A stretch of 64,000 bases of DNA, from NCBI GenBank assembly GCA_001972305.1, contig BDDD01000047.1, forward strand, positions 406,607 through 470,606, given 5' to 3'. The position numbers and the translations under genes were made by a program. The stretch is from Cephalotus follicularis (Eukaryota > Streptophyta > Magnoliopsida > Oxalidales > Cephalotaceae). Shown here in pieces: positions 1 to 64,000 of this stretch. Position 1 is the first letter of the stretch, and each line of letters starts with the position of its first letter. The notes below the pieces were generated by a model. That model saw nothing but the letters and a program-made list of their open reading frames with translations, was not told where the DNA came from and searched no databases.

Positions 1-1126
1 TGAAAATAGTACATGAGCAGTAAAATGAAACATGGATTCTCAGCAGGAATTCGACAGAATTTCAAGAAGCATAAAACATCAGTTAAAGTAGACATCTGAA
101 AGTTTCTAAAACATTAAACCATTAGAAATTTCATCAAGAAATGAACAAGATATGAATAAAACTATCTGCTACATAATTCGAAATAAAACAGGGGATACTT
201 TGGTGAAAATGGGTATAGAATTTCCTTGCTTTGCTTTAGATTTCCTTTTCTCCCTTCTCCTTTTGAATTCTCCACTTCACTCTCAGCAGAAGCGCTTCCC
301 TTCTCAGCCAAAATGACTGAATTCAGGTACCTAATGCCCATAAATAGGTTGATTACTTAGGGAGTAAGTCTCCCCCTCTCTCCCTCTCATGACTCATCTC
401 TCAAATTAACCATGTGCCTTAAATCCACCAATCAAATTGTGACACTTAGCATCTAAACATAAAATATCTGGCCTCCTTTCACCCTAGTCCGAAACTTGTC
501 CCATAATTAATAAATGTAACTCACAATAGGGCAAAAAGTTAGATTTTGTAGCTGATCTGATGGTTTGGGTGTCGACGCTTACGCATGGCGTTGACGTCTA
601 TGTCCTTGTGCGTTAACTTCAATGGTTCTCCGCGTTAACATCCAATGCTGTAGGCTGAAAAGTGTACTCATTCGTGTTAACGTCTAAACACGACGTTGAC
701 GCCTTCTAGTTTGATGTTGACGCTATTAAGGTTTCACGTTAACGTCTATATCCACTGTCTAAAATTGCACCTCTTGGCGTTGACGTCTTTCCCAAAGGCA
801 TTGACGCGTATATGCAATCCCTAGTATGTCGACGATAATAAACATCACATTGACAAGATTCATCGTGAAATGCCCAGAACCTGTGCTCGAACCCAGCATA
901 TTGACGTATATAACATAGGCGTTGACGCCAAAAAGACTGTTCTGCATATTTTGCCTGTTTTGATCCTACCATTTTGCTTGTATGTTTTGCTTAAGCAGGA
1001 CTCCCCGTCCGCTCACCGGGGAGCAGAACCTTAGGGTCATATCACGGGTCCCTTGAAATATTTGCCAACCTCAACAATGGCAACCATATTTCCATATAAC
1101 TTTAACAAAATTTTCTAGTCATTACA
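1..1126 (-). repeat. 3' LTR of element A (cut by window start)
   Basis: On the minus strand the LTR begins TGTAATGACTAG at 1126, directly after a purine tract, and continues beyond position 1. Its first 94 bases match 6072-5979 almost perfectly. The stretch 1-250 resembles 9890-10140 in the LTR of B, so A and B belong to one family. A TATA-like stretch lies near 338-347, aligned with the better TATA box of B. Confidence 0.85.
541..925. repeat. GTTGACGC-type palindrome cluster in the LTR of A
   Basis: About fifteen copies of a short motif related to GCGTTGACGTC or GTTAACGTC are scattered through this stretch, for example at 570, 588, 690, 708, 777, 798 and 918. Spacing is irregular. In element A the cluster lies upstream of the TATA-like region, so it is in U3. 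Most copies read TTGAC or TTAAC where other clusters in the window read TCGAC, as expected from CpG decay. Confidence 0.8.
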
Positions 1127-1141
1127 TTCTATCCTCCTTAC
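1127..1141 (-). other. Polypurine tract of element A
   Basis: The minus strand reads GTAAGGAGGATAGAA directly before the TGTAATG start of the 3' LTR. This is where plus-strand DNA synthesis is primed in LTR retrotransposons. Confidence 0.75.
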
Positions 1142-1164
1142 AAAAATTTTGTCCTCAAAATTTG

Positions 1165-1395
1165 TTACACATCAAACTCAAAAAGGTGAGGGTATTCCTT
1201 TCTCATTGTTTCTTCCAATTCCCAAATAGATTCTTTGACTCCATGATTTTTCCATAACACTTTTACTAAGGGAATTGTTTTTTTCCTTAGAATTTGCTCT
1301 TTATGATCCAGAATTTCCATTGGTTGTTCATCGTATGACAAGTCTTCATGCACTTGAATCGGTTCAACTCTTAAGACATGTGATGGATTGGCCAT
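1165..1395 (-). pseudogene. Chromodomain-like C-terminal tail of A integrase
   Basis: The frame gives 76 residues. It holds the block ILDHKEQILR, then KTIPLVKVLW, an ESIWELE segment and a final YPHLFEF before the stop. This is the tail typical of Tekay/Del chromovirus integrases, thought to steer integration toward particular chromatin. The same block recurs in K (ending 46111) and M (ending 61123). The frame is separated from the upstream integrase by frameshifts. The stop lies about 40 bases before the polypurine tract, the normal spacing for the end of pol. Confidence 0.85.
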
Positions 1396-1512
1396 ATACT
1401 TCTAGAATAGTGATACATGGAACACATTGTGTACATAACAGAGAAATGGTGGTAAAGCGAGCCTATACACAACTTATCCTATCCTTTCCAAAATCTCAAA
1501 TGGTCCAATGTA

Positions 1513-2731
1513 TCAAGGACTAAGCTTTCCCTTCTTGCCAAATCGCATCACTCCTTTCCATGGTGATACCTTGAGGAAAACATGATCTCCCACGTCAAAC
1601 TGTAGCTCTCTTCGTCTTTTATCCGCGTAGCTCTTCTGTCTACTGTGGGCTATTAAGAGGCATTTCTGAATCAGTTTCACTTTCTTAGTAGTTACTTGTA
1701 CCATTTCTGGTCCCAATAACTTTCGTTCTCCTACCTCTTCCCAACAGATAGGCATTCGACATCTCCGTCCATAAAGTGCTTCAAAAGGTGCCATCTGTAT
1801 GCTATCTTGGAAACTATTGTTGTAGGCAAACTCAATCAGAGTGACATGTTGCTACCAATTTCCTTTGAAATCTATAACACAAGCACGTAGCATGTCTTCC
1901 AATGTCTGTATGGTCCGTTCTGATTGCCCGTCGGTTTGTGGATGGTACGCTGTACTAAAATTGAACTTTGCACCCAAAGCATTCTGTAGACTCTTCCAAA
2001 AGCGCGATGTGAAATGTGGATCTTGATCTGAAACAATCGATACCAGTACACGGTGCAATCTAATGATCTCTTGTTCATAAATAATAGCCAGTTGGCACAA
2101 CGAATTACTGTCCTTGATCAGTAAAAAATGGGCTGACTTCGTTAAACGATCCAGGATCACCCATATTGCATTATTTCCTTGGCAGTCCTGTTACGAAGTC
2201 CATGCTGATATGCTCCCACTTCCATTCTGGTATGGGAAGCGAATGCAAAGTTCCCTTCGGTAACTGATGTTCAGCCTTCACTTGTTGACAAACAAGACAT
2301 CTTGACACAAAATTCGCAATATCTCTTTTCATATTATTCCACCAATAGATATCTCGTAAATCCCTGTACATCCTTGTACTTCAAGGGTGTACTGAGAAAT
2401 TCAAACTATGTGTCCTGTTCAATACTTCATTCTTCAAGTCCGCATTAGATGGGACGCATAATCTCTTATCAAATCTCAATACGTTGTCGGTTCCCAAGTT
2501 GAAGCGCGATTCCTTTCCATTCCTTACTCCCTCTACTATCTCCTTGAGTTCCAAATCATCAAATTGACTTTGCTTTATTCTCTCAACCAGAGAAGGTTGT
2601 GCTATGAGTTGGAATAGGGAAGCCTCTTCTCCTTGTTTTCTCACTACCAAGTTCATCCGTTGGAAATCTCTTATCAACTCTTCCTGTGTGGTGATCATCA
2701 TCACTACATTCCTCATGCTTTTCCGACTCAA
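1513..2731 (-). pseudogene. Integrase of element A (broken)
   Basis: Several frames together give an integrase, which inserts the cDNA into the host genome. Around 2160-2440 there is a zinc-binding HHCC region, with histidines near HSLNFSVHP and the pair CLVCQQVKA. The catalytic core lies at 1852-2230 and shows MDFVTGLP, VSDQDPHF (aspartate) and TIQTLEDM (glutamate side). The C-terminal part at 1513-1794 has RRCRMPICW and VGDHVFLKVSPWKGV, as in gypsy integrases. Stops and shifts near 2165, 2375 and 1795-1850 break it. It is closest in the window to the integrases of K and M. Confidence 0.85.
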
Positions 2732-2737
2732 GGCATC

Positions 2738-3376
2738 TGCTACGACATTCGCTTTACCCGGATGGTATTGAATGGTGCAATCAGAATCCTTGATAAGCTA
2801 TAACCATGTCATTTGCCTCATGTTTAACACCTTTTGAGTGAAAATATACCTGAGGCTGTTGTGGTCGGTGAAGATTTCGCACTTCACTCTATATAGATAA
2901 TGCCACCAAATCTTCAGCATGAAGATAACTGTGGCCAATTCAAGATCATGCGTAGGATAGTTCTGTTCATGTGCTTTAAGCTGTCTGGAAGCATAGGCAA
3001 TCACTTTTCCCTATTGCATCAGCACACAACCTAGCCCTTTATGAGATGCATCACTTTACACCACAAAACTCTCAGATTCCGTTGGTAATGCAAGTATTGG
3101 GGAATTCATCGATCTTTCTTTCAACTCCAAGAAACTCTTCCCCCATTGGTCGGACCACTCAAACTTTACATTCTTCTGCGTCAACCTTGTGAGTGGGTTC
3201 CCAATATGAGAGAAATTCTCAACAAATCTTCGATAGTGGCCTGCCAGTCCCAGAAAACTTCGTATCTCGGCCACTGAAGTAGGTCTTTGCCATCCTCTTA
3301 ACGCTTCTGACTTGGTGGGATCCACAGAGATTCCTTCTCTTACGATCACGTGTCCCAAGAAGGATACCTCATCCAT
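2738..3376 (-). pseudogene. RNase H and connection region of A
   Basis: The upstream half (3056-3376) contains the end of reverse transcriptase and the connection: [17 protein letters not shown] and [17 protein letters not shown]. The downstream half (2798-3004) has the RNase H motifs DLELATVIF and [10 protein letters not shown]. RNase H removes the RNA strand during reverse transcription. A stop or frameshift lies near 3005-3055. In this copy the lysine and glutamine codons at IFTQK and NMRQ are intact, which makes A a useful reference for the stop codons of K. Confidence 0.85.
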
Positions 3377-3409
3377 CCAAAACTGACATTTGATGAACTT
3401 AGCGTAGAT

Positions 3410-4150
3410 TCATTCCTTCCGTAGTGTTTGCAACACACGGGTTAAATGTTCTTCATGCTCCTCTCGACTCTTTGAGTACACTAAGATGTCATCAATAAAG
3501 ACTATCATGAACTGATCCAGATATTCACTGAATATTTTGTTCATCAAACTAATAAATACTTCTGGACCATTTGTCAATCCAAATGACATTACTAAAAACT
3601 CGTAATGTCCATATCTTGTCCAAAAAGCAGTTTCCGGTATATCATCTTCTTTGACCTTCAATTGATAGTAGCCCGATTGGAGATCAATCTTCGTGAAGTA
3701 TCGGGCATTCTTGAGTTGATCGAACAAATCGTCAATCCTTGGTAGTGGGTACTTGTTCTTAATGGTAACTTGATTCAACTCTCAGTAGTCTATGCAGAGT
3801 CTCATCGTCCTGTCCTTCTTCTTTACGAACAGTACCGGTGCACCCTATGGTGATACACTCGGTCGGGTAAATCCTTTATCCAAAAGTTCTTGTAGTTGAT
3901 CGATCAACTCTTTCAACTCAGCTGGTGCCATGCGATAAGGACTCTTTGAAATAGGAGACGTTCCCGGTATCACATCAATAGTAAACTCCACTTCTTGATC
4001 TGGTGGCATACCAGGTAAATCTTCAGGAAAAAACATCGACGAACTCCTTAACAACATGTAACTCTTCTATCTTGATCTTCTCCTTATCGATATCCATTGC
4101 ATAGGCAAGATAGCCTTCGCATCCACTTCCCAATAATCTCTTAGCTTGCA
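3410..4150 (-). pseudogene. Reverse transcriptase of element A
   Basis: The region 3845-4150 gives the N-terminal part ([20 protein letters not shown], then [12 protein letters not shown]). The region 3410-3778 gives the fingers and palm with [15 protein letters not shown] and the catalytic FIDDILVYS, so both active-site aspartates are kept. A stop at about 3779-3781 separates the two. It copies RNA into DNA in the virus-like particle. Neighbours are the protease upstream and RNase H downstream on the minus strand. Confidence 0.9.
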
Positions 4151-4190
4151 TCGATGATATGATCCTCAGAGGTTCACTAGCTCCCGTGCT

Positions 4191-4673
4191 TCAAAAAATA
4201 TACTCAGGTTGGTCCGGTATAGAAAGCTTAACTTCCTTCTTGAAACATTCAACACTAGCATGATTCGCCGAAAGCAAATCCATGCCTAGTATGACCTCAA
4301 ACTTTAGGATTGCTAGAGGTACTAGGTCTACTAGCATCGTCCTATCATATATTCTTATGTCACAAGACTTATGTACATTATCAGCCACCAAGGTATTACC
4401 ACTTGGGGTTTCAACGGCTAGACCTATCTCCAATTCTTGTGATGGGGTACTTAAACATGGTGTAAAAGCTAATGAAACAAATGAATGCGTCGCTCCCGTA
4501 TGAAACAATACATGTGCAGTTCTAGAGCATACAGGAAAAGTACCTGTCACCACATCGTTGGTATTCTCCACCTCGCCAGCTGTCATTGCATAGGTTCTTG
4601 CTGGTGCTCTTTGTTGCTGGGCTCCGTTCCCTCCTGGCCCTCCCGTCTTCGGTCGGGTGCATTGATTGGACAT
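4191..4673 (-). pseudogene. Aspartic protease of A, catalytic Asp lost
   Basis: The frame has 160 codons. It begins in the last gag knuckle, then shows AHVLFHTGATHSFVS and, later, ILGMDLLSANHASV, the two hallmarks of gypsy retropepsins. The catalytic triad should be D-T-G. Here it reads H-T-G, a change of the active aspartate that should abolish processing of the polyprotein. The copy in M keeps DTG at the same place. Confidence 0.85.
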
Positions 4674-5627
4674 GTGTCCTTCCTGTCCACAATTGTAACA
4701 TTTGATTGACCTTTAATTTTGAGCTTGGTCCTGTCCTTATCGACACTCTCTAGCTTGGTGTCCCTGCTTTCCACATTTGTAACAAACTCCCATCCCATGC
4801 AAGCATTTCCCATGATGTCTTTTCCCACATTCTTGACAAGTTTTTGAGTTCTGCCCTCCATCAGAATTTGCTTTCTTATTCTTGTTATCGGGGGATTCAC
4901 CAACCTTCCTCTTCCCTTGTCCTTGTTCCGTTCTTTTCTGCTGATATCTTTTGTTATCAATCTCAATCCTCAACGCAAATCTCAAAACCGTGTCGTAAGT
5001 CTGTAGGTCTTATACTATCACCAACCTTCGGATATGAGACTTCAAACCCTGAGAAAATCTATTGGCCCTTCTCTCTTCTGTGGACACTAGTTGAATCGCA
5101 TATCGAGACATCCTAGCAAAGTTTGCCTTGTACTGAGCCACGGTTTTGGACTCGCCTTGTTCCAGTTGAAGAAAATCTTCCTCCATTTTATCCTTCATTA
5201 CTTGCGGAAAGTATTTATTCATAAATACTCCCTTAAACTCTTCCCACGTCATGGCTTCTCTTTCTCGACGTGTTTTTGTTCGCTCGATCATACACCACTA
5301 TTGGTCCGCCTCTCCATCAAGCTTATACATCGAAAACTCCACCTCTTGCTGATTTGTACAGCCCAACGCTTTGAAAATCTTTTCGTTCCCTTGGATCCAT
5401 GCTTCTACTTCTAAAGGATCTTTCGTTCCCAAAAAGATTCTTGGATTGTGCCTCGAGAACTATTCTAAAGTTTGACTCACTGGCGGAGGTGCTTGATGAT
5501 TGTTCCCGTTGTTATTGGCTATGACTTCAGCCAATCGGTTCAAAACCGCATTCAGTGAATTATCTTCTTCGTTGTTTCGTACATTTGTGTTTCTATTTTG
5601 TCCACGTCCTCTCCTCCTGTGAGCCAT
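4620..5627 (-). pseudogene. gag of element A
   Basis: The start codon is at 5627-5625; the product begins MAHRRRGRGQNRNTN. This start is chosen because B has the equivalent start at 8331 in aligned sequence. The capsid part at 5010-5291 has EEFKGVFMNKYFP and a DFLQLEQGESKTVAQY block, the usual retrotransposon gag signature. Three zinc knuckles follow: CQECGKRHHGKC and CYKCGKQGHQAREC at 4737-4900, and CYNCGQEGHMSNQC near 4665-4705. Frameshifts near 5000 and 4740 break the frame. Gag forms the particle that packages the RNA. Confidence 0.85.
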
Positions 5628-5837
5628 CTAGTTAGTATTCATAGGTTAGTTCTTAATCTTAAGCAATTCTACTCAAGTGTTAAGTAAAACATTTAAATTC
5701 TAATGCTCTAGATCATTTCTCGAAACTAACAACTTTATTTATCCACATTTTCCTTATACACATGCTTACACTTCATATATCTCATTTTCACATCTCTACA
5801 TTTAAACATATCTTACAAAATCTTCCTTATCATTACC
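5628..5837 (-). other. Leader of element A between the extra ORF and gag
   Basis: AT-rich untranslated stretch. It aligns by eye with 8332-8522 of element B, which lies at the same place. No further feature is seen. Confidence 0.6.
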
Positions 5838-5978
5838 CTAGTCTTCATCACTAGGGATGTCATCGTTGGGCACTCCCTACTGAATCCGCCCTATCATCTT
5901 TCTTAGGTTCTCTCTAACACCTCTCATGACGATGTCATTGAGTCCCCATATGTACCTTAGGAGTACCCCCAGAGCGTC
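5838..5978 (-). pseudogene. C-terminal remnant of the extra leader ORF in A
   Basis: On the minus strand this stretch translates to a segment with RYIWGLNDIVMRGVREN, which aligns with RYIWGVDGIVIRGVREK in the 141-residue leader ORF of B (8486-8911). After an in-frame stop the same frame ends SDED-stop at 5852-5838. B has SDED-stop at the aligned place (8537-8523), one frame over. The N-terminal coding half is gone: the deletion that removed most of the 5' LTR ends at about 5979. Function unknown. Confidence 0.6.
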
Positions 5979-6072
5979 AGGGTCATATCACGGGTCCCTT
6001 GAAATATTTGCCAACCTCAACAATGGCAACCATATTTCCATATAACTTTAACAAAATTTTCCGGTCATTACA
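5979..6072 (-). repeat. Remnant of the 5' LTR of element A
   Basis: This 94-base stretch matches the first 94 bases of the 3' LTR of A (1126-1033); the visible difference is CCGG against CTAG near the start. It begins TGTAATGACCGG and abuts reverse transcriptase codons of B at 6073. The rest of the LTR and the PBS are deleted. Confidence 0.85.
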
Positions 6073-6842
6073 TACCTCCTCCATCCAAAATTGGCACTTG
6101 CTAAACTTAGCATTAAGTTGTTCCCTCCTCAGCATTTGCAGCTGTCTGTTCAAATGCTCATCATGCTCCTCTTGACTCTTTGAGTACACTAATATGTCAT
6201 CGATAAAAACTATCACGAACTGGTCTAAACATTTGCTGAATACTCTATTCATCAAATCCACAAATGCAGCGGGAGGATTTGTCAATCCAAACGACATCAT
6301 CAAACACTCGTAATGACCATATCTCGTCCGAAAAGTAGTTTTCGGTACAACCTGCTTCTTAACCTTTACTTGATGATAACCTGATCGAAGGTCGATCTTC
6401 AAGAAATATCAAGCATTCTTAAGCTGATCAAACAAATCGTCGATCCTTGGTAATGGATACTTATTCTTACTGGTAACTCGATTTAATTCTTGGTAATCGA
6501 TGCAGAGTCTCATCATGCCATCTTTCTTCTTCACGAACAACACCGGTGCACCTCATGGTGATACACTCTGTCGGATGAATCCTTTATCCAAAATTCTTGC
6601 AAATGATTATTCAATTCTTTTAACTCGGTCGGCGCCATACGATAGGGACTCTTCAAAATTGGGGTCGTTCCGGGTACCAAGTCAATTACAAACTCTATCT
6701 CTCGATCAAGTGGTATACCCGGTAGATCTTCGGGAAACACATCCGTAAACTCCTTAAAAACATTAACATTTTCTATCTTCATCTTTTCTTCCTTGGTGTC
6801 CACCACGTACACGAGGTAACCTTCACAGCCGCTTCTCAACAA
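6073..6842 (-). pseudogene. Reverse transcriptase of B, interrupted by A
   Basis: The N-terminal part (6531-6842) has DLPGIPLDREIEFVIDLVPG and PYRMAPTELKEL. The palm part (6073-6402) has [25 protein letters not shown] and the intact catalytic FIDDILVYS, then QFWMEE, where homology to A stops and the LTR of A begins. An internal frameshift or stop lies near 6405-6530. The codons at the junction form a purine-rich run, which explains the resemblance to a polypurine tract. Confidence 0.85.
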
Positions 6843-7379
6843 TCATTTAGCTTGAATTGTTGATATGAAGCTTAAAGGTTTACTACTTTTTGTGCTTCGA
6901 AAAACAAACTCGAGTTCACCAGGTATAGCAAACCTAACCTCTTTTTTGAAACAATCAACACTAGCAGGATCCCCCGAAATCCAATCCATGCCTAGTATGA
7001 CATCAAAAATTAGGATTGCTAGAGGTACTAGATCTACCAACATCTTTCTATTACAAAGCTTTAGCTCACATGATCTATGCACCTTATCGGCTATCAGGGT
7101 GCTACCACTGGGGGTTTCAACAGCTAAACTTATATCCAAATTTTGTTATGGGGTACTTAAATAATGCACAAATGATAAGGACACAAATGAATGTGCTGCT
7201 CCCATATCAAACAATACATGTGCATTTTTAGAGCATACGACAAAAGTATCTGTCACCACGTCATTAGGATCTTCCACACCTTCAGCTGTCATGGCGGATG
7301 TTCTAGCCATTGCTCGAGGTTGTTGAGCTTCATCCTCTCTTTGTCCTCCCATCCTTGGTCGAGTGTGTTGATTCAACAT
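6843..7379 (-). pseudogene. Aspartic protease of B, active site altered
   Basis: The reading is split into 7146-7379 and 6843-7139. The first part has AHVLFDMGAAHSFVS, where the retropepsin triad D-T-G has become D-M-G. The second has VILGMDWISGDPASVDCF, the usual C-terminal hallmark. A single break around 7140 separates them. The Thr-to-Met change at the active site probably makes it inactive. It sits between gag and reverse transcriptase as in A, K and M. Confidence 0.8.
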
Positions 7380-7384
7380 ATGTC

Positions 7385-8331
7385 CTTCTTGACCACAATT
7401 ATAGCATTTGATGGGTCATTGATTCTGAGTTTGACCTTGTCCTTGCATGCATTCTCTCACTTGATGTCCCGGCTTCCCACACTTAAAACAGACTCCCTTT
7501 CCTTGCAGGCACTCCCCACAATGAATCTTTTCACTCTGTTGACAAGTTTTAGGGTCTCTTCCGCCATCATACCTCACTTTCTTATTTTTGTTGTCAGAGG
7601 ATTCACCAACCTTCCTCTTTCCTTGTCCCTGCTCTACCCATTTTTGTTGATATCTTTGGTTGTGAATTTCTACTCTCAGCGCACACTTCAATACTGCTTC
7701 GTAGGTTTGCAGGTCTTGTGCTATCAACATGCTTCGAATATGATGTTTTAGACCCTGGAAAAACCTGTTTTCCCTTCTCTCTTCCCTTGACACCATGTGA
7801 GCCGCGTATCGAGATAGTCTCGCAAAATTTGCCTCGTATTGAGCTACGGTTTCAGACTCAGCCTGTTCCAATCAGAGGAAGTCCTCCTCATTTTTTCCTT
7901 CAACATCTGAGGAAAATATTTGTCCATAAATATTTCCTTTTGCCTTTCCCATGTCATCGCTTCTACCTCCCGACGTGTCTTCATCCTCTCGATCTTGCTC
8001 CACCATTGATCTGCTTCTCCTTGTAGCTTGTAGATCAAAAACTCTACCTTCTGACGATCTATGCAATTCAATGCTCTGAAGTTCTTTTCAATCCCTTGGA
8101 TCCACGTCTCCGCTTCCATAGGATCTACCATTCCCGAAAAGGTCTTCGAATTTTATCTTGCATATTGCTCTAGGGTTGGCTTGCTGGCAAAGGCGCTTGA
8201 TGGTTATTACCGTTGTTATTAGCAATAACCTGAGCCAATTTATTCAATACCATGGTCAGAGAGTTATCTTCTCCCTTGTCTTGTGCACTCCCATTCTTTC
8301 TTTGACCACGACCTCTTCTTGCGTCAGCCAT
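7385..8331 (-). pseudogene. gag of element B
   Basis: The start codon at 8331-8329 gives MADARRGRGQRKNGS, aligned with the start in A. The capsid segment (7844-8131) has METWIQGIEKNF-type residues, LQGEADQWW and MDKYFPQM; the following part (7416-7871) has SETVAQYEANFARLSRY. Three zinc knuckles follow: the first has lost a cysteine (CQQSEKIHCGEC), the second is whole (CFKCGKPGHQVREC), and the last ends in H instead of C (CYNCGQEGHMLNQH, near 7385-7425). Frameshifts lie near 7870 and 7410. Confidence 0.85.
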
Positions 8332-8485
8332 CTAGTTAGCATTATCAAGTTAATTCTTAACCTTAGACAATTCTATTCATTGTTAGACAAAACAGAATAA
8401 AATTCTAGTACTCAATACTTTACAAAAACACTACAGTTTTATTTATCTTATAACATTTACACTCCCTTGCACATATATTACATTT
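8332..8485 (-). other. Leader of B between the extra ORF and gag
   Basis: AT-rich stretch that aligns with 5628-5830 of A. No ORF or structure is seen beyond the likely true end of the extra ORF at 8523. Confidence 0.5.
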
Positions 8486-8911
8486 CTACACATTTCTTAC
8501 ACCAAGCTTCTTCATTGTTACTTTAATCCTCGTCGCTAGACGCATTGCCATCTGTATCTCTCCTCTAATATACCTTATCACCACCCTCAATTTTTCTCTA
8601 ACTCCTCGAATAACTATTCCATCGACTCCCCAAATATACCTGAAAAGAACCTTCATATCTGACTTAACTTCTCTAACAAATTCATCTTTTCTTGCTAACT
8701 CCTGTCTATATACTTCTTCCATTTGATATATACGAGTATGAAATTCTTCTCGGTTGATAGCGATGATTCCTCTTAAAATTTCTTTCTCTTTGAGAAGTTC
8801 CCGATTCTTAGTTATTAAATCCTGTAATTGCCCTCCCAAGGGCTCGGATGATCCACAGTGAGAAAATCTTGTACTAGTCGCCGAACTATAAGACTCGCTT
8901 GTTGCTGACAT
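8486..8911 (-). CDS. Extra coiled-coil ORF between PBS and gag of B
   Basis: This 141-codon frame begins 68 bases after the PBS and ends before gag. Residues about 5-20 are rich in Ser and Thr. Residues about 29-85 look like a coiled coil (LQDLITKNRELLKEKEIL, then MEEVYRQELARKDE). A basic block follows with RYIWG and RGVREKLR. The last part is probably shifted by one base: the neighbouring frame ends SDED-stop at 8523, matching the remnant in A (5838-5978). K and M have short leaders (about 170 and 110 bases) without room for it. I do not recognise the protein. Ogre-type elements are known to have an ORF before gag, but I see no similarity. Confidence 0.6.
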   Translation of the reverse strand: MSATSESYSSATSTRFSHCGSSEPLGGQLQDLITKNRELLKEKEILRGIIAINREEFHTRIYQMEEVYRQELARKDEFVREVKSDMKVLFRYIWGVDGIVIRGVREKLRVVIRYIRGEIQMAMRLATRIKVTMKKLGVRNV

Positions 8912-8978
8912 TTAAAGAAATCAGATCAGCAAACAATTCCACACAATTTATATCCTCAAAATATAGGAATAATCAACT

Positions 8979-8989
8979 CTCTGATACCA
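8979..8989 (-). other. Primer-binding site of B (initiator Met tRNA type)
   Basis: The minus strand reads TGGTATCAGAG, complementary to the 3' end of plant initiator methionine tRNA. It lies four bases after the LTR end (CATTACA). Confidence 0.9.
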
Positions 8990-10203
8990 AACTTGTAATG
9001 CTCCTCATCCGAGTTCGCTAAATGCTCAAAGCAAACTTCGAGGATTTGCTGCGTTACAGGGGGTGACGAATAATCATGTAACAATCTCGATGTTATATCA
9101 TGTTCAAAAAACTTCATAACTTCAAAATATACTTACCACTTTGAAGACTAAACCTTAGAATTGTCATACTCTTAATTTGGAAAACACCATATACTATAAC
9201 GATCATTTCTAATGTCTTTACATTTATACGTAAACCGTCATAATATATACATAACGAAAATATTAAATGATTACATCATAAAGCAGTTTATACATAACAC
9301 AATTGCTTCCAAAACATCTTTTACAAACTTCCTCTAAAGCTTGATATCCCACGTTCATCAATTTCCTTGAATTTTATTTGAAGATAAAAACATTAAAAGG
9401 AGTGAGCTCAAATAGCCCAGTAAGACTTTCATAATAATAATAAAAATATTTTATCACATTCATTTTTCTAATCATTTCTCGTAGATTAGAAACTTTTCAA
9501 ACAACCAAGGGGTTATATAAACTCAAAGAACCCAACCGAACCATTGCTTCACCGGGACATTATGCACTCCCCGATTACTATCCTTACGTCACATGCGTGT
9601 CCTCGAGAACTCTACGCTCTTAACATTATCCCTCTTTGGATCACAATCCAAGAGTTTTCATCTCAGTTCATTAACCTTTTGCATTTCATAAATCATTTCT
9701 CAATACTTTGAGTTTTCAACTCAAAGATGTTCACAAAATAGGATCGTAAAACATTTTGAAAATTGATATTTCATATAGAAGCATTCATTTATAAAGGAAA
9801 CATAAAACCATAAAGTTATAGCTAACATCTCAAAAAATTTCAGAATGATAAAGTTCATAATTTTTGGTTGAGAAACGAAGCTGCAACGAATTTTTAAAAT
9901 GGCTGTTGCTGCATGTAAGCAGAAAATGAGCAGTAATTTTCAATGAAATATTTCATCCAGAAATCAGCAACATCTCGAGATACATGAAACATAAAAGTTA
10001 TAGAGGACATCTTTAAGTTTCCAAAATAGTCAGACATTCAAATTTTCATTAAGAAACGAGAGAGATATGCTTAAATTATGTTGCTGCAAAATATCAGAAG
10101 TAAAACAGAGGAATGAAAGAGTAAGATTTTCCTTACTTTGATTAATCTCGTTTTCTCTTATTGAATTAACTCAGCAAATGTGACTATCCTCATGCCATTC
10201 AGG

Positions 10204-10215
10204 GTTATTTATAGC
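10204..10215 (-). promoter_or_regulatory. TATA box of the B LTR
   Basis: The minus strand reads GCTATAAATAAC about 740 bases into the LTR. It is the likely U3/R promoter element. No other strong TATA motif is nearby. Confidence 0.6.
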
Positions 10216-10487
10216 AACTAGAGCCACCCCCCCTCCCCCTCCCCCCCGTGCATGAGTCACCATACCCCTCCATCAAAATCATGCCACCTAGCATTCTAGT
10301 TGCCCATGTGATGATATTAGCATTTCTCTCTCTTTCTAGCTTGGTGACACATGTCATTCTCGTCATTCTAAGATTGACACTTGGATAAATATCTAGATTC
10401 ATAACTCCCTAACATGCCACATGTCCCGTAATCATAATCATTTATTCCCAAAGAGACAATTAAGCTAAATTCTTCAACTGGTTTGCA

Positions 10488-10860
10488 GGCAAAGCGCTGA
10501 CGCTTTGAAGTGAAGCATCGCCGCTTACGAGTTTCGTCATACACAAATTTCCATTTGCTTTCAAAGTGTCATTGTTTAAACTGAAAGCGTTGATGCATGA
10601 CTGCAAAGCGCTGCCGCTTTCTGATAAGTGTCATCGGTTGAAGGTGTTGCCAACTATGAAAACGTTCTGTTCTAAAGCGTCGTTGATAGGGGTACAAGCG
10701 TCGTTGGTTTACGACTTAAACGTTGCCGCTTTAATTAAACCGTCGGCACTTGAAGAGTACTTGCTTTGGCATCCAGGAATCTAGCTAACGCTTTGAGGCA
10801 TCCATCGACGCTTAAGCTAAACCATTGACGCTTTAAGCTAGGCAGTCAACGCTTAATAAA
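10488..10860. repeat. AAGCGTCGACGCTT-type cluster in the LTR of B
   Basis: About fifteen degenerate copies of AAAGCGTTGACGCTTT-like motifs occur here, for example at 10495, 10525, 10586, 10605, 10676, 10705, 10724, 10805, 10825 and 10848. The arms are AAGCG and CGCTT. The cluster lies in U3, upstream of the TATA box. Confidence 0.8.
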
Positions 10861-10956
10861 AAAAATGCAGAAAATAATGCAAAACGATATAGGATTTTAA
10901 GAAGAAATCTTCTATAACAATATTCCAACAACTTAATGGGAATTTCGGTCATTACA

Positions 10957-11228
10957 AAAACAGTTGTCTAGGCTCAAGGTGTCAATGTGTTCTCTTTGGC
11001 CTCGACGTTTATACGCAAGACTTTAGCTTCTCCAAGCTTCTTTCAATAACTTCGACTTTAATTCAATTTAGTCCGTCATTCATCTCAATTTCATTCAATT
11101 AAGCCCTTAACTTAACCCAATAACAACTATTTACTTAATTAATGGACAATTAAGCATAAATTTCAATTCAATGTATAATTTATTCATCATTTATAAAATA
11201 TACATTAAATTAAAAAATACGGTTATTA
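10957..11228. other. AT-rich flank of B, possibly a fragment of another LTR
   Basis: No gene is seen. The right end reads CGGTTATTACA, which on the minus strand is TGTAATAACCG, the kind of start seen in Tekay LTRs here. It could be a truncated minus-strand LTR, but no partner copy is in the window. Confidence 0.25.
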
Positions 11229-11804
11229 CAGACCCTGCACAATGTAAATTGGCGAGCGAGCCTACCCATCACAGGTTGGATTCCAATCCTTGCTAGGAGG
11301 TTGGACCTCCCGAGTTTCACATGGGGGTGTGAAATACAATTATAATAGTAGGAGGAACCATAAACACTAAAGACCAAGTGTTATAGTTGTCACATAAAAT
11401 CTGGAATATATGCTTACTCTTGCTTTTAATTTCCTTATCTTAGGTTGCTAGATAAGGCTACAATCACCCCTAATTCTTGAGACCATTTAACTCAAAGGGC
11501 TTTATTTTCTCAATTTGGCAAACGTACGCTAGGCAGCCTATCGGTAGTAGATACTGATACCTCACCTAAAGACTTGACCAAGGTGGCCAAGTAGTGCGAT
11601 GTCATTGTGTAGGCATGGTGCCTGACTACAGCACCAGTGTGAGAATATGGGGAATCTCTCTGAAATACCTCTCTAGGAGTTGTATGGCACATATACTAGG
11701 CCTATGAGGTTCAAATAATCCCGATAACTCTTTAGGAAGTGATAGTCCGAGGGAGCTATAGTCCATTGGAGTGGACTGAAGATGAGTGATTTAATTGAGC
11801 TAGG
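11229..11804 (+). other. Unresolved stretch before the gag of copia D
   Basis: No convincing protein or LTR end is seen. By position it should be the leader or the N-terminal gag of copia element D. A 5' LTR of D, which should resemble 21994-27427, is not visible, so D is truncated on the left. Confidence 0.3.
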
Positions 11805-12205
11805 AGCTCCGTTGGATTACGTCATGGACCTCATAATGATGTCCCTTCCTTAGATATTTTGTAGTTATGTACAAACTCCCGCATGTCTATTGTGGAGTTT
11901 ACATTATCGGAGTTAGGCACTATGCTCGGGACTGTGAAAGCCAACTTTGACCTTAAAGGTCAAAGGTCCCAATTAGTTAACTTCTTTCTCTTCTCGGACT
12001 ACCTGAAAAGGTGGTGTTGTGGCTTCCTATCACTAGGGATGGCCTCAACTATGTCTTTGATATAGGCAAAGCTAAGTATTAAAATAAAAATGCTAAGGAA
12101 CTTGGAGCGTGAGGGATAGCTGCCAAAAATTGAATTAGAAAATTTGAAGGACAACATCTCCTTCCTCTATGGCATGAAGGGGTATTGGAAAAGGGAATAA
12201 CAGGA
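11805..12205 (+). pseudogene. gag of copia D (decayed)
   Basis: Fragments can be read as copia gag. Near 11825-11850 is DLIMMSLPS, like the usual LPxSY region. Near 11885-11960 is FTLSELGTMLGTVKA, like the TLxELxxMLKTAE region. Near 12168-12202 is YGMKGYWKRE followed by a stop, a decayed zinc knuckle of CxxCGKKGHWKRxC type. The frame is broken throughout. Confidence 0.55.
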
Positions 12206-12289
12206 GTTCATTGCTTCCACTTCTACTGATCCATCTTAGGGAGGTGCCTCAGGACCTTAGAAGTATTGCACAACTAAGATCTAATAAAC

Positions 12290-12560
12290 AAGTGGATCTA
12301 CGGCTTTTGCATTGGATCTAGGATCATTGCAGAAACTATAGGATTTTTGAATTGTTAGCCTATAAAGTTTTCGTATTAAGACTTGGACCTAGTGGTTATA
12401 TATGAAACTCAATTAGGAACATGATGAGTGTTTACTCACTTATACAAAATAGGCCTAGAGCTCAATTTTGAGAACAATGGTTGTTCTTTGTTGCCTAATA
12501 ATGTTTAAGCATATAATGGGATCCGTGTTAATGGTCCACAGGTTTTAAACAAGATCTTTA
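12290..12560 (+). pseudogene. Protease region of copia D (decayed)
   Basis: Near 12310-12340 is FALDLGSL, which I read as a decayed LDTGCGSH protease site. Near 12455-12510 is ELNFENNGCSLLPNN, like the conserved segment of copia polyproteins between protease and integrase. No open frame survives. Confidence 0.45.
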
Positions 12561-12599
12561 ACAATTCACCAAAGGGCTTATAAATGACAAAGAGAAAGG

Positions 12600-12901
12600 A
12601 TAGTGGACTTACTAGGTCTTGTCCAAACCGATATCTACGAATAGAAATAATTTAATGCATGAATGGGTACTTTCTACTTCGTATCTATACTGGGTATAGT
12701 TGTGTGTTTCTTCGGAGACACAAGTCAAACTTCTTAAAGGAATTTATACTAGAAGTAGAGTAGCAGACAAGTAAGCCTGCTAAAACACTTTGATTGGATT
12801 GAGTAGGCAAATACCTATTTGACAAAGTCCAAGGTTATCTTAGAGATAATGGAATACTTTTTGAATGGACCTATCTTGGAACACTATTTTCTAACAGTGT
12901 G
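12600..12901 (+). pseudogene. Integrase of copia D, first part
   Basis: The stretch 12662-12880 reads in one frame with stops. Pieces such as KLLKEFILEVE and YLFDKVQGYLRDNGILFEW correspond to copia integrase segments KFKEFxxEV and EYLSxEFxxxLxxxGI. It is cut at 12901 by the insertion of C and resumes at 17276. Confidence 0.65.
12897..12901. repeat. Target-site duplication GTGTG, left of C
   Basis: GTGTG directly before TGTTGACTTTTAG is repeated at 17276-17280 directly after the other end of C. Confidence 0.9.
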
Positions 12902-13013
12902 TGTTGACTTTTAGTCTCAATCCTAAGTTTTAATGATTACAAATTTGCATTGAACTTTGTTACTTTATGTGCAAGAAAAGAAATAAACAAAATAAAGAAG
13001 TACAGAAACAGGG

Positions 13014-13285
13014 CAAAGCGCCGACGGTTACAATCAAAGCGTCAGCAGTTTGGTCCAAGGCGTGAACGCCTGAGAAGCGTATATCTGCGGTTAAAACCAG
13101 TCAAGTGCAAAATCAGTTGAAGAACTCAAAGTGGCGACGCTTGGGAGTAAAGCGTCAGCGCTTTATGCCAAAGAGTCGACTCCCAGATTAAAGCGCCGAC
13201 AGACAGTGCGAGAAAATTCAAAATTAACTCATAACGGTAACCTAAGCGCCGACGCTTTAGGCAACACCGTCGACGCTTTGGACGG
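13014..13285. repeat. AAAGCGTCGACGCTTT-type cluster in the 5' LTR of C
   Basis: Copies include AAAGCGCCGACGG, AAAGCGTCAGCAG, GGCGACGCTT, AAAGCGTCAGCGCTTT, AAGCGCCGACGCTTT and ACCGTCGACGCTTT. All are in U3, just upstream of the TATA box. The same cluster in the 3' LTR is at 16347-16612. Confidence 0.85.
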
Positions 13286-13395
13286 CTGGAACAATGACAG
13301 AATTCGTTTTAAAGAGCTGTTTTTTTTATGCAACAACTTTCAAGACTTCTCCAACGTCTATATTTCTTCACCAATGGCTAGAATCTAAATGAAGC

Positions 13396-13404
13396 TATAT
13401 ATAG
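13396..13404 (+). promoter_or_regulatory. TATA box of the C 5' LTR
   Basis: TATATATAG about 495 bases into the LTR. In the 3' LTR the same place reads TATGTACAG (16725-16733), so that copy of the promoter is damaged. Confidence 0.65.
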
Positions 13405-13947
13405 AGTTCAAGAAACAAGATTTAAGTGACTTGGAAAGACTTTGATGAACACACTCAAGAAGCTAAACTTTCACATCTACAAAGAGAAAGACATCAAGCT
13501 TTTGTTAACACTTTCATACCCAAAGCATGCAACTAGCCATCACTTTCATATCCAACCTTCAAGAGGTTATTTGTAAACACAAACAAATCCTTTTTATCAT
13601 TCATTGTAAAAGAGGGGAGTGAACCCTTGTAAGGTGTTTGATTGATTTGCACCCAGAACCCAAAATCAAGTGTAAGGTGGTTTTGCTTTGATTTGCACCC
13701 GCAAGCCGAAATCAAAGGTGGCTAGTGGTATCTAGTGGAAACTCAAGGGGTTCTTGAGATAGTAGACGTAGGCACGGATTTTGCCGAACCACTATAAATT
13801 GTTTGCACACTCTCTATCCCTTATCTCTTTTACTTACAATTGTATTATTTGTTCTTGTGTGCTTGTTTAGTTTCATATTCATAATTTAATTTGTTAGTTC
13901 CGCAAACAAATTTATTAATTAAAGGTTTCCATATAGGTCCCAACAAT

Positions 13948-13959
13948 TGGTATCAGAGC
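13948..13959 (+). other. Primer-binding site of C
   Basis: TGGTATCAGAGC, complementary to the 3' end of initiator methionine tRNA, lies two bases after the LTR end. Confidence 0.92.
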
Positions 13960-14000
13960 GCTTATTTCATAAATCTTAATTGTTAGAAATATAAAGATCC

Positions 14001-15680
14001 ATGGCATCCCAAATGAATCTAAACATAGGATTAGAAGGATCATCCATTACTAGACCTCCTTTCTTTGACGAAAATAACTATAGTTTTTGGAAGACTAGGA
14101 TGACTATATTTTTACAATCCTTAGACTATCAATTATTGCATATTTTTGTAAATGGTCCTAGGATGCCCACAAGAACAATTGAAGGAGTAGTCTCTCCTAA
14201 GCCCAAAAATGAATATAATGATAATGATTTTAGGATGCTCCAATTAAATTCTAAAGCTAAACATGTTTTATTTTGTGCCGTTGGCCCTAATGAATTTAAT
14301 CGGATATCCTCTTATGATTCGGCAAAAGAAATGTGGGATTTATTAGAAGTTACTTATGAAGGCACTAATCAAGTTAAAGAATAAAAAATTAGCATGCTTG
14401 TTCATGAATACGAATTATTTTGTATGCATGATAATGAGAGTATTAGTGATATGTTTACTTGCTTTACTACCATTATTAATTCTCTTAAGAATCTTGGCAA
14501 ATCCTATTCTAATCAAGAACTTGTAAGAAAAATCCTAAGGTGTTTGCCAAAGAGTTGGACTCCAAAGGTGACGGCAATTGAGGAGGCTAAGGACCTTTCC
14601 ACTCTCCCTCTTGAGCAGCTCCTTGGCTCCTTGATGACACATGAGACAACGATGAAGAGTCATGAGCATGTGGAAGTCAAGAAGAAGAAGTCAATCGCTC
14701 TAAAAGCCTAAAAGGAAGAAAGCGAAAGCGATGAAGATGGAGATGTAGCACTTATAACTTCCCAATTCAAGAAGTTTCTCAAAAGTCAAAAGGGCAAGAA
14801 GGCTTTAAAGAAGTTCCCTCACAATGTAGAATCAAGCAAGAAGGAAGAGCCAACTTGATATGAATACAAAAAGCCGGGCCATTTCAAAAACGAGTGCCCA
14901 AATCTTAAGAAGAAAGAAAAATTCATCAAAGAGCATTCCAAGAAGAAGAAAGCAATGGTAGCTACTTGGGATAATAGTGATCTCTCAAGCTCCGAAGAAA
15001 GTGGAAGTGATGAAGAAGTTGTAAATTTTGCTCTCATGGCTTTAGAAGAAGATACAAGTGAAGATGAAAGTGAAAATAAGGTAAATTTTACTTTTGATGA
15101 GTTACAAAATGCCTATGAAAAATTCTATGTTGAATATGAAAATATTTGTTTAAAGAACAAATCTCTAAAGAAAAATGCTATTTCTATGACTAACGAATTA
15201 GAAATTCTAAAGAATGAAAATAGCAAAAATATGAACGAAATTGAATCTCTAAAAAATAAAAATAGCTTTTATATGATTGAAATTGAGATTTTAAATGTTT
15301 CTTCAAAATTATCAATCGATTCTATGGAAGAAAATGAAAAACTGAAAATTGAGATTGATGCTTTAAAGAAATCATTTTCTACCTTTTCAAATAGTAGTGC
15401 TAAATTGGATAATCTTTTAGGTCTTCAAAGGTGTGTTTGTGACAAAGCCGGTCTCGGCTATGAACAAATGAAAAATGTCAAACACTTTAACAATTTTTTT
15501 GTTAAGAAAGTAGAGCCTAAAATCATTTGCAATTATTGTGGTAGATTAGGACATATTTCTACTTCTTGCATTTTTAGAAATAATCTTTGTTTTGGTAAGA
15601 CTAGAAAGATTTGGGTTCCTAAAGGAACTCTTGTGACTAACTTGCAAGGACCCAAGTTCAAATGGGTACCAAAAGCTTAA
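14001..15680 (+). pseudogene. gag of element C, one frame with three stops
   Basis: From the ATG at 14001 a single frame of 559 codons runs to 15680, broken only by stops at 14382, 14709 and 14856. The N-terminal part shows NNYSFWKTRMTIFLQ and SAKEMWDLLEVTYEG, as in the copia gag (UBN2-type) domain. A first zinc knuckle near 14856-14895 is destroyed: its first Cys codon is the stop TGA and the second reads Tyr. A long acidic and coiled-coil part follows (SSSEESGSDEE, then heptads). A second knuckle, CNYCGRLGHISTSC (about 15529-15570), is intact. The end, KIWVPKGT and FKWVPKA, resembles SIRE/Maximus gag. The stop at 15678-15680 closes it. Confidence 0.85.
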
Positions 15681-16231
15681 ACTTTGTTTTGTAGGTGTAC
15701 TTGAAGTCAAGCTCAATATATTCAAGTACATAACTTGGGGAGAAAGCTTTAGTTGAGGGGGAGGTATTGATATAATGTTGATAATAATAATGTTTCTTTT
15801 AAATCTTTTATTTAGTATCATTTTATCCTTCAATTGGTATCTTTCAATATGTATCCCTTTAAAATTGTTTAATTGGTATCAAATTTTAGACATTATCTTT
15901 TTGATGCTAACACAAAGGGGGAGAATGCTTTATGATTAAGAAAAAATTGATAACTTAGGCTAAGGGGAGCTAGATATGAAAATGTGCTATTAATGGAAAA
16001 TGTGTTAAAGGGGGAGTTTATGGTAAAGATAAGATTATTTGCATAAATCTTTATTTTTTGAAAAATGAAAATTAGATGTCATATTAAGGGGGAGTTTATC
16101 TAAATTTTTAAGTTGGCACCTAAACAAAATCTTTGTCTTGGTATCTAAAGAAAATTTCTTTTTGTCTTAAATTGGTATAAATTTTTTCCATAATGAAGCA
16201 AATTTTTTGTAATCATCAAAAAGGGGGAGAT
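15681..16231 (+). other. 3' untranslated part of C with repeated polypurine-like tracts
   Basis: No pol is present. Five tracts of the type AAGGGGGAG occur: about 15754-15763, 15914-15924, 16006-16015, 16086-16093 and 16218-16230. The last one abuts the 3' LTR and is the functional polypurine tract. The others may be relics of internal duplications or secondary plus-strand primers. Confidence 0.75.
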
Positions 16232-17275
16232 TGTAGACTTTTAGTCTCAATCCTAAGTTTTAATGATTACAAATTTGCATTTAACTTTGTTACTTTCTGT
16301 GCAAGAAAAGAAATAAACAAAATAAAGAAGTACAGAAACAGGACAAAGCGCCGACGGTTACAATCAAAGCGTCAGCGGTTTGGTCCAAGGCGTCAACGCC
16401 TGAGAAGCGTATATCTGCGGTTAAAACCAGTCAAGTGCAAAATCAATTGAAGAACTCAAAGCGGCGACGCTTGGGAGTAAAGCGTCAGCGCTTTATGCCA
16501 AAGAGTTGACTCCCAGATTAAAGCGCCGACAGACAGTGTGAGAAAATTCAAAATTAACTCATAACGGTAACCTAAGCGCCGATGCTTTAGGCAACACCGT
16601 CGACGCTTTGGACGGCTGGAACAATGACAGAATTCGTTTTAAAAAGCCATTTTTTTATGCAACAACTTTCAAGACTTCTCCAACGGCTATATTTCTTCAC
16701 CAACGGCTAGAATCTAAATGAAGCTATGTACAGAGTTCAAGAAACAAGATTTAAGTGACTTGGAAAGACTTTGATCATCTACACTGAAGAAGCTAAACTT
16801 GCACATCTACAAAGAGAAAGACATCAAGCTTTTGTTAACACTTTCATACCCAAAACTTGCAACTAGCCATCACTTTCATATCCAACCTTCAAGAGGTTAT
16901 TTGTAAACACAAACAAATCCTTTTTATCATTCATTGTAAAAGAGGGGAGTGAACCCTTGTAAGGTGTTTGATTGATTTGCACCAAAAACCCAAAATCAAG
17001 TGTAAGGTGGTTTTGCTTTGATTTGCACCCGCAAGCCGAAATCAAAGGTTGGTAGTGGTATCTAGTGGAAACTCAAGGGGTTCTTGAGAAAGTGGACGTA
17101 GGCACGGATTTTGCCGAACCACTATAAATCGTTTGCACACTCTCTATCCCTTATCTCTTTTACTTACAATTGTAATATTTGTTCTTGTGTGCTTGTTTAG
17201 TTTCATATTCATAATTTAATTTGTTAGTTCCGCAAAAAAATTTATTAATTAAAGGTTGCCATATAGGTCCCAACA
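16232..17275 (+). repeat. 3' LTR of element C (1044 bp)
   Basis: It starts TGTAGACTTTTAG and ends GGTCCCAACA, followed by the TSD GTGTG at 17276-17280. The length equals that of the 5' LTR. Several differences from the 5' copy are C/T or G/A changes at CpG sites in the motif cluster. Confidence 0.95.
16347..16612. repeat. AAAGCGTCGACGCTTT-type cluster in the 3' LTR of C
   Basis: This is the counterpart of 13014-13285. Motif copies are collinear with those in the 5' LTR. GTCGAC in the 5' copy is GTTGAC here, and GACGCT is GATGCT in one unit. Confidence 0.85.
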
Positions 17276-17570
17276 GTGTGCCTGGTGATAAGAGGAACCG
17301 AACCTTGATGGTCATCATCCGGGCCATATTGTCTCTTACTAACCTCCCTGCCTAATAATCCGAGTTATGCGCTGGATGCAAGTGCATACCCTAAACCGGA
17401 TTCCTTAAAGATCCATGCCCAATGTTCTATATTGGGTATCGGTAAAGAGAAAACTCAACGTAAATAAGGTTAGGATTGTCTGGCTTGTGTAGATAGGTTG
17501 GAGCCTAGTAAACTAGACACGCGGTTAGACCGTTGTCAGTTTGTGGAGTGTCCTAAGGATACTAATTTTA
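17276..17570 (+). pseudogene. Integrase of copia D, second part
   Basis: After the second GTGTG the D reading resumes with RNRTLMVIIRAILSL (like RRNRTLLDMVRSMMS) and later RLEPSKLDTRLDRCQFVE, the segment before the end of copia integrase. Stops at the position of a WGYAL-type block and later shifts make it a pseudogene. Confidence 0.65.
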
Positions 17571-17916
17571 CCATCCTGATAAATACAAGGTATTTGTTAC
17601 ATATGGTGCTATGATCCTAGAGAGGGAGCGCCCTTTTCAAGGAATCAGTGGATGCTGAATGAAACTCTACGAATTGCCATAGGTACAAATCATGCAAGAT
17701 GTAAAGGAATTAGAGGTTTGATCCTCTATAGACACAGTTGAGATTGGATCTTAAACTTAGATTAGATCTCAGTCAGGCACTCCTCTGATGAAAACTTAAG
17801 GCGAGATTTTATCAGCACTTAAGAGAAATGGTTTTCTCTTCAAAGGCATTGAAGAATCCAGTGTCATCAAGGATGACAAGCCTGTCAGCTATTAGAAGAC
17901 AATGCGAGGCACTGAA
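17571..17916 (+). pseudogene. Copia D, linker and start of reverse transcriptase
   Basis: Little is conserved until 17871-17916, where DDKPVSY, a stop, then KTMRGTE matches the copia segment just before reverse transcriptase. The reading is cut at 17916 by E and continues at 20618 with TEFKAWLGAMKS. Confidence 0.55.
17912..17916. repeat. Target-site duplication CTGAA, left of E
   Basis: CTGAA before TGTTGGGAACC is repeated at 20618-20622. Joining the two sides restores the D reading. Confidence 0.8.
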
Positions 17917-18707
17917 TGTTGGGAACCGATGAGAGGGGTTCTAAGCGCAGCAGAAGTAGAAAACATATAAACATCTCAATTATGGGTATTAGGTGTATAG
18001 GGTGATCAATTTTAATTTTCAATCGAATGATTAATCCCTAAGCAATGGGATACCCTAACCAATGTCCACAATTGTCCCTATGAGGCCAAGGAACCCTAAT
18101 AGAGCATCTAGACAAACCACACAACTGATCCAAGCAAAAGGGAAAACCGGTTTGGAGTGAGGATTGCTGGAAATCCTTACTTTGGTCGCATACGATTGCC
18201 CTAAGGAAACACACACAAACCCTAAGCAATAGACCCACAAACCAGAGCCAAGATCAATCCCAAACCCTAAGGGATCACAACGGTTCCTCCAAAAAACCAG
18301 GGGGTTCAGCCAAGGGATGAAAAAGCTTAGCCATAACCCCAAAACACCATGCTATACACCTTAGCATGCAGACCACCACAAGACAAACAAAATGCACACA
18401 AAAGTTCAACTTGGAACCCTAGCCCCAATCTGAAACCACAGAGGAGGGAACAAGAAATTATTACCTCAAGTGATGGCGCATTCCTTCAAGAGCTCCCTCA
18501 TCACTTTAATCCCAAAACTCCATGGAAGCTCCAAGCTTCTCCTTAATCCACGCATAAGGAAGAAGATGATGGTGGTGTATGTGTTTAACCTACACTAAAA
18601 CTCTATAGGTAAAGATAAGATGCAAGGTACAAATTATCTCCACCTATATTGAACATTGAGGGGTGAAAGGAGGGTTGAAAATGGAGTCTTCTTCATCCAG
18701 GAGATAT

Positions 18708-19275
18708 TAATGTCGATGCATGCTCTCCATGGCGTCAACGCCTACATGGGATCAGACAGAGAGAGAAGAAAGAGAAACTCATAGCAAGAGGACAGAGAGA
18801 GAGAGAGAGAGAGAGAGAGGAAGTCAAGTTGTGTTTTTCAAAATATGACCTCTTGTCTTATATGCCATTTTGTCCTCACTCATTAAATGCTCAAAGTCCA
18901 CTCTTTGGCTTGTTGAGCACACTTCCCATTTCCCACAAACTTCTCTCAACTAGTGAGAATGTCGTGTGTCAGCACAGCATGGCATCAATGCCTAACGTCT
19001 CATCCTACCGTGGCGTCAACGCCAACGATAAGATGAAACAGTCGTTATTTCTCTTCCTTACATAGCGTCAACGCATGCTCTTCATGACGTCAACGCATAA
19101 ACTCTCTGGATTCCATGGCGTCAACGCATGCTCTCCATGGCAATGACGCGATGTATTCACCTATCATGGCGTCAATGCAATGCTCTTCATGGCGTCGACG
19201 TGCAAGGATGGATAAGAATTTCTCTCTCTTCCCATATTGGCGTCAACGCATGCTCTTCATGGCGTCGACGCGTGT
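18708..19275. repeat. GGCGTCAACGC-type cluster in E
   Basis: Roughly a dozen copies occur: 18712, 18730, 19010, 19063, 19085, 19117, 19165, 19190, 19240 and 19260 are the clearest. The common form is ATGGCGTCAACGC, with CATGCTCTCCATGG or similar as spacer. A TATA-like GTCTTATA on the plus strand (18855-18862) sits inside the range, so most copies are in U3 and a few are just downstream. Confidence 0.8.
18789..18821. repeat. GA microsatellite in E
   Basis: A run of GA dinucleotides follows a purine-rich stretch. It is a simple repeat inside the LTR. Confidence 0.8.
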
Positions 19276-20617
19276 GATAAGATGAGACACTCTCTTTCAT
19301 ACATTTCAACCATTTGCATGGAATATTTCATTGTGGCTTTGCATGGACCTTTATCAAGAAAATGAAATACTCACCAGCAAAGCAATATCTCCCTGATGTT
19401 ATCCTTTCACTAAATGACAGGTGTACCATACACGTGTCAACCTGTTCAATGTTAGGTAGGACCCGGAAAGCCTGGTCGTTATCCGGTACGCTGATAAATT
19501 TCTCAGAACATCTCGAGTTTTGGTAAGACTATCCTATTAGTCCTCTTGACTATTCACAAGATGGCCTTGGTGTGAGCTTTCATAACCCATGGATCCGTCT
19601 TTTACCTCGTATATCAGTCAATAACAATACAGCCAGTGCTTTAAGCCTGTGTTTGGCGTATGTGTCATGTATCCCTCATCACTATTGACTCCGACCATGG
19701 ACTAAGGTGTGGATTAAATGTCCCCCCTACAAATACTACGACCATATAAATCTGTGAACACATTGTGACTTCGGCGGATATCCCCAGAGTCACCCGATAT
19801 CCAATCCGCCTAAGCCTGGCCAGGTCTTTCAGTCAACAATGGTCAAGATCATATAGAGCCATTCATCCATCATTACGGGTGTGATGATTCCATATTGCGA
19901 ACATTGCCCATACGTCTCAATGTAGCTTTGACATGACCCAAAGAAAACCCTTTTTCCAGCACGTGGCTAGTGCTGGGGAAGGCGAAAATCAAAGCCATGC
20001 AGTCACTCAGGTCTAAGGATACAAAGTAGGCTAAGACCTACTAGTCACCATATACTATACACTACTTAAAACAATAGGGATCCTATCAACAAGGGTAATG
20101 TCCATCCAGATAGGTCACCTATGGTAGGTCGGTTCAGTATCATGCACATGCACGTGCCCCGCATAAGATTTAGTGCCATCCAAATGGCAATGAGAGAAGC
20201 CGTCCTCCAAATGAGGGAGCAAGCATAATATGGCAAGTCTTTGTAGTTCATCAATTTCCCAGAAAGTGAACCTATGACTTGGAACTTCTGTCTAAAGGGA
20301 CTAAGGATCTTGTTCTCAATACCTCTCTAGGCATAAGATCCAACCTCTCGGTAATAGGGCGCTATACATGTACTCAGTTGACATGGTGACCAACTGATCC
20401 GCTTTTGACGGTTTGGGATATTACATATATCCGGTTTGCCATTGTGAATATATATGCACAATTGAACATAACTGGAACATAGAATGTAGGATAAGAGTGT
20501 AATGTACATATATGCAGCCAACCATAGTCTTGCATGGATTATTGCAATTAAGGAACATATCAAATATGTACACACATTTACCCCTTTCATGGCTTGCAGG
20601 GACACACAACTCCAAAA

Positions 20618-21560
20618 CTGAATTCAAGGCTTGGCTAGGAGCCATGAAATCCTAAATGAAATATTGAGGCATTTTTAATTAAATTAGTTTAGAAGGGGTG
20701 TACACGACATGGTGTCAAGTAAACCAAAAACCTTCTCACTAATAGATATGCTTAAATCCATTAAGATTTTGCTTGCTATCGCCACTCGTCATGTTTATGA
20801 CATTTGGTGAATGAATATTTTAATCCAAAGGATTTACATCCAACGAGCTTTTGCACATAGTGTGAGAACTCGTAAGGTCGTTATGCCCTTAAGAAAGCAT
20901 CTCATAGCTGAATCATGGGTTTTGATGATACAGTCAAATAGACTTCTTTAAGAACATGGATGAGCCATGTGTCTGCCGAGATAAAACTGGGTCTGCCATA
21001 AATTCTAGGTTTTGTACTAGGAGTTGCATCATACCGATTATAAATATCATAGGTGTGTGATTTGTTGGTGTGGAATGCTGAGAATTTCACCATTAGGATT
21101 TGGGAAAAGCCACCTATATATTATGGGTATGAGGATCTTCTAGGAGAATCTAATAGGTTGTTTCGGCTTTCCCGAAGCTAGTACATCCGCACAATGCTGA
21201 ATTTATTTAACATGGAAAATCCCATATTGGACTATGGAATTCAACTCTCTAGTGAAGGTGTTCTTGGAGACACCTTCAAGGGAAAACACGCATAGAACAG
21301 ATCCACTCAACGCTACCTATAAGATCGGTCATGTACGCCATGTTGCGTACTAGGCCTCATATCGTGCTTGTGGCAAGTAGTTGTCAGTCCAATTCCTGTT
21401 TGGATATTGGGATATAGTCAAGGGAATCCTGAAGTACCTTAGAGGCACCAAGGATGTCTTCTTGGAGTATAATGGAGTGAGTAGATTGAAATAGGAGCTC
21501 TTTATAGACTCCATTTTTTGTTTGTGATCTGTGTGATCACAAATCTATCTGGAGATAAAC
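20618..21560 (+). pseudogene. Reverse transcriptase of copia D, main part
   Basis: Homology resumes directly after E. TEFKAWLGAMKS is near 20617-20655. KTFSLIDMLKSIKILLAIATR is near 20730-20790, as in the copia segment before AFLNG. NMDEPCV is near 20950. YGIQLSS-type residues are near 21235, and SVMYAMLRTRPHIVL is near 21325-21370, the start of the RNase H side. Frames change many times and the YVDD site is not recognisable. Confidence 0.7.
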
Positions 21561-21981
21561 TTATACAATAAATGGGTTGAAAAGAGCTTTCGGAGCTCGC
21601 AGCTGGAATTCATGGTGGATTCCATGGCTAAAGCCATATACATAGTTAACCAAGTTGCTGTAAAGGATGGTGTAAGGATGCAAAAGTTCATGGAGGAACT
21701 TAGGGATGTTCCATCCATCAATAGTCCAGTAGTTCTACACTGTGACTATGATGGAGGCCAATGCACAGGCCAGGGAACCCCGGTCTCACTTGTGATCTAA
21801 ACACATTCAACAGCGCTACCTTTTGATCCCAAGGATCATGAATAGGGCAGACTAATTACTTGAGAGTGTCACCTTAGAGGTGAGCATAGCAGATCCACTA
21901 ACAAAAGCTCTGGGCAGCTTAACTTTCAAGATACATCATATGGTGATGGACTTGAATACATGGTCCTCGTGGCTTGAGGGT
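21561..21981 (+). pseudogene. RNase H of copia D
   Basis: An open frame at 21612-21800 reads AIYIVNQVAVKDGV, FMEELRDVPSINSPVVLHCDYDGG, which aligns with the copia segment YIAASEAAKEAVW...LGVVPSI...LYCDN. After a stop, weak traces of the ADPLTKAL end follow (LTKALGSL-like codons near 21900-21920). The end is about 15 bases from the polypurine tract. Confidence 0.65.
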
Positions 21982-21993
21982 CAAGTGGGAGAT
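21982..21993 (+). other. Polypurine tract of copia D
   Basis: CAAGTGGGAGAT directly before the LTR start TGTTTGAG. Confidence 0.7.
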
Positions 21994-22799
21994 TGTTTGA
22001 GATGGTCACCCGTCATGCCAATAGGTGGCTGGATGTAGTTGTTATTATCTCTGTGTTAAAACAATGGTATTCCTGTTATGTGACATATGTGCATACTTTT
22101 ACTTATACTGGCAAGCCGTATGTGCTTTATCACATCATCGAAGTAGTTTTATCTGCTTGCAAATATGGTGCCCAGTCACATCAAGGGTTGGATGTCGGGC
22201 CTGGGGGCTATGAAAACGACTCCCTTACTCCCTGTGACTAAACTGTTCCAAGTCATAGGTTCACTTTCTTGGGCAATTGTGAACCACTTATACTTGTTGT
22301 GTTATGCTCTCTCCCTGCGTACTAGACGGCAGAGTATCTCATTGCCTATCGGGAGGAACCCTAGGCTAATGAGGGGTGCATGCTAGGAGCATGTATACTG
22401 AACTTGACCCACCATAGGAATGATATTTTGATGGTCGCTAATCCCGTGTTAGTAGAAATTCCTATCTCTGGCAGTAGTGTATATGCGCCTGACTCCTAGC
22501 AGGACCTTAGAGGACCTGTCTGATACTTAGAATTGAGCTGCTCCTTTACGTTATGTAGAGGAAGTTTGGATTTGATCTATGCCCTACCTAGTCCTATCGC
22601 AAGGGTGGCAAACAGGTGGTCTCTGGGCCTTACTGAATCTCCATGATTGTAGGAGAGTATGGAATCGTCACACTTGTAGCGAGGGTGATAGACTCTTATG
22701 CTATCTATATTCATTACGAACGGAAAAAATACATGCACAGGTTACGGGGGCTTGAAACTGGGTTTCTGGAATGGTCCGTCGATAGTCATAGTGAGTCTC

Positions 22800-22965
22800 A
22801 AGTTTTTGCCTGATTCACCAAAGAATATTTTTGTTGCTTTTGGCGAATTGCCCAAGCTCAGAGCACCCAAAAACAAAAGAAATAACAATCAATATTGCCG
22901 CTTCCACAACGACCATGGACATGACACAGAAGATTGTCGGCAACTCAAGGATGCGATTGGATGTA
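22800..22965 (+). pseudogene. Captured Tat-type gypsy gag fragment in the LTR of D
   Basis: The open frame 22698-23030 includes ELPKLRAPKNK and QYCRFHNDHGHDTEDCRQLK. The latter is the zinc-finger-like motif (C-x2-H-x4-H-x4-C spacing variant) diagnostic of Tat/Athila-type gypsy gag, not of copia. At the same place E and F have only ordinary LTR sequence. The borders are estimated from where alignment with F stops (after GTCTCAA) and resumes (near TATAAGCAC). Sense matches the LTR. It is too short to function. Confidence 0.7.
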
Positions 22966-23381
22966 TAAGCACTAGGAAAAATTGGTTTGACACGTTTCCT
23001 TACCCTAGGCCGCGGTTGGACCAAGGATGATGACGGATTATAGTATAGGGTAACTGTCGACAGGAAAAAGTAGCAGATGTGTCAGAAATGGACGTGAAAT
23101 GTGGAAAATTAATCTGGAATTAATTTCCACACCTGAAATATGTTGGACATGATTTCAGTGTCTTAAAATAGTCGGGGACTATTTACGGTAATTTTACTTG
23201 CGCGTTGGAGTGCTGCAGTAATTTACCAACGTTACTGGAAAAGTGACTTGTGTTAGACAAATGTCACTTGGTGGTAAATCTAGTTAGTTGACTAGTATAT
23301 ATTAATTGGACATTAGTGGGACACTTGGCGCCACTTGGATATGGTTACTTGCATCTTATCCCACTAGATGCCTTATTGATG

Positions 23382-23388
23382 TATAAAG
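23382..23388 (+). promoter_or_regulatory. TATA box of the D LTR
   Basis: GTATAAAGAG about 1.39 kb into the LTR. Confidence 0.5.
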
Positions 23389-24405
23389 AGAAGTCAAAAT
23401 TGGAGAAAGGGAGACTTAAGTGTGGTATGCACGCATTGTAAAACTGGGTGTTAAAAAGAAAAAGAGAAAGGGAAGGAGATCAACACATCACTATCGGCCT
23501 TCGCCTTCGCCGCCCATCACATAGAGAGAGGGTGAGCAATAGCAGCTTCTTCTTCTCCTCCACCATCTCCATCGTGCTACATGCCAATCAAAGCCTTGAG
23601 CTTTGTTTCCGGCGACTTCCCTTTCCACCATCAGTGATCATCATACGTGGAGCCAATCTTTTGCTTTACCTATCTTGATGTTAGTTTAGCCGTTTTTCCA
23701 ATTGATTTTGTGCGGTTTTTTCTGGCTAAGTTAACTCAGCGAGTTTGACACATTGAAGGCTGTGGCCATGCGTTATGTGGTGAGTCGTAGCGAGTCTCAA
23801 GCACCAACGTGTAGATCAGAAGTTTGTGGGGCCGGTGGTGGTGTGACCGAAGCTCAGGTGATATGACCGGATCTCCAGCATGATGACCCAGTAGCGAGTC
23901 ATTGCGAGTCTCGGGGACAAGTGTGTAGATCAGAGGTTTTGGGGGCCAGTGAAGGTGAAAACGAGTCCACGATGACGTGACCGGGAACACGCTAAGTGAA
24001 TTCATTGAGTCAACTCAGAGAGTTTCCTTAGGCGCCGGTTGTCATGTGCGTTCAATGCCGAGTCACAGCGAGTCTTTAGTAGTAGCGTGTAGATCGGAAG
24101 ATTTTGGGGCTAGTGATGTTGTGGCACAAGCTCAAGCGAAGTTACTGGAACTCGGTGAACCTCCGGCAACGTTCAAATATTGGAGCTTCCATTTTGGTGG
24201 TTATGTTTTACACAAACTGGGCATTCTTGATGCGGCCTTGCAAGAGCTGTGTTGGCTAGGTGTTGCGCATGCACAGTGCAGTTCCGGCGTGGCTATTGGT
24301 GGTTGTCCAACACGAATTCCTTCCGCTGGCGGTAGCCAAGAGTGGCGCTGAATTGTGGCAGTGTTGGTGCACACCATCGAGGCAGAAGTGTTACGCCCCT
24401 TTTGC

Positions 24406-24410
24406 CGCCA
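24406..24410. repeat. Target-site duplication CGCCA, left of G
   Basis: CGCCA before TGTAATGCCCG is repeated at 27085-27089 after GGGTGTGACA. Confidence 0.9.
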
Positions 24411-24592
24411 TGTAATGCCCGATATTTCCCTATGTCGTAATTTCACAATGTAATGTGTTTTATTGTGGAATTAATAAAAGAATTGGTTTCCAAGGCTTTG
24501 ATGATGTTTTCCAAAGTCTAATAATGTTAAATTTTGGAATAAAATGTTAAAGGGATGTTTGAAGGGTAAAACGGTGCTGTTTTTGGAGAAAC

Positions 24593-24742
24593 ACGTCGAC
24601 ACCTTTCGAATCACATCGATGTCCTTGAACCAAGGGGCGCACGTAACTGCATGCACATGCACATCGATGCAGGCGAGGACATCGATGCCCTCGTGTAAAA
24701 AGCTAAAAGATGTCGACGTCTTTTAAGAAGACGTCGATGCAT
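24593..24742. repeat. First CGTCGACG cluster in G
   Basis: Six or seven copies, for example ACACGTCGACACCTTT (24593), ACATCGATGTCC, ACATCGATGC (twice), GATGTCGACGTCTTTT (24712) and AGACGTCGATGC (24729). It lies about 180 bases into the LTR, in U3. Confidence 0.8.
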
Positions 24743-25494
24743 TAACATCAAATGTCAGGCACGTTATTCTGTTGACAAATAACATGCAAAGGGGAACTTT
24801 TTAGGGCCATTTTCCAGGTGCCTTGGGACGTGGACGATACGTGTTGAGCATGCTAGCTTGATGCCAGGCATGCAGATGCTAGAATGGAAGGAAGGGCATG
24901 ACACTTGGGTGTGCATGCTGGCTGTGGTGCCACCTTCAACGTCTGCTCCTGCAAAAGAAAGGAGGTAGAGCTGGGAAAGAGGGGCGAATGGGAAATGGAG
25001 CCTGTGAGATGCATGCAATGGGCCAGAGAGGGAAGAGGGATGTGAGACTAGCATAAAACGCCTCCTCTCTTCATCCCTGGTTCGGCTAAAACACCAGTGT
25101 AAGAAACAGAGAGTGAAGCAGAGCCATTATTGAACTGAGTTGGAGCTTGGAGCTTGGAACTGGTGGCTTGCAGCAATGGGAGGGACCTAGAGGCTGCCGT
25201 GACCAGTTTGGAACGCAAAGAGGTGGACTTTCCAGTTCCTAACGTGGAACAAAAGGTAGGGGAAGCCATAACTATAACCTTGAGATTAATATTCATGCAT
25301 GGTCTATGGTTTTGGTGTATGAAATGCATGATTACTGAGTTGATTTTGGTCACTGGATTGATGCCATAATATGCTAGATATGTGATGTGTATCTGCATGT
25401 GGGTTTACTGCCTTGATTACCTGTTATTGTGCATGGATATGGTTTGTAATGGCCACTGTCTGTTATGTTGTGAGGAAGAAGACGACTGTCACGC

Positions 25495-25802
25495 GAAACA
25501 CGTCGACGCCTTTTGATAACGTCGACGTCTTTGGGTCTTTTGCTTGGTTACTGATGTGAAATGGATCGACGTCTTTGGAAGGACATCAACGCCTTAGGAC
25601 GACGCCTAAGGTTCCCACCCTAGCACGTTGACGCTGTAAACAATACGCTGACGTTTTAAGGTTCCAGACCTTGAGTGTCGATGCGTATGATGGACATCGA
25701 CGTCTTTAGACAGCAGAACGCGCTGACACTAAGGACTTGGACATCGACGTTAATGGACAAAGACATCGACGCCTTTTGGTTAGACATCGATGTCTTTTGG
25801 GT
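25495..25802. repeat. Second CGTCGACG cluster in G
   Basis: About fifteen copies of ACATCGACGTCTTTGG-like motifs: 25499, 25516, 25565, 25585, 25625, 25648, 25677, 25695, 25722, 25742, 25763 and 25785. It is about 1.1 kb into the LTR, downstream of a weak CATAAAAC TATA-like site at 25052, so probably in R or U5. L has its cluster at the same relative place. Confidence 0.85.
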
Positions 25803-27427
25803 ACTGTTTGGAGGTTGCTTCATCTAACGATACGAAACGATCCCGATTTCTGTTAGGGTGCATTTGAGCATTTGTATGCATTGCACATACACTGTTTACT
25901 GCCTGTTTGTGTACTGTTTGTAAATTGTTTATGATTTCTAAAGATATGATATTTAGAAATGCATATGTGAGCTCGGAATAGGCTATTTTGAGTATGAAAA
26001 TATGTAAACGATTTACACTACTGATTTGTTCAAGGTAATTCAACTACTGAAAAATAAATTTTCAAATATTATCACTTTTAAAATATTTGAAAAGAGAATT
26101 GCCTGTTGTCGATCTAAACGATCACCACCGTACTGTTACTGCACTGTTTACTGCCTGGATTCACTGTTTGCTCTGTGTTGCTCTGTGAATTGTACTGTGA
26201 TTGTGCTTGAGCCACTAGTTGCATGGCGGAGACTGCCAGCGCCGGCTAGTGGTAGGGTTGACCTAGGGGCCAGGAGTTAGCTGGGTGACTCACTATACTA
26301 TACTGTTGCCTTGGTCGGTTACCTAGAGTAGGGACCGGAGTGGGAGTGTAGCGTGGGGCCAAGAGTTGGCGGCGTTACAGATACTGCCTGACTGTTGTGG
26401 TCATTTGTGGACATACTGCACTGCCCGTTGGTCCTTTTCGGACATTACTGTGACTGTGGATGTGATCCTGGCCGGATCACTACTGTACTGTTCTTGCATA
26501 CATATATTTCTTATATATGTACCCACTATTATTTTACTGTACTACAAAATATATATATATTCTCATACATATATAAACAGGTATTACCTGCACTGTATCA
26601 TTTATGCATACATTACATGACATGCATTTAATATTGATCTCGAACTCCCTTTATGACTTAGCCGAGTGAGGACAAAGGCTAACCCCTACTTTACAGATTG
26701 ATACAGTGGACCGGTTGGACTGGCATGGGCGAAGGACAAGATGTTATGATGTTCTGTTCTTGGTTTCACTTTTCTCCTGTTTTGTAATAAACAGGGTTTT
26801 GTTTAAGGACTGCTGATGTATCGTTCTTATGTTTTGTTAACGATGGGACTTAATCTTATACTGTTTTCACGCTCCGTTTTTGTGGGCTTTTAACATGATG
26901 GACTTGTTTTGGGTAGCGTGCAGTATGGGATGCACGTTACATGTGTTTCAGCTTATGTATCTTATGCTTCCGCAACTGATATCTGTTTAAAGGTTTAAAT
27001 TTTATGGTATTTGCATAAGCTGGATTTATATGTTAATTGCCTTTATCACCTTTATGTGTGTCTACCGGAAAACGGGGTGTGACACGCCAAGTTGGAGGAG
27101 CCAAAGCTTGGAGCTAAGATGGGTGTTCATCACGTGTGAAGCAGGAGGCCAAAGATGGTGGAGCCTCCATTTTTTGTATAATTCCAATCCTTATGTTTTT
27201 ACCACTTCATATTTATTTATGCCGAATTGGATTCAGTTTTGTGTTTGGGTGCCTTACTAGTTGCAATTGTTCAATTGAATATTAATCGGATATCATAGGG
27301 ACATTGATTTTGGTAGTAGGATGTTAGTATGTTCCTTGACTTGGAGTCTTGGATGTTTTAAAAGTTAAAATTATAGCTACTAGCATCCTAGGCACAAATC
27401 GACAAAAATCCCAGACGTTTTCCAACA

Positions 27428-28671
27428 AACACGTCACCCTAGGCACATAAGAAGGTCATTTGGCCTTTTGGAGGCCAAAGGTCTTATGGTTGGAACTTAC
27501 GTAGAAAATTTAAGCCTTCATTCAGCAAAAACTTTCTCCTTGGTTCATAAGAAGGTCATGTGGCCTTCGAGAAGCCAACCTCCTCATGTTTGGCACATAC
27601 GAAGGCAATTTGAGCCTTCCTTAAATCAAACACTTTACCATATGCACATCCGAAGGTGATTTGGCCTTCCAAAAGCCAATGGCCTTATGGTTTGCTATTA
27701 TGAAGGCAATTTGAGCCTTCCTTAAGTCAAACACTTCACCTTGGAACATAAGAAGATCATTTCGCCTTCCGTAAGCCAAGGGCCTTATGCTTGGTACCTA
27801 GGATGGCAATTTGACCCTTCCTTAAGTCAAACACCTCACATTCGACACATAAGAAAGTCATTTGGCCTTCCTGATGTCAAGGACCTCATGGTTGGAACTT
27901 AGGAAGGGAATTTGAGCCTCCCTTTTGTTAAACACTTTCTCTTTGGCACATAAGAAGGTCATTTGGCGTTTCAGAAGCCAAGGGCCTTGTGTTTAGCAGT
28001 TAGGAAGGAAATTTGAGCCTTCCTTAAGTTAACACATCACCCTTGGCACATAGGAAGATAATTTGGTGTTTCAAAAGTCAAGCGCCTCATTTTTTGGTCA
28101 TAGGAAAGCAATTCAAGCCTTCCTTAAGTCAAACACTTCACCCTTAGCATATAAAAAGCTCATTTGTCCATCCAAAAGCCAATGGCTTTATATTTGACAC
28201 TTATGAAGGAAATTTTAGCCTTCATTATGTCAAAAACATCACCATGTGCACATAAGAAGGTCCTTTGGGCTCTCGGAAGCCAAGTGCCTCATGTTTGGCA
28301 CTTAGGAAGGCAATGTGAGCCTTCATTAAGTCAAGCTCTTCAATAGGCATATAAGGTCATTTTGTCTTTCAAAAGCCAAGGGCCTCATGTTTGGCGCTTA
28401 ATAAGGCAATTTCAGTCTTCTTTAAGTCAACCACTTCAACATTGACACAGAAGAAGGTCATTTGGGTTCAGAAGCCAAGGTCCTCATGTTTGGCATTTAG
28501 GAAGGTAATTTGAGCCTTCTTAAAGTCAAACACTTCCCTCTTGGCACATAAGAAGGTCATTTGGCCTCCCGAAAGCCAAAGGCCTCAAGTTTGGCTCTTA
28601 GGAAGATAATTTCAGCATTCTTTAACTCAAATATTCCACCCTTGGCAAATCAAAAGGTCATTTGACCTTCC
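27428..28671 (+). repeat. Satellite array, period near 101 bp (left part)
   Basis: About twelve diverged units. A phrase like CATAAGAAGGTCATTTGGCC recurs near 27446, 27547, 27644, 27745, 27847, 27949, 28050, 28152, 28252, 28350, 28450 and 28548. Each unit is two related halves of about 50 bases: one has AAGGTCATTTGGCCTT, the other GGAAGGCAATTTGAGCCTTCC with the same ends. Both halves contain a short inverted repeat. It is split at 28671 by F and continues at 31140. Confidence 0.9.
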
Positions 28672-31139
28672 TGTTAGATAGGGGTGTCCCTGCAAGCCAC
28701 GAGAAGACTACATCCATATGTATTTTACATATGATACACTCTTTATCCATACATTCGTAGTTCCACTCATTTTCTATTGTGCATATTCAGTAACATTGGC
28801 ATTTGCTATATGTATTATCCCAAATCGTCACTACGAATTAGTTAATCACCATGTTAACTGAATACACATGTAGGGCCTTGTCGTTTGAGGGGTTCGATCT
28901 CGTGACTGAGAGGTTATGAGAATGAGATTCTTACTACCTTCTAACAAAATGTTCCAAGTCATAGGTTCACTTTCTTAGGGCAATTGATGAACCGTAAAGA
29001 CTCGTCATGTTATGCTTCCTCCCGGGTCATGTGGAGGATGGATCCTTTCATTGCTATTTGGGTTTACCCTAAAACTGATATGGGGTGCATGCTGGGAAGC
29101 ATGTCATTGAATCTACCCACCATAGGAAACCTATATGGATGGCCAATACCTTTGTCGATAGGATTTATATAGTTTCGGTAGTGTATAGTCCACAGTGACT
29201 AGTAGGCCATATGTGACCTGTGCTGTGTCCTTAGACCTGAGCGGCTGGCATGCATTTGTAGTAACAATTGGCTTTGATTTCTGCCTTCCCCAGTTCTAGC
29301 CACGAGCTGGTAAAAGGGTTGTCTTTGGGCCTTGTGGGAGCTACATTGAGATGTATGGGCGAGTGCGCAACAGGGGATCATCACACCCATATTGAGGGTG
29401 ACCGACTCTATAATTTCTTTGTTCGTTGTAGACTTAAAGACTTGGCCAGGTAGAGGTAGACTAGAAATGGGGTTTCCAGGGAGGTCTATGGATGGTCTCA
29501 ATGCGTAGATATATTTATAGTTATCACGGTATTTATCTAGGGTTGACATTTATCCCAACCCTAGGCCGTGGTCGGAGCCAAATATGACGAGGGATACATG
29601 ACACATAAACTGACGGCAGGATAAAGTACTGGTTAACCGGCTAACAATTTATAGACATGGAACTTCGGTCCATGGATCCAGGGGATGATTGGGAATCATA
29701 CCGAGGCTATTTTAATAGTCGGGGACTATTAGGATGGTCATACCAGAACTCTGGGATGTTCTAGGAAATTTATCATTTTACCAGAATCCAACAGGGCTTT
29801 TGGGTCCCACCTAATTTTGGGACAGGTTGACGTGTGTGGGACACATGTCATTTAGTGAGAGGTTAGCATTTGGGAGATGTTACTTTGCTAGGGTACATTT
29901 TATTTGCTGAACATATATCATTTATTTAGAAGTGAGCTCATGCATCGCCATAACAGAATGTTCTGTGCAAAGGGTTCTTTGTTTAACTTGTAAGTGCATT
30001 GGGCATTTACTTGTAGAGAGAGCTAGTGGGCTTTGTAGCATATTGGGCTTGGGATTTGCTTCCCTTAGTGGGCCAAAAATTAGGCTTTAAATTGCCTAAT
30101 GTTGGGCCTTTTCATTTGCAAGAGAATGGAAAGCCCAAATGTGCAAAACCTCGGCTACTATTGTTGATTTTTGAACTATGGAATTGTCACTTGTTTATGG
30201 GCATCACACGACGCCATTTTATGTCGATTGTGGCTTGCCTTAAGTGATTCAAATTGAGAGAAAATAATGGGTCATGTTAGCTTATGAGAAAGCTTAAAGT
30301 GTGAGTGATCATAAGATATTTTCTAACGCTTACACAACACTCTTCACACATTACTCATTCTCTCCTCTCTTCACTCGTGCGCTCTCTCTTCCTTTCTCCC
30401 TTCTCTAGCAGGGAGCCTTCTTCACCATTAGAGGACATTGATAGAGCTTCTTGCTCTTTGAGAAAAGAACACAAACAATCTTCCTCTCACCCTCCAAACT
30501 TCATAATAGGTGGAGATGGTTTCCTAATTGGATTCTATATTTTCTTATCTTGGAGATTAGTTTAGGACAAAAACATCAAGCCTTCAAGCCTTTATAGAAG
30601 CTGTTGGTCGTGCATTCTTGAAGCTCTTTTGTGAAGACAAAAGCTTTGATTCTGAGTTTGAAGGAACACCGAAGTGGAGAAGCAAAGAAATTAGGTAATG
30701 GTTCTAATTCTCCCCTTTGATGTTGATGGTTTTTGGTATGTTGTTTATGTCAGGTTTGAGGGCTAGGATTTCCATTCCATCCATTCCATTTTGTTGGTAG
30801 TTTTGTGCCCTAGAAAAACCCATAACCTATGGGTTTTTCTAGGTTAGGGTTTCAGGTTGGAGCATATGTGTTAGGGTTTTTGATGTGTTACCCTAATGCA
30901 TTTTTGGGAGAGACCAAAGCTAGGGTTTATGTAACCCTAGCTCCAACCTGCCTCCATTTGGTGCTTGGAATGTTTCTTTCGTTCAAGTGATGTCCTAATT
31001 AGAGATCCTAGGGCCTATTGGAACTATTCTGGACCTAACATTTACGGTATCCCACTGCTTGGTGATTAAAAAGTTTTAAAAGTTCCCCCAAAACCCTAAT
31101 TCCCTACAAGTTCCAACCATATTTAGAGCTGTTTTAACA
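28672..31139 (+). mobile_element. Element F: solo copia LTR in the satellite, 2468 bp
   Basis: It starts TGTTAGATAGGG and ends TTTTAACA. Left flank CTTCC (28667-28671) and right flank CTTTC or CTTTCC (31140-31145) look like a slightly decayed TSD. On both sides the satellite unit continues. The LTR is collinear with D and E: GTGTCCCTGCAAGCCA, GTTCCAAGTCATAGG (28945), GTCGGGGACTATT (29720) and GGTATCCCACTGCTT (31048). There is no coding region and no GTCGAC cluster. The last ~40 bases diverge from E. Confidence 0.75.
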
Positions 31140-31636
31140 CTTTCCGATGCGAAGTGCCTCATGTTTGGCAGTTAGGAAAGCAAATTGACCCTTACTTAGG
31201 TCAAACACTTCATCGTTGGCACATAAGAAGGTCGTTTGGCCTTCCAGAAGCCAAGGGCCTTATCTTTCGGACTTAGAAAGGCAATTTGAGCCTTCCTTAA
31301 GTCAAACACTTCAACCTTGGCCAATAGGGTCATTTGGCCTTCTGAAATCCAAGGGCCTCATGTTTGGCACTTATGGAGGCTATTTGAGCATTCCTTAAGT
31401 CAAAAATTTCACCCTTGGTACATAAGAAGGCCATTTGGCCTTCTGGAGGCCAAGCGCCTTATTTTTGGCACTTAGGAGGCAATTTGAACCTTCGTTAAGT
31501 CAAATGCTTCACCCATGACCAATAAATACCATCTTGCCTTTTAGAGGCCAATGGACTCTTGTTTGATACTTATGAAGGCAATTTGAGTTTTTCTTTAGTC
31601 AAACACTTCACACTTGGTACACAAGAAGGTCATTTC
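31140..31636 (+). repeat. Satellite array, period near 101 bp (right part)
   Basis: About five units continue after F, with CACATAAGAAGGTCGTTTGG near 31219 and similar phrases near 31322, 31418, 31520 and 31617. The array ends abruptly at about 31636 inside AAGAAGGTCATTT, where copia reverse transcriptase codons begin. Confidence 0.88.
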
Positions 31637-32160
31637 ATAGCTGCACACTATGACTATGAAATATGGGAGATGGATGTGAAGTCTACCTTCCTCAATGGAA
31701 ACATCGATGAAGACATTTATATGACACAACCTAAGGGTTTCATATCTAGTGGTGATGACCACAAAGTGTGTAAGCTGCAAAGGTCTATTTATGGAACGAA
31801 GCAAGCTTCGAGGTGATGGAACATCCAATTCGATGAATCAATCAAATAGTTTAATTTCATCAAGAATCATGATGAATCTTGTGTATATAAGAAGACAAGT
31901 GGGAGCTCGGTGACTTTTGTAGTCTTATACGCCGATGACATATTACGCCGATGACATATTACTCTTCGGGAATGATGTAGATATGCTCTCGGACGTAAAT
32001 GCTTGGTTATCCACAGTTTTCTCCATTAAAGGCTTGGGAGAAGCTTCCTATGTTTTGGGGATAAAAGTCTATAGTGATAGACAGAATAGTATGATTGGAT
32101 TGTCCCAGTCTTTATACATTGATAAAGTGCTGAAATGATTTATCATGGAGAATACCAATA
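31637..32160 (+). pseudogene. Reverse transcriptase of copia H, 5' truncated
   Basis: It starts abruptly in IAAHYDYEIWEMDVKSTFLNG, then DEDIYMTQPKGF, VCKLQRSIYGTKQASR and a stop at 31814. The active site YADD is encoded at about 31928-31939, but a 16-base unit holding it is duplicated (31928-31943 and 31944-31959), which shifts the frame. The palm and thumb follow in 31935-32138 (LLFGNDVDML, LGEASYVLGIKVY, GLSQSLYIDKVL) to a stop at 32136. The type resembles Tork/Angela copia elements. Confidence 0.85.
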
Positions 32161-32905
32161 GATGTTTATACCACTCTGTCATGGAATCTCACTCTCTAAG
32201 AAGATGTCTCGTAAGACACCTGAAGAGAAGCAAAGGATGATGCATATCCCTTATGCCTCAACAGTAGGAAACATCATGTATGCTATGCTATGCACTAGGC
32301 CTGATATTGTCTATGTTGAAAGTGTTACAAGCAGATATCAGTCAGATTCAGTTGAGGGTCACCAAAAAGTCGTCAAAGACTTCCTAAAGTACCTTAACAG
32401 GACTAAGGATTTGTTTCTAGTGTATGGAGGACAAGGTTTGAAAATTGAGAGTTTCACTGACTCTAATTTTTAGACAGATGTGGCTGACTCAAAGTCAACC
32501 TCAGGGTTTGTACTCACTTTAAATGTTGGGGCAGTTAGTTGGAAAAGTTCCAAACAATCAACAACTGTAGATTCAGTCATGGAAGTTGAATACATAGCGG
32601 CGTAGTCTGAAGGTGCTAAAGAAGGTGCTTGGATGAAGAAGTTCATCTGTGATCTTGGTGTTCTTCCTCCCATTGACAATCCACTATCCATATACCATGA
32701 CAACATTGAGGCCATAGCACACGCAAAGGAACCGAGGTCACATGCCAGATCAAAACATATTATGTGGTGCTTTCACCTAATATGAGAAATCGTAAAGAGA
32801 GGGGATATAAAGATGGAGTGTGTACCACGGGAAGATAACATAGCAGACCCTCTGACTAAAGCCTTACCTTGAACGATATTTGAGCGTCATCTGACAGGCA
32901 TAGGT
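32161..32905 (+). pseudogene. RNase H of copia H
   Basis: It reads STVGNIMYAMLCTRPDIVY and DFLKYLNRTKDLFLVYGG, then a stop at 32471 in the FTDSNF segment. After it come [25 protein letters not shown], a stop, then KKFICDLGVLPP and DNIADPLTKALP, the normal copia end, with stops at about 32603, 32783 and 32871. The coding part ends 30 to 40 bases before the polypurine tract. Confidence 0.85.
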
Positions 32906-32922
32906 GTAAGACATAATGGCCT

Positions 32923-32932
32923 AGTGGGAGAT
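32923..32932 (+). other. Polypurine tract of copia H
   Basis: AGTGGGAGAT directly before TGTTAGGAATAAG, the LTR start at 32933. Confidence 0.75.
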
Positions 32933-33116
32933 TGTTAGGAATAAGTCGTGCAAGCAATTGCCAATTTATGTAAATTAATTATGTAAATTGTAAAGTTATC
33001 CTTAATATTCAATAAAGATGTCTGTTCACTGTCTTGGCTGTGAGTTCAATTTTTAATTACAGTTTTAATGTACGTTTTACATAATTGAATGTCCTAAGAT
33101 TAAAGTTGAAGGAACC
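32933..33116 (+). repeat. LTR of copia H, first part
   Basis: It starts TGTTAGGAATAAG after the polypurine tract. It stops at 33116, where J is inserted, and continues at 38496. Confidence 0.75.
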
Positions 33117-33859
33117 TGATAAGCATAAAAATGTGTTATTTTTAATGACTTATTTATGATATTTTTATGCTTGGAGTAGACTACTGTGGTGGTATTTATT
33201 TGATTTTTAGGTATTATCTCATTATTACGGAATAAAAGAAAATGGAGCTAAAACGTTACTTTTCAAGTTAAAGTGGTTTGAAATCAAAGATCGGTTAAAG
33301 AGTGCACCCACTTAAGCGAGAGAAGTCAAAATTTAAAGCTCGGAAGATATTGAATATTGGGCTCATTTTGTTCATAAAATTATTTGGAGCACTTTTAATT
33401 CTTGGGCCAGTTCATTCTGAAGTTCCGATGAAGAGATATTGTAAGAAAACAAATGTTGAAGTATGTGGAGCCCATTGATGACATCACCATGACATCACTC
33501 TCCATATTTGCAATTCTTTCACGCTGCATCAGGTCTTCAACCATGCAATCAGCCCAGCATCCAACATGCAATCCATGCGCACATGTCCAGTCCATGCGCA
33601 TTACGCATAAGAAGGCCATACATCAAATCTCCTACATCCAACAAATCAACGCCAGCAGCCCACATGCATGCATATATCTTCAGTCAAAACGCCAAAAGCA
33701 AAGCAGCCCAAAACGCCTGCATGCATTCAATAAGCCCACGAACCAATCAGTGACGCCACAAGTCCATGCAACCCAAGATCATCATGTGCCAAATACACTG
33801 TCAAATGCGGAAATAAAATTAAAAGAGGGACCACGTTGCTTTAGGTTTAGGCGGCGGCT

Positions 33860-33871
33860 ATATATATATAT
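33860..33871 (+). promoter_or_regulatory. TATA box of the J LTR
   Basis: A TATATATATAT run about 745 bases into the LTR. Confidence 0.5.
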
Positions 33872-34123
33872 TACTTGAGGCGGACAATTAAGCAGAAAAT
33901 TAAAAAACACAGTAGGGCATGGAGAGGAAGAATTCATTGAAGAAAAATATTGTTGCTTCCATCGTTATGTCCGACTAAGTATTTTTAATCCCTAGATGTA
34001 CCTGAACCCATGTTATATATATTATTCAGTTTTGGTTTCAAGTTTAATTGCATGTTTATGAGACATTTTTTTCTTGTTAATGTAGTGACAATATTGATGA
34101 GAATAATTTTTAATATATAAAAT

Positions 34124-34508
34124 TGTTCACTGTTAAAAAGAATGTTTTAAAATTTATAGCCGCAAGTGCACGGATCATGCAGTAACGGGTCGAACGTATG
34201 GAAACGTAAACTAGTTGTAATCTATCCAACCTAGGCGAAGTATACCAATTTTAAGAGATAAACTAACTAAAACTACTCCTAATTATGCAAAGTAAAATAA
34301 ATAAACAAAACAAGATTTTAAGACTTTGAACTCGAAATACTAAGAAATAAAACATGTAATGAATAAAAGTAAAGAGAATATATAATAAAGAAACGGTTTT
34401 AGGGTATAGAAACTCACCGTAGATTGTATTGAACAATTCCATTGAGTTGAACGATCATACCTTGATAAACAACGAGAGCTAGGTCTATACGGAGTGCGGC
34501 GGTGATGA
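34124..34508 (-). repeat. Truncated 3' LTR of element I
   Basis: It matches 36408-36797 closely in direct orientation. The break at 34508 falls inside the first unit of a three-unit tandem repeat that the complete LTR has at 36768-36925. Confidence 0.9.
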
Positions 34509-34789
34509 CAAGTCGTCCAACCAATTGCCTCTTTGTTTTCTTTGAGTAGGTCAATAACCTCCTCTTCCTGACTGGGAGTAAGACCAGATGAAATGATAAC
34601 AGGAAGAGTTTGGTTTTCACCAAGAAACGAGTATTTCAATGTAGAAGGAAATTCTTTAAGTTCAAGTTTTGGAGGCTCCTCAATTGATGGTTTAGGCAAG
34701 GATGTGGACAAGGGGCCCACTGGCTCTAATGGCTGCATACTAAACATGTCAACGAAATCACCTCCATCGCCATCCTCTAAATCCCGCAT
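34509..34789 (-). pseudogene. Start of reverse transcriptase of I, fused to the LTR
   Basis: The frame shows PPKLELKEFPSTLKYSFLGE, TLPVIISSGL and LLKENKEAIGW, the N-terminal region of Athila/Tat reverse transcriptase. After IGWT the frame enters LTR sequence. Nothing of the palm remains. Confidence 0.8.
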
Positions 34790-35250
34790 GCAATCATGAA
34801 ATTTCCATCAAAATCAATGTCGAATTGCGTCTCAATATAATCGGGAAAGGTATGGATTGCATTCAATTCATCGAAATCACCGGCATGCTTACCCAACCGG
34901 AACACATTAAAATCCATGGACGTATTTCCGAAGCTTAATCTCATCAGACCGTTTCGGCAATTGATTAGCGCATTACTTGTAGCGAGGAAAGGTCTACCAA
35001 GGATAACAGGAATTTGATCATTTAAGTTTGCAATAGGCTGGGTGCCTAAGACGACGAAGTCGACAGGAAAGAAAAACTCTCCAACCTTTATCAACACATC
35101 CTTGATTTTTCCTCGCGGTACCTTCACAGACCTATCCGCTAATTGCAATGTCATCGTGGTAGGTCTTAATTCTCCTAATCCAAGCCTCTCATAGACCGAT
35201 GATGGCAACAAGTTCACACTTTCTCCTAAATCGAGCAAGGCATGCTCAAT
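34777..35250 (-). pseudogene. Aspartic protease of I
   Basis: The frame has LLDLGESVNLLPSSVYERLG, then RPTTMTLQLADRSVKVPRG, PVDFVVLGTQP and IPVILGRPFLATSNALINC. The motif D-L-G (not D-T-G) with ILGRPFLAT is normal for Athila/Tat elements. A break near 35245 separates it from gag, and another near 34790 separates it from reverse transcriptase. Confidence 0.85.
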
Positions 35251-35259
35251 TTTCGTGTT

Positions 35260-36157
35260 TCAAATAACACAAGCGATTGTCGGGCAGCCAGGATCTTTAT
35301 ATTTTCGCATCGTGGGTTGCGAAAACAATGCACTAATGTTGGCTGCCAAAAAAGCCTTTTTCAGGGTCTGAAGGATCCTTTTTTTTGTGCATAAGTCTTT
35401 TAGGACTTTTGCGTAAGAGGGCACCTGTTCAATGGCTTCAAGAAATGGAATATTGATTTGAACTTGCTTAAATGTTTCAATGATTTTCTCCATTGCTGGG
35501 GCTTTCTTGTTTTGCAATCTTTTTGGAAAGGGAGCTGGTGGGTCAAATGAACGTTTTGGCTCCTCGACCGGTTGTTTCTTCTTTTCATCCTCTTTCTCCT
35601 TCCTTAGTTCATCGTGCGCATTCAATTGCATTGGTTGCACGGATGGGTCAACCAATGGTTCTTGAAAATTTTCTTGCACCAAGGGTTCCACCATTTGCTC
35701 GCTCACGTTCTCCGTTTGATCTGTGGGATGGTATTCAGTTCCACTCCTTAGGGCAAAAACTTGTATTGATGGACCCGAGGAGGAAGCTAAATTTTGCCAA
35801 TTTACCGGTTGTTGGATTTGAGCGGAATGGTTTAAGGCAGTCCTAGGATTCGGGTCAGGTTGTGAGGGCATTTTTCCTTTTTCTCTTTCGTGCAAAGCCG
35901 ATGCTAGTTGTGAAATTTGTTTTTCCATGTTATGCTGACTAGTCATCACAGTGCTGATAAGAAGTTCCATGCTCTTTTCTAACGACGACATCCTAGATGG
36001 ATCCGTTAGGTGCAGGCAACAGGATAATGGATGGTTGCACTGTCCTAGCGGGGTAGAACTTATCGCGAAGAGTTTGAAGTGGTTGTGCGTCCGCCATTGG
36101 TCTTGGTTGATGAATTCTTTCTAAGCGATGATTTGGACCACGAACCCAATCGGTCAT
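35260..36157 (-). pseudogene. gag of element I, centre deleted
   Basis: A short N-terminal piece (36157-35993) reads MTDWVRGPNHRLERIH and then FYPARTVQPSIILLP before a stop. The next frame (35991-35260) begins MSSLEKSMELLISTV and goes on with EKQISQLASALHEREKGKMPSQ, which in complete Athila elements is near the C-terminal end of gag. The main capsid part and any zinc knuckle are absent. The end has RKYKDPGCPTIACVI, the junction to protease. Confidence 0.75.
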
Positions 36158-36383
36158 AAACTAAAACTAAGTCAGAGAACCTAAGCTAAGGAAGAAACCT
36201 AATTTATCTAAGGTTAGAAAATTGTTAAACATTATGCAAATGAGGTTAGGGTTTGTTAAAAGTTATGATGACTCCTATTTAAACTAAATTAGAGTTGTTA
36301 AAAAAAAACACAAAAACAGAAATAATAAAGAACCAATAAATACTACGAATCAGTCGAATAAATTTAAACTAATTTAAACCGTT
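36158..36383 (-). other. Leader of element I
   Basis: AT-rich untranslated region between the PBS and the gag remnant. No further feature is seen. Confidence 0.6.
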
Positions 36384-36401
36384 TCCCCGGCAACGGCGCC
36401 A
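36384..36401 (-). other. Primer-binding site of I (Asp tRNA type)
   Basis: The minus strand reads TGGCGCCGTTGCCGGGGA, complementary to the 3' end of plant aspartate tRNA, the usual Athila/Tat primer. It lies six bases after the LTR end. Confidence 0.92.
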
Positions 36402-36767
36402 AAAACTTGTTCACTGTTAAAAAGAATGTTTTAAAATTTATAGCTGCAAGTGCATGGATCATGCAGTAACGGGTCGAACGCAGGGAAACGTAAACTCGTT
36501 GCAATCTATCCAACCTAGGCGAAGTATGCCAATTTTAAGAGATAAACTAACTAAAACTACTCCTAATTATGCAAAGTAAAATAAATAAACAAAACAAGAA
36601 TTTAAGACTTTGAACTCGAAATACTAAGAAATAAAACATGCAATGAATAAAAGTAAAGAGAATATATAATAATGAAACGGTTTTAGGGTATAGAAACTCA
36701 CCGTAGATTGTATTGAACAATTCCATTGAGTTGAACGATCATACCTTGATAAACAACGAGAGCTAGG

Positions 36768-36925
36768 TCTATACGGAGTACGGCGGTGATGACAAGATGT
36801 ATGAGTAGACATGCTAGGTCTATACGAAGTACGGCAACGATGACGGCAAGACGTATGAGTAGACATGCTAGGTCTATACAAAGTGTGTTCATTGCGACAA
36901 ATCGTATGAGTAGACTCCGTTGAAT
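36768..36925 (-). repeat. Three-unit tandem repeat in the LTR of I
   Basis: GCTAGGTCTATAC occurs near 36768, 36820 and 36869, each followed by related sequence ending GTATGAGTAGACT or similar. Units are about 50 to 57 bases. Confidence 0.8.
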
Positions 36926-37302
36926 TAAGCACCATTTATTCACCAACTTTAAGCTTCACTGACAAGATGTTTGTGGATTTTAATCAGACAGACAAGGTGT
37001 GTGTGAAGGCAGAAATATTGAAGAACAAATCAAATATTCAAGGATTTTTATTGATGGAATTGAAACAATAACAATCTAGGCTTGTTCTTCCCTAAAACCT
37101 TGGAAAGTTTAGCTACTAAACATTGTAAAACAAAACAAAAGAGAAATTAGGGTTCTTTAACCTCTCTACTACTCTACTTACATGTTTCTGGCCGAAATAA
37201 CATTGTTTTTATACTACACAATTGATCAAAAATGGAAGAAAAGCAATCCTAGTTACAAAATATGGCAAAAATCTAATCTTTCTATTTCTGCTGCAGAGGA
37301 GG

Positions 37303-37652
37303 GTGTCGACTTCTTTTGAAAGGCGTCGACTTCTTTTGATAAAAATCTCGACTTTTTGATATGCGAGTGAAAGGCGTCGACTTCTTTTGTGAAAGACGTA
37401 GACTTCTTTTGCTCCAAAAGTTACAGGTCTTATTGGCATAAAGACGTCGATGTTCATGTTTAAAGACGTCGACTTCTTTCTCATAGCTCTTTGAAGATTG
37501 TTGCATTTTTCCAGAAAAGACGTCGACTTCCAAAGAAAGACGTCGACTTCTTTTCTCCAACCAAGAAATGTCATCGATACTTTATGAAAGGAGTCGACTT
37601 CTTTGATGTAAACCCAGAAAAGACATCGACTTTTAAGGAAAGGCGTCGACGC
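37303..37652. repeat. GACGTCGACTTCTTT-type cluster in the LTR of I
   Basis: About thirteen copies, mostly AAGACGTCGACTTCTTTT or GGCGTCGACTTC, for example at 37305, 37325, 37375, 37402, 37442, 37464, 37520, 37538, 37590, 37620 and 37640. In minus-strand sense it is in U3, upstream of the TATA-like site. Confidence 0.85.
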
Positions 37653-37934
37653 TTTTGATCTGTTTTCTGCAGAATTTGGCATTTCTTCAATCTTTATACT
37701 TTAAGCTCCAATTTTGCACACTTTTGGGTAGTATTCTTGCACTTTGGTCATTTAGCACTTGTACCTGAAAATCATTAAAACACAACCAAAGTAGTCTATT
37801 CCAAGCATAAAAATATCACAAATAGAAGATTAAAAACAACACAATTTTATGCTAAACAAAAATCTGTTTTGATGATTTATTGTTAGTAGCTTTATTTCAT
37901 CTATATCATGCAATATTTTTCTATGTGATTGAAC

Positions 37935-38145
37935 CAATGACAGCCTTTAACCAATAAACCTTTTGAGAGTATCAAGGTGTGACAGGATAGGTTGTACCTA
38001 GGCAAAATCACTAGTTTTCTGTGTTAACCAAAAACAGTCTTTAACCAATCAACCTTTTGAGAGAATCAAGGTTTGACAGGGTAGGTTGTACCTAGGTTGA
38101 TTCGGTAAATTTCTACACTAAACCGAAACTTGTGCCATGAATTTG
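37935..38145 (+). repeat. Two-unit tandem duplication in J
   Basis: Two units of about 100 bases share TTTAACCAAT, AACCTTTTGAGAG, TATCAAGGTGTGACAGG (or a variant) and GGTTGTACCTAGG. They lie in the right part of the J LTR. Confidence 0.8.
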
Positions 38146-38495
38146 AATATATATATATATATACATGCGGGGATTCTCACATCTACGGGATTGTTGTTTC
38201 ACATTATTTTTCTTATTTATTTATTTTGTTAGTTTACATTAGATATTTAATTTGAATTGTTTAGTTTTTCATTAAATTAGTTTAATCCAAATCAATTCTC
38301 TCTTTTTAATTTATTTATTTGCATTGCTAGCTTAGATTAAATTAATTTAATATTTGTTACTTCTGTTTAGTGGCATCCTAGGTTTATTTTTATAGCATCT
38401 CCTTTCAGCTCTTCGTGGGAACGATCCCTACTTCCACTTGATAAATTGTTAGATTAGGGTAATTTTGATTCGGTCTAACGACACCCATCAGAACC

Positions 38496-38947
38496 AAGTT
38501 CTTGATGAGATCAAGATGTGAGAATTGAAATATCGGTAAGCTTTATTCTTAAATCTTACTGGTCGTAGGATTAAATACTCAGGCCATACTTAATCCAATA
38601 AGACCAGCACATAGTATGCCAGCTCGTATAGAGGGTGACTGATCTCACATGTTATCTTGTAGAGACAAGGGTAATACATATGAGTGAATGAGTTCACTGA
38701 AACTGACCAGCTAAATGGAGTGCCTGTATAAAATTTTTACTGTACGTCAAACAAACATTCCTAAAAGCAGCAGTGCGACAGTGGTCCTTAGACATTAGCA
38801 ACCATTGATAACCTGTGCGTAGGATGTTGTGCTTTAATAATGCTTACATGTGTCTCCTAACCACGAGGAGTATACAGGTACTGATTGGGTGTGGCATGCG
38901 TGTGGAAGTGATAAGTGAGTGTGCAAGAATGGATCCACTACTCCCAG
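38496..38947 (+). repeat. LTR of copia H, second part
   Basis: This sequence follows the second GAACC of J and runs up to K. No gene is seen. It is assigned to H because J is a precise insertion with a TSD. Confidence 0.65.
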
Positions 38948-39639
38948 TGTGACGACCCGAATTCCCTTTTGTACTGTTCATGCATACATCGTACCATATT
39001 ATACCGTATTGGACAGTACTATATTGTATTGAACTGAGGTATTCTTATACCCATTGACTTTGTTTTGGTTATGCATGTATAGTCGAGATTTTGGGCTGAG
39101 TTTCAGAGAGTTGATTGAATCGACTATTTAAGTCAATTCCTTGTCATTTCTCTCATTTCTCACCATTCATCCTCCTCTCTCTATCCTTCTTCCTCTCTCT
39201 CTAGCTGAGCAGCCTCCATCTTCCGCCTTTGCAGCCCCGGATTGCATCTCCATCGACAAGGACAGCGATTGCAAGTAGTGGATTGGTGATTCAACGGCAT
39301 AGTAGCGGTTTGAGTGATTGGAAGCTCAACTTTTGAAGCTTCAGTGATAGGTAGGACTTTTTAATTGAATTGCCTACCTCCTGTATTGATTGAATGATTG
39401 ATTGTACTGATTGAATGACTGATTGAATGATTGAACTGAGTGCATTGGGGTTTTTAGGGTTTATATCAAACCATTGACCTAATTGTTGATTAAAGGATTG
39501 AATTTGAATTTGGAAGGTTGTAACTAGTCTTACTAACCTCAAATGATTGATTGTAAACTTTGGTTTTCAAAGAATGGCTTTGAATTGGATTTTGACTTGA
39601 GATTGGCCCTATTTTCTACATAAAATCGACTTTGCCCGA

Positions 39640-39972
39640 AAAAGACATCGCCCTTAGCCCAAAGACGTCGATGTCTTTCTCATCTGAGTGCTATAACCTT
39701 GATTCTGCAGCAAAGCCATCGACGTCTTTCAAAGACATCTACGTCGTCGCCTCGAGATGTCTCTCCCCTGGAAAGACATCGATGCCGAACATCGATGCGC
39801 ATTCTCAGGCTATTTTTATTGAAAAGCATCGACGCCTTTCTCCAAGGACATCGACGTCTTTGGCCAGATCTCCACACAAAGAGGGAAAGACATCGATGTC
39901 TTTCAAAGACATCGACGTCTTTCCACCGTTTTAAAGAGGAGTCGATGTCTTTCACCAAAGACATCCATGCCT
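39640..39972. repeat. AAAGACATCGACGTCTTT-type cluster in the 5' LTR of K
   Basis: About fourteen copies; several are near-perfect 18-base palindromes, for example at 39661, 39714, 39771, 39824, 39845, 39888, 39906, 39936 and 39957. It lies about 500 bases downstream of the TATA-like site, probably in R or U5. The whole block is missing from the 3' LTR. Confidence 0.9.
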
Positions 39973-40084
39973 AATGTACTAAAAGGAGTTTTTAATTGTT
40001 TTAAAGATGGTTTTCAACTTCTTTTCACATTGCCACTTGGCTAGAGCCTCACTTGAGGTGTTCAAGTGTTTGAAAATAGTTTTA

Positions 40085-40325
40085 ATGATTGTATTGATCG
40101 ATTGATTGCTTGATTCATGAGTGTTGTTGTGAGTCTAAGTCGGTAAAATGGACGCACGTTTCCATCCCTCCATTAGACAGCACCACTTATCAGCCTTGCT
40201 CCGACATTGTATTGATACATTGATCGATTGCTTGAGTCGTGAGTGTTGTTGTGAGTCTAAGTCGGTACGATGGATGCACGTTCCCATTTCTCCATTAGAC
40301 ACCACCACTTATTGACTTTACTTAA
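40085..40325 (+). repeat. Two-unit tandem duplication (121 bp) in the K LTR
   Basis: GAGTGTTGTTGTGAGTCTAA occurs at about 40128 and 40249, each followed by ATTAGACA and CACCACTTAT. The 3' LTR has the same pair near 46782 and 46903, so the duplication predates the insertion. Confidence 0.85.
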
Positions 40326-41339
40326 TGTTGGATTGACTCGATTGAACGATTGATTGTATTGTATGGATCCTATAGAGCGACCTTGTGGTTTACATCAACA
40401 TGTTAGGTTGACTTTGTCCACCTATACCATTGACCATTTCTTTTATTGTATTGTCTTACTGAGGAGCATGTGCTGACAAGGACGATTGATTGACGATTGA
40501 CGCTTGCTGAGGGCCGTAGCTCCCTAACGGCATCAGTAGCTCCCTCAGTTGTAGCTCATCGAGATTGTATTGGCCCAGCCATAGGCTGGAAGATCTATGC
40601 GTTCTAGACCTAATCAGTCTGAGAACCGAAGATATATCTCCCACCCTTTTTGAAGGACTACCTTCCGTGGGATTGATCACTGATAACTAATTGACATTGA
40701 ATTCACACCTGTCACACGCTCTATAGGATATTGATTGATTGATTGGGTGTTTCATACACCACAACTGAGTGTCGGCCATTGATTGATTATTATAGATCCT
40801 ATCCGTATGCTCTGTTATGGGCCATTGTCATACGGGTAGTCTGATAGCCAATTGTACATGTACATTTGCCATGTCATGCATTGATATTGTACACCGCACA
40901 TTGATATTGTATAGATTGTCACCGATATTGCACATTGTACATGCATACATGCTGCATGGGGTTTCTGCTTAGCCAGTGTGGCTAACCCCATCCTTCGGGA
41001 TGGGCTTGTGTTGTACCTTTGTGTGCGGCATAGGTAGGGCAGCAGGTAGCAGTGGACAGAAGGACTGAAGACCCATTGATCGCACGACTGCTTGGGCATC
41101 GCAGAGCTGATTGAGACATTGTAGTGAAAGGATTGATTTGATAATGTATTGTAAAAGACTGGTATTGTAAAGGATTTGTATTATATGGATGAATTTGTAT
41201 TGTATCTTCCATAAATGTTATGTATTGCAAATTTTTATGTTTTTCCGCATTTCTATATTGCTAGTCCCGACCATTGTATTGTGTAATGGATTGAGAGTAA
41301 TGCCACGTGTCCGCCCTGCGAGCGCGGGGTGTTACAGTA

Positions 41340-41350
41340 TGGTATCAGAG
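41340..41350 (+). other. Primer-binding site of K
   Basis: TGGTATCAGAG, three bases after the LTR end, initiator methionine tRNA type. Confidence 0.92.
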
Positions 41351-41518
41351 ACATTGGTCGGCTAGCTAACTAAGTATATTAATACGATGATTGAGATTGA
41401 CTGAATGGATTTGCATGATATATGTTCTGGTTTATTCATGCTATCGTTTTAGAAAAGAGAATGATATTGGAATTGAAAGTGATGGCATCTGATCATCCCA
41501 TTGTTGTCTTTTATAGAA

Positions 41519-42700
41519 ATGGAAAACAGAGGAAGGCATGCCCGATGGGGTGGAAGGAATGCTCCTGCCCTTGCTCCTGCTACTGTTCCAGTTGATGATG
41601 AACCAGCTCCTGGTAATGCTTTTCCATAGTATGATCCTAATACTCCACCAGCGGGTGCTGACCCTGAGGTTTGGAGACAGTTGTGTGCCACCATGGCACA
41701 GATGCATACTCTGATGGGACGCCAATAGGCTAGAGGTGAATGTAGACCAAGGAGGGAAGACATGTTGAGCCGCTTCTTAAAGTTGCAGCCTCCAGCATTT
41801 GTAGGACTCCCTGATCCTACCCTTGCTGAGTCTTGGCTAACCCATCTGGAGAAGATCTTTGAGGTCATGGGATGTGATGATGAACAGAAATTGGTATTAG
41901 CAGTGTATATGCTCCAAGGAGAAGCAGAGCACTGGTGGGCTATGGTTAATACAAATTGGACAATGAATGGTACAGTCCGCTCTTGGGATGCCTTCAAAAT
42001 AGAATTCTATGCAAGGTACTACCCTCAGGTAGAGATAGACAGAAGAGAGATTGAATTTGCTATCTTGGTACAAGGGAGCATGATAGTTGCTGAGTATGAG
42101 GCGAGGTTCACGCAGCTAGTTAGATCCACCCCGTACTTAGTGGAAAGCCAAGAGCGTAGAGAAAAGAAGTTCCTTCGGGGACTGAGATTGGATTTGAGTA
42201 GGCAACTGACCCCATTCGGGTTGACCTCCATATCGGATATTTCTTCCCGAGCTATGAAGCTTGAGGATATTGCAGCTGAGGATAAACATATGAGAAATAT
42301 AGCCCGTACCAGGCCTACTCCTTCTTCTTGGCAGGGTGGTAGTGACAGTGGTAGTGCTAAATCGTAGAAGACTTATAGTAGCCCCTCACCTGGTTCTCAG
42401 GGTAGCAATCAGGATAGCGGGAATCCGTCCCGTTCTCAGAGGAGAGGCAAATCGAGGAACGCACGCCGAGGAGACGGATCTTCAGTACCTAGCCAGGGTA
42501 CACCCTCCAGACTTTCTGGGAGCGGTAATCAGAGTGCTACGGGTCCTTGTGTGCATTGTCAGAAGACCAACCATACTTGTGAGAATTGTAGATGTTTCTT
42601 GGGACATTGTTTGGTTTGTGGTGGTTCCGACCACATTGCTAGAGATTGTCCGCGTAGTTTTCATCCTAGAGGATTTGATCAGACACAGCGGGCGCTGCCT
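41519..42700 (+). pseudogene. gag of element K
   Basis: The ATG at 41519 starts MENRGRHARWGGRNAP. Two TAG stops follow near 41630 and 41727. The long frame 41762-42367 holds the capsid: AESWLTHLEKIFEVMG, LQGEAEHWWAM, FYARYYPQVEIDRREIEF and VAEYEARFTQLVR. A TAG at 42365 ends it. After a shift, the zinc knuckle part at about 42541-42655 reads CVHCQKTNHTCENC and CLVCGGSDHIARDCP. Gag forms the particle; this copy cannot make a complete one. Confidence 0.85.
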
Positions 42701-42769
42701 CCACCAGGACCAACAGCTAGTGTATCATCTTCTTCCTGTAGGGCTTCGTAGTCCAGGGGGAAGCAGCCT

Positions 42770-43185
42770 ATGAGTTTTGCTTCGACAGTTCAGGCTAGAT
42801 TGTTTGCTATGGAACCGAGTACTGCAGCAGGATCAGATGTTATGATTGGAGGTACCATTCGACTCTTTCAGCTTCCAGCACGGGTTCTTATTGATCCGGG
42901 TTCATCCCGTTCATTTATTGCATTGCATTTTGTCTCCCATATTGGTTTGAGGCCTATGTACCTTCCTTTCTTGATGGAGATATCCACACCTCTCGGTGAG
43001 TAAGCGACCACCGATCGAGTGTGTAGAGATTGTATTGTTGAGATTGATGATCGTTGCTTGTTAGTCGATCTTATTGTTTTACCGATGGATTGCCTAGATG
43101 TTATTATTGGCATGGATTGGTTGTCTGCTAGCTTTGCTCAGTTGGATTGTCATCAGAAAGTAGTGGTTTTCAGTCCTCCGGGATG
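42770..43185 (+). pseudogene. Aspartic protease of K
   Basis: The first part (42770-43003) has LPARVLIDPGSSRSFIA, with D-P-G at the active site. D-P-G occurs in some gypsy proteases, so I do not call it dead from this alone. A stop at 43001 ends the frame. The second part, in the same frame, has DCLDVIIGMDWLSASFAQLD, the C-terminal hallmark. Confidence 0.8.
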
Positions 43186-43294
43186 ACCACCTTTTCGGTT
43201 TCTTGGCACCTTAGAGCCATTGTTTGTTCTGATGATTTCGGCTTTGCATGCGGACAGATTGTTATGACATGGATGCCAGGGGTTTCTGGCACAT

Positions 43295-44215
43295 GTGCTC
43301 GATACAGACAGATGGCGGCCGAAACTGGAGGATATTCCAGTGGTTTGCGAGTTCGGAGATGTTTTTCCTCGGGATTTGACGTCATTGCCGCCAGATAGAG
43401 AGATAGAGTTTGTGATTGATTTAATACCAGGAACTGCACCGATTTCTAGAGCACCGTACCGAATGGCACCGATAGAATTGAAAGAGTTGAAGATACAATT
43501 ATAGAATCTTCTGGACAAAGGATTTATAAGACCTAGTGCTTCACCCTGGGGAGTACCTGTTCCTTTTGTCAAGAAGAAAGATGGATCGCTCCGTATGTGT
43601 ATTGACTACCGACAGCTCAATAAAGTTACAGTGAAGAATAAGTACCCTCTACCGCACATTGATGAGCTGTTTGATCAGCTTAGAGGAGCGACAGTGTTTT
43701 CTAAGCTCGACTTGAGATCGGGCTACCCCCAGTTGAAAGTCAGACTGGAGGATATTCCGAAGACAGCTTTCAGATCGAGATATGATCATTATGAGTGCTT
43801 AGTTATGCCTTTTGTTGTGACTAATGCTCCTGCGGCTTTCATGGACCTGATGAACCGAGTGTTCAGACAGTATTTGGATTAGTTCATTGTAGTGCTCATT
43901 GACAACCTCTTGGTCTATTCCAGGACCGATGAGGAGCATGCCCAGAACCTCTACATTGTATTACAAACTTTGAGGGATCATCGATTGTATGCCAAATTTG
44001 ACAAGTGCGGGTTTTGGTTATTGGAGGTTGCTTTTCTAGGGCATATTGTTTCTGGTAACAGTTTATCAGTGGATCCATCGAAAGTAGAGGCAGTGAAAGA
44101 TTGGAAACGACCGACGAATGCTTCCGAAGTTCGCAGCTTCTCGGGTTTAGTAGGGTATTATTGTTGGTTTGTTGAGGGATTTTCCCATATTTCTACACCG
44201 TTGACCAGATTGACA
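43295..44215 (+). pseudogene. Reverse transcriptase of K, active site changed
   Basis: The N-terminal part (43295-43504) has VFPRDLTSLPPDREIEFV and APYRMAPIELKELKIQL, then TAG at 43502. Then [35 protein letters not shown] and [20 protein letters not shown], and TAG at 43880. The catalytic motif reads LIDNLLVYS where A, B and M have FIDD: the second aspartate is asparagine. The connection (WRPTN-like, [14 protein letters not shown]) follows to a TAG at 44216. Confidence 0.88.
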
Positions 44216-44218
44216 TAG

Positions 44219-44740
44219 AAGAACGCTGCCTTTGTATGGGATAGTGATTGTGAAAGAAGTTTTCAAGAGTTGAGAGACCGATTGATTTCCGCTCATGTCC
44301 TAACCTTGCCAGATGGGAACGAAGACTTTGTTGTATACACCGATGCTTCTGGGAAGGGGCTTGGTTGTGTTCTTATGCAATACATCAAAGTGATTGCATA
44401 TGCATCAAGGAAGATCAAACCACATGGAGAAAACTATCCATTGCATGACCTGGAGTTGGCGGCCATCATCTTTGCTCTTGGAAAATGGCGCCACTACCTC
44501 TATGGGACCAAGTTTACGGTTTTTACTGATCATAAGAGTTTGAGATATCTCTTTTCATAGAAGGAATTGAACATGAGATAGAGAAGGTGGTTTGAGCTTC
44601 TTAATGATTGTGATTGTGACATTGAATATCATCCTCGAAAAGCCAATGTCGTTGCAGATGCATTGAGTCGCAAACTATCTTGTATGACTCTTTCCTATAT
44701 ACAGGTGCAACCTGCATTACTTGACCGGATTAGAGATGCA
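44219..44740 (+). pseudogene. RNase H of K
   Basis: It reads [53 protein letters not shown] and [13 protein letters not shown], so the acidic residues are kept. TAG stops lie at 44558 and 44579. ADALSRKLS marks the end at about 44660-44680. A TAG at 44741 opens the linker to integrase. Confidence 0.85.
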
Positions 44741-44746
44741 TAGATA

Positions 44747-45895
44747 GTGGATATTGAATTACAGAAAGTGGCTACTACTTTTGATGAAGGATTGAAACCC
44801 GATTTCTCTCTATCTACAGATGGGTTATTGAGTTACTGGAACAGAATTTGCATTCCAGCCGATAGCGAGTTGAAGGAAGAGCTTCTTTCTCAAGATTATA
44901 AATCTCATCTCTCTGCTCATCCAGGGAGTAAGAAGATGTATCGTGACCTAAAACTTAGCTATTGGTGGACTGGCATGAAGAGAGAAATCGCAGAGTTTGT
45001 ATCGAGATGTCTCACTTGTTAGCAAGTTAAGGCAGAGCACCAAAGACCGGCAGGCTTGCTTTAGCCTTTGCTCATTCCTGAGTTGAAATGGGAGCACATT
45101 ACCATGGATTTCGTGTCTGGGTTGCCTATGACTCGTGACAGACATGATGGTATATGGGTTGTGGTCGATCGGATGAATTATTCTAGAGAAAAGTTGTCCA
45201 AATTGTTGATGAAGGAGATTGTTAAAGCACACGGAGCTCCTGTCAGCATTGTTTCAGATCGAGACTCTCGATTCACTTCAGGGTTTTGGAGGAAGTTACA
45301 GGTAGCTATGGGTATAGAATTGAGTTTCAGCACTGCTTTTCATCCCCAAACAGATGGTTTGTCCGAAAGGACCATTCAGACTTTGGAGGACATGCCTCGA
45401 ACATGCGTTCTCAACTTTGGAGGTAGTTGGGATGACTACTTACATTTGATTGAGTTCTCGTATAACAATAGTTATCACGAGAGCATACAGATGGCTCCTT
45501 ATGAATCCCTATATGGTAGGAAGTGCCGATCGCCAGTTTGTTGGGATAAGGCCGGTGAAAAGGGTATTTTGGGGCCAGAGATTGTACAGTTTACTGCAGA
45601 CAAAGTGAAATTGATTAGAGACCAATTGATTATTGCATATAGTAGACAGAAAAGCTATGCTGATGTTCATCGCAGAGGCTTAGAGTTTCGTGTTGGTGAC
45701 CATGTTTTCCTCAAAGTGTCGCCCACTAAAGGAGTCATGAGATTCGGGAATAAAGGCAAGCTTTCTCCTCGTTTTATTGGACCTTTCGAGGTATTGGATC
45801 GGATTGGCCGACTTGCTTATAGGCTTGCCTTACCTCCAGCATTGTCGGGAGTGCATGATGTGTTCCATGTTTCTCAGTTGAGAAGATATGTTTGA
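44747..45895 (+). pseudogene. Integrase of K
   Basis: The zinc-binding part reads SHLSAHPGSKKMYRDLKLSY and CLTC (TAG at 45020 where M has CQQV). Another TAG lies near 45062. The core, 45068-45895 in one frame of 275 codons, has ITMDFVSGLP, IVSDRDSRFTSGFW and QTDGLSERTIQTLED. The C-terminal part has RKCRSPVCWDKAGE, VGDHVFLKVSPTKGVMRFG and LSGVHDVFHVSQLRRYV. One segment near 45175 (MNYSREKLSKLLMKEI) is shorter than in M, with a small deletion. Confidence 0.88.
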
Positions 45896-46111
45896 GATCC
45901 TTCACACATCATTGAGTATGGTAAGATTCATTTGGAACCTGACTTATCGTTTACAGAGACTCCTATATAGGTTGTTGACCAACAGATCAGAATATTGAGG
46001 AACAAGACCATCCCTTTGGTCAGTGTTCTTTGGCAGTATCATGGTTCAATGGAGCGCACCTGGGACCGTGAGGACGATATGAGAGAGACATATCCTTTCC
46101 TATTTGATTGA
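45896..46111 (+). pseudogene. Chromodomain-like tail of K integrase
   Basis: After a TGA at 45893 the same frame goes on with DPSHIIEY, a TAG near 45967, then QQIRILRNKTIPLVSVLW, MERTWDREDDMRE and TYPFLFD before TGA at 46109-46111. It aligns with the tails of A and M. Confidence 0.8.
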
Positions 46112-46151
46112 TTGATCGATTGACCGATGAATCTGGGGACTAGATTCTTTT

Positions 46152-46164
46152 AAGGAAGGGAGAA
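46152..46164 (+). other. Polypurine tract of K
   Basis: AAGGAAGGGAGAA directly before TGTGACGGCCTG, the 3' LTR start. Confidence 0.85.
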
Positions 46165-47920
46165 TGTGACGGCCTGAATTCCCTTTTGTACTGTTCATGC
46201 ATACATCATACCGTATTGTACCATATTGGACCGTACTATATTGTATTGAATTGAGGTATTCTTATACCTATCGACTTTGTTTTGGTTATGCATGTATAGT
46301 CGGGATTTTGGGCTGAGTTTCAGAGAGTTGACTGAATCAACTATTTAAGTCAATTCCTTGTCATTTCTCTCATTTCTCACCATTGATCCTCCTCTCTCTA
46401 TCCTTGTCCCTTTCTCTATAGCTGAGCAGTCTCCATCTTCCACCTTTGCAGCCCCGGATTGTATCTCCATCGACAAGGACAGCGATTGCAAGTTGTGGAT
46501 TGGTGATTGAACGACATAGCAGCGGTTTGAGTAATTGGAAGGTCAACTTTTGAAGCTTCAGTGATAGGTAGGACTTCTTACTTGAATTGCCTGCCTCTTG
46601 TATTGATTGAATGATTGATTGTACTGATTGAATGATTGATTGAATGATTGAACTGAGTGAATTGGGGTTTTTAGGGTTTATATCAAACCCTTGACCTAGT
46701 TGTTGATTAAAGCATTGAAATTGAATTTGAAGTTGAAAACAGTTTTAATGATTGTAATGATCGATTGATTGCTTGAGTCATGAGTGTTGTTGTGAGTCTA
46801 AGTCGGTAAAATGGACGCACGTTTCCATCCTTCCATTAGACACCACCACTTATCGGCCTTGCTTCGACGTTGTATTGATACATTGATCGATTGCTTGAGT
46901 CATGAGTGTTGTTGTGAGTCTAAGTCACAACGATGGACGCACGTTCCCATTTCTCCATTAGACACCACCACTTATTGACTTTACTTAATGTTGTATTGAC
47001 TCGATTGAATGATTGATTGTGTTGTATGGATCCTATAGAGAGACCTTGTGGTTTACGTTGGCATGTTAGGTTGACTTTGTCCACCTATTCCGTCGACCGT
47101 TTCTTTTATTGTATTGTCTTGCTGACGAGCATGATTGATTGATGATTGACGCTCGCTGAGGGCCGTAGCTCCCTAACGGCATCAGTAGCTCCCTCAGTTG
47201 TAGCTCATCGAGATTGTATTGGCCCAGCCATAGGCTGGAAGATCTATGCGTTCCAGACCTGATCAGTCTGAGAACCATAGATAGATCTCCCACCCTTTTC
47301 GAAGGACTACCTTCCGTGTGATTGATCACTGCTAACTAATTGACATTGAATTGACACCGGTCGCACGCTCTATAGGATATTGATTGATTGATTGGGTGTT
47401 TCATACACCACCATTGAGTGGCTGCCATTAATTGATTATTATAGATCCTATCCGTATGCTCTGTTATGGGCCATTGTCCTACGGGTAGTCTGATCGCCAA
47501 TTGTACATGTACATTTTCCCTGTGATGCATTGATATTGTACACTGCACATTGATATTGTATAGATTGTCACCGATATTGCACATTGTACATGCATACATG
47601 CTGCATGGGGTTTCTGCTTAACCAGTGTGGCTGACCCCATCCTTCGGGATGGGGCTGTGTTGTACCTTTGTGTGCGGCATAGGTAGGGCAGCAGGTAGCA
47701 GTGGACAGAAGGACTGAAGACCCGTTTATCGTACGACTGCTTGGGCATCGCAGAGCTGATTGAGACATTGTAGTGAAAGGATTGATTGGATAATGTATTG
47801 TAAAAGACTGGTATTGTAAAGGATTTGTATTGTATGGATGGATTTGTATTGTATCTTCCGCAAATGTTATGTATTGCAAAGTTTTAAGTTTTTCAGTATT
47901 TTTATGTAAACGACTACTTG
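46165..47920 (+). repeat. 3' LTR of element K, cluster block absent, end missing
   Basis: It follows the 5' LTR closely until about 46727, skips the equivalent of 39510-40072, and follows it again until about 47920. The last ~90 bases (equivalent to about 41250-41336) are absent: L sequence starts instead. The end is approximate because similarity fades over 20 bases. Confidence 0.85.
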
Positions 47921-49868
47921 GAAAAACCAGAAAACAAAAACACAAGGAAAACAAAAAGAAAACATAGAGAAACAGAAGAGGAAGCATCATATTTCTCCAT
48001 TTTTGAACCAGTACAAAAGCTTGGGAGCTTGGAACGTGGAGTTGTACCTGGTTAGAGCTGCTGGGCCGGATTTGGAGCTGTTGACAAGCTCGAAAACTAC
48101 TGGTCAGTGGCCTTAAAGAGGTGGACTTTGATTCATAACTTGGAATCTAAGGTAGGGATTTTATAAACTTAATTTTGAGTTCAATAATGGTAGATGATCA
48201 TTCGATAAGATGCATGAAGATTGTGATTTTGTAGACTGTACAATGATGATTGTTTACCATGTATAGATAATATGCTATGCATATGGTGTTTTGAAATGAC
48301 ATTGGATTGAATTGCATGTATTGCATGCTTGATTCTACTGGTTTTTAGGATGAGTTGGAGAAGACGATGTTTCTGGTCTTCTCTAACCGTCGATGCTTAA
48401 AGGATAAGCGTCGACACTTTTAACTATTATACGTTATAAACGTTGATGCTTAGGGAAACCGTCAACGCCTTTGTTCATTGTGCATGGAATCGGACGCGTG
48501 AAACGTTGACGTTTAAGGTTCCTACCTTAAAGCGTCGACGCTATCGAGTAAAGTGCTGATGCTCAAGGATCCTTGCCTTGAAGCGTCGACGTCGAGAGAC
48601 AAATTGTTGATGCTTAAAACTTTTGCTTAAAGAGTTGAAGCTAAGGATTAAAGTGTCGACACTTAAAAGACACAAGCGTCAACGCCAAGGGTAAAACGGC
48701 GATGCTTAAGTGACTGGTTTGAAAGTTGATACTGAGACAGTACACGTTGATGCCAAAAGACCCCTGTTTGCATTTTGAGTATATGTTTGCTTGCATATTG
48801 TTATGGATTGAATTATTGATTGGATTGTTATTGACTTTTAAAATGCTTCACCATTTTGGAAAATGCATACATGATTTTAAAGAAATCATTATTTTACATG
48901 AACTATTATATTTCAAAGGACTGAGTATTATTTTCAAGGATTGGATTTATATTTTGAATAAATGTAAGTATTCAAGTATTTTATAACTTATAAATTACTT
49001 GAAACGGATTGATTTTTTTATTGATTGTTAGATTGTGATTGGGATTGTTGTCGTATTAGTCGCGTGGCGGAGCTTACCATTGACGGCTAATGGCAGGTTT
49101 GGGCTCTAGGTGCCAGGAGAATTCTAGGGACACCCATATTGATTACTTAGGCACCGTGCAAGTAACATGGATTGTTGACCTGCTTCAAGTCGGCTGGAGA
49201 TAGGGCTGGAGTAGGAGTAGGAGTACGACGTCGGGCCCAAGAGATGGCGACGCTCTTCGTACGGATGGATTGATTGATTGGTCCTTTGTGACATGACTGG
49301 TGGATTGTGTTGATGTAACCACTTGGCATGGTTGCTCATATATCGGCCCATATTCACGGTGCATTCATTACATGGTATTTATTATAGTTGACCCCAAAAT
49401 ACTTTTATATCTTTCCTACTTAGCCAGTGGATTCGGCTAACCCTATCAATTTCATATTGATGCAGTGGGATTGATATGGACAAGCGTGGCGAAGAATAAA
49501 GTTGTAATAATGTTAACTGATGGAATCGTATTTCCTTTTGGAGATTGTTAAATTGTTATCAATGGATTAATGTTATCGTAATTGATGGATTTCTGTATTG
49601 ATTGGATAATGTTTTGATCACGCTCCGTTTGAGGGCAATTAACGATGGAATATTTGTATTATGGTTGGACAATTAGTAACATGTAATATGGGATGCATGT
49701 TACGTATTTTAATTCGGCTTATGTTTGAATGCTTCCATAAGATATTAATTGATTTTGAAAAGTTTTAATTTTTCTTCGTTTCCAAGAAGCTGAATATATA
49801 TAAATATATGTTAATTGCCACGACCTCTGGATGTTATATTACATGTTGTGAGAACATGGTGGACAACA
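47921..49868 (+). repeat. 5' LTR of L, start missing
   Basis: It aligns with G from about 25080 to 27084: CTTAAAGAGGTGGACTTTG, the cluster, GCGTGGCGGAG (49063) and GTTAATTGCC near the end. It ends GGTGGACAACA right before a PBS. U3 is missing, removed together with the end of the K LTR. Confidence 0.75.
48388..48752. repeat. AAGCGTCGACGCTTAAGG-type cluster in the LTR of L
   Basis: About sixteen copies, for example at 48391, 48408, 48437, 48460, 48505, 48533, 48550, 48582, 48605, 48655, 48678 and 48697. It sits where G has its second cluster, but the arms are GCG...CGCTTAAGG rather than GAC...GTCTTTGG. Confidence 0.88.
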
Positions 49869-49869
49869 G

Positions 49870-49880
49870 TGGTATCAAAG
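49870..49880 (+). other. Decayed primer-binding site of L
   Basis: TGGTATCAAAG, one change from the TGGTATCAGAG seen in B, C, K and M. Confidence 0.65.
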
Positions 49881-50129
49881 TATATATGAATATTATATGC
49901 TTAGCTTGGATGAGTTCCTTGGAAATTAACTCTTTTTTCCTTGAGATGACTAATCACATCTTCCTTATAAGAAAAACGAAATGGATGGAAGGAGGAGGTG
50001 GGGAAGAGCTCTTGTGGTCGATCAAAATATTCCCCAGGAAGCAAATAACGGGGAAGCTACCGATATGAACGTTCCTGAGGTAGCAAATGAAAGAAGATAT
50101 CCGATGGATCATATTGCTGATTATTTCCA

Positions 50130-50620
50130 GAGTAGATGGCTGCTAATGCGGCTGACATGGAGTAGATGCATTGATTGTACGCACAGGCTCAGCCATGACA
50201 CATGGTTCCTGACCATGGTGCGCGGCCTAACAGAATTCAATTTGGGAGAGATATGGAGAGATTTATGAGGTAGAACCCTCCTACCTTCAGGGGAGAGCTT
50301 GATGCTGCTATTGCAGAGAGCTGGTTGCATGATCTAGAGAATATCTTTGATGTTATGGATTGTATTGAGGACCAGAAGTTAAAGTTTGTTGTTTACCATT
50401 TATGGGGTGAGGCCACTCACTGGTGGGAGATGGTCAGGGAAAAATGGGAGTCTAGGAGGCTTGATAGTACTTGGGATAGGTTCTAGGAAGAAATCTTAGA
50501 GACTTATGTGCCACGTGTTGAGCGTGAGCGTAGGGAGACGGAGTTCTTGGAATTGCATCAAGGTGAGATGACAGTGCCAAAACTAGGCCAAGTTCATGAA
50601 GTTAGCCAAACATTCAACCT
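50130..50620 (+). pseudogene. gag of L, cut by M
   Basis: In a frame broken by stops the capsid can be read: FRGELDAAIAESWLHDLENI, FDVMDCIEDQKLKFVVYHL, WGEATHWWEMVREKW, then a stop in DRF and, at 50508-50620, PRVERERRETEFLELHQGEM. It aligns with K gag. The last residues before M, VHEVSQTFN, are in a region where K has VAEYEARFTQL. Confidence 0.75.
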
Positions 50621-50624
50621 ATCT

Positions 50625-53600
50625 TGTAACGACCCGCATTTAATTTTGGGTAAATTGATGTTTGGGCTTGGGGGAAATTTTTTTTTCTCTCCTTGGTTAT
50701 GGTTGGCTTGGGCTCTTCTTGGTTATGTTGCTTTGGCTTGGGCTTGGTGGAGGCCCAATGTTTGATATGGGTTAAGAGATAAGAGTTGTTAGATGGTGTT
50801 GGGAGATGTGAAAAGCTTGCTTAGGAAGCTTCTTAGTTGACTTTTAGCACATGTCATGTACATCATATCATGGCCAAAGAAGTGTTTGGGAGAGTGAGCT
50901 TTCATCTTTCTTCTTCTTCTTTCTTCTGGAGCTTTGATCGCTGTTGAGGTTGGGACTTTCTTTCACCCGTCTACGCGTTCAGTAGGTGAGTTTCCTCCTC
51001 AGTACGTTTTGGTGCGTTGCTTGGCTAGTGTAGGCACGATCTTTGAGGCCGAGAAGGAGCTTTGCCTTGGTTTTCATGGATGTATGTGGTTCATGCATAG
51101 CTTAAGAGATGTTGATCTTGGTAGCTAAGCGTTCTTGTGTGTTGGTCTTGCAGAGGAAGATCTGCGCACGAAGTCCGCACAACAAGGGAGCTAGCAGACG
51201 AAGCTACTAATACTAGTGAGTGGGATGTTCTTCTTTCTGTCAATTGATAACTGAGAGTTTCTTGTTTATATGCCCTTCCATGATATTATCTTTGACTAGG
51301 ATTTCTTCTCCTGTCATCTTATTGAGATTGCATGTGAATACTTTTATCCTGATGCCTGGGTTGAACTTGCTGTTTCCCCTTTCTGTATAAGTATTCATGC
51401 TTTAATTGATATCATGTGTTGTTGTTCTCGGGTGCTGGTTACTGGGTGATGGTTACTTTGTTATGTGTGAGATTGTCGGCACTAGATGGTCTAAGTGGTG
51501 ATACACTTACCTATGAGCCGATGTTCTCCTCTGTTATCTCATCAAGGGCAGAGCTGAGCGGTGATTCGCGGGCCCCTTGGACGATATGAACGCTATGTGA
51601 TTTCTGACGAGTTAGCTCCTCGATCGATGTTCACCTAGTGTAGTGTTGAGCTCGTGATTGCCGACGGGGGTGGGTTTGCATAGCTCCTCGATCTAGGTTC
51701 ATGTAGTGAGGTGCGCTAACGTATGATTGCCAGGGGAGGAGTGCTGGTGTAGCCCTTCTACCGATGTTCATGCGGTGCTCTTGAAGTGGGTATCTATATG
51801 CGTATATGAGGAATGGTGTACAGTCCTGTAGCCCATGACCGCATTGATGGATTTCAGTGGAGTTGTTATTTATGCTGCCAATGTGGTTCCGGCTATGGGA
51901 AGTGTGTGAGTTTGATGTGTGCGTGTGCATGTGTGGAATGTGCTTGTGATTGATACAGTACCAGTAGTCCCCTTGATATTTGTTGATCCTTAGAGTTAAT
52001 CTTTTGTTGATCCTTGGATCCCTGGCATGTTCTGGCATATAACTTGTTGTCTATCTTCTTTCCTTGAGGTCAGTCATTGAGTTGGTAGGTCTGACGTCTC
52101 CTCGGGCTTTTCCTTTGTTATCAATATCCTTGTATATTTTCACCCCTACTTTGTTTTGTTGAGCAGTGGAGATGGGTTGTCCTTTGGCCCAGTTGGGGTA
52201 GGGCCCGTTTTCCTTGGTTCATGGCACCCCGGTGGAAGTGGGTTGCCCAGGATATTCCTTGATCTTACTCACTAGTCAGTTGGACTAATCCCCTCTCAGT
52301 TTTGTGTGGGGGGGAAGCGGGGTAGCAGGGTTCTTGAGATCGACTAAGGATAACGCGTTGAAAGAGGTAGTCACTGGACGCAGCACCTTAGGATGGCTCC
52401 TTGGCCACGGCCACCTTCATGCATTGGGGACATTCATGGGGTTTTTCTGTAGACTTGTTACTGTCTTGTAAACCCTTTCTTGTAAACATGTATACGCTCT
52501 TTTTGGATGTTGTGGATGCGTGGCATTTTGTCCAGGACCGTGTATATAATTCTCTTGCTTTATATACCTTGTTGTTTACGCTTGGTGTTCGGGTGTGCAG
52601 GGACGATGTATGAGTTCGAGGGTTGTTTGACCCTGGGCTGAGGACCAGGTCTCCCCAGCCCTGGCCTTGGTGAAACTTAAATGTTTCTCCCTTGGAGCCT
52701 TTTGTGCATGGCACCTCTGCTGAGATGCCGGGGGAGGGGTGGCAGTGCACGTGGTTGGTCAAACCTTAGGTTGACTTTGTAGCTCGGGTTGGTTGACCTT
52801 AACTTGGGGTGTGGTGGCATCCCCGGGTGTTGTCCCTGGGCATGCCATAGGCATTAAAGGGGAGTAGCCAGTTTCCTTAAGTGTTGCTCGTCCTCCCGAC
52901 CTCGGACCAGCTCGGCCCCTGGAGATGCTTTTGTGGGTGAGCCCTGGTTGATCCCCTGGGTACCTGGCCGGGGTGAGATTCCATCTCCTTAGTGTAAGTT
53001 GAGCGTTTGGGGGACCTCGGGTAGCGGTCCCAATGTTTGGCGTTTGTCCTCAGGCCCTTGTGTTGATCACAGGCTTAGCCTTATGTTAAGTGTTGTCATT
53101 TTCATGTGCTCGGGCATATCCTTGTTTGTGTGGGTCATGCCCTGGGGAGGACATACCCGGGGAGGATATGTCCTAGGTTGGTTGTCCAATGAGGACATGC
53201 CCGAGAGTGGCTCATCCGGTGAAGGCATGTCTTAGGATGGGGCGCAGACATTGCTTGTGTTACGTCATGTTGCGTTGGGTGGTGTTGACATCCACTGCCC
53301 AGGACCCCAGGCAAGACGTAGTGTTGCGTTATTTGCCCTGGCTCCCTTCCCTGGCATGTTCCTTTAGTGGAACGGTGCTTTTGGGTAGTGGTTGTTGTGT
53401 GTGTTCCTTTAGTTAAACGGTGAGCTTTGGGAATGGTTTTAAGTAAGGGTTGTTTGCAGTTTTACCCTTCCTTCTTTGTCCCTACTCTACCGTGTGTTTC
53501 TTTGGGCATTTCTGGTTTTTATACCTTAGGTGCGTTGGGCCTGGGCAGTGTGTTTTTAACGCCTACCCTGGCCTTAGCGTGAGCCTGCGTTTGTTGGGAT

Positions 53601-53682
53601 TTTTGTTAGGGATCCAGGTGAGGTATCCTTCCACCTAGCACGACCGTCCTCGGGCGGGCGTGCTCGGGAACGAGGCGTGTCA
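50625..53682 (+). repeat. 5' LTR of element M (about 3058 bp)
   Basis: It starts TGTAACGACCCGC and ends GAGGCGTGTCA. It aligns with 61151-64000 almost throughout. It holds short tandem repeats near 51590-51790 with ATGTTCAC or GGTTCATG and GATTGCC as shared phrases. CACTAGTCAGTTGGACTAAT near 52270 is shared with N. Confidence 0.92.
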
Positions 53683-53688
53683 CCTTTT

Positions 53689-53699
53689 TGGTATCAGAG
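53689..53699 (+). other. Primer-binding site of M
   Basis: TGGTATCAGAG, six bases after the LTR end. Confidence 0.92.
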
Positions 53700-53811
53700 A
53701 GACCGGTTTAGTTTCCTTGTGTTTCCTTTGGAGACTTTTGGGGGGAATGCATGCATTGCATTTCATGTAGTATACACGTTAGTAATGCCCTAACCTTGCC
53801 TTTGAAGGTAC

Positions 53812-55060
53812 ATGGTGCCTCCGCGTCAGACTCGAGGAAGTGGCTTGGGTAGGGGACAATGGGTCTCCCCAGCCAGAGAACGTGGTCATGGTAGAGGAAG
53901 AGAGACCTCCCCACCACATGTGGATCAAGAACTACCTCCTGTTAGACCTGGTCTGCAGGTTAACCCTGGGATGGTGGAACAAGAGACCGGACCGGCAATG
54001 GCAGTTGAGGTCCCGGCAGCGCAGTCAGCAGCGTAGGTACCTCCTCTGATTGGTACTAGTAATCAAGCAGAGTGGATGCAGTTTGCTACTATGATAGAAC
54101 AAGCGTTGAGTGGTTCTCGACCTCAAGCTTTACTGATTGAATGTTTGCAATGTTTAGGTGCTGCAACTTTCGAGGGTACGGATGATCCAGTGGATGCAGA
54201 GGCATGGTTGAATCATCTTGAGATGCTCTTTGTACAGATGGGAGTTTCCGGCGACTCACGCGTTGGACTTGCCGTCTTCTTGGTAAGGAAGAATGCTCTT
54301 CGATGGTGGGAAGCTCTTCAAGCTAGACATATTGATATTGCTATGATCACTTGGGATGTTTTCAAGCGAGAGTTTCGCCAGTACTTCTTCCCGGCCACCT
54401 TCGTGAAGGGGAGGAGGAGAGATTTTCTGCACTTGCGTCAGGGGAGTATGACTGTGACCCAGTATGAATACTGCTTTATGAAGTTCTCTCATTTTGCTCC
54501 GGCTTTGGTGGCAGACCAAGAGGAGATGTGTGACAAATTCTTGGATGGGTTGAATCCCGAGGTGAGACATACTGTGGCAGCAACCAACTGGACTATCTTT
54601 GGAAATTTTATGGAATCTGCAAAGAGAGTTGAGGAGAGTATTACGGAGCAGAGGAATCGCCAGGAAAGGGGACAGAAGAGAGATGGACTACAGGCTTCTC
54701 AAGGGGAGGGTTCCTTCCAAGGACAAGGGAAACGAAGGAAACGGTACCCCCACAAGCAAGCTGACGGTGGAAACCGGGGATAGGCCAGGTTTGATGGCAG
54801 GGGATGTTTTCTCCGTAGCAGACGAGTCCTCCTACAGCCAATGGTGCGCAACAGAGCAGGCACCCGAGTTCATCAGCATCTCAACAGCCTCCCAAGTGCC
54901 AGAGGTGTGGTCGCTTTCACTTTGGCAACTATATAGAGAGCTGTGAGTGTTTCAAGTGTGGCCAGGTTGGGCACGTCAAGAGGAATTGTCCACAAGTTCA
55001 GCAGACCTTGAGGACACCTAGATTAGTTGCTTCTAACAGATAACCTGCGGGAGCCATAGG
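53812..55060 (+). pseudogene. gag of element M
   Basis: The ATG at 53812 starts MVPPRQTRGSGLGRG. One frame runs to 54783 with a single TAG at 54034. The capsid has FEGTDDPVDAEAWLNHLEML, ALRWWEAL, FKREFRQYFFPATFV and LRQGSMTVTQYEYCFMKF. After the TAG at 54781 and a shift, two zinc knuckles are read at about 54889-54990: CQRCGRFHFG and CFKCGQVGHVKRNC. A TAA near 55039 precedes protease. Confidence 0.88.
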
Positions 55061-55067
55061 TGGATCA

Positions 55068-55568
55068 ATGGCCTCGCAAGTGGGATCATCCAGGGCAGGT
55101 GGAATTCGTCAGCAGGGTAGACCGGCGGCGACAGCTAGTTACTATGCTCTTAACAGAGAAGATGCTCTCGGATCCGTGGACGTGGCTATAGGTAAGGCTC
55201 TTATCTTCGGCAGAGATGCCACGGTTTTGTTTGACACGGGAGCCTCTTTATCTTTTGTTGCCCATGCATTTTGCACACATGCATGTGGAGTGTTAAGTTT
55301 TTTGGATGAAGAGATCGTTGTATTTGTTCCTACGGGCCAGAGTTACCGTGTAGAACGAGTCTACAGAAGTTGTGATGTTGTGATCAAGGAACGGAGTTTT
55401 GTAGCCAACCTTTTTCCCTTTACGATTGAAGACTTTGATGCCATCCTGGGCATGGATTGGCTGGTAAGGCACCGAGCAGTGGTCGATTGTTCGCGTAAGG
55501 TTGTTTCCTTTTGCTTGCCTGACGAGCTCGGTACCTCTGAAGTTGATCTCAGCTATGGTTGCACTTAA
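55068..55568 (+). pseudogene. Aspartic protease of M, active site intact
   Basis: The frame of 166 codons shows DATVLFDTGASLSFVAHAF with D-T-G intact, and DAILGMDWLVRHRAVVDC. A frameshift near 55500-55560 leads to the reverse transcriptase frame. It is the only Tekay protease in the window with the canonical triad. Confidence 0.85.
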
Positions 55569-55868
55569 GGCTTTGGGCAAAGGTGCGCAAGGATTCTTAG
55601 CTCATGCGGTGGATACTCGGATGACTAAGCCAGAGGTAGGGGACTTACCCGTGGTTTGTGAGTTTCCCGATGTTTTCCCTGATGAGTTACAAGGTCCTCC
55701 ACCGGACAGGGAAATAGACTTTGAGATTGAGTTGATCCCTGGTGCGGCTCCTATATCCCTTGCTCCTTACCGTATGGCACCTGTAGAGTTGAAAGAGCTA
55801 AAGGTACAGTTGGAAGACTTGTTGGATAAATGATTTATTCGACCTAGCAATTCTCCATGGGGTGCTCC
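55501..55868 (+). pseudogene. Reverse transcriptase of M, N-terminal part before N
   Basis: It has VVCEFPDVFPDELQGPPPDR, IELIPGAAPISLAPYRMAPV and VQLEDLLDK, then TGA at 55831 and FIRPSNSPWGAP up to 55868. The next codons (LFVKKKDG) are at 58424, after N. Confidence 0.88.
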
Positions 55869-56509
55869 TGTAACGCCCCGTAGTAGTTTTGAGACTTTTT
55901 CTATGATGTATAATTTTTTTTATGGGCTTTGGACTTAATTGAGTAAGAGAGGAAAGTTAAGTGTTGGTTTGTTATAAGCCCAAGTGCAAAGCATGATTAG
56001 TAATAGTTGGAGGACTTAAGTGCAAAGCTTGTTGGGGAAGATTCCAACTTCCAAGACAAATGATGGCTGAAGTTGGGATTAGTGTGGAAGATATCTTGAG
56101 TTTTAGCTACCCTTTCTTCTAGCTTCTGCAGATTAGGGAGTTTTAGAGAGAGAGAGAGTCTAGTTCTCTTCTTCTTCGTTCTTGCGCCTGGACCTGTAGC
56201 AGTTGAAGCTTTCCGGGCGCAGCAGTGGAAGAAGCAGACGAGGTAAAGGAAAGAAGCAGACCAACCAGAGGAAGAGAGTAGCAGAGAAGAAGGGACGTTA
56301 GCGTCTAAGGAAGTAGCGAGAACAGTGAGAGGGACATCCTTTCTTTTAAAGCTTCTCATTGTTCATCTTATGTTCTTTGAGAATATTTCTCCTCAGCTTC
56401 AGTTTGAGTAAGTGAGTTATGATGGGAAGTTGTTTTCCCTAATGTCTTATGTTAACCATTCTTTTTGAGTGGAGTGTTCCCAGAGCCCAGAGCAAAGAAA
56501 GATGTTAAG

Positions 56510-56825
56510 CATCCATATATCGTTCATCTACGGATGAGATGACGTGTACTTGTTCACCCCCCTCCTCAGCGTACCTATCGTCTATGATTGGTTGTTGAGC
56601 GAGTCTGCCCCAGGTCCTAGCTGGATCTCCTTACATTGTGGCTAGGACAGTGTACAGGGTGAGTGCAGTCGAACACACATGTACAAGCTCCATCATCCTC
56701 AGCCTATCATCACTGGATGAGAAGTTGAGTGAGTCTGTCCCCGAGTTCCATACCTGGATCCCCTTGCATTGTTGCTAGGACAATGTATAGCAGCGAGTAC
56801 AGTTGAGCTAAGTTATCAGATATAG
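56510..56825 (+). repeat. Two-unit tandem duplication in N
   Basis: Two units of roughly 180 bases share CATC, GGATGAGA, TTGAGCGAGTCTG or variant, TGGATC, CCTTGCATTGT or variant, and GCTAGGACA. Confidence 0.65.
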
Positions 56826-56934
56826 TAGTATATAGAGCCTTTCAGTAAGTTTCCTAGAGGAGGACCGTGTCCTCGAACTTTTAGTCCCCAGCCGAGTATA
56901 CCTCAAGTGCTAAGCAGCAAGCAAAACAGAAAGT

Positions 56935-57045
56935 ACAGATGAGTCGGCAGGTAAGCTGCTCAGCTCGGCTTTGGCCAAAAAAAATAGAAAATACATATGG
57001 GTCGGCAGGTAAGCTGCCCAGCCCGACTTAGTCCAAAAACCAGCT
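56935..57045 (+). repeat. Short tandem duplication in N
   Basis: GTCGGCAGGTAAGCTGC occurs at about 56944 and 57001, each followed by CAGC and a purine-rich end. Confidence 0.8.
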
Positions 57046-58422
57046 CAACAGGCCATTATAAGTTTGCAAGTATATATAAGTAATTAGCAAAGCAAGCATA
57101 GCAAAGAAAAGCCAGTTCTAGCTCAGTTGTTCTCCTCGGGTGTTTAGTCGGGAAGGAACCCAGTTATCTTTCATATCACTTTCTTTTAATCAGTTGTATT
57201 CTTATGTTTATATCAGCTTCATGAATGTTCTAGAACTAGCTAAGCAGAGAAAAGAGTGAGTTTTCTTCAAGTACTTTGAGCTTTTCCTTATTATATGCCA
57301 TGAGATATGCTTTGTATACAGTCTTTTCCCCAGTTGGGATAGTTAATCATGCTCACGGTAAGTTTTCTTCAACGCATTCCTTTTTATGGATGCACCAGAG
57401 GATGTTTTGTTCCCAGTCACTTAGTCAGTTGGACTAATCCCCTCACAGATTCTTTTGCAGAACAGCCAGCCGGAGGAGACCCTCCAGCCCAGTAGTAGAT
57501 AGCTGAGCAAGGTAGTTTTTGAGCTCAGCACCAGGGAACGCCAGCTCGGGCGTTTAGCTTTGCATTGGGCATTCGTTGGGTCTTTTTACCCTTCTTTTGT
57601 AGTAGAGTATCAGAGAGCCTTCTTTGTGTCAGCTTATGTTGTTCTTTTGCCTGCCAAGGAAGGCAGTGTATGTATGCCAGGGAACAAGATATGTAATGAT
57701 GTGATACTTTTAAGATACGTTATGGATGTTTTGAGTTGACAGGCATGTTTATCTTGTGTTTTTATGAATGTTTCCTGTTTTGAGTTTAGTGATCACAGGC
57801 CTGGCAGGGGAGCTAGAGAGTCCCCAGGCTAGTATAGCAGAGATGAGCCCAGCATAGGTGTTATGTTAGTTGCGTTGTTAAGTTGAGCAGGGTTGTACGG
57901 CGGGGGACAACTTATGTTTGCGTTGTTTCCAGGGGAGTTTAAGTGAGCACGTGAGGCGTGCGTTGGCTTCTCCCCAGGAGCTTATGTTGTTTTCTCACTA
58001 GGCGTTAGTTAAGCACAACGTTTTGGAACTTGGGCTAAGGATGCTTTAGCCTGGGAAGGAGAAAGACCCGAGGACAAGGAGTGTCCCCGGGCATGTTGGA
58101 CCACAGGTTGTTAAGTATGCTCGTGAGTTGCGCGTGTGTGCTCTCCTCGGGCATGCTTTTGCGCGTTAAGTTAAGCGACCATGTGAGGATCACGTGGGGG
58201 CTTAAGTGATACGGTGCGTTTGGAGCTTTGGTTCTAAGTTGTGCTGGGGGCATGTGCAGGAGAGGAGTTTGTTCCTCTGCACCGGATGCCCAGTTGGCTT
58301 CGCGCCTAGCCCATCCCAGGCTTTCTCCTCGGGCAGTTTTAGTTAAGAGGGTTATTTGCAAGAGGAGAGACATCCCCGGTAGGACACGTGTCCCATAGAG
58401 TTAGCGGGAACGGGTACTGACA

Positions 58423-59120
58423 AGTCTTGTTTGTGAAGAAGAAGGATGGAGCTATGCGCCTGTGTATCGACTATAGGAAACTTAACAAGGTTACTGTGCG
58501 TAACAAGTACCCGTTGCCAAGGATAGATGACTTGTTTGATCAGTTGCGAGACGCTTGTGTGTTCTCTAAGATAGATCTTCGGTCTGGATATCAGCAGTTG
58601 AAGGTGAAGAAAGAGGATGTTTTGAAGATAGCCTTCAGATCTCGTTATGGTCTCTATGAGTTCTCACTTATGCCTTTTGGTTTAACCAATGCCCCGGCCG
58701 CTTTCATGGATTTGATTAATCGTGTGTTCTAACCTTTCTTGGATACCTTTGTGGTGGTGTTCATAGACGATGTGATGGTATACTCGCAGAGTATGGCTGG
58801 GCATGAGGAACACCTGAGGATTGTTTTACAGACCTTGAGAAACCATAAGTTGTATGCTAAGCTCAGTAAGTGTGAGTTTTGGTTAGACAGGGTCGTGTTT
58901 TTGGGCCATGTGATCTCGGGCCAAGGTGTTGAGGTGGACCAAAGAAAGGTTAAAGATGTGTTGGCTTGGGAAAGACCCAAGAGCATGCATGAAGTACGCA
59001 GTTTCCTTGGACTTGCTGTCTATTACCGAAGGTTAGTGAATGGATTGTCGGCAATAGCGGCTCCTCTATCAAAGTTGGCAAGGAAAGATGTGAAGTTCGT
59101 TTGGTCAGAAGACTATGAAA
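58423..59120 (+). pseudogene. Reverse transcriptase of M, main part
   Basis: It starts [20 protein letters not shown], then [29 protein letters not shown], a TAA at 58730, and the intact catalytic FIDDVMVYS near 58762. The connection has [14 protein letters not shown] and [15 protein letters not shown]. It is in one frame with RNase H and integrase. Confidence 0.9.
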
Positions 59121-59560
59121 AGAGCTTCCATATGCTGAAGGATAAGTTAGTGTCAGCTCCGGTGTTGACCCTTCCTTCTCCAGGGGTGGGTTTTGTGGTT
59201 TACAGTGATGATTCTTTGCACGACCTTGGTTTTGTGTTGATGCAAGAAGGCAAGGTTATTGCCTATACTTCTCGGCAGTTGAAGGCTCGTGAGCTCAGTT
59301 ACCCTACGCATGACTTGGAGTTAGCTGCGGTGGTGTTTGCTTTGAAGATATGGCGTCACTATCTGTATAGTGAGGTCTGCCAGATCTTTACTAACCACCA
59401 GAGTTTGAAATATTTGTCTTCTCAAACACATTTGAACATAAGGCAGAGGAGATGGATCGAGCTCATCAAGGATTATGATTGTACCATCGAGTATCGACCT
59501 AGTAAGGCCAACGTCGTTGCTGATGCGTTGAGCAGGAAGTCCTCCGGTTCCTTGGCTCAT
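59121..59560 (+). pseudogene. RNase H of M
   Basis: It has [55 protein letters not shown] and [12 protein letters not shown]. The last is FTDH in A and K, so one conserved aspartate is asparagine here. ADALSRKSS marks the end. It is open in this copy. Confidence 0.88.
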
Positions 59561-60900
59561 GTATGGTTGGTTTACTTGCCGATATTGGAACAGTTAAGGT
59601 CTTTCAGGGCAGAGCTATCTGTCGGGGATAGTGGAGCAGTGTTGGCTTCTCTGCAAGTGAGATCTGTCTGGGAAGAGCAAATCAGGGGATTGCAAGAGAA
59701 GGACTGGAGGTTGGCCAAGTTGTTGAAACAAGGCATAGAGGATTCTCGGACTGACTTCCACATCAGGGGTGACGGTGCTTTGATGTTTGGACAGAGGATA
59801 TGTGTGCCACATGTCAAGAGGATCAAGCAGGAGATCCTTGAAGAAGCCCATCGTTCTCATTGGTCAATGCATCCTGGGAGTACCAAGATGTATCGTGACC
59901 TAAGGCAGTCTTTTTGGTGGCGGGGCATGAAGCGTGAGATTGCCAGGTTTGTGGAAAGGTGCTTGACATGCCAGCAGGTGAAGGCTGAGCGACAGAAGCC
60001 TTCAGGTCTTCTTCAACCGCTTCCTATTCCAGTGTGGAAATGGGACAACATATCTATGGACTTTGTCACTGGTTTTCCTCGGATGAGGAGTAAGCTTGAT
60101 GCTATCTGGGTGATAGTATATCGCTTGACCAAGTCACCTCACTTCATACCTCTAAGGAAGGACTTTGGTTTGGACAAGTTAGCTTGGTTGTATGTGGATG
60201 GTGTGGTCAGGTTACATGGGATCCCCATCAGCATTGTTTCGGATAGAGACCCGAGGTTCACATCAAGATTCTGGCAGAGCTTGCAGAGGTCGTTAGGTAC
60301 GGAGTTACGACTCAGTACGGCGTACCATCCTCAGACCGATGGGTAGTCTGAGCGTGCTATCCAGATTCTTGAGGATATGTTGAGAGCCTGTGTCATGGAT
60401 TTCCGGGGAAGCTGGGATGACCATTTGACTTTGATCGAGTTCGACTACAACAACAGCTATCAAGCAAGCATTGGTATGGCTCCTCATGAGGCTTTGTACG
60501 GTAGATGTTGTCAAACTCCTTTGTGTTGGAATGAGGTGGGAGAACACCAGTTGTTAGGACCAGAGCCGGTCAGGGACGCAGCAGAGAAGGTGAAGGTGAT
60601 CCGTGATCGTTTGTATGCGGCCTAGAGTAGGCAGAAGAGCTACGCAGACTAGCGCCGTAAGGACTTATAGTTTTCTGTAGGTGACAAGGTTTTCCTCAGG
60701 GTATCACCTTACACGGGGATTATTCATTTTGGCAAGCGTGGGAAGCTTATCCCAAGGTACATAGGACCCTTTGAGGTTGTGCAAAGGATTGGACAAGTTG
60801 CTTATCGTCTGGCGTTGCCTGAGGGGATGGCCAGGGTGCACAACCTATTCCACGTATCTGTGCTAAGGAAATACGTTGTTGATCCTTCCCATGTGTTGAC
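59561..60900 (+). pseudogene. Integrase of M
   Basis: The zinc-binding part has [17 protein letters not shown] and [10 protein letters not shown] (about 59850-59990). The core has [25 protein letters not shown] and QTDG, then TAG at 60344 and SERAIQILEDM. The C-terminal part has RCCQTPLCWNEVGEHQLLG, TAG stops at 60623, about 60650 and about 60668, then QRIGQVAYRLALPEGMARVH. All are in one frame. The stops at 60344 and 60668 stand where A has Gln; 60650 aligns with Lys in A. Confidence 0.9.
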
Positions 60901-61123
60901 CGAGCCAATGGTGTTGGCCAGGGAGGATTTGTCAGTGTTGGCTTATGAGGAAGCCCCAGAGCAGATCTTAGACCACCGGGAACATGTGTTGAGGAATAAG
61001 ACTATTCCCTTGGTGAAGATCTTGTGGAGAAACAATGTAGCAGAAGAAGCTACCTGGGAACATGAGGACCAGATGAGGGAACGTTACCCTGACTTGTTCC
61101 CTGGACTAGAGCTGGAATTTTGA
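60901..61123 (+). pseudogene. Chromodomain-like tail of M integrase
   Basis: It reads PMVLAREDLSVLAYEEAP, EQILDHREHVLRNKTIPLVK and EEATWEHEDQMRERYPDLF, then LELEF-stop at 61121-61123. It is open and the clearest copy in the window of this Tekay-type tail. Confidence 0.9.
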
Positions 61124-61137
61124 GGACAAAATTCCTT

Positions 61138-61150
61138 AAGGGGGAGAGGT
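61138..61150 (+). other. Polypurine tract of M
   Basis: AAGGGGGAGAGGT directly before TGTAATGGCCAGC. Confidence 0.85.
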
Positions 61151-64000
61151 TGTAATGGCCAGCATTTAATTTTGGGTAAATTGATGTTTGGGCTTGGGGG
61201 AAATTTTTTTTTTCTCTCCTTGGTTATGATTGGCTTGGGCTCTTCTTAGTTATGTTGGTTTGGCTTGGGCTTGGTGGAGGCCCAATGTTTGATATGGGTT
61301 AAGAGATAAGAGTTGTTAGATGGTGTTAGGAGATGTGCAAAGCTTGCTTAGGAAGCTTGTTAGTTGAATTTCGGCACATGTCATGTACATCATATCACGC
61401 CTGAAGAAGTGTTTGGGAAAGTGAGTTTTCATCTTTCTTCTTCTTCTTTCTTCTGGAGCTTTGATCGCTGTTGAGGCTGGGACTTTCTTTCACCCGTCTA
61501 TGCGTCCAACAGGTGAGTTTCCTCCTTAGTACGTTTTGGTGAGTTGCTTGGCTAGTGCAGGCACGATCTTTGAGGCCGAGAAGGAGCTTCGCCTTTGTTT
61601 TCATGGATGCATTTCGTTCATGCATAGCTTCAGAGATGTTGATCTTGGTATCTAAGCATTGTTGTGTGTTGGTCTTGCAGAGGAAGATCTAGGCACTAAG
61701 TCCGCACAACAAGGGAGCTAGCTGAGGAAGCTACTGATACTATTGAGTGGGATGTTCTTCTTTCGGTCAATTGATAACTGAGAGTTTCTTGTTTATATGC
61801 CCTTCCATGATATTATCTTTGACTAGGATTTCTTCTTCTGTCATCTGGTTGATATTGCATGTGCATACTGTTATCTCGATGCCTGGGTTGAACTTGTTGT
61901 TTCCCCTTTCTGTCTAAGTATTCATGCTTTTACTGATATCATGTGTTGTTGTTCTCAGGTACTGGTTATTGGGTGCTGGTTACTTGGTTATGTGTGAGAT
62001 TGCTAGCACGAGATGGTCTAAGCGGTGATACACTTACCTCTAAGCTGATGTTGTCCTCTGTTATCTCGTCAAGGGTGGAGCTAAGAGTTGATTCGCGGGC
62101 TCCATAGATGATATGAACGCTATGTGATTGCCGACGAGTTATCTCCTCAATCGATGTTCACCTAGTGTAGTGCTGAGCTCGTGATTACAGAAAGGGTGGG
62201 CTTGCATAGCCCGTCGATCGAGGTTCATGTAGTGAAGTGCGCTAATGTATGATTGCCGGGGGAGGAGTGCTGGTGTAGCCCTTCTACCGATGTTCATGCG
62301 GTGCTCTGGAAGTGGGTATCTGTATGCGTATATGAGGGATGGTGTACAGTCCGGTAGCCCACGGCCGCGTTGATGGATTTCAACGGAGTTGTTATTTATG
62401 CTGCCGAGGTGGTTCTGGCTATGGGAAGTGTGTGAGTTTGATGTGTGCATGTGCGTGTGTGGAATGTGCTTGTGATTGATACAGTACCAGTAGTCCCCTT
62501 TATATTTGTTGATCCTTAGAGTTGATCTTTTGTTGATCCTTGGATCCCTGGCATGTTCTGGCATATAACTTGTTGTTTATCTTCTTTCCTTGAGGTCAGT
62601 CATTGAGTTGGCAGCTCTGACATCTCCTCGGGCTTTTCCTTTGTTATCGATATCCTTGTATATTTTCACCCCTGCTTTGTTTTGTTGAGCAGTGGAGATG
62701 GGTTGTCCTTTGGCCCACTTGGGGCAGGGCACGTTTTCCTTGGGTCATGGTACCTTAGAGGAAGTGGGTTGCCAAGGATATTCCTTGATCTTACTCACTA
62801 GTCAGTTAGACTAATCCCCTCTCAGTTTTGTGTGTAGGAGAAGCGGGGCAGTAGGGTTCTTGAGATGCACTAAGGACAGCGCGTTGAAAGAGGTAGACGC
62901 CAGACGCAGCACCTTAGGATGGCTCCATGGCCACGGGCACCTACATGCATTGGGGACATTCATAGGGTTTTGTGTAGACTTGTTACTGTCTTGTAAACCC
63001 TTTCTTGTAAACATCTATACGCTATGTTTGGATGTTGTGGGTCTGTGGCATTTTGTCCGAGACTGTGTATATAATTCTCTTGCTTTATATACCTTGTTGT
63101 GTATGCTTTGTGTTTGGGTGTGCAGGGACGACGTATGAGTTCAGGGGTTGTTTGACCCTTGGCAGAGGTGTAGGTCTCCCCAACCCTGTCCTTGGTGAAA
63201 CTTAAGTGATTCTCCCTAGGAGCCTTTTGTGCGTGGCACCTCTGCTGAGATGCTGGGGGAGGGGTGGCAGTGTACGTGGTTGGTCAAACCATAGGTTGAC
63301 TTTGTAGCTCAGGTTGGTTGACCCTAAGCTGGGGTCTGGTGGTGTACCCAGGTGTTTTCCCCAGGCATACCGTAGGCGTTAAGGGGGAGTAGGAAATTTC
63401 CTTCAGTTTTGCCCGTCCTCCCAACCTCGGACCAGCTCGGTTCCTGGAGATGTTTTGGTAGGTGAGCCCTGGTGGATCCCCTGGGTTCCTGGTCGGGGTA
63501 AGATTCCATCTCCTTAGTGTAAGTTGAGCATTTAGAGGACCCCAGGTAGTGGTCCCAATGCTTGGCGTTTGTCCTCGGGCCCTTGTGTTGATCCCAGGCT
63601 TAGCCTTATGTTAAGTGTTGTCGTTTTCATATGCCCGGGCATATCCCTGTTTGTGTGGGTCATGCCCTGGGGAGGACATACACTGGGAGGATATGTCCTA
63701 GGTTGGTTGTCCAATGAGGACATGCCCGAGGATGGCTCATTCGGGGAAGGAATGTCTTAGGATGGAGCGCAGGCATGGCTTGTGTTACGTCATGTTGCGT
63801 TGGGTGGTGTTGACATCCCCTGCCCGGGTCCCCAAGCAAGACATAGTGTTGCGTTCTTTGCCTTGGCTCCCTTCCCTGGCATGTTCCTTTGGTGGAACGG
63901 TGCGATTGGGCAGTGGTTGTTGTGTGTGTTCCTTTAGTTAAACAGTGAGCTTTGGGAATGTTTTTAAGTAGGGGTTGTTTACAGTTTTACCCTTCCTTCT
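61151..64000 (+). repeat. 3' LTR of element M (cut by window end)
   Basis: It is collinear with 50625-53460. The first bases differ (TGTAATGGCC against TGTAACGACC). About 200 bases of the LTR should lie beyond the window. Confidence 0.92.

Follow-up and report, generated by a model that had tools for sequence, protein, structure and literature searches.

Paired palindromic sites of three subtypes form arrays in the LTRs of unrelated Cephalotus retrotransposons

The window analysed here, a 64-kb stretch of the Cephalotus genome, contains gypsy chromovirus-type, Athila-like and copia elements whose LTRs carry arrays of short palindromes (Table 1). The original prediction held that ten palindrome clusters of one motif family recur in the LTRs of unrelated retrotransposon groups and are absent from gag and pol. 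All ten clusters (10/10) were verified at the stretches named, in hosts of the three kinds above, and 100 of the 107 matrix matches scoring at least 8 in the window fell inside LTRs. With the compartment borders as drawn in the present analysis, the proposed comparison of LTR and internal density counted 100 matches across the LTRs (24,377 bp), 3 across the internal regions (24,212 bp) and 4 in the remaining 15,411 bp; gag and pol were free of clusters, as predicted. TATA-like boxes, read by eye, lie downstream of arrays A, B, C, E, I and G1, and arrays K, L and G2 are positioned downstream of such boxes. The placement foreseen for A, B, C, E, I, K, L and G2 was recovered, and G1 also lies upstream. 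An older repeat serving as a shared insertion target was rejected, since the arrays lie inside LTR borders and the C array occurs within the borders of both C LTRs.

Table 1. Palindrome arrays and their host LTRs (window coordinates)
Feature	Position	Strand	Subtype and remarks
Array A	541..925	.	gamma (GGCGTTGACGCC-like); upstream of TATTTATG box; about 200 bp inside 3' LTR of minus-strand gypsy element
A 3' LTR	1..1126	-	leaves window; polypurine tract, then TGTAATGAC start
Array B	10488..10860	.	alpha (AAAGCGTCGACGCTTT-like); upstream of CTATAAATA near 10214
B LTR	8994..10956	-	primer-binding site of tRNA-Met type, 8978-8989, one mismatch
Array C1	13014..13285	.	alpha; upstream of TATATATAGAG near 13395; in copia 5' LTR, 12902-13945
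Array C2	16347..16612	.	copy of C1 array in copia 3' LTR, 16232-17275
Array E	18708..19275	.	gamma; bulk at 18979-19275
E solo LTR	17917..20617	-	CTGAA target duplication, 17912-17916 and 20618-20622, read by eye
Array G1	24593..24742	.	beta; upstream portion of G LTR
Array G2	25495..25802	.	beta; about 240 bp past AGGTAGG (possible 5' splice site)
G LTR	24410..27085	+	TGTAATGCC...GTGTGACA; related to L
Array I	37303..37652	.	beta; upstream of TATAAAAA near 37215
I 5' LTR, Athila-like	36403..37720	-	outer border 37720 is a guess
I primer-binding site	36385-36401		tRNA-Asp type, 17/17 match
Array K	39640..39972	.	beta; downstream of TATTTAAG near 39125
K 5' LTR	38946..41337	+	array-bearing
K 3' LTR	46165-47905		array lost
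Array L	48388..48752	.	alpha; about 235 bp past AGGTAGG
L LTR	48115..49865	+	partly homologous to G; start approximate
L PBS-like sequence	49870		TGGTATCAAAGT, two mismatches, just past LTR end

A decay-tolerant 8-mer matched 62 times within the clusters and 10 bp on either side (3,370 bp) and 27 times elsewhere in the window, and dinucleotide shuffles made cluster by cluster averaged at most 0.5 matches. C1 (one match) and I (two matches) did not rise above the largest shuffle (2), because their variants depart from the 8-mer. When a 16-bp matrix was trained with the tested host left out, matches were enriched 97-455 fold over background in 8/8 hosts, at cut-offs of 8 and 10. An unsupervised search, run per cluster, returned AAAGCGTCGACGCTTT-like palindromes from B and C and other phases from the remaining seven. 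In the whole genome, the motif was counted 236,822 times with up to two mismatches, and its reversed control 1,353 times. Array-free LTRs also occur, namely the 5' LTR (no match) and 3' LTR (one match) of element M and the 3' LTR of K (no match).

The sites are mostly paired at 19-23 bp, which is about two helix turns. Within the window, 89 of 98 sites had a neighbour at this distance (45.6 on average and at most 64 in 2,000 random placements), and 220 of 271 sites were paired in a genome sample of 20 stretches (random placement: mean 124.8, maximum 159 in 2,000 runs). Exact core pairs over the whole genome, a count that includes many copies of the same families, numbered 18,048 at 19-23 bp (3,610 per bp of spacing; reversed control 31), 396 at 24-27 bp (99 per bp; control 14), 3,493 at 28-32 bp (699 per bp; control 11) and 689 at 34-40 bp (98 per bp; control 3). 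Helical phasing of the longer within-array gaps was weak in the window, with values of 0.01-0.03 for a 10.5-bp period and about 0.07-0.11 for the best over all periods, and it was unconfirmed in the genome sample (0.09 for gaps of 26-80 and 0.45-0.70 for gaps of 25-80).

Three motif subtypes were distinguished, alpha (AAAGCGTCGACGCTTT), beta (AAAGACGTCGACGTCTTT) and gamma (GGCGTCAACGCC), and the favoured variant varies from cluster to cluster. The subtypes cut across host lineages (alpha in B, C and L; beta in G, I and K; gamma in A and E). Moreover, homologous LTRs can bear different subtypes, as K (beta) and L022 (gamma) do at one shared LTR position. GACGTC characterises a single subtype, and its suggested likeness to an ACGT-core bZIP site fits beta only; as a common core the bZIP site was rejected, being missing from the alpha and gamma consensus. 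The motif may also resemble W-box, CRT/DRE, RWP-RK or ocs sequences; a literature search on RWP-RK motifs brought up nothing helpful. The triplet CTT lay 4 bp from the site centre in 188 of 730 halves and 5 bp in 167 (3 bp, 1; 6 bp, 11), a two-register result to which the matrix itself contributes, since it scores C favourably at both places.

The CpG observed/expected ratio was 1.97 in sites, 0.57 in linkers and 0.41 in 400-bp flanks; therefore, the predicted CpG density is confined to the motif itself. CpG/TpG variants largely track subtype: in the beta arrays of the window, the CpG at the centre survived in 0.67-0.92 of sites and the outer CpGs in 0.27-0.58; in arrays A and E, the corresponding fractions were 0.12-0.20 at the centre and 0.75-0.80 at the outer positions. 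Altered cores in array A were TTGA or TTAA in 8 of 9 sites and never TCAA; those in array E were TCAA in 8 of 12 and never TTGA. Because decay would strike both strands, these one-sided changes argue against purely random CpG decay, which was rejected as the source of what had first been described as CpG-decayed forms. Motif CpGs decay after insertion at the usual rate of the LTR, judged on small numbers (transitions at 5 of 52 positions in the C array and at 2 of 20 in the LTR past it). An unmethylated CpG island was also rejected on this rate, and on CpG not being kept across the region.

Two sites of the same array were 0.50-0.88 identical within the palindrome, and identity mostly fell to 0.26-0.34 from one base beyond it, even though the distance between sites was kept. 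Linker identity was near background overall, so that plain tandem repetition does not describe most arrays; it reached 0.40 in E, I and K, where local duplication thus contributed. Tandem Repeats Finder reported pieces of 38-150 bp in arrays B, G2, I and K, and listed none for A, C, E and L whose period came close to the distance between sites. Satellite and minisatellite arrays consist of short units with copy-to-copy variation. Pieces of B, G2, I and K and the linkers of E partly resemble them; unlike them, the Cephalotus arrays keep sites and distances only, and mostly not linkers. A plain tandem repeat was rejected as the full account, since the whole unit plus linker is not repeated. Among five K-family copies, the non-CpG divergence of sites was below that of linkers in 10/10 pairs and below that of flanks in only 7/10. 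These pairs are not independent, and the set is biased toward intact sites, since three of its members (L009, L010 and L014) were chosen for an exact motif match.

From this sequence pattern we infer that the arrays are probably cooperative sites for a dimeric family of DNA-binding proteins and act as LTR enhancers. In each cluster, a sequence-specific protein would find a series of sites, each 16-18 bp palindrome would be recognised by one dimer, and two adjacent dimers would sit about two helix turns apart, or less frequently three. Whether placed ahead of the LTR TATA box or within the leader transcript, the arrays would most likely boost LTR transcription. The three subtypes would correspond to three or more related specificities, probably those of paralogous host transcription factors. 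Unrelated elements may have gained arrays independently or through exchange, and they would rebuild them when the useful specificity changed. Element M, which carries no array, counts against this reading, as do the weak phasing of longer gaps, the local duplication in E, I and K and the decay of motif CpGs after insertion.

The main rival, unlikely in our judgement, is that a protein made by or derived from the elements binds the arrays and strips silencing marks as VANC does, the subtypes being diverged protein-target pairs. In the available parts of two reports (PMC5735166, PMC10398659), the VANC targets of Arabidopsis VANDAL elements are dense short motifs that form arrays in non-coding regions and introns, with C-type and T-type variants that change together. 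The Cephalotus arrays are likewise dense and lie in non-coding parts (U3 and leader), and they have discrete subtypes that differ in place between K and L022. In contrast, the VANDAL motif YAGTATTAY is non-palindromic, and VANC21 motifs stand in one orientation in homologous tandem repeats and are dense in one DNA transposon family only, according to the available part of PMC5735166, whereas the Cephalotus sites are 16-18 bp palindromes with paired spacing and mostly unlike linkers, in gypsy, Athila-like and copia LTR elements. In addition, no extra gene was recognised in 30 scanned open pieces, which cover the elements in part. The decay of motif CpGs as elsewhere, in small numbers, also speaks against anti-silencing.

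That a host repressor family reads the arrays and silences the elements is improbable. A motif family common to many unrelated elements would suit host defence well as a target, yet site loss would then benefit the elements, and sites diverged less than linkers in all ten K-family pairs, subject to the selection noted above; homologous LTRs bearing arrays of different subtypes also fit this reading poorly. We give little credence to neutral minisatellite growth, or to a short sequence spreading among elements by template switching, either of them without function. An extra BII repeat probably moved between Tnt1 copies by template switching of reverse transcriptase, according to the available part of PMC2923131, and the repeat pieces in B, G2, I and K and the similar linkers of E, I and K also favour this reading. 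However, spacing was retained though linkers are overall near background, arrays A, C, E and L lacked a reported repeat near the site-spacing period, and site divergence was below linker divergence. Exchange between elements may still be how arrays originated. A hairpin in the retrotransposon RNA, also proposed originally, or a processing signal there is highly improbable, and the hairpin was rejected: sense-strand folding exceeded shuffles in 8/9 arrays (z -2.4 to -8.0), but such folding comes free from self-complementary repeats, array A showed none (z 0.0), site halves did not covary at 5% in 9/9 clusters (lowest 0.062, cluster I), and six of nine arrays have a TATA-like box downstream.

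For arrays acting as enhancers, the closest likeness lies in the BII boxes of the tobacco copia element Tnt1, described in the available parts of PMC3316501 and PMC2923131 as repeated U3 boxes that bind defence-induced factors and are probably mobile by template switching. Six arrays (A, B, C, E, I and G1) place their repeated sites ahead of the TATA-like box, as BII would suggest, and three (K, L and G2) place them after it (boxes read by eye). As far as those sources go, BII comprises few boxes in one element family and no code common to unrelated families. Among the literature matches listed, none described the motif or an LTR code common to several elements; the available part of PMC6911290 treats palindromes at retrotransposon insertion sites, a matter of target choice and not of LTR content.

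The two-turn pairing, the three subtypes and the genome-wide scale go beyond the original prediction. Tentatively, many LTR retrotransposon lineages of Cephalotus may share, through convergence or exchange, one modular regulatory code of paired 16-18 bp palindromes two or three helix turns apart, with three specificities swapped in place. If so, a small family of trans-acting proteins, either host activators or VANC-like anti-silencers, would jointly control a large share of the retrotransposons of a 1.6 Gb genome, and element and protein would be held in a specificity race spanning element lineages. One class of DNA site would then offer a handle for testing the regulation of many retrotransposons in one plant, with a measurable grammar (palindrome, register, distance and subtype) forming a cis-code common to unrelated elements. 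This raises the questions of how elements acquire promoters, whether one protein benefits them in common and how the host responds; the pairing rule can guide the choice of probes for finding the protein.

A protein search with an open frame running across array I gave 40 candidates, none reaching E 10. Six viral contigs were scanned as well. They contained 1-6 matrix matches each, compared with 0.45-1.9 in shuffles, and one of them (L005) had three matches inside 140 bp.

All ten palindrome clusters of the original prediction were present in the window. A joint palindromic 16-bp matrix, built from 107 sites with the second C copy counted, had a consensus near AAAGCGTCGACGCTTT. With LTR borders as drawn by us (uncertain at the outer ends of I and L), matches scoring at least 8 numbered 100 in LTRs (24,377 bp), compared with 3 in internal element sequence (24,212 bp) and 4 in the remaining window (15,411 bp), in agreement with the predicted location of the clusters in LTRs rather than elsewhere. 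When each host's own clusters were left out of training, they still exceeded background 97-455 fold in 8/8 hosts (cut-offs 8 and 10). Because the two LTRs of element M contained 0 and 1 matches, the array code is not universal.

LTR pairs were found by comparing the window with itself. Element A is a minus-strand gypsy element and, as we read the coordinates, was inserted in B, a related gypsy element; their LTRs are 68% alike over about 250 bp. C carries copia gag pieces, and K and M carry pieces of gypsy gag, reverse transcriptase or integrase, with a chromodomain match just under the Pfam cut-off in M. I adjoins a perfect tRNA-Asp type primer-binding site, a mark of Athila, and is called Athila-like. 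E, a solo LTR, is bordered at either end by the target duplication CTGAA; a polypurine tract at a relative, the single mark used, weakly suggests copia. G and L have homologous LTRs, with 59-70% identity in three pieces that span about 1.8 kb, and the 3' LTR of K lost its array through a deletion of roughly 550 bp. Relative to TATA-like boxes read by eye, arrays A, B, C, E, I and the first G cluster (G1) lie upstream, and arrays K, L and the second G cluster (G2) lie downstream, beginning about 235-290 bp past a common AGGTAGG, a possible 5' splice site also read by eye.

Further features of the window near the array-bearing elements
Position	Feature	Remark
10976 and 10996	Two extra sites, 20 bp apart, in the stretch 10957-11229 just beyond the B LTR	Possibly the remnant of an older array cut by the B insertion
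~11229	Apparent start of another LTR, after these two sites	
21991-22631 and 28681-29908	Two cluster-free sequences related to the E LTR	Opposite orientation
27426-28671 and 31152-31635	Tandem repeat of ~100 bp in two arrays, about 74% alike	Flank a cluster-free stretch
33117-33213 and 37762-37858	Inverted repeat of ~95 bp, 82-84% alike	Flanks the Athila-like element
36762-36884	Period-54 tandem repeat in the Athila-like LTR	Between TATA-like box and primer-binding site
46165-47905	K 3' LTR; array and surrounding stretch absent, LTR end absent as well	Deletion junction in TTGATTGA-like repeats

In the assembly searched (1,577,397,061 bases), AAAGNCGTCGACGNCTTT occurred 236,822 times with at most two mismatches (reversed control, 1,353). 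A genome sample of 20 stretches of 10 kb, one a contig, taken at regular contig numbers and picked before inspection, gave 296 matrix matches against 41 in the reversed sequence, and 33 clusters of at least four sites. None of the 33 clusters and only 3 of the 296 sites overlapped matches to retrotransposon proteins (18 queries, matching 18,743 of 200,000 bp). Sequence like the window LTRs was near 34.8% of sample sites versus 18.3% of random positions, and internal-like sequence alone was near 3.0% versus 10.5%; the remaining 61.8% of sites were near neither, so that an LTR location was indicated for only a minority of them. Three short gene stretches (L038-L040), too few to speak for genes, had 0-1 matches each; L038 encodes a host GRAS protein identical to one from Cephalotus follicularis (Oxalidales). 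Like G, four other loci (L024, L007, L012 and L013) have two or three distinct arrays in a span of some 1.5 kb.

The sites are paired at a preferred distance. A neighbour at 19-23 bp was present for 89 of 98 window sites and for 220 of 271 sites of the genome sample; 2,000 random placements that kept the span, number and 17-bp minimum gave means of 45.6 and 124.8 and maxima of 64 and 159, respectively. Genome-wide pairs of the exact core CGTCGACG, many of them copies of the same families and not independent events, numbered 18,048 at 19-23 bp, 396 at 24-27 bp, 3,493 at 28-32 bp and 689 at 34-40 bp, the spacings covered (reversed controls 31, 14, 11 and 3), or 3,610, 99, 699 and 98 per bp of spacing. 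The spacing has maxima near two and three B-DNA turns and minima between them; many of the pairs listed in the 34-40 bp class are spaced at 38-40 bp, which is the sum of two short steps. Longer gaps tested at 10.5 bp gave 25/2,000 and 23-27/1,000 in the window (best period about 0.07-0.11), and 183/2,000 (gaps 26-80) and 451-695/1,000 (gaps 25-80) in the sample. Therefore, strict long-range phasing inside arrays is not supported.

The identities of sites and linkers show that arrays keep their distances while the letters between sites vary largely freely; E, I and K show some duplication. When sites of the same array were compared, identity was 0.50-0.88 within the site and 0.43-0.49 at the base next to it. 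Beyond that base it was mostly 0.26-0.34, where 0.257 is expected, and small rises at greater distance reached 0.42. Taken cluster by cluster, linkers of A, B, C, G1, G2 and L had an identity of 0.25-0.36, and those of E, I and K one of 0.40. With linkers mostly near expected identity, a plain tandem repeat was rejected for most arrays. In the K family the arrays of five copies (K and the loci L009, L014, L010 and L032) match site for site. Non-CpG divergence of sites was below that of linkers in 10/10 pairs (by a small margin for K/L009) and below that of flanks in 7/10, the three exceptions involving L010, with a bias toward intact sites because L009, L010 and L014 were chosen for an exact motif match; K/L032, free of this selection, gave 0.123 in sites, 0.176 in linkers and 0.234 in flanks. 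The indels above 1 bp inside this array, a 12-bp deletion in L010 and a 12-13 bp insertion in L010 and L032, are two events of about one helix turn each.

Cross-scoring of cluster matrices gave three subtypes, alpha (B, C, L), beta (G, I, K) and gamma (A, E), with A almost as near G2 as E. Alpha and beta each occur in two host lineages, as does gamma only if E is copia, and the homologous LTR pairs A/B and G/L have members in different subtypes. Moreover, a K-like LTR at another locus (L022) holds a gamma array where K holds beta. Among the 33 sample clusters, the best subtype was alpha in 15, beta in 10 and gamma in 8; margins were narrow for several of them. Across 42 arrays from window and sample together, CTT lay 4 bp from the site centre in 188 of 730 halves and 5 bp in 167, and rarely 3 bp (1) or 6 bp (11), although the site-finding matrix itself rewards C at the 4 and 5 bp places. 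Centre and outer CpGs showed opposite trends in beta arrays and most gamma arrays, the centre CpG being 0-0.25 in 7/10 gamma-labelled arrays and 0.50-0.71 in the other three; random decay alone would not give such trends, so that the predicted CpG-decayed forms are not simply products of random decay. An RNA hairpin, also suggested earlier, was not borne out, since the two site halves showed no covariation beyond cluster composition in 9/9 clusters (5% level) and the sense strand of array A folded no better than shuffled sequence (z 0.0); the other eight folded better (z -2.4 to -8.0), which is expected of self-complementary repeats.

The palindrome, the kept centre distance, the largely free linkers and the discrete specificities point to a candidate dimeric DNA-binding protein, which would be bound in side-by-side pairs, and the placement of arrays in U3 or the leader suggests a role in transcription. 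The targets of VANC, a protein of Arabidopsis VANDAL elements (PMC5735166, PMC10398659), and the BII boxes in U3 of the tobacco copia element Tnt1 (PMC3316501, PMC2923131) show a clear likeness in logic to these arrays. However, the VANC target is described there as a tandem repeat of uniform orientation that is concentrated in a single element family (PMC5735166, PMC10398659), and the present arrays are neither; membership in either class is not clear.

The CpG excess was restricted to sites. Between the two C LTRs, transitions were found at 5/52 CpG positions in the array, at 2/20 after it and at 1/220 non-CpG array positions; from these small numbers, inserted copies seem to be methylated in the array like the rest. 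We infer that the sites persist through turnover of active copies and not through absent methylation.
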